Below, in pieces: positions 1 to 64,000 of a DNA stretch of 64,000 nt. Source of the DNA: Loxodes magnus (lineage: Eukaryota > Ciliophora > Karyorelictea > Loxodida > Loxodidae). Position numbers and translations under genes: made by a program. Below the pieces are notes generated by a model that was not told the DNA's origin, ran no database searches, and was given only the letters and a program-made list of their open reading frames with translations. The DNA lies in the NCBI GenBank assembly GCA_946699065.1, contig CAMPDV010001492.1, forward strand, positions 39,608 through 103,607, read 5' to 3'. Every line of letters starts with the position of its first letter. Positions within the stretch are counted from its first letter, which is position 1.

Positions 1-3000
1 TCACTGGATATAGCCACAGCATATACATTACTAGTGTGACCACTCATGGTCTTACAGGTACCTGTCTTGACGTCCCATAGTCTCACCGTATAATCTACAC
101 TTCCCGATACGATGAACTCTGAATCACTGGATATAGCCACAGCATATACATGACTAGTGTGACCACTCATGGTCTTACAGGTACCTGTCTTGACGTCCCA
201 TAGTCTCACCGTCATATCATGACTTCCCGATACGATGAACTCTGAATCACTGGATATAGCCACAGATCTTACATAATCTGTGTGACACCTCATGGTCTTA
301 CAGGTACCTGTCTTGACGTCCCATAGTCTCACCGTCTAATCATGACTTCCCGATACGATGAACTCTGAATCACTGGATATAGCCACAGATCTTACATAAT
401 CTTTTTGACACCTCATGGTCTTACAGGTACCTGTCTTGACGTCCCATAGTCTCACCGTCTAATCATGACTTCCCGATACGATGAACTCTGAATCACTGGA
501 TATAGCCTCAGCATATACATGACTAGTGTGACCACTCATGGTCTTACAGGTACCTGTCTTGACGTCCCATAGTCTCACCGTCTAATCATGACTTCCCGAT
601 ACGATGAACTCTGAATCACTGGATATAGCCAAAGATCTTACATAATCTGTGTGACCACTCATGGTCTTACAGGTACCTGTCTTGACGTCCCATAGTCTCA
701 CCGTCTAATCATGACTTCCCGATACGATGAACTCTGAATCACTGGATATAGCCACAGCATATACATGACTAGTGTGACCACTCATGGTCTTACAGGTACC
801 TGTCTTGACGTCCCATAGTCTCACCGTCATATCATGACTTCCCGATACGATGAACTCTGAATCACTGGATATAGCCACAGATCTTACATAATCTGTGTGA
901 CACCTCATGGTCTTACAGGTACCTGTCTTGACGTCCCATAGTCTCACCGTCTAATCATGACTTCCCGATACGATGAACTCTGAATCACTGGATATAGCCA
1001 CAGCATGTACATGACTAGTGTGACCACTCATGGTCTTACAGGTACCTGTCTTGACGTCCCATAGTCTCACCGTCATATCATGACTTCCCGATACGATGAA
1101 CTCTGAATCACTGGATATAGCCACAGATCTTACATAATCTTTGTGACACCTCATGGTCTTACAGGTACCTGTCTTGACGTCCCATAGTCTCACCGTATAA
1201 TCATAACTTCCCGATACGATGAACTCTGAATCACTGGATATAGCCACAGATCTTACATAATCTTTGTGACACCTCATGGTCTTACAGGTACCTGTCTTGA
1301 CGTCCCATAGTCTCACCGTATAATCATAACTTCCCGATACGATGAACTCTGAATCACTGGATATAGCCACAGCATATACATGACTAGTGTGACCACTCAT
1401 GGTCTTACAGGTACCTGTCTTGACGTCCCATAGTCTCACCGTCTAATCATGACTTCCCGATACGATGAACTCTGAATCACTGGATATAGCCACAGATCTT
1501 ACATAATCTTTTTGACACCTCATGGTCTTACAGGTACCTGTCTTGACGTCCCATAGTCTCACCGTCTAATCATGACTTCCCGATACGATGAACTCTGAAT
1601 CACTGGATATAGCCTCAGCATATACATGACTAGTGTGACCACTCATGGTCTTACAGGTACCTGTCTTGACGTCCCATAGTCTCACCGTCTAATCATGACT
1701 TCCCGATACGATGAACTCTGAATCACTGGATATAGCCACAGATCTTACATAATCTTTGTGACACCTCATGGTCTTACAGGTACCTGTCTTGACGTCCCAT
1801 AGTCTCACCGTACAATCATAACTTCCCGATACGATGAACTCTGAATCACTGGATATAGCCTCAGCATATACATGACTAGTGTGACCACTCATGGTCTTAC
1901 AGGTACCTGTCTTGACGTCCCATAGTCTCACCGTCTAATCATGACTTCCCGATACGATGAACTCTGAATCACTGGATATAGCCACAGCATATACATTACT
2001 AGTGTGACCACTCATGGTCTTACAGGTACCTGTCTTGACGTCCCATAGTCTCACCGTATAATCATAACTTCCCGATACGATGAACTCTGAATCACTGGAT
2101 ATAGCCACAGCATATACATTACTAGTGTGACCACTCATGGTCTTACAGGTACCTGTCTTGACGTCCCATAGTCTCACCGTCATATCATGACTTCCCGATA
2201 CGATGAACTCTGAATCACTGGATATAGCCACAGATCTTACATAATCTGTGTGACACCTCATGGTCTTACAGGTACCTGTCTTGACGTCCCATAGTCTCAC
2301 CGTCTAATCATGACTTCCCGATACGATGAACTCTGAATCACTGGATATAGCCACAGATCTTACATAATCTTTTTGACACCTCATGGTCTTACAGGTACCT
2401 GTCTTGACGTCCCATAGTCTCACCGTCTAATCATGACTTCCCGATACGATGAACTCTGAATCACTGGATATAGCCTCAGCATATACATGACTAGTGTGAC
2501 CACTCATGGTCTTACAGGTACCTGTCTTGACGTCCCATAGTCTCACCGTCTAATCATGACTTCCCGATACGATGAACTCTGAATCACTGGATATAGCCTC
2601 AGCATATACATGACTAGTGTGACCACTCATGGTCTTACAGGTACCTGTCTTGACGTCCCATAGTCTCACCGTCTAATCATGACTTCCCGATACGATGAAC
2701 TCTGAATCACTGGATATAGCCACAGCATATACATGACTAGTGTGACCACTCATGGTCTTACAGGTACCTGTCTTGACGTCCCATAGTCTCACCGTACAAT
2801 CATGACTTCCCGATACGATGAACTCTGAATCACTGGATATAGCCACAGATCTTACATAATCTGTGTGACCACTCATGGTCTTACAGGTACCTGTCTTGAC
2901 GTCCCATAGTCTCACCGTCTAATCATGACTTCCCGATACGATGAACTCTGAATCACTGGATATAGCCACAGCATGTACATGACTAGTGTGACCACTCATG

Positions 3001-4961
3001 GTCTTACAGGTACCTGTCTTGACGTCCCATAGTCTCACCGTCATATCATGACTTCCCGATACGATGAACTCTGAATCACTGGATATAGCCACAGATCTTA
3101 CATAATCTTTGTGACACCTCATGGTCTTACAGGTACCTGTCTTGACGTCCCATAGTCTCACCGTATAATCATAACTTCCCGATACGATGAACTCTGAATC
3201 ACTGGATATAGCCACAGATCTTACATAATCTTTGTGACACCTCATGGTCTTACAGGTACCTGTCTTGACGTCCCATAGTCTCACCGTATAATCATAACTT
3301 CCCGATACGATGAACTCTGAATCACTGGATATAGCCACAGCATATACATGACTAGTGTGACCACTCATGGTCTTACAGGTACCTGTCTTGACGTCCCATA
3401 GTCTCACCGTCATATCATGACTTCCCGATACGATGAACTCTGAATCACTGGATATAGCCACAGCATATACATGACTAGTGTGACCACTCATGGTCTTACA
3501 GGTACCTGTCTTGACGTCCCATAGTCTCACCGTCTAATCATGACTTCCCGATACGATGAACTCTGAATCACTGGATATAGCCACAGCATATACATTACTA
3601 GTGTGACCACTCATGGTCTTACAGGTACCTGTCTTGACGTCCCATAGTCTCACCGTATAATCTACACTTCCCGATACGATGAACTCTGAATCACTGGATA
3701 TAGCCACAGCATATACATGACTAGTGTGACCACTCATGGTCTTACAGGTACCTGTCTTGACGTCCCATAGTCTCACCGTCTAATCATGACTTCCCGATAC
3801 GATGAACTCTGAATCACTGGATATAGCCACAGCATATACCTAATTTGTGTGACCACTCATGGTCTTACAGGTACCTGTCTTGACGTCCCATAGTCTCACC
3901 GTACAATCATGACTTCCCGATACGATGAACTCTGAATCACTGGATATAGCCACAGCATATACATGACTAGTGTGACCACTCATGGTCTTACAGGTACCTG
4001 TCTTGACGTCCCATAGTCTCACCGTATAATCATGACTTCCCGATACGATGAACTCTAAATCACTGGATATAGCCACAGATCTTACATAATCTGTGTGACC
4101 ACTCATGGTCTTACAGGTACCTGTCTTGACGTCCCATAGTCTCACCGTCATATCATGACTTCCCGATACGATGAACTCTGAATCACTGGATATAGCCACA
4201 GCATATACATGACTAGTGTGACCACTCATGGTCTTACAGGTACCTGTCTTGACGTCCCATAGTCTCACCGTCATATCATGACTTCCCGATACGATGAACT
4301 CTGAATCACTGGATATAGCCACAGATCTTACATAATCTGTGTGACACCTCATGGTCTTACAGGTACCTGTCTTGACGTCCCATAGTCTCACCGTCTAATC
4401 ATGACTTCCCGATACGATGAACTCTAAATCACTGGATATAGCCACAGATCTTACATAATCTTTTTGACACCTCATGGTCTTACAGGTACCTGTCTTGACG
4501 TCCCATAGTCTCACCGTCATATCATGACTTCCCGATACGATGAACTCTGAATCACTGGATATAGCCTCAGCATATACATGACTAGTGTGACCACTCATGG
4601 TCTTACAGGTACCTGTCTTGACGTCCCATAGTCTCACCGTCTAATCATGACTTCCCGATACGATGAACTCTGAATCACTGGATATAGCCACAGCATGTAC
4701 ATGACTAGTGTGACCACTCATGGTCTTACAGGTACCTGTCTTGACGTCCCATAGTCTCACCGTCATATCATGACTTCCCGATACGATGAACTCTGAATCA
4801 CTGGATATAGCCACAGATCTTACATAATCTTTGTGACACCTCATGGTCTTACAGGTACCTGTCTTGACGTCCCATAGTCTCACCGTATAATCATAACTTC
4901 CCGATACGATGAACTCTGAATCACTGGATATAGCCACAGATCTTACATAATCTTTGTGACA
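1..4961 (-). CDS. WD40-repeat array, frame block 1 (downstream end, partial)
   Basis: About 40 WD40 units in one minus-strand frame, open at the low-coordinate edge of the window. In-frame TAG at position 26 splits it into conventional open stretches such as 2919-3530 (203 codons, five repeats) and 3840-4391 (183 codons). No start codon context, signal peptide or non-WD40 domain is present. Distinctive variants are HTSNV (AAT at position 6) and V10E (VYAEAIS), both rare elsewhere. The TAG-at-position-6 variant first appears near 3840. The family forms seven-bladed propellers that bind proteins or ligands; a function for this product cannot be inferred from the array alone. It could equally be a non-translated WD40-derived satellite. 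Confidence refers to its WD40 coding origin and frame, not to expression. Confidence 0.6.
951..3407 (-). repeat. 16-unit duplication at the left end (1,968 bp offset)
   Basis: The variant order of 951-1439 (SHVHA, MTV, DYVRS with K4, YDYTV twice, SHVYA) is repeated at 2919-3407, exactly 16 x 123 bp away. The rare SHVHA spelling (gcatgtac) occurs near 1003 and 2971. Confidence 0.75.
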
Positions 4962-5567
4962 CTCATGGTCTTACAGGTACCTGTCTTGACGTCCCATAGT
5001 CTCACCGTCTAATCATGACTTCCCGATACGATGAACTCTGAATCACTGGATATAGCCTCAGCATATACATAATTTGTGTGACCACTCATGGTCTTACAGG
5101 TACCTGTCTTGACGTCCCATAGTCTCACCGTCTAATCATGACTTCCCGATACGATGAACTCTGAATCACTGGATATAGCCACAGCATATACATAATTTGT
5201 GTGACCACTCATGGTCTTACAGGTACCTGTCTTGACGTCCCATAGTCTCACCGTCTAATCATGACTTCCCGATACGATGAACTCTGAATCACTGGATATA
5301 GCCACAGATATACATAATCTAGTGTGACCACTCATGGTCTTACAGGTACCTGTCTTGACGTCCCATAGTCTCACCGTCATATCATGACTTCCCGATACGA
5401 TGAACTCTGAATCACTGGATATAGCCACAGATCTTACATAATCTGTGTGACCACTCATGGTCTTACAGGTACCTGTCTTGACGTCCCATAGTCTCACCGT
5501 CCAATCATGACTTCCCGATACGATGAACTCTGAATCACTGGATATAGCCACAGATCTTACATAATCT
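4962..5567 (-). CDS. WD40-repeat array, frame block 2 (shifted island)
   Basis: Five units read one base out of register with both neighbours. A base is missing at about 4961-4963 (gacactcatgg where units have gaccactcatgg or gacacctcatgg), and an extra T at about 5566-5568 (ataatcttgtgtg) restores the frame. Within the island, bases 5308-5323 carry a second, locally compensated shift that turns the usual DYVRS stretch into RLCIS. Since the net shift is zero, downstream reading is unaffected if this is one protein. Confidence 0.5.
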
Positions 5568-8500
5568 TGTGTGACACCTCATGGTCTTACAGGTACCTGT
5601 CTTGACGTCCCATAGTCCTCACCGTCAATCATGACTTCCCGATACGATGAACTCTGAATCACTGGATATAGCCACAGCATATACATGACTAGTGTGACCA
5701 CTCATGGTCTTACAGGTACCTGTCTTGACGTCCCATAGTCTCACCGTCTAATCATGACTTCCCGATACGATGAACTCTGAATCACTGGATATAGCCACAG
5801 CATATACATAATCTGTGTGACCACTCATGGTCTTACAGGTACCTGTCTTGACGTCCCATAGTCTCACCGTCTAATCATGACTTCCCGATACGATGAACTC
5901 TGAATCACTGGATATAGCCACAGCATATACATGACTAGTGTGACCACTCATGGTCTTACAGGTACCTGTCTTGACGTCCCATAGTCTCACCGTCATATCA
6001 TGACTTCCCGATACGATGAACTCTGAATCACTGGATATAGCCACAGATCTTACATAATCTGTGTGACACCTCATGGTCTTACAGGTACCTGTCTTGACGT
6101 CCCATAGTCTCACCGTCTAATCATGACTTCCCGATACGATGAACTCTAAATCACTGGATATAGCCACAGATCTTACATAATCTTTTTGACACCTCATGGT
6201 CTTACAGGTACCTGTCTTGACGTCCCATAGTCTCACCGTCATCATGACTTCCCGATACGATGAACTCTGAATCACTGGATATACAGCATATACATGACTA
6301 GTGTGACCACTCATGGTCTTACAGGTACCTGTCTTGACGTCCCATAGTCTCACCGTCTAATCATGACTTCCCGATACGATGAACTCTGAATCACTGGATA
6401 TAGCCACAGATGATACATAATCTTTGTGACACCTCATGGTCTTACAGGTACCTGTCTTGACGTCCCATAGTCTCACCGTATAATCATAACTTCCCGATAC
6501 GATGAACTCTGAATCACTGGATATAGCCACAGCATATACATGACTAGTGTGACCACTCATGGTCTTACAGGTACCTGTCTTGACGTCCCATAGTCTCACC
6601 GTATAATCATGACTTCCCGATACGATGAACTCTGAATCACTGGATATAGCCACAGCATATACATGACTAGTGTGACCACTCATGGTCTTACAGGTACCTG
6701 TCTTGACGTCCCATAGTCTCACCGTCATATCATGACTTCCCGATACGATGAACTCTGAATCACTGGATATAGCCAAAGATCTTACATAATCTGTGTGACA
6801 CCTCATGGTCTTACAGGTACCTGTCTTGACGTCCCATAGTCTCACCGTCTAATCATGACTTCCCGATACGATGAACTCTAAATCACTGGATATAGCCACA
6901 GATCTTACATAATCTGTGTGACCACTCATGGTCTTACAGGTACCTGTCTTGACGTCCCATAGTCTCACCGTATAATCATAACTTCCCGATACGATGAACT
7001 CTGAATCACTGGATATAGCCACAGCATATACATGACTAGTGTGACCACTCATGGTCTTACAGGTACCTGTCTTGACGTCCCATAGTCTCACCGTCATATC
7101 ATGACTTCCCGATACGATGAACTCTGAATCACTGGATATAGCCTCAGCATATACATGACTAGTGTGACCACTCATGGTCTTACAGGTACCTGTCTTGACG
7201 TCCCATAGTCTCACCGTCTAATCATGACTTCCCGATACGATGAACTCTGAATCACTGGATATAGCCACAGATCTTACATAATCTTTGTGACACCTCATGG
7301 TCTTACAGGTACCTGTCTTGACGTCCCATAGTCTCACCGTATAATCTACACTTCCCGATACGATGAACTCTGAATCACTGGATATAGACACAGCATATAC
7401 CTAATTTGTGTGACCACTCATGGTCTTACAGGTACCTGTCTTGACGTCCCATAGTCTCACCGTCATATCATGACTTCCCGATACGATGAACTCTGAATCA
7501 CTGGATATAGCCACAGATCTTACATAATCTGTGTGACCACTCATGGTCTTACAGGTACCTGTCTTGACGTCCCATAGTCTCACCGTCTAATCATGACTTC
7601 CCGATACGATGAACTCTGAATCACTGGATATAGCCACAGCATATACATTACTAGTGTGACCACTCATGGTCTTACAGGTACCTGTCTTGACGTCCCATAG
7701 TCTCACCGTATAATCATAACTTCCCGATACGATGAACTCTGAATCACTGGATATAGCCACAGCATATACATGACTAGTGTGACCACTCATGGTCTTACAG
7801 GTACCTGTCTTGACGTCCCATAGTCTCACCGTCATATCATGACTTCCCGATACGATGAACTCTGAATCACTGGATATAGCCACAGATCTTACATAATCTG
7901 TGTGACACCTCATGGTCTTACAGGTACCTGTCTTGACGTCCCATAGTCTCACCGTCTAATCTCCACTTCCCGATACGATGAACTCTGAATCACTGGATAT
8001 AGCCACAGATCTTACATAATCTTTTTGACACCTCATGGTCTTACAGGTACCTGTCTTGACGTCCCATAGTCTCACCGTCTAATCATGACTTCCCGATACG
8101 ATGAACTCTGAATCACTGGATATAGCCTCAGCATATACATGACTAGTGTGACCACTCATGGTCTTACAGGTACCTGTCTTGACGTCCCATAGTCTCACCG
8201 TCTAATCATGACTTCCCGATACGATGAACTCTGAATCACTGGATATAGCCACAGATCTTACATAATCTTTGTGACACCTCATTGTCTTACAGGTACCTGT
8301 CTTGACGTCCCATAGTCTCACCGTCTAATCATGACTTCCCGATACGATGAACTCTGAATCACTGGATATAGCCACAGATCTTACATAATCTGTGTGACAC
8401 CTCATGGTCTTACAGGTACCTGTCTTGACGTCCCATAGTCTCACCGTCTAATCATGACTTCCCGATACGATGAACTCTGAATCACTGGATATAGCCACAG

Positions 8501-11500
8501 ATCTTACATAATCTTTTTGACACCTCATGGTCTTACAGGTACCTGTCTTGACGTCCCATAGTCTCACCGTCTAATCATGACTTCCCGATACGATGAACTC
8601 TGAATCACTGGATATAGCCACAGATCTTACATAATCTTTTTGACCACTCATGGTCTTACAGGTACCTGTCTTGACGTCCCATAGTCTCACCGTCTAATCA
8701 TGACTTCCCGATACGATGAACTCTGAATCACTGGATATAGCCACAGATCTTACATAATCTTTGTGACACCTCATTGTCTTACAGGTACCTGTCTTGACGT
8801 CCCATAGTCTCACCGTCTAATCATGACTTCCCGATACGATGAACTCTGAATCACTGGATATAGCCACAGATCTTACATAATCTGTGTGACACCTCATGGT
8901 CTTACAGGTACCTGTCTTGACGTCCCATAGTCTCACCGTCTAATCATGACTTCCCGATACGATGAACTCTGAATCACTGGATATAGCCACAGATCTTACA
9001 TAATCTGTGTGACACCTCATGGTCTTACAGGTACCTGTCTTGACGTCCCATAGTCTCACCGTCTAATCATGACTTCCCGATACGATGAACTCTGAATCAC
9101 TGGATATAGCCACAGATCTTACATAATCTTTGTGACACCTCATTGTCTTACAGGTACCTGTCTTGACGTCCCATAGTCTCACCGTCTAATCATGACTTCC
9201 CGATACGATGAACTCTGAATCACTGGATATAGCCACAGATCTTACATAATCTGTGTGACACCTCATGGTCTTACAGGTACCTGTCTTGACGTCCCATAGT
9301 CTCACCGTCATATCATGACTTCCCGATACGATGAACTCTGAATCACTGGATATAGCCACAGCATATACATGACTAGTGTGACCACTCATGGTCTTACAGG
9401 TACCTGTCTTGACGTCCCATAGTCTCACCGTATAATCTACACTTCCCGATACGATGAACTCTGAATCACTGGATATAGACACAGCATATACCTAATTTGT
9501 GTGACCACTCATGGTCTTACAGGTACCTGTCTTGACGTCCCATAGTCTCACCGTCATATCATGACTTCCCGATACGATGAACTCTGAATCACTGGATATA
9601 GCCACAGCATATACCTAATTTGTGTGACCACTCATGGTCTTACAGGTACCTGTCTTGACGTCCCATAGTCTCACCGTCTAATCATAACTTCCCGATACGA
9701 TGAACTCTGAATCACTGGATATAGCCACAGCATATACCTAATTTGTGTGACCACTCATGGTCTTACAGGTACCTGTCTTGACGTCCCATAGTCTCACCGT
9801 CTAATCATGACTTCCCGATACGATGAACTCTGAATCACTGGATATAGCCACAGCATATACATGACTAGTGTGACCACTCATGGTCTTACAGGTACCTGTC
9901 TTGACGTCCCATAGTCTCACCGTCTAATCATGACTTCCCGATACGATGAACTCTGAATCACTGGATATAGCCACAGCATATACATTACTAGTGTGACCAC
10001 TCATGGTCTTACAGGTACCTGTCTTGACGTCCCATAGTCTCACCGTATAATCTACACTTCCCGATACGATGAACTCTGAATCACTGGATATAGACACAGC
10101 ATATACCTAATTTGTGTGACCACTCATGGTCTTACAGGTACCTGTCTTGACGTCCCATAGTCTCACCGTCATATCATGACTTCCCGATACGATGAACTCT
10201 GAATCACTGGATATAGCCACAGCATATACCTAATTTGTGTGACCACTCATGGTCTTACAGGTACCTGTCTTGACGTCCCATCGTCTCACCGTCTAATCAT
10301 AACTTCCCGATACGATGAACTCTGAATCACTGGATATAGCCACAGCATATACATGACTAGTGTGACCACTCATGGTCTTACAGGTACCTGTCTTGACGTC
10401 CCATAGTCTCACCGTATTATCTACACTTCCCGATACGATGAACTCTGAATCACTGGATATAGCCACAGATCTTACATAATCTTTGTGACACCTCATGGTC
10501 TTACAGGTACCTGTCTTGACGTCCCATAGTCTCACCGTCTAATCTACACTTCCCGATACGATGAACTCTAAATCACTGGATATAGCCACAGCATATACAT
10601 GACTAGTGTGACCACTCATGGTCTTACAGGTACCTGTCTTGACGTCCCATAGTCTCACCGTCATATCATGACTTCCCGATACGATGAACTCTGAATCACT
10701 GGATATAGCCACAGCATATACATGACTAGTGTGACCACTCATGGTCTTACAGGTACCTGTCTTGACGTCCCATAGTCTCACCGTATAATCTACACTTCCC
10801 GATACGATGAACTCTGAATCACTGGATATAGACACAGCATATACCTAATTTGTGTGACCACTCATGGTCTTACAGGTACCTGTCTTGACGTCCCATAGTC
10901 TCACCGTCATATCATGACTTCCCGATACGATGAACTCTGAATCACTGGATATAGCCACAGCATATACCTAATTTGTGTGACCACTCATGGTCTTACAGGT
11001 ACCTGTCTTGACGTCCCATAGTCTCACCGTCTAATCATAACTTCCCGATACGATGAACTCTGAATCACTGGATATAGCCACAGCATATACCTAATTTGTG
11101 TGACCACTCATGGTCTTACAGGTACCTGTCTTGACGTCCCATAGTCTCACCGTCTAATCATAACTTCCCGATACGATGAACTCTGAATCACTGGATATAG
11201 CCACAGCATATACATGACTAGTGTGACCACTCATGGTCTTACAGGTACCTGTCTTGACGTCCCATAGTCTCACCGTACAATCATGACTTCCCGATACGAT
11301 GAACTCTAAATCACTGGATATAGCCACAGATCTTACATAATCAGTGTGACCACTCATGGTCTTACAGGTACCTGTCTTGACGTCCCATAGTCTCACCGTC
11401 TAATCATGACTTCCCGAAACGATGAACTCTAAATCACTGGATATAACCACAGATCTTACATAATCTGTGTGACACCTCATGGTCTTACAGGTACCTGTCT

Positions 11501-13860
11501 TGACGTCCCATAGTCTCACCGTCATATCATGACTTCCCGATACGATGAACTCTGAATCACTGGATATAGCCACAGATCTTACATAATCTTTGTGACACCT
11601 CATGGTCTTACAGGTACCTGTCTTGACGTCCCATAGTCTCACCGTCTAATCATGACTTCCCGAAACGATGAACTCTAAATCACTGGATATAGCCACAGAT
11701 CTTACATAATCTGTGTGACCACTCATGGTCTTACAGGTACCTGTCTTGACGTCCCATAGTCTCACCGTCTAATCATAACTTCCCGATACGATGAACTCTG
11801 AATCACTGGATATAGCCACAGCATATACATGACTAGTGTGACCACTCATGGTCTTACAGGTACCTGTCTTGACGTCCCATAGTCTCACCGTCATATCATG
11901 ACTTCCCGATACGATGAACTCTGAATCACTGGATATAGCCACAGATCTTACATAATCTGTGTGACACCTCATGGTCTTACAGGTACCTGTCTTGACGTCC
12001 CATAGTCTCACCGTCATATCATGACTTCCCGATACGATGAACTCTGAATCACTGGATATAGCCACAGCATATACCTAATTTGTGTGACCACTCATGGTCT
12101 TACAGGTACCTGTCTTGACGTCCCATCGTCTCACCGTCTAATCATAACTTCCCGATACGATGAACTCTGAATCACTGGATATAGCCACAGCATATACATG
12201 ACTAGTGTGACCACTCATGGTCTTACAGGTACCTGTCTTGACGTCCCATAGTCTCACCGTATTATCTACACTTCCCGATACGATGAACTCTGAATCACTG
12301 GATATAGCCACAGATCTTACATAATCTTTGTGACACCTCATGGTCTTACAGGTACCTGTCTTGACGTCCCATAGTCTCACCGTCATATCATGACTTCCCG
12401 ATACGATGAACTCTGAATCACTGGATATAGCCACAGCATATACATGACTAGTGTGACCACTCATGGTCTTACAGGTACCTGTCTTGACGTCCCATAGTCT
12501 CACCGTCATATCATGACTTCCCGATACGATGAACTCTGAATCACTGGATATAGCCACAGCATATACATGACTAGTGTGACCACTCATGGTCTTACAGGTA
12601 CCTGTCTTGACGTCCCATAGTCTCACCGTATAATCTACACTTCCCGATACGATGAACTCTGAATCACTGGATATAGACACAGCATATACCTAATTTGTGT
12701 GACCACTCATGGTCTTACAGGTACCTGTCTTGACGTCCCATAGTCTCACCGTCATATCATGACTTCCCGATACGATGAACTCTGAATCACTGGATATAGC
12801 CACAGCATATACCTAATTTGTGTGACCACTCATGGTCTTACAGGTACCTGTCTTGACGTCCCATAGTCTCACCGTCTAATCATAACTTCCCGATACGATG
12901 AACTCTGAATCACTGGATATAGCCACAGCATATACCTAATTTGTGTGACCACTCATGGTCTTACAGGTACCTGTCTTGACGTCCCATAGTCTCACCGTCT
13001 AATCATAACTTCCCGATACGATGAACTCTGAATCACTGGATATAGCCACAGCATATACATGACTAGTGTGACCACTCATGGTCTTACAGGTACCTGTCTT
13101 GACGTCCCATAGTCTCACCGTACAATCATGACTTCCCGATACGATGAACTCTAAATCACTGGATATAGCCACAGATCTTACATAATCAGTGTGACCACTC
13201 ATGGTCTTACAGGTACCTGTCTTGACGTCCCATAGTCTCACCGTCTAATCATGACTTCCCGAAACGATGAACTCTAAATCACTGGATATAACCACAGATC
13301 TTACATAATCTGTGTGACACCTCATGGTCTTACAGGTACCTGTCTTGACGTCCCATAGTCTCACCGTCATATCATGACTTCCCGATACGATGAACTCTGA
13401 ATCACTGGATATAGCCACAGATCTTACATAATCTTTGTGACACCTCATGGTCTTACAGGTACCTGTCTTGACGTCCCATAGTCTCACCGTCTAATCATGA
13501 CTTCCCGAAACGATGAACTCTAAATCACTGGATATAGCCACAGATCTTACATAATCTGTGTGACCACTCATGGTCTTACAGGTACCTGTCTTGACGTCCC
13601 ATAGTCTCACCGTCTAATCATAACTTCCCGATACGATGAACTCTGAATCACTGGATATAGCCACAGCATATACATGACTAGTGTGACCACTCATGGTCTT
13701 ACAGGTACCTGTCTTGACGTCCCATAGTCTCACCGTCATATCATGACTTCCCGATACGATGAACTCTGAATCACTGGATATAGCCACAGATCTTACATAA
13801 TCTGTGTGACACCTCATGGTCTTACAGGTACCTGTCTTGACGTCCCATAGTATCACCGTC
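5568..13860 (-). CDS. WD40-repeat array, frame block 3
   Basis: About 67 units in the same frame as block 1. Two local scars occur: +1/-1 at 5616-5626, and -2/-4 at about 6241 and 6284, the latter removing six bases and replacing roughly 14 residues of one repeat with out-of-frame sequence before the frame is regained. TAG at position 26 is common and TAG at position 6 becomes frequent after about 9.5 kb. A mostly conserved 15-unit block is duplicated here (10.15-13.84 kb). Conventional open stretches include 6357-6845 and 12138-12680 (180 codons). Position 30 Leu is replaced by Arg (CGA) near 10279, and again exactly 15 units later near 12124. Confidence 0.6.
6240..6285 (-). other. Compensated -2/-4 deletion scar
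   Basis: One unit lacks two bases near 6241 (ccgtcatcatg) and four near 6284 (ggatatacagc). The sum of six keeps the frame, so the intervening bases are read in another frame (about 14 altered residues) while both flanks stay in register. Confidence 0.85.
10150..13835 (-). repeat. Two adjacent imperfect copies of a 15-unit block (1,845 bp)
   Basis: Features at 10.15-11.99 kb recur 1,845 bp (15 x 123) later at 12.0-13.83 kb. The open stretch 11154-11396 matches 12999-13241, 11400-11642 matches 13245-13487, and the rare L30R change at about 10279 recurs at about 12124. The copies differ near 10.54/12.39 kb and at the -1 lesion at 13861, which lies just past the second copy. Confidence 0.85.
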
Positions 13861-13861
13861 A

Positions 13862-16800
13862 ATCAACACTTCCCGATACGATGAACTCTGAATCACTGGA
13901 TATAGCCACAGATGATACATAATCTTTGTGACACCTCATGGTCTTACAGTTACCTGTCTTGACGTCCCATAGTCTCACCGTCTAATCTACACTTCCCGAT
14001 ACGATGAACTCTAAATCACTGGATATAGCCACAGATCTTACATAATCTGTGTGACACCTCATGGTCTTACAGGTACCTGTCTTGACGTCCCATAGTCTCA
14101 CCGTATTATCATAACTTCCCGATACGATGAACTCTGAATCACTGGATATAGCCACAGCATATACCTAATTTGTGTGACCACTCATGGTCTTACAGGTACC
14201 TGTCTTGACGTCCCATAGTCTCACCGTCTAATCATAACTTCCCGATACGATGAACTCTGAATCACTGGATATAGCCACAGCATATACCTAATTTGTGTGA
14301 CCACTCATGGTCTTACAGGTACCTGTCTTGACGTCCCATAGTCTCACCGTCTAATCATGACTTCCCGATACGATGAACTCTGAATCACTGGATATAGCCA
14401 CAGATCTTACATAATCTGTGTGACCACTCATGGTCTTACAGGTACCTGTCTTGACGTCCCATAGTCTCACCGTCATATCATGACTTCCCGATACGATGAA
14501 CTCTGAATCACTGGATATAGCCACAGATCTTACATAATCTGTGTGACACCTCATGGTCTTACAGGTACCTGTCTTGACGTCCCATAGTCTCACCGTCCAA
14601 TCATGACTTCCCGATACGATGAACTCTAAATCACTGGATATAGCCACAGATCTTACATAATCTTTGTGACACCTCATTGTCTTACAGGTACCTGTCTTGA
14701 CGTCCCATAGTCTCACCGTCTAATCATGACTTCCCGATACGATGAACTCTGAATCACTGGATATAGCCACAGATCTTACATAATCTTTGTTACACCTCAT
14801 GGTCTTACAGGTACCTGTCTTGACGTCCCATAGTCTCACCGTATAATCATAACTTCCCGATACGATGAACTCTGAATCACTGGATATAGCCACAGCATAT
14901 ACCTAATTTGTGTGACCACTCATGGTCTTACAGGTACCTGTCTTGACGTCCCATAGTCTCACCGTCTAATCATGACTTCCCGATACGATGAACTCTGAAT
15001 CACTGGATATAGCCACAGATCTTACATAATCTGTGTGACACCTCATGGTCTTACAGGTACCTGTCTTGACGTCCCATAGTCTCACCGTATAATCTACACT
15101 TCCCGATACGATGAACTCTGAATCACTGGATATAGCCACAGATCTTACATAATCTGTGTGACCACTCATGGTCTTACAGGTACCTGTCTTGACGTCCCAT
15201 AGTCTCACCGTCATATCATGACTTCCCGATACGATGAACTCTGAATCACTGGATATAGCCACAGCATATACCTAATTTGTGTGACCACTCATGGTCTTAC
15301 AGGTACCTGTCTTGACGTCCCATAGTCTCACCGTCTAATCATGACTTCCCGATACGATGAACTCTGAATCACTGGATATAGCCACAGCATATACCTAATT
15401 TGTGTGACCACTCATGGTCTTACAGGTACCTGTCTTGACGTCCCATAGTCTCACCGTATTATCATAACTTCCCGATACGATGAACTCTGAATCACTGGAT
15501 ATAGCCACAGCATATACCTAATTTGTGTGACCACTCATGGTCTTACAGGTACCTGTCTTGACGTCCCATAGTCTCACCGTCTAATCACGACTTCCCGATA
15601 CGATGAACTCTGAATCACTGGATATAGCCACAGATCTTACATAATCTGTGTGACCACTCATGGTCTTACAGGTACCTGTCTTGACGTCCCATAGTCTCAC
15701 CGTCTAATCATGACTTCCCGATACGATGAACTCTAAATCACTGGATATAGCCACAGATCTTACATAATCTTTGTGACACCTCATGGTCTTACAGGTACCT
15801 GTCTTGACGTCCCATAGTCTCACCGTCATATCAACACTTCCCGATACGATGAACTCTGAATCACTGGATATAGACACAGCATATACCTAATTTGTGTGAC
15901 CACTCATGGTCTTACAGGTACCTGTCTTGACGTCCCATAGTCTCACCGTATAATCTACACTTCCCGATACGATGAACTCTGAATCACTGGATATAGCCAC
16001 AGCATATACATGACTAGTGTGACCACTCATAGTCTTACAGGTACCTGTCTTGACGTCCCATAGTCTCACCGTCTAATCATAACTTCCCGATACGATGAAC
16101 TCTGAATCACTGGATATAGCCACAGATCTTACATAATCTGTGTGACACCTCATGGTCTTACAGGTACCTGTCTTGACGTCCCATAGTCTCACCGTCATAT
16201 CATGACTTCCCGATACGATGAACTGTGAATCACTGGATATAGCCACAGATCTTACATAATCTGTGTGACCACTCATGGTCTTACAGGTACCTGTCTTGAC
16301 GTCCCATAGTCTCACCGTCATATCATGACTTCCCGATACGATGAACTCTGAATCACTGGATATAGCCACAGATCTTACATAATCTGTGTGACACCTCATG
16401 GTCTTACAGGTACCTGTCTTGACGTCCCATAGTCTCACCGTATAATCTACACTTCCCGATACGATGAACTCTAAATCACTGGATATAGCCACAGATCTTA
16501 CATAATCTTTGTGACACCTCATGGTCTTACAGGTACCTGTCTTGACGTCCCATAGTCTCACCGTCTAATCATAACTTCCCGATACGATGAACTCTGAATC
16601 ACTGGATATAGCCACAGCATATACCTAATTTGTGTGACCACTCATGGTCTTACAGGTACCTGTCTTGACGTCCCATAGTCTCACCGTCTAATCATGACTT
16701 CCCGATACGATGAACTCTGAATCACTGGATATAGCCACAGCATATACATGACTAGTGTGACCACTCATGGTCTTACAGGTACCTGTCTTGACGTCCCATA

Positions 16801-19800
16801 GTCTCACCGTATTATCATAACTTCCCGATACGATGAACTCTGAATCACTGGATATAGCCACAGCATATACCTAATTTGTGTGACCACTCATGGTCTTACA
16901 GGTACCTGTCTTGACGTCCCATAGTCTCACCGTATTATCATAACTTCCCGATACGATGAACTCTGAATCACTGGATATAGCCACAGCATATACCTAATTT
17001 GTGTGACCACTCATGGTCTTACAGGTACCTGTCTTGACGTCCCATAGTCTCACCGTCTAATCACGACTTCCCGATACGATGAACTCTGAATCACTGGATA
17101 TAGCCACAGATCTTACATAATCTGTGTGACCACTCATGGTCTTACAGGTACCTGTCTTGACGTCCCATAGTCTCACCGTCATATCATGACTTCCCGATAC
17201 GATGAACTCTGAATCACTGGATATAGCCACAGATGATACATAATCTTTGTGACACCTCATGGTCTTACAGGTACCTGTCTTGACGTCCCATAGTCTCACC
17301 GTCCAATCATGACTTCCCGATACGATGAACTCTAAATCACTGGATATAGCCACAGCATATACATGACTAGTGTGACCACTCATTGTCTTACAGGTACCTG
17401 TCTTGACGTCCCATAGTCTCACCGTCTAATCATGACTTCCCGATACGATGAACTCTGAATCACTGGATATAGCCACAGATCTTACATAATCTGTGTGACA
17501 CCTCATGGTCTTACAGGTACCTGTCTTGACGTCCCATAGTCTCACCGTCATATCATGACTTCCCGATACGATGAACTCTGAATCACTGGATATAGCCACA
17601 GATCTTACATAATCTTTGTTACACCTCATGGTCTTACAGGTACCTGTCTTGACGTCCCATAGTCTCACCGTATAATCATAACTTCCCGATACGATGAACT
17701 CTGAATCACTGGATATAGCCACAGCATATACATGACTAGTGTGACCACTCATGGTCTTACAGGTACCTGTCTTGACGTCCCATAGTCTCACCGTCTAATC
17801 ATGACTTCCCGATACGATGAACTCTAAATCACTGGATATAGCCACAGATCTTACATAATCTTTGTGACACCTCATGGTCTTACAGGTACCTGTCTTGACG
17901 TCCCATAGTCTCACCGTCATATCAACACTTCCCGATACGATGAACTCTGAATCACTGGATATAGACACAGCATATACCTAATTTGTGTGACCACTCATGG
18001 TCTTACAGGTACCTGTCTTGACGTCCCATAGTCTCACCGTATAATCTACACTTCCCGATACGATGAACTCTGAATCACTGGATATAGCCACAGCATATAC
18101 ATGACTAGTGTGACCACTCATAGTCTTACAGGTACCTGTCTTGACGTCCCATAGTCTCACCGTATAATCATAACTTCCCGATACGATGAACTCTGAATCA
18201 CTGGATATAGCCACAGATGATACATAACTAGTATGACCACTCATGGTCTTACAGGTACCTGTCTTGACGTCCCATAGTCTCACCGTATAATCTACACTTC
18301 CCGATACGATGAACTCTGAATCACTGGATATAGCCACAGATCTTACATAATCTTTGTGACACCTCATGGTCTTACAGGTACCTGTCTTGACGTCCCATAG
18401 TCTCACCGTCATATCAACACTTCCCGATACGATGAACTCTGAATCACTGGATATAGACACAGCATATACCTAATTTGTGTGACCACTCATGGTCTTACAG
18501 GTACCTGTCTTGACGTCCCATAGTCTCACCGTATAATCTACACTTCCCGATACGATGAACTCTGAATCACTGGATATAGCCACAGCATATACATGACTAG
18601 TGTGACCACTCATAGTCTTACAGGTACCTGTCTTGACGTCCCATAGTCTCACCGTATAATCATAACTTCCCGATACGATGAACTCTGAATCACTGGATAT
18701 AGCCACAGATGATACATAACTAGTATGACCACTCATGGTCTTACAGGTACCTGTCTTGACGTCCCATAGTCTCACCGTATAATCTACACTTCCCGATACG
18801 ATGAACTCTGAATCACTGGATATAGACACAGCATATACCTAATTTGTGTGACCACTCATGGTCTTACAGGTACCTGTCTTGACGTCCCATAGTCTCACCG
18901 TCATATCATGACTTCCCGATACGATGAACTCTGAATCACTGGATATAGCCACAGATCTTACATAATCTGTGTGACACCTCATGGTCTTACAGGTACCTGT
19001 CTTGACGTCCCATAGTCTCACCGTATAATCTACACTTCCCGATACGATGAACTCTAAATCACTGGATATAGCCACAGATCTTACATAATCTTTGTGACAC
19101 CTCATGGTCTTACAGGTACCTGTCTTGACGTCCCATAGTCTCACCGTCTAATCATGACTTCCCGATACGATGAACTCTGAATCACTGGATATAGCCACAG
19201 CATATACATGACTAGTGTGACCACTCATGGTCTTACAGGTACCTGTCTTGACGTCCCATAGTCTCACCGTATAATCTACACTTCCCGATACGATGAACTC
19301 TGAATCACTGGATATAGCCACAGCATATACCTAATTTGTGTGACCACTCATGGTCTTACAGGTACCTGTCTTGACGTCCCATAGTCTCACCGTCTAATCA
19401 TGACTTCCCGATACGATGAACTCTGAATCACTGGATATAGCCACAGCATATACCTAATTTGTGTGACCACTCATGGTCTTACAGGTACCTGTCTTGACGT
19501 TCCATAGTCTCACCGTCTAATCATGACTTCCCGATACGATGAACTCTGAATCACTGGATATAGCCACAGCATATACCTAATTTGTGTGACCACTCATGGT
19601 CTTACAGGTACCTGTCTTGACGTCCCATAGTCTCACCGTCTAATCTACACTTCCCGATACGATGAACTCTGAATCACTGGATATAGCCACAGCATATACA
19701 TGACTAGTGTGACCACTCATGGTCTTACAGGTACCTGTCTTGACGTCCCATAGTCTCACCGTATTATCATAACTTCCCGATACGATGAACTCTGAATCAC

Positions 19801-22800
19801 TGGATATAGCCACAGCATATACCTAATTTGTGTGACCACTCATGGTCTTACAGGTACCTGTCTTGACGTCCCATAGTCTCACCGTATAATCTACACTTCC
19901 CGATACGATGAACTCTGAATCACTGGATATAGCCACAGCATATACATGACTAGTGTGACCACTCATAGTCTTACAGGTACCTGTCTTGACGTCACATAGT
20001 CTCACCGTCTAATCATGACTTCCCGATACGATGAACTCTGAATCACTGGATATAGCCACAGCATATACCTAATTTGTGTGACCACTCATGGTCTTACAGG
20101 TACCTGTCTTGACGTCCCATAGTCTCACCGTCTAATCATAACTTCCCGATACGATGAACTCTGAATCACTGGATATAGACACAGCATATACCTAATTTGT
20201 GTGACCACTCATGGTCTTACAGGTACCTGTCTTGACGTCCCATAGTCTCACCGTCATATCATGACTTCCCGATACGATGAACTCTGAATCACTGGATATA
20301 GCCACAGATCTTACATAATCTGTGTGACACCTCATGGTCTTACAGGTACCTGTCTTGACGTCCCATAGTCTCACCGTATAATCTACACTTCCCGATACGA
20401 TGAACTCTAAATCACTGGATATAGCCACAGATCTTACATAATCTGTGTGACACCTCATGGTCTTACAGGTACCTGTCTTGACGTCCCATAGTCTCACCGT
20501 CTAATCATGACTTCCCGATACGATGAACTCTGAATCACTGGATATAGCCACAGCATATACCTAATTTGTGTGACCACTCATGGTCTTACAGGTACCTGTC
20601 TTGACGTCCCATAGTCTCACCGTCATATCATGACTTCCCGATACGATGAACTCTGAATCACTGGATATAGCCACAGATCTTACATAATCTGTGTGACACC
20701 TCATGGTCTTACAGGTACCTGTCTTGACGTCCCATAGTCTCACCGTCATATCATGACTTCCCGATACGATGAACTCTGAATCACTGGATATAGCCACAGC
20801 ATATACCTAATTTGTGTGACCACTCATGGTCTTACAGGTACCTGTCTTGACGTCCCATAGTCTCACCGTCTAATCATGACTTCCCGATACGATGAACTCT
20901 GAATCACTGGATATAGACACAGCATATACCTAATTTGTGTGACCACTCATGGTCTTACAGGTACCTGTCTTGACGTCCCATAGTCTCACCGTCTAATCAT
21001 AACTTCCCGATACGATGAACTCTGAATCACTGGATATAGCCACAGCATATACCTAATTTGTGTGACCACTCATGGTCTTACAGGTACCTGTCTTGACGTC
21101 CCATAGTCTCACCGTCTAATCATGACTTCCCGAAACGATGAACTCTAAATCACTGGATATAGCCACAGATCTTACATAATCTGTGTGACCACTCATGGTC
21201 TTACAGGTACCTGTCTTGACGTCCCATAGTCTCACCGTCATATCATGACTTCCCGATACGATGAACTCTGAATCACTGGATATAGCCACAGATCTTACAT
21301 AATCTTTGTGACACCTCATGGTCTTACAGGTACCTGTCTTGACGTCCCATAGTCTCACCGTATAATCTACACTTCCCGATACGATGAACTCTAAATCACT
21401 GGATATAGCCACAGATCTTACATAATCTTTGTGACCACTCATGGTCTTACAGGTACCTGTCTTGACGTCCCATAGTCTCACCGTCTAATCATGACTTCCC
21501 GATACGATGAACTCTGAATCACTGGATATAGCCACAGATGATACATAACTAGTATGACCACTCATGGTCTTACAGGTACCTGTCTTGACGTCCCATAGTC
21601 TCACCGTATAATCTACACTTCCCGATACGATGAACTCTGAATCACTGGATATAGCCACAGATCTTACATAATCTTTTTGACACCTCATGGTCTTACAGGT
21701 ACCTGTCTTGACGTCCCATAGTCTCACCGTATAATCATAACTTCCCGATACGATGAACTCTGAATCACTGGATATAGCCACAGATGATACATAACTAGTA
21801 TGACCACTCATGGTCTTACAGGTACCTGTCTTGACGTCCCATAGTCTCACCGTATAATCTACACTTCCCGATACGATGAACTCTGAATCACTGGATATAG
21901 CCACAGATCTTACATAATCTTTTTGACACCTCATGGTCTTACAGGTACCTGTCTTGACGTCCCATAGTCTCACCGTATAATCTACACTTCCCGATACGAT
22001 GAACTCTAAATCACTGGATATAGCCACAGATCTTACATAATCTTTGTGACCACTCATGGTCTTACAGGTACCTGTCTTGACGTCCCATAGTCTCACCGTA
22101 TAATCTACACTTCCCGATACGATGAACTCTAAATCACTGGATATAGCCACAGATCTTACATGACTAGTGTGACCACTCATGGTCTTACAGGTACCTGTCT
22201 TGACGTCCCATAGTCTCACCGTATAATCATAACTTCCCGATACGATGAACTCTGAATCACAGGATATAGCCACAGATGATACATAACTAGTGTGACCACT
22301 CATGGTCTTACAGGTACCTGTCTTGACGTCCCATAGTCTCACCGTATTATCATGACTTCCCGAAACGATGAACTCTAAATCACTGGATATAACCACAGAT
22401 CTTACATAATCTGTGTGACCACTCATGGTCTTACAGGTACCTGTCTTGACGTCCCATAGTCTCACCGTCTAATCATGACTTCCCGAAACGATGAACTCTG
22501 AATCACTGGATATAGCCACAGCATATACATGACTAGTGTGACCACTCATGGTCTTACAGGTACCTGTCTTGACGTCCCATAGTCTCACCGTATAATCTAC
22601 ACTTCCCGATACGATGAACTCTGAATCACTGGATATAGCCACAGCATATACCTAATTTGTGTGACCACTCATGGTCTTACAGGTACCTGTCTTGACGTCC
22701 CATAGTCTCACCGTCTAATCTACACTTCCCGATACGATGAACTCTGAATCACTGGATATAGCCACAGCATATACCTAATTTGTGTGACCACTCATGGTCT

Positions 22801-25800
22801 TACAGGTACCTGTCTTGACGTTCCATAGTCTCACCGTCTAATCATGACTTCCCGATACGATGAACTCTGAATCACTGGATATAGCCACAGCATATACCTA
22901 ATTTGTGTGACCACTCATGGTCTTACAGGTACCTGTCTTGACGTCCCATAGTCTCACCGTCTAATCATAACTTCCCGATACGATGAACTCTGAATCACTG
23001 GATATAGCCACAGCATATACATGACTAGTGTGACCACTCATGGTCTTACAGGTACCTGTCTTGACGTCCCATAGTCTCACCGTATTATCATAACTTCCCG
23101 ATACGATGAACTCTGAATCACTGGATATAGCCACAGCATATACCTAATTTGTGTGACCACTCATGGTCTTACAGGTACCTGTCTTGACGTCCCATAGTCT
23201 CACCGTATAATCTACACTTCCCGATACGATGAACTCTGAATCACTGGATATAGCCACAGCATATACATGACTAGTGTGACCACTCATAGTCTTACAGGTA
23301 CCTGTCTTGACGTCACATAGTCTCACCGTATAATCATAACTTCCCGATACGATGAACTCTGAATCACTGGATATAGCCACAGATGATACATAACTAGTAT
23401 GACCACTCATGGTCTTACAGGTACCTGTCTTGACGTCCCATAGTCTCACCGTATAATCTACACTTCCCGATACGATGAACTCTGAATCACTGGATATAGA
23501 CACAGCATATACCTAATTTGTGTGACCACTCATGGTCTTACAGGTACCTGTCTTGACGTCCCATAGTCTCACCGTCATATCATGACTTCCCGATACGATG
23601 AACTCTGAATCACTGGATATAGCCACAGCATATACCTAATTTGTGTGACCACTCATGGTCTTACAGGTACCTGTCTTGACGTCCCATAGTCTCACCGTCT
23701 AATCATGACTTCCCGATACGATGAACTCTGAATCACTGGATATAGCCACAGCATATACCTAATTTGTGTGACCACTCATGGTCTTACAGGTACCTGTCTT
23801 GACGTCCCATAGTCTCACCGTCATATCATGACTTCCCGATACGATGAACTCTGAATCACTGGATATAGCCACAGATCTTACATAATCTGTGTGACACCTC
23901 ATGGTCTTACAGGTACCTGTCTTGACGTCCCATAGTCTCACCGTCATATCATGACTTCCCGATACGATGAACTCTGAATCACTGGATATAGCCACAGCAT
24001 ATACCTAATTTGTGTGACCACTCATGGTCTTACAGGTACCTGTCTTGACGTCCCATAGTCTCACCGTCTAATCATGACTTCCCGATACGATGAACTCTGA
24101 ATCACTGGATATAGCCACAGCATATACCTAATTTGTGTGACCACTCATGGTCTTACAGGTACCTGTCTTGACGTCCCATAGTCTCACCGTCTAATCATAA
24201 CTTCCCGATACGATGAACTCTGAATCACTGGATATAGCCACAGCATATACCTAATTTGTGTGACCACTCATGGTCTTACAGGTACCTGTCTTGACGTCCC
24301 ATAGTCTCACCGTCATATCATGACTTCCCGAAACGATGAACTCTGAATCACTGGATATAGCCACAGATCTTACATAATCTGTGTGACCACTCATGGTCTT
24401 ACAGGTACCTGTCTTGACGTCCCATAGTCTCACCGTCTAATCTCTACTTCCCGATACGATGAACTCTGAATCACTGGATATAGCCACAGATCATACATAA
24501 TCTTTTTGACACCTCATGGTCTTACAGGTACCTGTCTTGACGTCCCATAGTCTCACCGTATAATCTACACTTCCCGATACGATGAACTCTGAATCACTGG
24601 ATATAGCCACAGCATATACATGACTAGTGTGACCACTCATGGTCTTACAGGTACCTGTCTTGACGTCCCATAGTCTCACCGTATTATCTCAACTTCCCGA
24701 TACGATGAACTCTGAATCACTGGATATAGCCACAGATCTTACATAATCTTTGTGACACCTCATGGTCTTACAGGTACCTGTCTTGACGTCCCATAGTCTC
24801 ACCGTATAATCATGACTTCCCGATACGATGAACTCTAAATCACTGGATATAGCCACAGATCTTACATAATCTGTGTGACACCTCATGGTCTTACAGGTAC
24901 CTGTCTTGACGTCCCATAGTCTCACCGTATAATCTACACTTCCCGATACGATGAACTCTAAATCACTGGATATAGCCACAGATCTTACATAATCTTTGTG
25001 ACACCTCATGGTCTTACAGGTACCTGTCTTGACGTCCCATAGTCTCACCGTATAATCTACACTTCCCGATACGATGAACTCTAAATCACTGGATATAGCC
25101 ACAGATCTTACATAATCTTTGTGACCACTCATGGTCTTACAGGTACCTGTCTTGACGTCCCATAGTCTCACCGTCTAATCATGACTTCCCGATACGATGA
25201 ACTCTGAATCACTGGATATAGCCACAGATCTTACATGACTAGTGTGACCACTCATGGTCTTACAGGTACCTGTCTTGACGTCCCATAGTCTCACCGTATA
25301 ATCATAACTTCCCGATACGATGAACTCTGAATCACTGGATATAGCCACAGATGATACATAACTAGTATGACCACTCATGGTCTTACAGGTACCTGTCTTG
25401 ACGTCCCATAGTCTCACCGTATAATCTACACTTCCCGATACGATGAACTCTGAATCACTGGATATAGCCACAGATCTTACATAATCTTTTTGACACCTCA
25501 TGGTCTTACAGGTACCTGTCTTGACGTCCCATAGTCTCACCGTATAATCTACACTTCCCGATACGATGAACTCTAAATCACTGGATATAGCCACAGATCT
25601 TACATAATCTTTGTGACCACTCATGGTCTTACAGGTACCTGTCTTGACGTCCCATAGTCTCACCGTCTAATCATGACTTCCCGATACGATGAACTCTAAA
25701 TCACTGGATATAGCCACAGATCTTACATGACTAGTGTGACCACTCATGGTCTTACAGGTACCTGTCTTGACGTCCCATAGTCTCACCGTATAATCATAAC

Positions 25801-28742
25801 TTCCCGATACGATGAACTCTGAATCACTGGATATAGCCACAGATGATACATAACTAGTGTGACCACTCATGGTCTTACAGGTACCTGTCTTGACGTCCCA
25901 TAGTATCACCGTCTAATCTCCACTTCCCGAAACGATGAACTCTAAATCACTGGATATAACCACAGATCTTACATAATCTGTGTGACCACTCATGGTCTTA
26001 CAGGTACCTGTCTTGACGTCCCATAGTCTCACCGTCTAATCATAACTTCCCGATACGATGAACTCTGAATCACTGGATATAGCCACAGCATATACATGAC
26101 TAGTGTGACCACTCATGGTCTTACAGGTACCTGTCTTGACGTCCCATAGTCTCACCGTCTAATCATGACTTCCCGATACGATGAACTCTGAATCACTGGA
26201 TATAGCCACAGATGATACATAACTAGTGTGACCACTCATGGTCTTACAGGTACCTGTCTTGACGTCCCATAGTATCACCGTCATATCATAACTTCCCGAT
26301 ACGATGAACTCTGAATCACTGGATATAGCCACAGCATATACCTAATTTGTGTGACCACTCATGGTCTTACAGGTACCTGTCTTGACGTCCCAAGGTCTCA
26401 CCGTATAATCTACACTTCCCGATACGATGAACTCTGAATCACTGGATATAGCCACAGATCTTACATAATCTTTGTGACACCTCATGGTCTTACAGGTACC
26501 TGTCTTGACGTCCCATAGTCTCACCGTATTATCTCAACTTCCCGATACGATGAACTCTGAATCACTGGATATAGCCACAGCATATACCTAATTTGTGTGA
26601 CCACTCATGGTCTTACAGGTACCTGTCTTGACGTCCCATAGTCTCACCGTCATATCATGACTTCCCGATACGATGAACTCTGAATCACTGGATATAGCCA
26701 CAGATCTTACATAATCTGTGTGACACCTCATGGTCTTACAGGTACCTGTCTTGACGTCCCATAGTCTCACCGTCTAATCATGACTTCCCGAAACGATGAA
26801 CTCTAAATCACTGGATATAGCCACAGATCTTACATAATCTGTGTGACACCTCATGGTCTTACAGGTACCTGTCTTGACGTCCCATAGTATCACCGTCATA
26901 TCAACACTTCCCGATACGATGAACTCTGAATCACTGGATATAGCCACAGATGATACATAATCTTTGTGACACCTCATGGTCTTACAGGTACCTGTCTTGA
27001 CGTCCCATAGTATCACCGTCTAATCTCCACTTCCCGATACGATGAACTCTGAATCACTGGATATAGCCACAAAACATACATAACTAGTGTGACCACTCAT
27101 GGTCTTACAGTTACCTGTCTTGACGTCCCATAGTCTCACCGTCTAATCTCCACTTCCCGATACGATGAACTCTGAATCACTGGATATAACCACAGATCTT
27201 ACATAATCTGTGTGACACCTCATGGTCTTACAGGTACCTGTCTTGACGTCCCATAGTCTCACCGTCTAATCTCCACTTCGAGATACGATGAACTCTGAAT
27301 CACTGGATATAGCCACAAATCATACATAATCTGTGTGACACCTCATGGTCTTACAGGTACCTGTCTTGACGTCCCATAGTATCACCGTCTAATCTCCACT
27401 TCCCGATACGATGAACTCTGAATCACTGGATATAGCCACAGCATATACATGACTAGTGTGACCACTCATGGTCTTACAGGTACCTGTCTTGACGTCCCAT
27501 AGTCTCACCGTCATATCATGACTTCCCGAAACGATGAACTCTAAATCACTGGATATAACCACAGATCTTACATAATCTGTGTGACCACTCATGGTCTTAC
27601 AGGTACCTGTCTTGACGTCCCATAGTCTCACCGTCTAATCATGACTTCCCGATACGATGAACTCTGAATCACTGGATATAGCCACAGATCATACATAACT
27701 TGTGTGACCACTCATGGTCTTACAGGTACCTGTCTTGACGTCCCATAGTCTCACCGTATTATCATAACTTCCCGATACGATGAACTCTGAATCACTGGAT
27801 ATAGCCACAGATCTTACATAATCTTTGTGACACCTCATGGTCTTACAGGTACCTGTCTTGACGTCCCATAGTCTCACCGTCTAATCATAACTTCCCGATA
27901 CGATGAACTCTGAATCACTGGATATAGCCACAGCATATACCTAATTTGTGTGACCACTCATGGTCTTACAGGTACCTGTCTTGACGTCCCATAGTCTCAC
28001 CGTCTAATCATGACTTCCCGATACGATGAACTCTGAATCACTGGATATAGCCACAGATGATACATAACTAGTGTGACCACTCATGGTCTTACAGGTACCT
28101 GTCTTGACGTCCCATAGTATCACCGTCATATCATAACTTCCCGATACGATGAACTCTGAATCACTGGATATAGCCACAGCATATACCTAATTTGTGTGAC
28201 CACTCATGGTCTTACAGGTACCTGTCTTGACGTCCCATAGTCTCACCGTATAATCTACACTTCCCGATACGATGAACTCTAAATCACTGGATATAGCCAC
28301 AGATCTTACATAATCTGTGTGACCACTCATGGTCTTACAGGTACCTGTCTTGACGTCCCATAGTCTCACCGTCTAATCATAACTTCCCGATACGATGAAC
28401 TCTGAATCACTGGATATAGCCACAGCATATACATGACTAGTGTGACCACTCATGGTCTTACAGGTACCTGTCTTGACGTCCCATAGTCTCGCCGTCATAT
28501 CATGACTTCCCGATACGATGAACTCTGAATCACTGGATATAGCCACAGATCTTACATAATCTGTGTGACACCTCATGGTCTTACAGGTACCTGTCTTGAC
28601 GTCCCATAGTCTCACCGTCTAATCATGACTTCCCGAAACGATGAACTCTAAATCACTGGATATAACCACAGATCTTACATAATCTGTGTGACACCTCATG
28701 GTCTTACAGGTACCTGTCTTGACGTCCCATAGTATCACCGTC
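13862..28742 (-). CDS. WD40-repeat array, frame block 4 (~4,960 codons)
   Basis: About 121 consecutive units with no net indel, bounded by two copies of the same -1 lesion (ccgtcaatcaac at about 13861 and 28742). If TAG and TGA are sense, this is one open frame of about 4,960 codons. It contains the longest conventional open stretch in the window (21485-22465). TGA first appears here, at about 24488 (position 8) and 24687 (position 24). Rare structural-site changes seen are W31C near 19993 and 23312, D32N near 19501 and 22821, S14C near 22261, V28A near 28491 and L30P near 26393. Confidence 0.6.
17850..18830 (-). repeat. Two adjacent copies of a 4-unit block (492 bp)
   Basis: The series VYA with synonymous ACT in KTM, then HTSYVSS with tagtatgacc, then DYTV, then VSIS recurs at a 492-bp offset. 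The rare tagtatgacc spelling occurs near 18230 and 18722. The resulting protein stretches 17978-18460 and 18470-18829 share their order of variants. Confidence 0.8.
21485..22465 (-). CDS. Longest conventional open stretch: eight WD40 repeats
   Basis: 326 codons bounded by TAG at position 26 on both sides. It spans eight units, so it is the only stretch under the standard code with enough repeats for a full seven-bladed propeller. Most units are SVDYTV, SYDYTV or SHDNTV at 24-26, with HTSYVSS, HTSHVRS, HKDYVRS or QKDYVRS at 3-9. QKDYVRS units replace the tetrad His3 with Gln. One repeat has S14C (near 22261). There is no ribosome-binding or start context: the first codon after the upstream TAG that could initiate is the GTG of V28. 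It is best seen as a stop-free part of the array, not an independent gene. Confidence 0.4.
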   Translation of the reverse strand: MRLWDVKTGTCKTMSGHTDYVRSVVISSDLEFIVSGSHDNTVRLWDVKTGTCKTMSGHTSYVSSVAISCDSEFIVSGSYDYTVRLWDVKTGTCKTMSGHTSHVRSVAISSDLEFIVSGSVDYTVRLWDVKTGTCKTMSGHKDYVRSVAISSDLEFIVSGSVDYTVRLWDVKTGTCKTMRCQKDYVRSVAISSDSEFIVSGSVDYTVRLWDVKTGTCKTMSGHTSYVSSVAISSDSEFIVSGSYDYTVRLWDVKTGTCKTMRCQKDYVRSVAISSDSEFIVSGSVDYTVRLWDVKTGTCKTMSGHTSYVSSVAISSDSEFIVSGSHD

Positions 28743-31181
28743 AATCAACACTTCCCGATACGATGAACTCTGAATCACTGGATATAGCCACAGATGATAC
28801 ATAATCTTTGTGACACCTCATGGTCTTACAGGTACCTGTCTTGACGTCCCATAGTCTCACCGTCTAATCATGACTTCCCGATACGATGAACTCTAAATCA
28901 CTGGATATAGCCACAAAACATACATAACTAGTGTGACCACTCATGGTCTTACAGTTACCTGTCTTGACGTCCCATAGTCTCACCGTCTAATCATGACTTC
29001 CCGATACGATGAACTCTAAATCACTGGATATAGCCACAGATCTTACATAATCTGTGTGACACCTCATGGTCTTACAGGTACCTGTCTTGACGTCCCATAG
29101 TCTCACCGTCATATCATGACTTCCCGATACGATGAACTCTGAATCACTGGATATAGCCACAGATGATACATAATCTTTGTGACACCTCATGGTCTTACAG
29201 GTACCTGTCTTGACGTCCCATAGTCTCACCGTCTAATCATGACTTCCCGATACGATGAACTCTGAATCACTGGATATAGCCACAGATCATGCAACACTAG
29301 TGTGACCACTCATGGTCTTACAGGTACCTGTCTTGACGTCCCATAGTCTCACCGTCATATCATGACTTCCCGATACGATGAACTCTGAATCACTGGATAT
29401 AGCCACAGCATATACCTAATTTGTGTGACCACTCATGGTCTTACAGGTACCTGTCTTGACGTCCCATAGTCTCACCGTCTAATCATGACTTCCCGATACG
29501 ATGAACTCTGAATCACTGGATATAGCCACAGCATATACCTAATTTGTGTGACCACTCATGGTCTTACAGGTACCTGTCTTGACGTCCCATAGTCTCACCG
29601 TCTAATCATAACTTCCCGATACGATGAACTCTGAATCACTGGATATAGCCACAGCATATACCTAATTTGTGTGACCACTCATGGTCTTACAGGTACCTGT
29701 CTTGACGTCCCATAGTCTCACCGTCTAATCTCCACTTCCCGAAACGATGAACTCTGAATCACTGGATATAGCCACAGATCTTACATAATCTGTGTGACCA
29801 CTCATGGTCTTACAGGTACCTGTCTTGACGTCCCATAGTCTCACCGTATTATCTCAACTTCCCGATACGATGAACTCTGAATCACTGGATATAGCCACAG
29901 ATCTTACATAATCTTTTTGACACCTCATGGTCTTACAGGTACCTGTCTTGACGTCCCATAGTCTCACCGTATAATCTACACTTCCCGATACGATGAACTC
30001 TGAATCACTGGATATAGCCACAGCATATACATGACTAGTGTGACCACTCATAGTCTTACAGGTACCTGTCTTGACGTCCCATAGTCTCACCGTATAATCA
30101 TGACTTCCCGATACGATGAACTCTAAATCACTGGATATAGCCACAGATCTTACATAATCTGTGTGACACCTCATGGTCTTACAGGTACCTGTCTTGACGT
30201 CCCATAGTATCACCGTATAATCTACACTTCCCGATACGATGAACTCTAAATCACTGGATATAGCCACAGATCTTACATAATCTTTGTGACACCTCATGGT
30301 CTTACAGGTACCTGTCTTGACGTCCCATAGTCTCACCGTATAATCTACACTTCCCGATACGATGAACTCTAAATCACTGGATATAGCCACAGATCTTACA
30401 TAATCTTTGTGACCACTCATGGTCTTACAGGTACCTGTCTTGACGTCCCATAGTCTCACCGTCTAATCATGACTTCCCGATACGATGAACTCTAAATCAC
30501 TGGATATAGCCACAGATCTTACATGACTAGTGTGACCACTCATGGTCTTACAGGTACCTGTCTTGACGTCCCATAGTCTCACCGTATAATCATAACTTCC
30601 CGATACGATGAACTCTGAATCACTGGATATAGCCACAGATGATACATAACTAGTATGACCACTCATGGTCTTACAGGTACCTGTCTTGACGTCCCATAGT
30701 CTCACCGTATAATCTACACTTCCCGATACGATGAACTCTGAATCACTGGATATAGCCACAGCATATACCTAATTTGTGTGACCACTCATGGTCTTACAGG
30801 TACCTGTCTTGACGTCCCATAGTCTCACCGTCATATCATGACTTCCCGATACGATGAACTCTGAATCACTGGATATAGCCACAGATCTTACATAATCTGT
30901 GTGACCACTCATGGTCTTACAGGTACCTGTCTTGACGTCCCATAGTCTCACCGTATTATCTCAACTTCCCGATACGATGAACTCTAAATCACTGGATATA
31001 GCCACAGATCTTACATGACTAGTGTGACCACTCATGGTCTTACAGGTACCTGTCTTGACGTCCCATAGTCTCACCGTATAATCATAACTTCCCGATACGA
31101 TGAACTCTGAATCACTGGATATAGCCACAGATGATACATAACTAGTGTGACCACTCATGGTCTTACAGGTACCTGTCTTGA
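28743..31181 (-). CDS. WD40-repeat array, frame block 5
   Basis: About 20 units in a third register, between -1 lesions at about 28742 and 31181 (cttgagtccc where other units have cttgacgtccc). It holds 29854-30459, a 201-codon stretch without TAG or TGA covering five repeats. A unique position-6/7 change with TGA at position 8 lies near 29290. Confidence 0.5.
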
Positions 31182-32508
31182 GTCCCATAGTATCACCGTC
31201 TAATCATGACTTCCCGAAACGATGAACTCTAAATCACTGGATATAACCACAGATCTTACATAATCTGTGTGACCACTCATGGTCTTACAGGTACCTGTCT
31301 TGACGTCCCATAGTCTCACCGTCTAATCATAACTTCCCGATACGATGAACTCTGAATCACTGGATATAGCCACAGATGATACATGACTAGTGTGACCACT
31401 CATGGTCTTACAGGTACCTGTCTTGACGTCCCATAGTCTCACCGTCTAATCATGACTTCCCGATACGATGAACTCTGAATCACTGGATATAGCCACAGAT
31501 GATACATAACTAGTGTGACCACTCATGGTCTTACAGGTACCTGTCTTGACGTCCCATAGTATCACCGTCATATCATAACTTCCCGATACGATGAACTCTG
31601 AATCACTGGATATAGCCACAGCATATACCTAATTTGTGTGACCACTCATGGTCTTACAGGTACCTGTCTTGACGTCCCATAGTCTCACCGTATAATCTAC
31701 ACTTCCCGATACGATGAACTCTGAATCACTGGATATAGCCACAGATCTTACATAATCTGTGTGACCACTCATGGTCTTACAGGTACCTGTCTTGACGTCC
31801 CATAGTCTCACCGTCTAATCATAACTTCCCGATACGATGAACTCTGAATCACTGGATATAGCCACAGCATATACCTAATTTGTGTGACCACTCATGGTCT
31901 TACAGGTACCTGTCTTGACGTCCCATAGTCTCACCGTCTAATCATGACTTCCCGAAACGATGAACTCTGAATCACTGGATATAGCCACAGATCTTACATA
32001 ATCTGTGTGACCACTCATGGTCTTACAGGTACCTGTCTTGACGTCCCATAGTCTCACCGTCATATCATGACTTCCCGATACGATGAACTCTGAATCACTG
32101 GATATAACCACAGATCTTACATAATCTGTGTGACACCTCATGGTCTTACAGGTACCTGTCTTGACGTCCCATAGTCTCACCGTCATATCATGACTTCCCG
32201 ATACGATGAACTCTGAATCACTGGATATAGCCACAGCATATACCTAATTTGTGTGACCACTCATGGTCTTACAGGTACCTGTCTTGACGTCCCATAGTCT
32301 CACCGTCATATCATGACTTCCCGATACGATGAACTCTGAATCACTGGATATAGCCACAGATCTTACATAATCTGTGTGACACCTCATGGTCTTACAGGTA
32401 CCTGTCTTGACGTCCCATAGTCTCACCGTCTAATCATGACTTCCCGAAACGATGAACTCTGAATCACTGGATATAGCCACAGATCTTACATAATCTGTGT
32501 GACCACTC
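31182..32508 (-). CDS. WD40-repeat array, frame block 6
   Basis: About 11 units between -1 lesions at about 31181 and 32508. The second lesion removes the A of the invariant Met41 codon (gaccactctgg). Much of this block recurs about 27 units away at 34.5-35.5 kb, with both lesions copied. Confidence 0.5.
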
Positions 32509-34500
32509 TGGTCTTACAGGTACCTGTCTTGACGTCCCATAGTATCACCGTCATATCAACACTTCCCGATACGATGAACTCTGAATCACTGGATATAGCC
32601 ACAGATGATACATAATCTTTGTGACCACTCATGGTCTTACAGGTACCTGTCTTGACGTCCCATAGTATCACCGTCTAATCTCCACTTCCCGATACGATGA
32701 ACTCTGAATCACTGGATATAGCCACAAAACATACATAACTAGTGTGACCACTCATGGTCTTACAGTTACCTGTCTTGACGTCCCATAGTCTCACCGTCTA
32801 ATCTCCACTTCCCGATACGATGAACTCTGAATCACTGGATATAACCACAGATCTTACATAATCTGTGTGACACCTCATGGTCTTACAGGTACCTGTCTTG
32901 ACGTCCCATAGTCTCACCGTCTAATCTCCACTTCGAGATACGATGAACTCTGAATCACTGGATATAGCCACAAATCATACATAATCTGTGTGACACCTCA
33001 TGGTCTTACAGGTACCTGTCTTGACGTCCCATAGTATCACCGTCATATCAACACTTCCCGATACGATGAACTCTGAATCACTGGATATAGCCACAGCATA
33101 TACATGACTAGTGTGACCACTCATGGTCTTACAGGTACCTGTCTTGACGTCCCATAGTCTCACCGTCATATCATGACTTCCCGAAACGATGAACTCTAAA
33201 TCACTGGATATAACCACAGATCTTACATAATCTGTGTGACCACTCATGGTCTTACAGGTACCTGTCTTGACGTCCCATAGTCTCACCGTCTAATCATGAC
33301 TTCCCGATACGATGAACTCTGAATCACTGGATATAGCCACAGATCATACATAACTTGTGTGACCACTCATGGTCTTACAGGTACCTGTCTTGACGTCCCA
33401 TAGTCTCACCGTCTAATCATGACTTCCCGAAACGATGAACTCTAAATCACTGGATATAGCCACAGATCTTACATAATCTTTGTGACACCTCATGGTCTTA
33501 CAGGTACCTGTCTTGACGTCCCATAGTCTCACCGTCTAATCATAACTTCCCGATACGATGAACTCTGAATCACTGGATATAGCCACAGATCTTACATAAT
33601 CTGTGTGACCACTCATGGTCTTACAGGTACCTGTCTTGACGTCCCATAGTCTCACCGTATTATCATAACTTCCCGATACGATGAACTCTGAATCACTGGA
33701 TATAGCCACAGCATATACCTAATTTGTGTGACCACTCATGGTCTTACAGGTACCTGTCTTGACGTCCCATAGTCTCACCGTATAATATACACTTCCCGAT
33801 ACGATGAACTCTAAATCACTGGATATAGCCACAGCATATACCTAATTTGTGTGACCACTCATGGTCTTACAGGTACCTGTCTTGACGTCCCATAGTCTCA
33901 CCGTATAATCTACACTTCCCGATACGATGAACTCTAAATCACTGGATATAGCCACAGATCTTACATAATCTTTGTGACACCTCATGGTCTTACAGGTACC
34001 TGTCTTGACGTCCCATAGTCTCACCGTATAATCTACACTTCCCGATACGATGAACTCTAAATCACTGGATATAGCCACAGATCTTACATAATCTTTGTGA
34101 CCACTCATGGTCTTACAGGTACCTGTCTTGACGTCCCATAGTCTCACCGTCTAATCATGACTTCCCGATACGATGAACTCTAAATCACTGGATATAGCCA
34201 CAGATCTTACATGACTAGTGTGACCACTCATGGTCTTACAGGTACCTGTCTTGACGTCCCATAGTCTCACCGTATAATCATAACTTCCCGATACGATGAA
34301 CTCTGAATCACTGGATATAGCCACAGCATATACCTAATTTGTGTGACCACTCATGGTCTTACAGGTACCTGTCTTGACGTCCCATAGTCTCACCGTATAA
34401 TCATAACTTCCCGATACGATGAACTCTGAATCACTGGATATAGCCACAGATGATACATAACTAGTGTGACCACTCATGGTCTTACAGGTACCTGTCTTGA
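32509..34500 (-). CDS. WD40-repeat array, frame block 7
   Basis: About 16 units between the -1 lesions at about 32508 and 34500. It carries the T37N variant (GTTACC) near 32765 and SRS/SGD-TAG units near 32930. The stretch 32975-33286 repeats one 46 units earlier at 27.4-27.6 kb. Confidence 0.5.
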
Positions 34501-35458
34501 GTCCCATAGTATCACCGTCTAATCATGACTTCCCGAAACGATGAACTCTAAATCACTGGATATAACCACAGATCTTACATAATCTGTGTGACACCTCATG
34601 GTCTTACAGGTACCTGTCTTGACGTCCCATAGTCTCACCGTCTAATCATGACTTCCCGAAACGATGAACTCTAAATCACTGGATATAACCACAGATCTTA
34701 CATAATCTGTGTGACACCTCATGGTCTTACAGGTACCTGTCTTGACGTCCCATAGTCTCACCGTCTAATCATAACTTCCCGATACGATGAACTCTGAATC
34801 ACTGGATATAGCCACAGATGATACATAACTAGTGTGACCACTCATGGTCTTACAGGTACCTGTCTTGACGTCCCATAGTATCACCGTCATATCATAACTT
34901 CCCGATACGATGAACTCTGAATCACTGGATATAGCCACAGCATATACCTAATTTGTGTGACCACTCATGGTCTTACAGGTACCTGTCTTGACGTCCCATA
35001 GTCTCACCGTATAATCTACACTTCCCGATACGATGAACTCTGAATCACTGGATATAGCCACAGATCTTACATAATCTGTGTGACCACTCATGGTCTTACA
35101 GGTACCTGTCTTGACGTCCCATAGTCTCACCGTATTATCTCAACTTCCCGATACGATGAACTCTGAATCACTGGATATAGCCACAGCATATACCTAATTT
35201 GTGTGACCACTCATGGTCTTACAGGTACCTGTCTTGACGTCCCATAGTCTCACCGTCATATCATGACTTCCCGATACGATGAACTCTGAATCACTGGATA
35301 TAGCCACAGATCTTACATAATCTGTGTGACACCTCATGGTCTTACAGGTACCTGTCTTGACGTCCCATAGTCTCACCGTCTAATCATGACTTCCCGAAAC
35401 GATGAACTCTGAATCACTGGATATAGCCACAGATCTTACATAATCTGTGTGACCACTC
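34501..35458 (-). CDS. WD40-repeat array, frame block 8
   Basis: About eight units between the second copies of the cttgagtccc lesion (about 34500) and the gaccactctgg lesion (about 35458). It is the shorter duplicate of block 6: three units present at 31.2-32.5 kb are absent here, since the spacing of homologous points falls from 27 to 24 units. Confidence 0.5.
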
Positions 35459-38400
35459 TGGTCTTACAGGTACCTGTCTTGACGTCCCATAGTATCACCG
35501 TCATATCAACACTTCCCGATACGATGAACTCTGAATCACTGGATATAGCCACAGATGATACATAATCTTTGTGACCACTCATGGTCTTACAGGTACCTGT
35601 CTTGACGTCCCATAGTATCACCGTCTAATCTCCACTTCCCGATACGATGAACTCTGAATCACTGGATATAGCCACAAAACATACATAACTAGTGTGACCA
35701 CTCATGGTCTTACAGTTACCTGTCTTGACGTCCCATAGTCTCACCGTCTAATCTCCACTTCCCGATACGATGAACTCTGAATCACTGGATATAACCACAG
35801 ATCTTACTCAATCTGTGTGACACCTCATGGTCTTACAGGTACCTGTCTTGACGTCCCATAGTCTCACCGTATTATCATAACTTCCCGATACGATGAACTC
35901 TGAATCACTGGATATAGCCACAGATGATACATAATTTGTGTGACCACTCATGGTCTTACAGGTACCTGTCTTGACGTCCCATAGTCTCACCGTATAATCA
36001 TAACTTCCCGATACGATGAACTCTGAATCACTGGATATAGCCACAGCATATACCTAATTTGTGTGACCACTCATGGTCTTACAGGTACCTGTCTTGACGT
36101 CCCATAGTCTCACCGTCATATCATGACTTCCCGAAACGATGAACTCTAAATCACTGGATATAACCACAGATCTTACATAATCTGTGTGACCACTCATGGT
36201 CTTACAGGTACCTGTCTTGACGTCCCATAGTCTCACCGTCTAATCATGACTTCCCGATACGATGAACTCTGAATCACTGGATATAGCCACAGATCATACA
36301 TAACTTGTGTGACCACTCATGGTCTTACAGGTACCTGTCTTGACGTCCCATAGTCTCACCGTCTAATCATGACTTCCCGAAACGATGAACTCTAAATCAC
36401 TGGATATAGCCACAGATCTTACATAATCTTTGTGACACCTCATGGTCTTACAGGTACCTGTCTTGACGTCCCATAGTCTCACCGTCTAATCATAACTTCC
36501 CGATACGATGAACTCTGAATCACTGGATATAGCCACAGCATATACCTAATTTGTGTGACCACTCATGGTCTTACAGGTACCTGTCTTGACGTCCCATAGT
36601 CTCACCGTATAATCATAACTTCCCGATACGATGAACTCTGAATCACTGGATATAGCCACAGCATATACCTAATTTGTGTGACCACTCATGGTCTTACAGG
36701 TACCTGTCTTGACGTCCCATAGTCTCACCGTATAATATACACTTCCCGATACGATGAACTCTGAATCACTGGATATAGCCACAGATGATACATAACCCGT
36801 GTGACCACTCATGGTCTTACAGGTACCTGTCTTGACGTCCCATAGTCTCACCGTCTAATCTCCACTTCCCGATACGATGAACTGTGAATCACTGGATATA
36901 GCCACAAATCATACATAACTAGTGTGACCACTCATGGTCTTACAGGTACCTGTCTTGACGTCCCATAGTCTCACCGTCTAATCATAACTTCCCGATACGA
37001 TGAACTCTGAATCACTGGATATAACCACAGATGATACATAACCCGTGTGACCACTCATGGTCTTACAGGTACCTGTCTTGACGTCCCATAGTCTCACCGT
37101 CTTATCTCTACTTCCCGATACGATGAACTCTGAATCACTGGATATAGCCACAGATCTTACATAATCTGTGTGACACCTCATGGTCTTACAGGTACCTGTC
37201 TTGACGTCCCATAGTATCACCGTCTAATCTACACTTCCCGATACGATGAACTCTGAATCACTGGATATAGCCACAGATCTTACATAATCTGTGTGACACC
37301 TCATGGTCTTACAGGTACCTGTCTTGACGTCCCATAGTCTCACCGTCTAATCATAACTTCCCGATACGATGAACTCTGAATCACTGGATATAGCCACAGA
37401 TCTTACATAATCTGTGTGACACCTCATGGTCTTACAGGTACCTGTCTTGACGTCCCATAGTCTCACCGTCTAATCATGACTTCCCGAAACGATGAACTCT
37501 AAATCACTGGATATAACCACAGATCTTACATAATCTGTGTGACACCTCATGGTCTTACAGGTACCTGTCTTGACGTCCCATAGTCTCACCGTCTAATCAT
37601 GACTTCCCGAAACGATGAACTCTAAATCACTGGATATAACCACAGATCTTACATAATCTGTGTGACACCTCATGGTCTTACAGGTACCTGTCTTGACGTC
37701 CCATAGTCTCACCGTCTAATCATAACTTCCCGATACGATGAACTCTGAATCACTGGATATAGCCACAGATCTTACATAATCTTTGTGACACCTCATGGTC
37801 TTACAGGTACCTGTCTTGACGTCCCATAGTCTCACCGTCTAATCATGACTTCCCGATACGATGAACTCTAAATCACTGGATATAGCCACAGCATATACCT
37901 AATTTGTGTGACCACTCATGGTCTTACAGGTACCTGTCTTGACGTCCCATAGTCTCACCGTATTATCTCAACTTCCCGATACGATGAACTCTGAATCACT
38001 GGATATAGCCACAGCATATACCTAATTTGTGTGACCACTCATAGTCTTACAGGTACCTGTCTTGACGTCCCATAGTCTCACCGTATAATCATGACTTCCC
38101 GATACGATGAACTCTGAATCACTGGATATAGCCACAGATCTTACATAATCTGTGTGACACCTCATGGTCTTACAGGTACCTGTCTTGACGTCCCATAGTA
38201 TCACCGTCTAATCTACACTTCCCGATACGATGAACTCTGAATCACTGGATATAGCCACAGATCTTACATAATCTTTGTGACACCTCATGGTCTTACAGGT
38301 ACCTGTCTTGACGTCCCATAGTCTCACCGTCTAATCATAACTTCCCGATACGATGAACTCTGAATCACTGGATATAGCCACAGATCTTACATAATCTGTG

Positions 38401-41400
38401 TGACACCTCATGGTCTTACAGGTACCTGTCTTGACGTCCCATAGTCTCACCGTCTAATCATGACTTCCCGAAACGATGAACTCTAAATCACTGGATATAA
38501 CCACAGATCTTACATAATCTGTGTGACACCTCATGGTCTTACAGGTACCTGTCTTGACGTCCCATAGTCTCACCGTCTAATCATGACTTCCCGAAACGAT
38601 GAACTCTAAATCACTGGATATAACCACAGATCTTACATAATCTGTGTGACACCTCATGGTCTTACAGGTACCTGTCTTGACGTCCCATAGTCTCACCGTC
38701 TAATCATAACTTCCCGATACGATGAACTCTGAATCACTGGATATAGCCACAGATCTTACATAATCTTTGTGACACCTCATGGTCTTACAGGTACCTGTCT
38801 TGACGTCCCATAGTCTCACCGTCTAATCATGACTTCCCGATACGATGAACTCTAAATCACTGGATATAGCCACAGCATATACCTAATTTGTGTGACCACT
38901 CATGGTCTTACAGGTACCTGTCTTGACGTCCCATAGTCTCACCGTATAATATACACTTCCCGATACGATGAACTCTGAATCACTGGATATAGCCACAGAT
39001 CTTACATAATCTTTGTGACACCTCATGGTCTTACAGGTACCTGTCTTGACGTCCCATAGTCTCACCGTCTAATCATGACTTCCCGAAACGATGAACTCTG
39101 AATCACTGGATATAGACACAGCATATACCTAATTTGTGTGACCACTCATGGTCTTACAGGTACCTGTCTTGACGTCCCATAGTCTCACCGTCTAATCATG
39201 ACTTCCCGAAACGATGAACTCTAAATCACTGGATATAACCACAGATCTTACATAATCTGTGTGACACCTCATGGTCTTACAGGTACCTGTCTTGACGTCC
39301 CATAGTCTCACCGTCTAATCATGACTTCCCGATACGATGAACTCTGAATCACTGGATATAGCCACAGATCTTACATAATCTGTGTGACACCTCATGGTCT
39401 TACAGGTACCTGTCTTGACGTCCCATAGTCTCACCGTCTAATCATAACTTCCCGATACGATGAACTCTGAATCACTGGATATAGCCACAGATCTTACATA
39501 ATCTTTGTGACACCTCATGGTCTTACAGGTACCTGTCTTGACGTCCCATAGTCTCACCGTCTAATCATGACTTCCCGATACGATGAACTCTAAATCACTG
39601 GATATAGCCACAGCATATACCTAATTTGTGTGACCACTCATGGTCTTACAGGTACCTGTCTTGACGTCCCATAGTCTCACCGTATAATATACACTTCCCG
39701 ATACGATGAACTCTGAATCACTGGATATAGCCACAGATCTTACATAATCTGTGTGACACCTCATGGTCTTACAGGTACCTGTCTTGACGTCCCATAGTCT
39801 CACCGTATTATCATAACTTCCCGATACGATGAACTCTAAATCACTGGATATAGCCACAGCATATACCTAATTTGTGTGACCACTCATGGTCTTACAGGTA
39901 CCTGTCTTGACGTCCCATAGTCTCACCGTCTAATCATGACTTCCCGATACGATGAACTCTGAATCACTGGATATAGCCACAGATCTTACATAATCTGTGT
40001 GACACCTCATGGTCTTACAGGTACCTGTCTTGACGTCCCATAGTCTCACCGTCTAATCATAACTTCCCGATACGATGAACTCTGAATCACTGGATATAGC
40101 CACAGATCTTACATAATCTGTGTGACCACTCATGGTCTTACAGGTACCTGTCTTGACGTCCCATAGTCTCACCGTCTAATCATAACTTCCCGATACGATG
40201 AACTCTGAATCACTGGATATAGCCACAGCATATACCTAATTTGTGTGACCACTCATGGTCTTACAGGTACCTGTCTTGACGTCCCATAGTCTCACCGTCT
40301 AATCATGACTTCCCGAAACGATGAACTCTGAATCACTGGATATAGCCACAGATCTTACATAATCTGTGTGACCACTCATGGTCTTACAGGTACCTGTCTT
40401 GACGTCCCATAGTCTCACCGTATTATCATAACTTCCCGATACGATGAACTCTGAATCACTGGATATAGCCACAGCATATACCTAATTTGTGTGACCACTC
40501 ATGGTCTTACAGGTACCTGTCTTGACGTCCCATAGTCTCACCGTATTATCATGACTTCCCGATACGATGAACTCTGAATCACTGGATATAGCCACAGCAT
40601 ATACCTAATTTGTGTGACCACTCATGGTCTTACAGGTACCTGTCTTGACGTCCCATAGTCTCACCGTCTAATCATGACTTCCCGATACGATGAACTCTGA
40701 ATCACTGGATATAGCCACAGCATATACCTAATTTGTGTGACCACTCATGGTCTTACAGGTACCTGTCTTGACGTCCCATAGTCTCACCGTCTAATCATGA
40801 CTTCCCGATACGATGAACTCTGAATCACTGGATATAGCCACAGATCTTACATAATCTTTGTGACACCTCATGGTCTTACAGGTACCTGTCTTGACGTCCC
40901 ATAGTCTCACCGTCTAATCATAACTTCCCGATACGATGAACTCTGAATCACTGGATATAGCCACAGCATATACCTAATTTGTGTGACCACTCATGGTCTT
41001 ACAGGTACCTGTCTTGACGTCCCATAGTCTCACCGTCTAATCATAACTTCCCGATACGATGAACTCTGAATCACTGGATATAGCCACAGATCTTACATGA
41101 CTAGTGTGACCACTCATGGTCTTACAGGTACCTGTCTTGACGTCCCATAGTCTCACCGTCTAATCATGACTTCCCGATACGATGAACTCTGAATCACTGG
41201 ATATAGCCACAGATCTTACATAATCTTTGTGACACCTCATGGTCTTACAGGTACCTGTCTTGACGTCCCATAGTCTCACCGTCTAATCATGACTTCCCGA
41301 TACGATGAACTCTAAATCACTGGATATAGCCACAGCATATACCTAATTTGTGTGACCACTCATGGTCTTACAGGTACCTGTCTTGACGTCCCATAGTCTC

Positions 41401-44400
41401 ACCGTATAATATACACTTCCCGATACGATGAACTCTGAATCACTGGATATAGCCACAGATCTTACATAATCTGTGTGACACCTCATGGTCTTACAGGTAC
41501 CTGTCTTGACGTCCCATAGTCTCACCGTATTATCATAACTTCCCGATACGATGAACTCTGAATCACTGGATATAGCCACAGCATATACCTAATTTGTGTG
41601 ACCACTCATGGTCTTACAGGTACCTGTCTTGACGTCCCATAGTCTCACCGTATTATCATGACTTCCCGATACGATGAACTCTGAATCACTGGATATAGCC
41701 ACAGCATATACCTAATTTGTGTGACCACTCATGGTCTTACAGGTACCTGTCTTGACGTCCCATAGTCTCACCGTCTAATCATGACTTCCCGATACGATGA
41801 ACTCTGAATCACTGGATATAGCCACAGCATATACCTAATTTGTGTGACCACTCATGGTCTTACAGGTACCTGTCTTGACGTCCCATAGTCTCACCGTCTA
41901 ATCATGACTTCCCGATACGATGAACTCTGAATCACTGGATATAGCCACAGATCTTACATAATCTTTGTGACACCTCATGGTCTTACAGGTACCTGTCTTG
42001 ACGTCCCATAGTCTCACCGTATAATCATAACTTCCCGATACGATGAACTCTGAATCACTGGATATAGCCACAGATCTTACATAATCTTTGTGACACCTCA
42101 TGGTCTTACAGGTACCTGTCTTGACGTCCCATAGTCTCACCGTCTAATCATGACTTCCCGATACGATGAACTCTGAATCACTGGATATAGCCTCAGCATA
42201 TACATGACTAGTGTGACCACTCATGGTCTTACAGGTACCTGTCTTGACGTCCCATAGTCTCACCGTCTAATCATGACTTCCCGATACGATGAACTCTGAA
42301 TCACTGGATATAGCCTCAGCATATACATGACTAGTGTGACCACTCATGGTCTTACAGGTACCTGTCTTGACGTCCCATAGTCTCACCGTCTAATCATGAC
42401 TTCCCGATACGATGAACTCTGAATCACTGGATATAGCCAAAGATCTTACATAATCTGTGTGACCACTCATGGTCTTACAGTTACCTGTCTTGACGTCCCA
42501 TAGTCTCACCGTCTAATCTCCACTTCCCGATACGATGAACTCTGAATCACTGGATATAGCCACAGCATATACATGACTAGTGTGACACCTCATGGTCTTA
42601 CAGGTACCTGTCTTGACGTCCCATAGTATCACCGTCATATCAACACTTCCCGATACGATGAACTCTGAATCACTGGATATAGCCACAGCATATACCTTAT
42701 CTTTGTGACACCTCATGGTCTTACAGGTACCTGTCTTGACGTCCCATAGTCTCACCGTCTAATCTCCACTTCGAGATACGATGAACTCTGAATCACTGGA
42801 TATAGCCACAGATCTTACATAATCTGTGTGACACCTCATGGTCTTACAGGTACCTGTCTTGACGTCCCATAGTCTCACCGTCTAATCATAACTTCCCGAT
42901 ACGATGAACTCTGAATCACTGGATATAGCCACAGATCTTACATAATCTTTGTGACACCTCATGGTCTTACAGGTACCTGTCTTGACGTCCCATAGTCTCA
43001 CCGTCTAATCATGACTTCCCGATACGATGAACTCTAAATCACTGGATATAGCCACAGATCTTACATAATCTGTGTGACACCTCATGGTCTTACAGGTACC
43101 TGTCTTGACGTCCCATAGTCTCACCGTCATATCATGACTTCCCGAAACGATGAACTCTAAATCACTGGATATAACCACAGATCTTACATAACTAGTGTGA
43201 CCACTCATGGTCTTACAGGTACCTGTCTTGACGTCCCATAGTCTCACCGTATTATCTCAACTTCCCGATACGATGAACTCTGAATCACTGGATATAGCCA
43301 CAGCATATACCTAATTTGTGTGACCACTCATGGTCTTACAGGTACCTGTCTTGACGTCCCATAGTCTCACCGTATTATCATGACTTCCCGATACGATGAA
43401 CTCTGAATCACTGGATATAGCCACAGATGATACATAATCTTTGTGACACCTCATGGTCTTACAGGTACCTGTCTTGACGTCCCATAGTATCACCGTCATA
43501 TCAACACTTCCCGATACGATGAACTCTGAATCACTGGATATAACCACAGATCTTACATAATCTGTGTGACACCTCATGGTCTTACAGGTACCTGTCTTGA
43601 CGTCCCATAGTATCACCGTCATATCAACACTTCCCGATACGATGAACTCTGAATCACTGGATATAGCCACAGATCTTACATAATCTTTGTGACACCTCAT
43701 GGTCTTACAGGTACCTGTCTTGACGTCCCATAGTATCACCGTCTAATCTCCACTTCGAGATACGATGAACTCTGAATCACTGGATATAGCCACAAATCAT
43801 ACATAATCTGTGTGACACCTCATGGTCTTACAGGTACCTGTCTTGACGTCCCATAGTATCACCGTCATATCAACACTTCCCGATACGATGAACTCTGAAT
43901 CACTGGATATAGCCACAGATGATACATAATCTTTGTGACACCTCATGGTCTTACAGGTACCTGTCTTGACGTCCCATAGTATCACCGTCTAATCTCCACT
44001 TCCCGATACGATGAACTCTGAATCACTGGATATAACCACAGATCTTACATAATCTGTGTGACCACTCATGGTCTTACAGGTACCTGTCTTGACGTCCCAT
44101 AGTCTCACCGTCATATCAACACTTCCCGATACGATGAACTCTGAATCACTGGATATAGCCACAGCATATACCTAATTTGTGTGACCACTCATGGTCTTAC
44201 AGGTACCTGTCTTGACGTCCCATAGTCTCACCGTCTAATCTCCACTTCGAGATACGATGAACTCTGAATCACTGGATATAGCCACAAATCATACATAATC
44301 TGTGTGACACCTCATGGTCTTACAGGTACCTGTCTTGACGTCCCATAGTCTCACCGTATTATCTCAACTTCCCGATACGATGAACTCTGAATCACTGGAT

Positions 44401-47400
44401 ATAGCCACAGCATATACATGACTAGTGTGACCACTCATGGTCTTACAGGTACCTGTCTTGACGTCCCATAGTCTCACCGTCTAATATACACTTCCCGATA
44501 CGATGAACTCTGAATCACTGGATATAGCCACAGATCTTACATAATCTGTGTGACCACTCATGGTCTTACAGGTACCTGTCTTGACGTCCCATAGTCTCAC
44601 CGTCTAATCATGACTTCCCGATACGATGAACTCTAAATCACTGGATATAGCCACAGATCTTACATAATCTTTGTGACACCTCATGGTCTTACAGGTACCT
44701 GTCTTGACGTCCCATAGTATCACCGTCTAATCTCCACTTCGAGATACGATGAACTCTGAATCACTGGATATAGCCACAAATCATACATAATCTGTGTGAC
44801 ACCTCATGGTCTTACAGGTACCTGTCTTGACGTCCCATAGTCTCACCGTCTAATCATGACTTCCCGAAACGATGAACTCTGAATCACTGGATATAGCCAC
44901 AGATCTTACATAATCTGTGTGACACCTCATGGTCTTACAGGTACCTGTCTTGACGTCCCATAGTCTCACCGTCTAATATACACTTCCCGATACGATGAAC
45001 TCTGAATCACTGGATATAGCCACAGATCTTACATAATCTGTGTGACCACTCATGGTCTTACAGGTACCTGTCTTGACGTCCCATAGTCTCACCGTCTAAT
45101 CATGACTTCCCGATACGATGAACTCTAAATCACTGGATATAGCCACAGATCTTACATAATCTGTGTGACACCTCATGGTCTTACAGGTACCTGTCTTGAC
45201 GTCCCATAGTCTCACCGTCATATCATGACTTCCCGAAACGATGAACTCTAAATCACTGGATATAACCACAGATCTTACATAACTAGTGTGACCACTCATG
45301 GTCTTACAGGTACCTGTCTTGACGTCCCATAGTCTCACCGTATTATCTCAACTTCCCGATACGATGAACTCTGAATCACTGGATATAGCCACAGCATATA
45401 CCTAATTTGTGTGACCACTCATGGTCTTACAGGTACCTGTCTTGACGTCCCATAGTCTCACCGTATTATCATGACTTCCCGATACGATGAACTCTGAATC
45501 ACTGGATATAGCCACAGATCTTACATAATCTGTGTGACACCTCATGGTCTTACAGGTACCTGTCTTGACGTCCCATAGTCTCACCGTCATATCATGACTT
45601 CGAGATACGATGAACTCTGAATCACTGGATATAGCCACAAATCATACATAATCTGTGTGACACCTCATGGTCTTACAGGTACCTGTCTTGACGTCCCATA
45701 GTCTCACCGTCTAATCATAACTTCCCGATACGATGAACTCTGAATCACTGGATATAGCCACAGATCTTACATAATCTGTGTGACCACTCATGGTCTTACA
45801 GGTACCTGTCTTGACGTCCCATAGTCTCACCGTCATATCAACACTTCCCGATACGATGAACTCTAAATCACTGGATATAGCCACAGATCTTACATAATCT
45901 GTGTGACCACTCATGGTCTTACAGGTACCTGTCTTGACGTCCCATAGTCTCACCGTATAATCATGACTTCCCGAAACGATGAACTCTAAATCACTGGATA
46001 TAGCCACAGATCTTACATGACTAGTGTGACCACTCATGGTCTTACAGGTACCTGTCTTGACGTCCCATAGTCTCACCGTATAATCATAACTTCCCGATAC
46101 GATGAACTCTGAATCACTGGATATAGCCACAGATGATACATAACTAGTATGACCACTCATGGTCTTACAGGTACCTGTCTTGACGTCCCATAGTCTCACC
46201 GTATAATCTACACTTCCCGATACGATGAACTCTGAATCACTGGATATAGCCACAGCATATACCTAATTTGTGTGACCACTCATGGTCTTACAGGTACCTG
46301 TCTTGACGTCCCATAGTCTCACCGTCATATCATGACTTCCCGATACGATGAACTCTGAATCACTGGATATAGCCACAGATCTTACATAATCTGTGTGACC
46401 ACTCATGGTCTTACAGGTACCTGTCTTGACGTCCCATAGTCTCACCGTATTATCTCAACTTCCCGATACGATGAACTCTAAATCACTGGATATAGCCACA
46501 GATCTTACATAATCTGTGTGACACCTCATGGTCTTACAGGTACCTGTCTTGACGTCCCATAGTCTCACCGTCATATCAACACTTCCCGATACGATGAACT
46601 CTGAATCACTGGATATAGCCACAGCATATACCTAATTTGTGTGACCACTCATGGTCTTACAGGTACCTGTCTTGACGTCCCATAGTCTCACCGTCTAATC
46701 ATAACTTCCCGATACGATGAACTCTGAATCACTGGATATAGCCACAGATCTTACATAATCTGTGTGACCACTCATGGTCTTACAGGTACCTGTCTTGACG
46801 TCCCATAGTCTCACCGTCATATCAACACTTCCCGATACGATGAACTCTAAATCACTGGATATAGCCACAGATCTTACATAATCTGTGTGACCACTCATGG
46901 TCTTACAGGTACCTGTCTTGACGTCCCATAGTCTCACCGTATAATCATGACTTCCCGAAACGATGAACTCTAAATCACTGGATATAGCCACAGATCTTAC
47001 ATGACTAGTGTGACCACTCATGGTCTTACAGGTACCTGTCTTGACGTCCCATAGTCTCACCGTATAATCATAACTTCCCGATACGATGAACTCTGAATCA
47101 CTGGATATAGCCACAGATGATACATAACTAGTATGACCACTCATGGTCTTACAGGTACCTGTCTTGACGTCCCATAGTCTCACCGTATAATCTACACTTC
47201 CCGATACGATGAACTCTGAATCACTGGATATAGCCACAGCATATACCTAATTTGTGTGACCACTCATGGTCTTACAGGTACCTGTCTTGACGTCCCATAG
47301 TCTCACCGTCATATCATGACTTCCCGATACGATGAACTCTGAATCACTGGATATAGCCACAGCATATACATGACTAGTGTGACCACTCATGGTCTTACAG

Positions 47401-50400
47401 GTACCTGTCTTGACGTCCCATAGTCTCACCGTCATATCATGACTTCCCGATACGATGAACTCTGAATCACTGGATATAGCCAAAGATCTTACATAATCTG
47501 TGTGACCACTCATGGTCTTACAGGTACCTGTCTTGACGTCCCATAGTCTCACCGTCATATCAACACTTCCCGATACGATGAACTCTGAATCACTGGATAT
47601 AGCCACAGCATATACCTAATTTGTGTGACCACTCATGGTCTTACAGGTACCTGTCTTGACGTCCCATAGTCTCACCGTCTAATCATAACTTCCCGATACG
47701 ATGAACTCTGAATCACTGGATATGGCCACAGATCTTACATAATCTTTGTGACACCTCATGGTCTTACAGGTACCTGTCTTGACGTCCCATAGTCTCACCG
47801 TCTAATCATAACTTCCCGATACGATGAACTCTAAATCACTGGATATAACCACAGATCTTACATAATCTGTGTGACCACTCATGGTCTTACAGGTACCTGT
47901 CTTGACGTCCCATAGTATCACCGTCATATCAACACTTCCCGATACGATGAACTCTGAATCACTGGATATAGCCACAGCATATACATGACTAGTGTGACCA
48001 CTCATGGTCTTACAGGTACCTGTCTTGACGTCCCATAGTCTCACCGTCTAATCATGACTTCCCGATACGATGAACTCTGAATCACTGGATATAGCCACAG
48101 CATATACATGACTAGTGTGACCACTCATGGTCTTACAGGTACCTGTCTTGACGTCCCATAGTCTCACCGTCTAATCATGACTTCCCGATACGATGAACTC
48201 TAAATCACTGGATATAGCCACAGATCTTACATAATCTTTGTGACACCTCATGGTCTTACAGGTACCTGTCTTGACGTCCCATAGTATCACCGTCTAATCT
48301 CCACTTCGAGATACGATGAACTCTGAATCACTGGATATAGCCACAAATCATACATAATCTGTGTGACACCTCATGGTCTTACAGGTACCTGTCTTGACGT
48401 CCCATAGTCTCACCGTCTAATCATGACTTCCCGAAACGATGAACTCTGAATCACTGGATATAGCCACAGATCTTACATAATCTGTGTGACACCTCATGGT
48501 CTTACAGGTACCTGTCTTGACGTCCCATAGTCTCACCGTCTAATCTACACTTCCCGATACGATGAACTCTGAATCACTGGATATAGCCACAGATCTTACA
48601 TAATCTGTGTGACCACTCATGGTCTTACAGGTACCTGTCTTGACGTCCCATAGTCTCACCGTCTAATCATGACTTCCCGATACGATGAACTCTAAATCAC
48701 TGGATATAGCCACAGATCTTACATAATCTTTGTGACACCTCATGGTCTTACAGGTACCTGTCTTGACGTCCCATAGTCTCACCGTCATATCATGACTTCG
48801 AGATACGATGAACTCTGAATCACTGGATATAGCCACAAATCATACATAATCTGTGTGACACCTCATGGTCTTACAGGTACCTGTCTTGACGTCCCATAGT
48901 CTCACCGTCTAATCATAACTTCCCGATACGATGAACTCTGAATCACTGGATATAGCCACAGATCTTACATAATCTGTGTGACCACTCATGGTCTTACAGG
49001 TACCTGTCTTGACGTCCCATAGTCTCACCGTCATATCATGACTTCCCGATACGATGAACTCTGAATCACTGGATATAGCCACAGATCTTACATAATCTGT
49101 GTGACACCTCATGGTCTTACAGGTACCTGTCTTGACGTCCCATAGTCTCACCGTCATATCATGACTTCCCGAAACGATGAACTCTAAATCACTGGATATA
49201 ACCACAGCATATACATGACTAGTGTGACCACTCATGGTCTTACAGGTACCTGTCTTGACGTCCCATAGTCTCACCGTCATATCATGACTTCCCGATACGA
49301 TGAACTGTGAATCACTGGATATAGCCACAGATCTTACATAATCTGTGTGACCACTCATGGTCTTACAGGTACCTGTCTTGACGTCCCATAGTCTCACCGT
49401 ATAATCATAACTTCCCGATACGATGAACTCTGAATCACTGGATATAGCCACAGATCTTACATAATTTGTGTGACCACTCATGGTCTTACAGGTACCTGTC
49501 TTGACGTCCCATAGTCTCACCGTCTAATCATAACTTCCCGATACGATGAACTCTGAATCACTGGATATAGCCACAGCATATACCTAATTTGTGTGACCAC
49601 TCATGGTCTTACAGGTACCTGTCTTGACGTCCCATAGTCTCACCGTCTAATCATGACTTCCCGAAACGATGAACTCTGAATCACTGGATATAGCCACAGA
49701 TCTTACATAATCTGTGTGACCACTCATGGTCTTACAGGTACCTGTCTTGACGTCCCATAGTCTCACCGTCATATCATGACTTCCCGATACGATGAACTCT
49801 GAATCACTGGATATAACCACAGATCTTACATAATCTGTGTGACACCTCATGGTCTTACAGGTACCTGTCTTGACGTCCCATAGTCTCACCGTCATATCAT
49901 GACTTCCCGAAACGATGAACTCTAAATCACTGGATATAACCACAGATCTTACATAATCTGTGTGACCACTCATGGTCTTACAGGTACCTGTCTTGACGTC
50001 CCATAGTCTCACCGTCTAATCATAACTTCCCGATACGATGAACTCTGAATCACTGGATATAGCCACAGCATATACCTAATTTGTGTGACCACTCATGGTC
50101 TTACAGGTACCTGTCTTGACGTCCCATAGTCTCACCGTCTAATCATGACTTCCCGAAACGATGAACTCTGAATCACTGGATATAGCCACTGCATATACAT
50201 GACTAGTGTGACCACTCATGGTCTTACAGGTACCTGTCTTGACGTCCCATAGTCTCACCGTCTAATCATGACTTCCCGATACGATGAACTCTAAATCACT
50301 GGATATAGCCACAGATCTTACATAATCTGTGTGACCACTCATGGTCTTACAGGTACCTGTCTTGACGTCCCATAGTCTCACCGTATTATCTCAACTTCCC

Positions 50401-53400
50401 GATACGATGAACTCTAAATCACTGGATATAGCCACAGATCTTACATAATCTGTGTGACACCTCATGGTCTTACAGGTACCTGTCTTGACGTCCCATAGTC
50501 TCACCGTCTAATCATGACTTCCCGAAACGATGAACTCTGAATCACTGGATATAGCCACAGCATATACCTAATTTGTGTGACCACTCATGGTCTTACAGGT
50601 ACCTGTCTTGACGTCCCATAGTCTCACCGTCTAATCATGACTTCCCGAAACGATGAACTCTAAATCACTGGATATAACCACAGATCTTACATAATCTGTG
50701 TGACACCTCATGGTCTTACAGGTACCTGTCTTGACGTCCCATAGTCTCACCGTATTATCTCAACTTCCCGATACGATGAACTCTGAATCACTGGATATAG
50801 CCACAGCATATACATGACTAGTGTGACCACTCATGGTCTTACAGGTACCTGTCTTGACGTCCCATAGTCTCACCGTCATATCATGACTTCCCGAAACGAT
50901 GAACTCTGAATCACTGGATATAGCCAAAGATCTTACATAATTTGTGTGACCACTCATGGTCTTACAGGTACCTGTCTTGACGTCCCATAGTCTCACCGTC
51001 ATATCATGACTTCCCGATACGATGAACTCTGAATCACTGGATATAGCCACAGCATATACCTAATTTGTGTGACCACTCATGGTCTTACAGGTACCTGTCT
51101 TGACGTCCCATAGTCTCACCGTCTAATCATAACTTCCCGATACGATGAACTCTGAATCACTGGATATAGCCACAGATCTTACATAATCTTTGTGACACCT
51201 CATGGTCTTACAGGTACCTGTCTTGACGTCCCATAGTCTCACCGTCTAATCATAACTTCCCGATACGATGAACTCTAAATCACTGGATATAACCACAGAT
51301 CTTACATAATCTGTGTGACCACTCATGGTCTTACAGGTACCTGTCTTGACGTCCCATAGTATCACCGTCATATCAACACTTCCCGATACGATGAACTCTG
51401 AATCACTGGATATAGCCACAGCATATACATGACTAGTGTGACCACTCATGGTCTTACAGGTACCTGTCTTGACGTCCCATAGTCTCACCGTCTAATCATG
51501 ACTTCCCGAAACGATGAACTCTGAATCACTGGATATAGCCACAGCATATACATGACTAGTGTGACCACTCATGGTCTTACAGGTACCTGTCTTGACGTCC
51601 CATAGTCTCACCGTCTAATCATGACTTCCCGATACGATGAACTCTAAATCACTGGATATAGCCACAGATCTTACATAATCTTTGTGACACCTCATGGTCT
51701 TACAGGTACCTGTCTTGACGTCCCATAGTATCACCGTCTAATCTCCACTTCGAGATACGATGAACTCTGAATCACTGGATATAGCCACAAATCATACATA
51801 ATCTGTGTGACACCTCATGGTCTTACAGGTACCTGTCTTGACGTCCCATAGTCTCACCGTCTAATCATGACTTCCCGAAACGATGAACTCTGAATCACTG
51901 GATATAGCCACAGATCTTACATAATCTGTGTGACACCTCATGGTCTTACAGGTACCTGTCTTGACGTCCCATAGTCTCACCGTCTAATCTACACTTCCCG
52001 ATACGATGAACTCTGAATCACTGGATATAGCCACAGATCTTACATAATCTGTGTGACCACTCATGGTCTTACAGGTACCTGTCTTGACGTCCCATAGTCT
52101 CACCGTCATATCATGACTTCCCGATACGATGAACTCTGAATCACTGGATATAGCCACAGATCTTACATAATCTGTGTGACACCTCATGGTCTTACAGGTA
52201 CCTGTCTTGACGTCCCATAGTCTCACCGTCTAATCATGACTTCCCGATACGATGAACTCTGAATCACTGGATATAGCCACAGCATATACCTAATTTGTGT
52301 GACCACTCATGGTCTTACAGGTACCTGTCTTGACGTCCCATAGTCTCACCGTCTAATCATGACTTCCCGATACGATGAACTCTGAATCACTGGATATAGC
52401 CACAGCATATACCTAATTTGTGTGACCACTCATGGTCTTACAGGTACCTGTCTTGACGTCCCATAGTCTCACCGTATTATCATGACTTCCCGATACGATG
52501 AACTCTGAATCACTGGATATAGCCACAGATCTTACATAATCTGTGTGACCACTCATGGTCTTACAGGTACCTGTCTTGACGTCCCATAGTCTCACCGTCA
52601 TATCATGACTTCGAGATACGATGAACTCTGAATCACTGGATATAGCCACAAATCATACATAATCTGTGTGACACCTCATGGTCTTACAGGTACCTGTCTT
52701 GACGTCCCATAGTCTCACCGTCTAATCATGACTTCCCGATACGATGAACTCTGAATCACTGGATATAGCCACAGCATATACCTAATTTGTGTGACCACTC
52801 ATGGTCTTACAGGTACCTGTCTTGACGTCCCATAGTCTCACCGTCTAATCATGACTTCCCGATACGATGAACTCTGAATCACTGGATATAGCCACAGCAT
52901 ATACCTAATTTGTGTGACCACTCATGGTCTTACAGGTACCTGTCTTGACGTCCCATAGTCTCACCGTATTATCATGACTTCCCGATACGATGAACTCTGA
53001 ATCACTGGATATAGCCACAGATCTTACATAATCTGTGTGACCACTCATGGTCTTACAGGTACCTGTCTTGACGTCCCATAGTCTCACCGTCATATCATGA
53101 CTTCCCGATACGATGAACTCTGAATCACTGGATATAGCCACAGATCTTACATAATCTGTGTGACACCTCATGGTCTTACAGGTACCTGTCTTGACGTCCC
53201 ATAGTCTCACCGTCTAATCATGACTTCCCGATACGATGAACTCTGAATCACTGGATATAGCCACAGCATATACCTAATTTGTGTGACCACTCATGGTCTT
53301 ACAGGTACCTGTCTTGACGTCCCATAGTCTCACCGTCTAATCATGACTTCCCGATACGATGAACTCTGAATCACTGGATATAGCCACAGCATATACCTAA

Positions 53401-56400
53401 TTTGTGTGACCACTCATGGTCTTACAGGTACCTGTCTTGACGTCCCATAGTATCACCGTCATATCAACACTTCCCGATACGATGAACTCTGAATCACTGG
53501 ATATAGCCACAGCATATACATGACTAGTGTGACCACTCATGGTCTTACAGGTACCTGTCTTGACGTCCCATAGTCTCACCGTCATATCATGACTTCGAGA
53601 TACGATGAACTCTGAATCACTGGATATAGCCACAAATCATACATAATCTGTGTGACACCTCATGGTCTTACAGGTACCTGTCTTGACGTCCCATAGTCTC
53701 ACCGTCTAATCATAACTTCCCGATACGATGAACTCTGAATCACTGGATATAGCCACAGATCTTACATAATCTGTGTGACCACTCATGGTCTTACAGGTAC
53801 CTGTCTTGACGTCCCATAGTCTCACCGTCATATCATGACTTCCCGATACGATGAACTCTGAATCACTGGATATAGCCACAGATCTTACATAATCTGTGTG
53901 ACACCTCATGGTCTTACAGGTACCTGTCTTGACGTCCCATAGTCTCACCGTCTAATCATGACTTCCCGAAACGATGAACTCTAAATCACTGGATATAACC
54001 ACAGATCTTACATAATCTGTGTGACACCTCATGGTCTTACAGGTACCTGTCTTGACGTCCCATAGTCTCACCGTCATATCATGACTTCCCGATACGATGA
54101 ACTCTGAATCACTGGATATAACCACAGATCTTACATAATCTGTGTGACACCTCATGGTCTTACAGGTACCTGTCTTGACGTCCCATAGTCTCACCGTCAT
54201 ATCATGACTTCCCGATACGATGAACTGTGAATCACTGGATATAGCCACAGATCTTACATAATCTGTGTGACCACTCATGGTCTTACAGGTACCTGTCTTG
54301 ACGTCCCATAGTCTCACCGTCTAATCAACACTTCCCGATACGATGAACTCTGAATCACTGGATATAGCCACAGATCTTACATAATCTGTGTGACCACTCA
54401 TGGTCTTACAGGTACCTGTCTTGACGTCCCATAGTCTCACCGTCATATCATGACTTCCCGATACGATGAACTCTGAATCACTGGATATAGCCACAGCATA
54501 TACCTAATTTGTGTGACCACTCATGGTCTTACAGGTACCTGTCTTGACGTCCCATAGTCTCACCGTCTAATCATGACTTCCCGATACGATGAACTCTGAA
54601 TCACTGGATATAGCCACAGCATATACCTAATTTGTGTGACCACTCATGGTCTTACAGGTACCTGTCTTGACGTCCCATAGTCTCACCGTCTAATCATGAC
54701 TTCCCGATACGATGAACTCTGAATCACTGGATATAGCCACAGCATATACCTAATTTGTGTGACCACTCATGGTCTTACAGGTACCTGTCTTGACGTCCCA
54801 TAGTATCACCGTCATATCAACACTTCCCGATACGATGAACTCTGAATCACTGGATATAGCCACAGCATATACATGACTAGTGTGACCACTCATGGTCTTA
54901 CAGGTACCTGTCTTGACGTCCCATAGTCTCACCGTCATATCATGACTTCGAGATACGATGAACTCTGAATCACTGGATATAGCCACAAATCATACATAAT
55001 CTGTGTGACACCTCATGGTCTTACAGGTACCTGTCTTGACGTCCCATAGTCTCACCGTCTAATCATAACTTCCCGATACGATGAACTCTGAATCACTGGA
55101 TATAGCCACAGATCTTACATAATCTGTGTGACCACTCATGGTCTTACAGGTACCTGTCTTGACGTCCCATAGTCTCACCGTCATATCATGACTTCCCGAT
55201 ACGATGAACTCTGAATCACTGGATATAGCCACAGATCTTACATAATCTGTGTGACACCTCATGGTCTTACAGGTACCTGTCTTGACGTCCCATAGTCTCA
55301 CCGTCTAATCATGACTTCCCGAAACGATGAACTCTAAATCACTGGATATAACCACAGATCTTACATAATCTGTGTGACACCTCATGGTCTTACAGGTACC
55401 TGTCTTGACGTCCCATAGTCTCACCGTCATATCATGACTTCCCGATACGATGAACTCTGAATCACTGGATATAACCACAGATCTTACATAATCTGTGTGA
55501 CACCTCATGGTCTTACAGGTACCTGTCTTGACGTCCCATAGTCTCACCGTCATATCATGACTTCCCGATACGATGAACTGTGAATCACTGGATATAGCCA
55601 CAGATCTTACATAATCTGTGTGACCACTCATGGTCTTACAGGTACCTGTCTTGACGTCCCATAGTCTCACCGTCTAATCAACACTTCCCGATACGATGAA
55701 CTCTGAATCACTGGATATAGCCACAGATCTTACATAATCTGTGTGACCACTCATGGTCTTACAGGTACCTGTCTTGACGTCCCATAGTCTCACCGTCATA
55801 TCATGACTTCCCGATACGATGAACTCTGAATCACTGGATATAGCCACAGCATATACCTAATTTGTGTGACCACTCATGGTCTTACAGGTACCTGTCTTGA
55901 CGTCCCATAGTCTCACCGTCTAATCATCACTTCCCGAAACGATGAACTCTGAATCACTGGATATAGCCACAGATCTTACATAATCTGTGTGACCACTCAT
56001 GGTCTTACAGGTACCTGTCTTGACGTCCCATAGTATCACCGTCTAATCTACACTTCCCGATACGATGAACTCTGAATCACTGGATATAGACACAGCATAT
56101 ACCTAATTTGTGTGACCACTCATGGTCTTACAGGTACCTGTCTTGACGTCCCATAGTCTCACCGTCATATCATGACTTCCCGAAACGATGAACTCTGAAT
56201 CACTGGATATAGCCACAGATCTTACATAATCTGTGTGACACCTCATGGTCTTACAGGTACCTGTCTTGACGTCCCATAGTCTCACCGTCTAATCATGACT
56301 TCCCGATACGATGAACTCTGAATCACTGGATATAGCCACAGCATATACCTAATTTGTGTGACCACTCATGGTCTTACAGGTACCTGTCTTGACGTCCCAT

Positions 56401-56807
56401 AGTCTCACCGTCTAATCATGACTTCCCGATACGATGAACTCTGAATCACTGGATATAGCCACAGCATATACCTAATTTGTGTGACCACTCATGGTCTTAC
56501 AGGTACCTGTCTTGACGTCCCATAGTCTCACCGTATAATCTACACTTCCCGATACGATGAACTCTGAATCACTGGATATAGCCACAGATCTTACATAATC
56601 TTTGTGACACCTCATGGTCTTACAGGTACCTGTCTTGACGTCCCATGGTCTCACCGTCTAATCATGACTTCCCGATACGATGAACTCTGAATCACTGGAT
56701 ATAGCCACAGCATATACCTAATTTGTGTGACCACTCATGGTCTTACAGGTACCTGTCTTGACGTCCCATAGTCTCACCGTCTAATCATAACTTCCCGATA
56801 CGATGAA
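35459..56807 (-). CDS. WD40-repeat array, longest frame block (~7,100 codons)
   Basis: About 174 consecutive units with no detected indel, so about 7,100 codons are open if TAG and TGA are sense. With standard stops the longest pieces are 48909-49520 (203 codons) and the two identical 180-codon stretches 45711-46253 and 46695-47237. Most TGA codons of the window lie here, at position 24 (AGT TGA GAT) and position 8 (GTA TGA), plus one at position 6 near 35809. TAG at position 26 is dense: 13 of 16 units tallied between 36.9 and 38.9 kb. Holding one frame over 21 kb while neighbouring regions have a shift every 1-3 kb is notable. It may reflect selection, or simply recent amplification from intact units. 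Confidence 0.6.
37221..39188 (-). repeat. Two adjacent copies of an 8-unit block (984 bp)
   Basis: Paired VVIS/TCG-GTT units near 37471 and 37594 recur near 38454 and 38577, a 984-bp offset (8 x 123). The flanking TAG and SVD units follow the same order. Small differences (GTG/TTT spelling at the loop, D-x-TV near 37960/38944) show the copies have since diverged. Confidence 0.75.
39400..42140 (-). repeat. 14-unit duplication (1,722 bp offset)
   Basis: The stretch 39621-39857, with the rare V25-type SVYYTV (atatac) next to YDNTV, recurs at 41343-41579, 14 x 123 bp away, differing by S16L. Several flanking units share the same order. Confidence 0.7.
43005..45540 (-). repeat. 17-unit duplication (2,091 bp offset)
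   Basis: 43005-43247 and 45096-45338 encode the same two repeats at a spacing of 17 x 123 bp. Both are followed by the same AGT TGA GAT unit (near 43258 and 45350) and a TAG-at-6 unit. Confidence 0.75.
45711..47237 (-). repeat. Identical 8-unit duplication (984 bp offset)
   Basis: The two 180-codon stretches 45711-46253 and 46695-47237 encode identical protein and sit 8 x 123 bp apart. Similarity extends to about 46.36 and 47.34 kb, after which the position 5-9 variants differ. Confidence 0.85.
47580..52180 (-). repeat. 28-unit duplication (3,444 bp offset)
   Basis: 47802-48044 and 51246-51488 encode identical protein, 28 x 123 bp apart. The neighbouring SRS-SGD-TAG unit (cttcgagatacg near 48306 and 51750) and its TGA-FVA partner keep the same spacing. 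Confidence 0.8.
53218..55913 (-). repeat. Two adjacent copies of an 11-unit block (1,353 bp)
   Basis: 53397-53633, 53706-53948 and 53952-54317 recur at 54750-54986, 55059-55301 and 55305-55670, each exactly 11 x 123 bp later. The copies abut near 54.57 kb. Divergence begins near 55.92 kb (ctaatcatcac). Confidence 0.9.
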
Positions 56808-56830
56808 TCATGACTTCCCGATACGATGAA
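56808..56830 (-). repeat. 23-bp internal duplication
   Basis: The stretch tcatgacttcccgatacgat plus gaa is present twice in succession, the first copy in the variant form tcataac. It adds 23 bp and shifts the frame, ending the conventional open stretch 56774-56977 in an out-of-frame tail. It fits strand slippage or a misaligned exchange at gatacgatgaa. Confidence 0.9.
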
Positions 56831-58035
56831 CTCTGAATCACTGGATATAGCCACAGATCTTACATAATCTTTGTGACACCTCATGGTCTTACAGGTACCT
56901 GTCTTGACGTCCCATAGTCTCACCGTATAATCATAACTTCCCGATACGATGAACTCTGAATCACTGGATATAGCCACAGCATATACCTAATCTGTGTGAC
57001 CACTCATGGTCTTACAGGTACCTGTCTTGACGTCCCATAGTCTCACCGTCATATCATGACTTCCCGATACGATGAACTCTGAATCACTGGATATAGCCAC
57101 AGATCTTACATAATCTGTGTGACCACTCATGGTCTTACAGGTACCTGTCTTGACGTCCCATAGTCTCACCGTCATATCATGACTTCCCGATACGATGAAC
57201 TCTGAATCACTGGATATAGCCACAGATCTTACATAATCTGTGTGACACCTCATGGTCTTACAGGTACCTGTCTTGACGTCCCATAGTCTCACCGTCTAAT
57301 CATGACTTCCCGATACGATGAACTCTAAATCACTGGATATAGCCACAGATCTTACATAATCTTTGTGACCACTCATGGTCTTACAGGTACCTGTCTTGAC
57401 GTCCCATAGTCTCACCGTCTAATCATAACTTCCCGATACGATGAACTCTAAATCACTGGATATAGCCACAGATCTTACATAATCTGTGTGACACCTCATG
57501 GTCTTACAGGTACCTGTCTTGACGTCCCATAGTCTCACCGTCTAATCATGACTTCCCGATACGATGAACTCTAAATCACTGGATATAACCACAGATCTTA
57601 CATAACTAGTGTGACCACTCATGGTCTTACAGGTACCTGTCTTGACGTCCCATAGTCTCACCGTATTATCTCAACTTCCCGATACGATGAACTCTGAATC
57701 ACTGGATATAGCCACAGATCTTACATAATCTTTGTGACACCTCATGGTCTTACAGGTACCTGTCTTGACGTCCCATAGTCTCACCGTATAATCATGACTT
57801 CCCGATACGATGAACTCTGAATCACTGGATATAGACACAGCATATACCTAATTTGTGTGACCACTCATGGTCTTACAGGTACCTGTCTTGACGTCCCATA
57901 GTCTCACCGTCTAATCATAACTTCCCGATACAATGAACTCTGAATCACTGGATATAGCCACAGATCTTACATAATCTGTGTGACCACTCATGGTCTTACA
58001 GGTACCTGTCTTGACGTCCCATAGTCTCACCGTCT
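56808..58035 (-). CDS. WD40-repeat array, frame block 10
   Basis: About 10 units out of register with block 9 because of a 23-bp internal duplication at 56808-56830. At its other edge an extra T at about 58035 (ccgtctatatc) shifts the frame again. It looks like a crossover between a TAG-type and an ATG-type unit at position 26. Confidence 0.5.
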
Positions 58036-58602
58036 ATATCATGACTTCCCGATACGATGAACTCTGAATCACTGGATATAGCCACAGCATATACATGACT
58101 AGTGTGACCACTCATGGTCTTACAGGTACCTGTCTTGACGTCCCATAGTCTCACCGTCATATCATGACTTCCCGATACGATGAACTCTGAATCACTGGAT
58201 ATAGCCACAGATCTTACATAATCTTTGTGACACCTCATGGTCTTACAGGTACCTGTCTTGACGTCCCATAGTCTCACCGTATAATCATGACTTCCCGATA
58301 CGATGAACTCTGAATCACTGGATATAGCCACAGCATATACCTAATTTGTGTGACCACTCATGGTCTTACAGGTACCTGTCTTGACGTCCCATAGTCTCAC
58401 CGTATAATCATAACTTCCCGATACGATGAACTCTGAATCACTGGATATAGCCACAGATCTTACATAATCTGTGTGACCACTCATGGTCTTACAGGTACCT
58501 GTCTTGACGTCCCATAGTCTCACCGTATAATCATAACTTCCCGATACGATGAACTCTGAATCACTGGATATAGCCACAGCATATACCTAATTTGTGTGAC
58601 CA
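58036..58602 (-). CDS. WD40-repeat array, frame block 11
   Basis: About five units between +1 lesions at about 58035 and 58603. The second (gaccacctcatgg) looks like a hybrid of the two normal forms gaccactcatgg and gacacctcatgg, as a misaligned exchange inside this motif would give. Confidence 0.5.
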
Positions 58603-60504
58603 CCTCATGGTCTTACAGGTACCTGTCTTGACGTCCCATAGTCTCACCGTCTAATCATAACTTCCCGATACGATGAACTCTGAATCACTGGATATAGACA
58701 CAGCATATACCTAATTTGTGTGACCACTCATGGTCTTACAGGTACCTGTCTTGACGTCCCATAGTCTCACCGTATAATCATAACTTCCCGATACGATGAA
58801 CTCTGAATCACTGGATATAGCCACAGCATATACCTAATTTGTGTGACCACTCATGGTCTTACAGGTACCTGTCTTGACGTCCCATAGTCTCACCGTCATA
58901 TCATGACTTCCCGATACGATGAACTCTGAATCACTGGATATAGACACAGCATATACCTAATTTGTGTGACCACTCATGGTCTTACAGGTACCTGTCTTGA
59001 CGTCCCATAGTCTCACCGTATAATCATAACTTCCCGATACGATGAACTCTGAATCACTGGATATAGCCACAGCATATACATGACTAGTGTGACCACTCAT
59101 GGTCTTACAGGTACCTGTCTTGACGTCCCATAGTCTCACCGTATAATCTACACTTCCCGATACGATGAACTCTGAATCACTGGATATAGACACAGCATAT
59201 ACCTAATTTGTGTGACCACTCATGGTCTTACAGGTACCTGTCTTGACGTCCCATAGTCTCACCGTCATATCATGACTTCCCGATACGATGAACTCTGAAT
59301 CACTGGATATAGCCACAGCATATACCTAATTTGTGTGACACCTCATGGTCTTACAGGTACCTGTCTTGACGTCCCATAGTCTCACCGTATAATCTACACT
59401 TCCCGATACGATGAACTCTGAATCACTGGATATAGACACAGCATATACCTAATTTGTGTGACCACTCATGGTCTTACAGGTACCTGTCTTGAAGTCCCAT
59501 AGTCTCACCGTATAATCTACACTTCCCGATACGATGAACTCTGAATCACTGGATATAGCCACAGATCTTACATAATCTTTGTTACACCTCATGGTCTTAC
59601 AGGTACCTGTCTTGACGTCCCATAGTCTCACCGTATAATCATGACTTCCCGAAACGATGAACTCTAAATCACTGGATATAGCCACAGATCTTACATAATC
59701 TTTGTTACACCTCATGGTCTTACAGGTACCTGTCTTGACGTCCCATAGTCTCACCGTATAATCATAACTTCCCGATACGATGAACTCTGAATCACTGGAT
59801 ATAGCCACAGCATATACATGACTAGTGTGACCACTCATGGTCTTACAGGTACCTGTCTTGAAGTCCCATAGTCTCACCGTCTAATCATGACTTCCCGATA
59901 CGATGAACTCTGAATCACTGGATATAGACACAGCATATACCTAATTTGTGTGACCACTCATGGTCTTACAGGTACCTGTCTTGACGTCCCATAGTCTCAC
60001 CGTCTAATCATAACTTCCCGATACGATGAACTCTGAATCACTGGATATAGCCACAGATCTTACATAATCTGTGTGACCACTCATGGTCTTACAGGTACCT
60101 GTCTTGACGTCCCATAGTCTCACCGTCATATCATGACTTCCCGATACGATGAACTCTGAATCACTGGATATAGCCACAGCATATACCTAATTTGTGTGAC
60201 CACTCATGGTCTTACAGGTACCTGTCTTGACGTCCCATAGTCTCACCGTATAATCATAACTTCCCGATACGATGAACTCTGAATCACTGGATATAGCCAC
60301 AGATCTTACATAATCTGTGTGACCACTCATGGTCTTACAGGTACCTGTCTTGACGTCCCATAGTCTCACCGTATAATCATAACTTCCCGATACGATGAAC
60401 TCTGAATCACTGGATATAGACACAGCATATACCTAATTTGTGTGACCACTCATGGTCTTACAGGTACCTGTCTTGACGTCCCATAGTCTCACCGTCATAT
60501 CATG
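58603..60504 (-). CDS. WD40-repeat array, frame block 12
   Basis: About 15 units between the +1 lesions at about 58603 and 60504 (catggacttccc, an extra G). It contains V33F units (WDFKTG) near 59491 and 59861, and N3 units (RCNKD), which lose the tetrad His. A1/S1-type VSIS units (TCT at position 11) followed by TAG at position 6 are frequent. Confidence 0.5.
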
Positions 60505-62640
60505 GACTTCCCGATACGATGAACTCTGAATCACTGGATATAGCCACAGCATATACCTAATTTGTGTGACCACTCATGGTCTTACAGGTACCTGTCTTGA
60601 CGTCCCATAGTCTCACCGTCTAATCATGACTTCCCGATACGATGAACTCTGAATCACTGGATATAGACACAGCATATACATGACTAGTGTGACACCTCAT
60701 GGTCTTACAGGTACCTGTCTTGACGTCCCATAGTCTCACCGTCATATCATGACTTCCCGATACGATGAACTCTGAATCACTGGATATAGCCACAGCAAAT
60801 ACCTAATTTGTGTGACCACTCATGGTCTTACAGGTACCTGTCTTGACGTCCCATAGTCTCACCGTCATATCATGACTTCCCGATACGATGAACTCTGAAT
60901 CACTGGATATAGCCACAGATCTTACATAATCTGTGTGACCACTCATGGTCTTACAGGTACCTGTCTTGACGTCCCATAGTCTCACCGTCATATCATGACT
61001 TCCCGATACGATGAACTCTGAATCACTGGATATAGCCACAGCATATACATGACTAGTGTGACCACTCATGGTCTTACAGGTACCTGTCTTGACGTCCCAT
61101 AGTCTCACCGTCATATCATGACTTCCCGATACGATGAACTCTGAATCACTGGATATAGCCACAGATCTTACATAATCTTTGTGACACCTCATGGTCTTAC
61201 AGGTACCTGTCTTGACGTCCCATAGTCTCACCGTATAATCATGACTTCCCGATACGATGAACTCTGAATCACTGGATATAGCCACAGATCTTACATAATC
61301 TGTGTGACACCTCATGGTCTTACAGGTACCTGTCTTGACGTCCCATAGTCTCACCGTCTAATCATGACTTCCCGATACGATGAACTCTGAATCACTGGAT
61401 ATAGCCACAGCATATACCTAATTTGTGTGACCACTCATGGTCTTACAGGTACCTGTCTTGACGTCCCATAGTCTCACCGTCATATCATGACTTCCCGATA
61501 CGATGAACTCTGAATCACTGGATATAGCCACAGCATATACCTAATTTGTGTGACCACTCATGGTCTTACAGGTACCTGTCTTGACGTCCCATAGTCTCAC
61601 CGTCTAATCATGACTTCCCGATACGATGAACTCTAAATCACTGGATATAGACACAGCATATACATGACTAGTGTGACCACTCATGGTCTTACAGGTACCT
61701 GTCTTGAAGTCCCATAGTCTCACCGTATAATCTACACTTCCCGATACGATGAACTCTGAATCACTGGATATAGCCACAGATCTTACATAATCTTTGTTAC
61801 ACCTCATGGTCTTACAGGTACCTGTCTTGACGTCCCATAGTCTCACCGTATAATCATGACTTCCCGAAACGATGAACTCTAAATCACTGGATATAGCCAC
61901 AGATCTTACATAATCTTTGTTACACCTCATGGTCTTACAGGTACCTGTCTTGACGTCCCATAGTCTCACCGTATAATCATAACTTCCCGATACGATGAAC
62001 TCTGAATCACTGGATATAGCCACAGCATATACATGACTAGTGTGACCACTCATGGTCTTACAGGTACCTGTCTTGAAGTCCCATAGTCTCACCGTCTAAT
62101 CATGACTTCCCGATACGATGAACTCTGAATCACTGGATATAGACACAGCATATACCTAATTTGTGTGACCACTCATGGTCTTACAGGTACCTGTCTTGAC
62201 GTCCCATAGTCTCACCGTCTAATCATAACTTCCCGATACGATGAACTCTGAATCACTGGATATAGCCACAGATCTTACATAATCTGTGTGACCACTCATG
62301 GTCTTACAGGTACCTGTCTTGACGTCCCATAGTCTCACCGTCATATCATGACTTCCCGATACGATGAACTCTGAATCACTGGATATAGCCACAGCATATA
62401 CCTAATTTGTGTGACCACTCATGGTCTTACAGGTACCTGTCTTGACGTCCCATAGTCTCACCGTATAATCATAACTTCCCGATACGATGAACTCTGAATC
62501 ACTGGATATAGACACAGCATATACCTAATTTGTGTGACCACTCATGGTCTTACAGGTACCTGTCTTGACGTCCCATAGTCTCACCGTATAATCATAACTT
62601 CCCGATACGATGAACTCTGAATCACTGGATATAGACACAG
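59449..62640 (-). repeat. 18-unit duplication with V33F/N3 marker units
   Basis: The rare V33F change (cttgaagtccc) at about 59491 and 59861 recurs at about 61706 and 62075. The offset of 2,215 bp is 18 x 123 plus the single inserted base at 60504. Both copies carry the N3 units (tttgttacacc) between the marker units. Confidence 0.85.
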
Positions 62641-64000
62641 CATATACCTAATTTGTGTGACCACTCATGGTCTTACAGGTACCTGTCTTGACGTCCCATA
62701 GTCTCACCGTCATATCATGACTTCCCGATACGATGAACTCTGAATCACTGGATATAGCCACAGCATATACCTAATTTGTGTGACCACTCATGGTCTTACA
62801 GGTACCTGTCTTGACGTCCCATAGTCTCACCGTCTAATCATGACTTCCCGATACGATGAACTCTGAATCACTGGATATAGACACAGCATATACATGACTA
62901 GTGTGACACCTCATGGTCTTACAGGTACCTGTCTTGACGTCCCATAGTCTCACCGTCATATCATGACTTCCCGATACGATGAACTCTGAATCACTGGATA
63001 TAGCCACAGCATATACCTAATTTGTGTGACCACTCATGGTCTTACAGGTACCTGTCTTGACGTCCCATAGTCTCACCGTACAATCATGACTTCCCGATAC
63101 GATGAACTCTAAATCACTGGATATAGCCACAGATCTTACATAATCTGTGTGACCACTCATGGTCTTACAGGTACCTGTCTTGACGTCCCATAGTCTCACC
63201 GTCATATCATAACTTCCCGATACGATGAACTCTGAATCACTGGATATAGCCACAGCATATACATGACTAGTGTGACCACTCATGGTCTTACAGGTACCTG
63301 TCTTGACGTCCCATAGTCTCACCGTCATATCATGACTTCCCGATACGATGAACTCTGAATCACTGGATATAGCCACAGATCTTACATAATCTGTGTGACA
63401 CCTCATGGTCTTACAGGTACCTGTCTTGACGTCCCATAGTCTCACCGTCTAATCATGACTTCCCGATACGATGAACTCTGAATCACTGGATATAGCCTCA
63501 GCATATACATGACTAGTGTGACCACTCATGGTCTTACAGGTACCTGTCTTGACGTCCCATAGTCTCACCGTCATATCATGACTTCCCGATACGATGAACT
63601 CTGAATCACTGGATATAGCCTCAGCATATACATGACTAGTGTGACCACTCATGGTCTTACAGGTACCTGTCTTGACGTCCCATAGTCTCACCGTCTAATC
63701 ATGACTTCCCGATACGATGAACTCTGAATCACTGGATATAGCCACAGATCTTACATAATCTTTGTGACACCTCATGGTCTTACAGGTACCTGTCTTGACG
63801 TCCCATAGTCTCACCGTATAATCTACACTTCCCGATACGATGAACTCTGAATCACTGGATATAGCCACAGATCTTACATAATCTTTGTGACACCTCATGG
63901 TCTTACAGGTACCTGTCTTGACGTCCCATAGTCTCACCGTCTAATCATGACTTCCCGATACGATGAACTCTGAATCACTGGATATAGCCTCAGCATATAC
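60505..64000 (-). CDS. WD40-repeat array, frame block 13 (upstream end, partial)
   Basis: About 28 units, the part translated first within this window, open at the high-coordinate edge. Neither the true start nor any N-terminal domain is included. 60803-61354 is a 183-codon stretch with no stop. The V33F/N3 module of 59.4-59.9 kb recurs here 18 units later. From about 63.5 kb the V10E variant typical of the opposite end of the window returns, so the array composition is not simply polarised. Confidence 0.6.

Follow-up and report, generated by a model that had tools for sequence, protein, structure and literature searches.

A Loxodes magnus satellite whose unit is one WD40 propeller blade, probably escaped from a family of putative recognition-receptor genes

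The 64,000-nucleotide stretch of Loxodes magnus contig CAMPDV010001492.1 analysed here (the window) raises the question of why a tandem repeat that reads as WD40 protein should carry in-frame TAG at high frequency and, as the initial annotation had it, at just two of its codons. The window is an uninterrupted tandem array on the minus strand (positions 1–64,000) with a 123-bp (41-codon) WD40 unit, as seen by Pfam and by a unit parse (table-27 consensus); a three-unit protein composed from the common unit types matches Pfam WD40 (PF00400) with E = 1.8e-33. Base 64,000 is the end of the contig and the array reaches contig base 1 on the left (i.e., the whole 103,607-base contig is array). Parsing the window by script gave 518 unit anchors and 517 intervals, 504 of which are exactly 123 bp. 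With codon 1 defined as the CTA of LWD, positions 26 and 6 of the initial annotation become codons 38 and 18, and these are TAG in 234 and 127 of the 504 full-length units, respectively. The local counts given there are reproduced: codon 38 is TAG in 9 of the leftmost 17 full-length units and in 13 of the 16 in the stretch that it named at 36.9–38.95 kb (36,900–38,950, minus strand), and the first unit with TAG at codon 18, said to appear from about 3.8 kb on, begins at 3,771. Its statement that TAG occurs nowhere else is true of the 504 full-length window units but not of the rest of the contig, where there is a single TAG at codon 17.

The picture of a TAG-only anomaly had overlooked TGA, which is in frame 34 times in the same 504 units, at codon 20 (18 times), codon 36 (13 times), and codons 18, 38, and 40 (once each); 31 of the 34 are at the sister codons 20 and 36. 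Together, codons 18, 20, 36, and 38 hold 394 of the 395 in-frame TAG and TGA codons of these units, 181 of the units contain neither, and TAA is not found in frame in any of the 504. The same four codons hold 430 of the 440 stop-type codons in five further contigs (584 full-length units), the remaining 10 being TAA at codons 34 (5) and 28 (1), TAG at codon 29 (3), and TGA at codon 34 (1). The initial annotation also took as evidence that TAG is missing from framework codons one change away from it; this turns out to be uninformative, as none of the 34 observed framework variants is stop-type, an outcome with P(0) = 0.24 given that 11 of the 288 possible changes would be, and we dropped it as a sign of reading constraint.

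Could the organism use the standard code, with the array dead and these codons ordinary nonsense mutations? The frame breaks and the neutral-like framework of the array (see below) would agree with such decay, but in-frame TAA and TAG abound in the chaperonin, tubulin, and pentapeptide-WD40 genes of the same genome, which refutes the idea for the genome as a whole and leaves it with virtually no probability. All 29 matches to the chaperonin family (PF00118) in the genome contain both TAG and TAA in frame, and 7 of the 29 also contain TGA; among the tubulin (PF00091) matches listed (150 scored of 258 candidates), every one has in-frame TAA and many also TAG; and genes that combine pentapeptide repeats with WD40 blades carry in-frame TAA and TAG throughout. 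The genome-wide reassignment proposed in the initial annotation is borne out as far as the sense use of TAG goes, but TAG is not alone: TAA is also a sense codon, and TGA serves as both Trp and stop in the published code of the species. This is the karyorelict code, NCBI translation table 27, already published for Loxodes magnus (TAA and TAG sense, TGA Trp or stop; PMC11441545), from which we found no difference. Reassignment itself is therefore known for this species, and the novelty lies in the array.

We read TAG and TAA as Gln because of the published table 27, and the codons that face them in homologous sequences lend this slight support: CAA or CAG faces TAA or TAG at 7 of 19 places in the most similar gene pair and, in two more distant pairs, at 2 of 17 and 3 of 25 places, and codon 18 is CAG in 5 units of C4. 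Scoring a kinase domain (PF07714) with different residues at TAA and TAG gave 114.5 bits for Gln, 114.6 for Glu, and 113.8 for Lys, a profile without resolution on this point. In homologous blades of the gene copies L018, L022, and L024, two columns have TGA opposite TGG (read by eye). Read by table 27, the TAG and TGA codons within the frame of the array are therefore ordinary sense codons at variable loop positions of the blade.

A table-27 reading raises the prospect that the array consists of giant WD40 genes with hundreds of blades. The blade is canonical WD40, and seven consecutive full-length blades (57,140–58,000, minus strand) are predicted to fold into a propeller with seven blades and 28 strands (mean pLDDT 92.5, pTM 0.88; best PDB match, TM 0.93). 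WD40 proteins of known structure whose blades are near-identical or designed (e.g., PDB: 2ymu, 7big, 7bie) share the blade sequence and the propeller fold, but they are single proteins. Under table 27, the longest window run without a frame-breaking unit is open over 21,279 bases and 173 units (35,493–56,771, minus strand), and a second break-free run in the contig, of 31 kb, lies mostly outside the window; because each of the three stops can be read as sense, an open frame counts for little as a sign of coding. Moreover, the array breaks frame. Of the 13 odd window intervals (five of 122 bp, four of 124, two of 245, and one each of 146 and 117), 12 are frame-breaking, a feature that the initial annotation had missed, as are 20 of the 22 odd-length units in the whole contig.

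The breaks, all on the minus strand, are copied along with their surroundings. The 122-bp units at 35,371–35,492 and 32,421–32,542 are identical, and the break was therefore duplicated along with its block; likewise, a double unit that lost 1 base and measures 245 bp (34,388–34,632) has a copy at 31,069–31,313 that differs at 2 bases. The remaining breaks are a 146-bp unit with a 23-bp duplication (56,772–56,917), 124-bp units at 58,025–58,148, 58,518–58,641, 60,487–60,610, and 5,492–5,615, and 122-bp units at 28,733–28,854, 13,851–13,972, and 4,878–4,999; the 117-bp unit (6,231–6,347) keeps the frame. The framework codons evolve as if neutral, with 26 non-synonymous and 8 synonymous variants and a dN/dS of 1.11, a test in which 34 variants are few and from which nine codons, picked after the data had been seen, were excluded. 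The array evolves without reading-frame constraint and does not by itself show that it is translated. The three genes covered over all their blades (L018, L022, and L024) have seven each (by eye); in L153, six are seen besides the first, and in L152, three. We consider a coding array improbable.

How much of the genome is of this kind? The core 24-mer of the unit has 374,609 exact occurrences (∼46 Mb, or ∼6.5%) in the assembly of 705,730,643 bases (published as a 706-Mbp macronuclear assembly; PMC11441545), a copy number to be read with the warning of the assembly's authors about misassembled repeats. These authors ascribe the size difference between the micronuclear and macronuclear assemblies to misassembled low-complexity repeats as its likely cause, which would be in keeping with a real but short array whose length misassembly has inflated. 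However, 817 units of one contig comprise 229 distinct sequences, and the array is present in eight contigs as well as at the upstream contig ends of 14 of 40 gene contigs; inflation could alter the copy number but not the existence of the satellite, and an artefact of assembly is very improbable. Very high-copy tandem arrays without coding constraint, as documented here by the number of cores, the dN/dS of ∼1.1, and the frame-breaking lengths, are satellite DNA, and the array shares with satellites in general its long head-to-tail organization, block duplication, homogenization, and freedom from frame constraint. It differs from them in that its unit is a protein-domain repeat, still recognizable and still shared with gene copies. 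We found no counterparts of the array in phage and viral collections or by exact search of genome_contigs; a protein search of genome_contigs gave 13 prokaryote loci with at most 53% identity.

The gene copies that share the unit belong to a pentapeptide-WD40 family, the N-terminal part of which has at least 150 matches in the genome (62%–74% identity) besides the locus used as query; the array unit is common to the inner blades of these genes. In L022, a kinase domain (PF07714, 114 bits) and pentapeptide repeats (PF00805, 44 bits) precede the WD40 blades, all three in one table-27 frame (by eye), and no NACHT domain was found in the two pieces of this single copy that were scanned. The N-terminal parts of three genes are under purifying selection (dN/dS 0.23, 0.38, and 0.36, at a dS near saturation of 1.3–1.5). 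Synonymous difference between genes is ∼63% in these N-terminal parts (three genes) vs. 8% in the inner blades (ten blades from four genes, chosen by the motif TGTCKTM, which favours alike blades), i.e., the inner blades of different genes are under concerted evolution, as in the fungal HET-D/E repeats. The gene WD40 domains do not run into arrays at their 3′ ends: the downstream contig end is array in 0 of 40 gene contigs, vs. 14 of 40 for the upstream end, where the array has the gene's orientation in 12 of the 14 cases.

Which codons of the blade vary? The six with the highest codon entropy are 38, 18, 36, 16, 17, and 20, which correspond to positions 32, 12, 30, 10, 11, and 14 of the fungal HET-D/E WD40 repeat. 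According to the papers on the fungal repeats (PMC1805685, PMC2873952, PMC12222747), the fast-evolving positions are 10, 11, 12, 14, 30, 32, and 39, so that the six top codons coincide with 6 of the 7 (P = 1.6e-6); ranked by residue entropy, the top five positions are all among the six shared ones. Position 39, variable in HET-D/E as described there, has no variable counterpart in the Loxodes unit. In the predicted propeller, the loop that joins strand d to strand a holds codons 16–18 and the turn that joins b to c holds codons 36–38, the same placement as the variable pairs of HET-D/E. By the same accounts, HET-D, HET-E, and HNWD of Podospora anserina further share with the Loxodes blades near-identity and concerted evolution, as well as fast positions that surround two conserved residues spaced 18 apart. 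They differ in carrying NACHT, where L022 has a kinase and pentapeptide repeats instead, and in number: a fungal genome has blades in the tens (69 in strain S), vs. ∼375,000 in Loxodes, most of them probably in arrays. Judged from the position of its variable codons, the gene propeller is most likely a recognition receptor on which diversifying selection acts, as on HET-D and HET-E, and it is this selection that would most likely keep the blade positions of the genes variable. Variation at the same codons as in fungal self/non-self receptors suggests that one and the same face of the fold is being diversified in distant lineages, and it makes the family a candidate for a ciliate recognition system.

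We think it probable that the array is a satellite that escaped from this receptor family with one propeller blade as its unit. The source would be the homogenized inner blades of genes that combine pentapeptide repeats with a WD40 propeller and, in at least one member, a protein kinase domain; the direction from gene to satellite is our inference, and amplification would have proceeded by unequal exchange. The array would then inherit the diversity generated in the genes and shuffle it, free of constraint on the reading frame. A protein-recognition domain turned satellite, making up ∼6.5% of a eukaryotic assembly and with its sequence still shared by at least 150 gene-like copies, offers a case for studying the birth of satellite DNA from a live gene family.

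Could sequence also flow the other way? The neutral WD40-blade arrays, tens of megabases in all, might serve a large, subtelomere-like family of kinase/pentapeptide/WD40 receptors as a genome-scale donor archive, feeding combinations of variable codons into the genes by gene conversion in the manner of the silent cassettes of antigenic variation. Gene and array blades look like one homogenized population in view of the low synonymous divergence of the inner blades, and among 13 gene blades, 5 differ from some array unit examined at no more than 4 of 102 bases; the arrays at upstream gene-contig ends, mostly in the gene's orientation, are also consistent with donors, and neutral evolution is expected of silent donors but fits a by-product equally. 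However, only 6 of 26 gene cassettes are found verbatim in the arrays examined (codons 17–21, 4 of 13; codons 36–38, 2 of 13), 3 of the 13 gene blades have a blade of another gene, not an array unit, as their nearest match (with 2 further ties), and shared descent with unequal exchange accounts for the likeness of genes and arrays. A donor role is unlikely on these data, if less so than translation of the array; were it real, the system would be a protist counterpart of the fungal HET receptors, with satellite DNA as the source of new specificities. Escape from the gene family remains the preferred reading.

As a separate observation, the gene copies tend to point toward an AT-rich satellite at contig ends. 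Telomeres eluded detection by the authors of the Loxodes genome, and this orientation provides a lead for locating Loxodes chromosome ends.

The window makes up the terminal 64,000 bases of a contig that is 103,607 bases long and array throughout. It consists wholly of head-to-tail copies of the 123-bp, 41-codon WD40 blade unit, read on the minus strand (codon 1 is the CTA of LWD); a script parse placed 518 unit anchors in it, with 504 units exactly 123 bp long. Among these 504 units, codon 38 is TAG in 234 and codon 18 in 127, no other codon being TAG; in-frame TGA has 34 occurrences, and codons 20 and 36 account for 31. Together, the four codons on either side of the conserved V19 and D37 (18, 20, 36, and 38) hold 394 of the 395 in-frame TAG/TGA codons. 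An initial annotation had seen TAG at two hypervariable codons only (38 and 18 in our numbering), which is correct within the 504 units but overlooks the TGA at codons 20 and 36; its local counts were reproduced, with codon 38 being TAG in 9 of the 17 leftmost full-length units and in 13 of 16 units at 36.9-38.95 kb, and with TAG at codon 18 first appearing, as it had said, at about 3.8 kb (in the unit starting at 3,771). The pattern is the same contig-wide (817 units of 123 bp; 582 of 584 in-frame TAG/TGA at the four codons) and on five other contigs, where the four variable codons hold 430 of the 440 in-frame stop-type codons of 584 full-length units, the ten exceptions being TAA at codon 34 (five) and 28 (one), TAG at codon 29 (three), and TGA at codon 34 (one). 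A 23-bp direct duplication within one unit (56783-56830) is a possible scar of slippage or exchange.

Conserved genes of the same genome contain these codons in frame: all 29 chaperonin (PF00118) matches, 22 of them near full length, contain in-frame TAG and TAA, 7 of the 29 also contain TGA, and among the tubulin matches listed (150 scored of 258 candidates) every one contains TAA. The reassignment of TAG that the initial annotation proposed is thus real and genome-wide, but it extends to TAA and TGA and is not new, being the code already published for Loxodes magnus, which in the genome paper is translation table 27, with UGA as the sole stop but able to stand for Trp as well (PMC11441545). 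The tubulin genes seem strongly amplified (258 first-look candidates), with copies on contig C441 spaced exactly 3,342 bases and many on C64. As to the residue, we aligned the parts before the blades (N-parts) of three gene copies, described below, in which TAA/TAG faces other codons at 19 places in the closest pair (L018/L022; 7 are CAA/CAG, the commonest partner in this pair only), 17 in L018/L024 (2 CAA/CAG), and 25 in L022/L024 (3 CAA/CAG), the two distant pairs saying little. Codon 18 is CAG in 5 array units of contig C4. With each of the 20 residues tried at TAG in a 142-residue kinase fragment, PF07714 scores are too close to decide (Q 114.5, E 114.6, K 113.8, S 113.1). Given these scores and the little that the distant pairs tell, the assignment of Gln to TAA/TAG comes mainly from the published code. 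The absence of TAG from framework codons (those outside the nine variable ones), which had been offered as further evidence, carries no weight: of 288 possible single-base changes in the framework 11 make TAA, TAG, or TGA, and the chance of finding none among the 34 changes observed is 0.24.

The array unit is shared with a gene family, since isolated copies on contigs C2 and C3 (L018, L022, and L024) sit in genes in which, by eye, a pentapeptide part is followed by seven WD40 blades, the inner blades being array sequence and the outer ones differing from it. In L022 (C2:2732889-2735912, minus strand), the copy that was scanned for domains, a kinase (PF07714, 114 bits) precedes the pentapeptide part (PF00805, 44 bits), and kinase, pentapeptide repeats, and seven blades share, by eye, one table-27 frame, a domain order that is unusual for a receptor-like protein. 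Searched at the protein level, the L022 N-part gave at least 150 matches, one of them the query's own locus and the rest 62-74% identical; every match listed covers 192 or more of the 194 residues and has TAA in frame. Further copies have six blades besides the first (L153) or three (L152). On contig C16, three copies lie ~12.87 kb apart near the contig end (at 2853, 15731, and 28602), two of them scoring identically, which we read as tandem duplication of a long unit.

Genes and array differ in their mode of evolution. The N-parts of the three genes give dN/dS values of 0.23, 0.38, and 0.36 over 194-195 codons, at dS near saturation (1.3-1.5). The array framework has 26 non-synonymous and 8 synonymous variants, a ratio to expectation of 1.11 that omits the nine variable codons, chosen after inspection. 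Moreover, 20 of the 22 odd-length units of the contig break the frame; one such unit is present twice in identical form and another pair is 2 bases apart, so the breaks have been copied together with their blocks. Framework variants and copied frame breaks therefore give no sign of selection for protein coding on the array. Between genes, synonymous difference is 8% in the inner blades (10 blades from four genes, chosen by the motif TGTCKTM; 36 pairs) versus about 63% in the N-parts, and thus blades of different genes evolve in concert.

The variable codons of the unit are not random. For comparison we used the blades of fungal HET-D/HET-E, whose conserved residues we take to be V and D. In the accessible parts of the literature on Podospora anserina, these blades show positive selection at codons 7, 9, 25, and 27 around conserved codons 8 and 26, the selected codons falling, in a structural model, within the d-a loop and b-c turn atop the propeller (PMC1805685, PMC2873952), and high dN/dS at positions 10, 11, 12, 14, 30, 32, and 39 (PMC12222747); the source paper, as far as available, places the conserved residues in the WD consensus, and the conserved pair is 18 apart, like V19/D37. 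When the alignment is anchored on this pair, HET positions 10, 11, 12, 14, 30, and 32 correspond to codons 16, 17, 18, 20, 36, and 38. These six are precisely the ones with the highest codon entropy among the 41, whether all units or only the 229 distinct ones are counted; position 39, of high dN/dS in HET-D/HET-E, is without a variable counterpart in the array unit. The chance of the top six all falling within the seven named positions is 1.6e-6, a figure qualified by some dependence between positions, since adjacent codons vary as linked cassettes. Ranked by residue entropy instead, the five highest codons all belong to the named positions, and codon 16 falls to ninth because its variation is largely synonymous. 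Seven consecutive window units (57140-58000), aligned with 16 other seven-unit runs from the window, are predicted to form 28 strands in seven four-stranded blades (mean pLDDT 92.5, pTM 0.88), with a WD40 domain as best PDB match (TM 0.93). In the first predicted blade, the d-a loop, which joins the strands at residues 2-4 and 11-16, contains codons 16-18, and codon 20 opens the latter strand; the b-c turn, between the strands at residues 22-27 and 31-36, contains codons 36-38. The array blade is foldable according to this model, which carries no information on translation. Judged by position alone, the variable codons suggest that the pentapeptide-WD40 genes may have a recognition function.

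Unequal exchange among near-identical blades would homogenize the genes, and the same process may have run away into satellite arrays, which would then carry the genes' variable-codon diversity along with TAG/TGA sense codons. Such a runaway from gene blades is the best-supported origin of the arrays. Alternatively, the arrays could act as donors to the genes, as 5 of 13 gene blades are within 4 of 102 bases of some sampled array unit; however, for 3 of the 13 another gene is the closer relative, and verbatim copies in the sampled arrays exist for only 6 of 26 gene variable cassettes. The listings from literature searches in a mostly open-access library held no description of the present WD40 satellite or pentapeptide-WD40 family.

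In the genome assembly (705,730,643 bases, 7,843 contigs), a 24-base array core has 374,609 exact occurrences, which at 123 bp each amount to ~46 Mb, or 6.5%; the count is slightly low (500 exact cores versus 518 anchors in the window) and is subject to the assembly authors' caution about misassembled repeats. Their paper gives 706 Mbp for the macronuclear assembly and 231 Mbp of tandem repeats (PMC11441545). To locate genes relative to contig ends, we took the top-ranked 20 minus-strand and 20 plus-strand gene matches (40 of 150, one per contig, without the query's locus) and inspected 150 bases at either end; these contigs are partly non-independent (C378 and C3807 have identical matches, C378 and C701 the same downstream end). 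The gene is closer to the downstream end in 34 of 40 (median 24 kb versus 139 kb). WD40 array is present at 14 of 40 upstream ends, in the gene's orientation in 12, and at none of the 40 downstream ends. A purine-rich, AT-rich satellite (about AAAAGTGAAGAAGTAAAGTAAGAAAAGAAG...) occurs at 33 downstream, 7 upstream, and 1 shuffled end of 40 each; its motif was derived from the same downstream ends, so only the downstream-upstream contrast counts. The start of C417 and the ends of C25 and C9 (L073, L118, L128) are tandem examples. This layout looks subtelomeric; Loxodes telomeres eluded detection, according to the genome authors (PMC11441545).

Contig C368 has WD40 array at one end and at the other an AT-rich tandem repeat (L071, 323000-330659) readable as a hydrophobic repeated peptide (FFYFTFFYFLSKTITHL...). 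Two short isolated array pieces (L020, 356 bases; L023, 167 bases) lie within AT-rich DNA, L020 near what by eye is a reverse-transcriptase-like reading (YADD). On C4, kinase-like and WD40-like readings in split frames (L069, 2219000-2225999; L070, 2265000-2274654; by eye, decayed or interrupted) lie just ahead of an array beginning near 2225722, and the final 9.7 kb of the contig also contain array.
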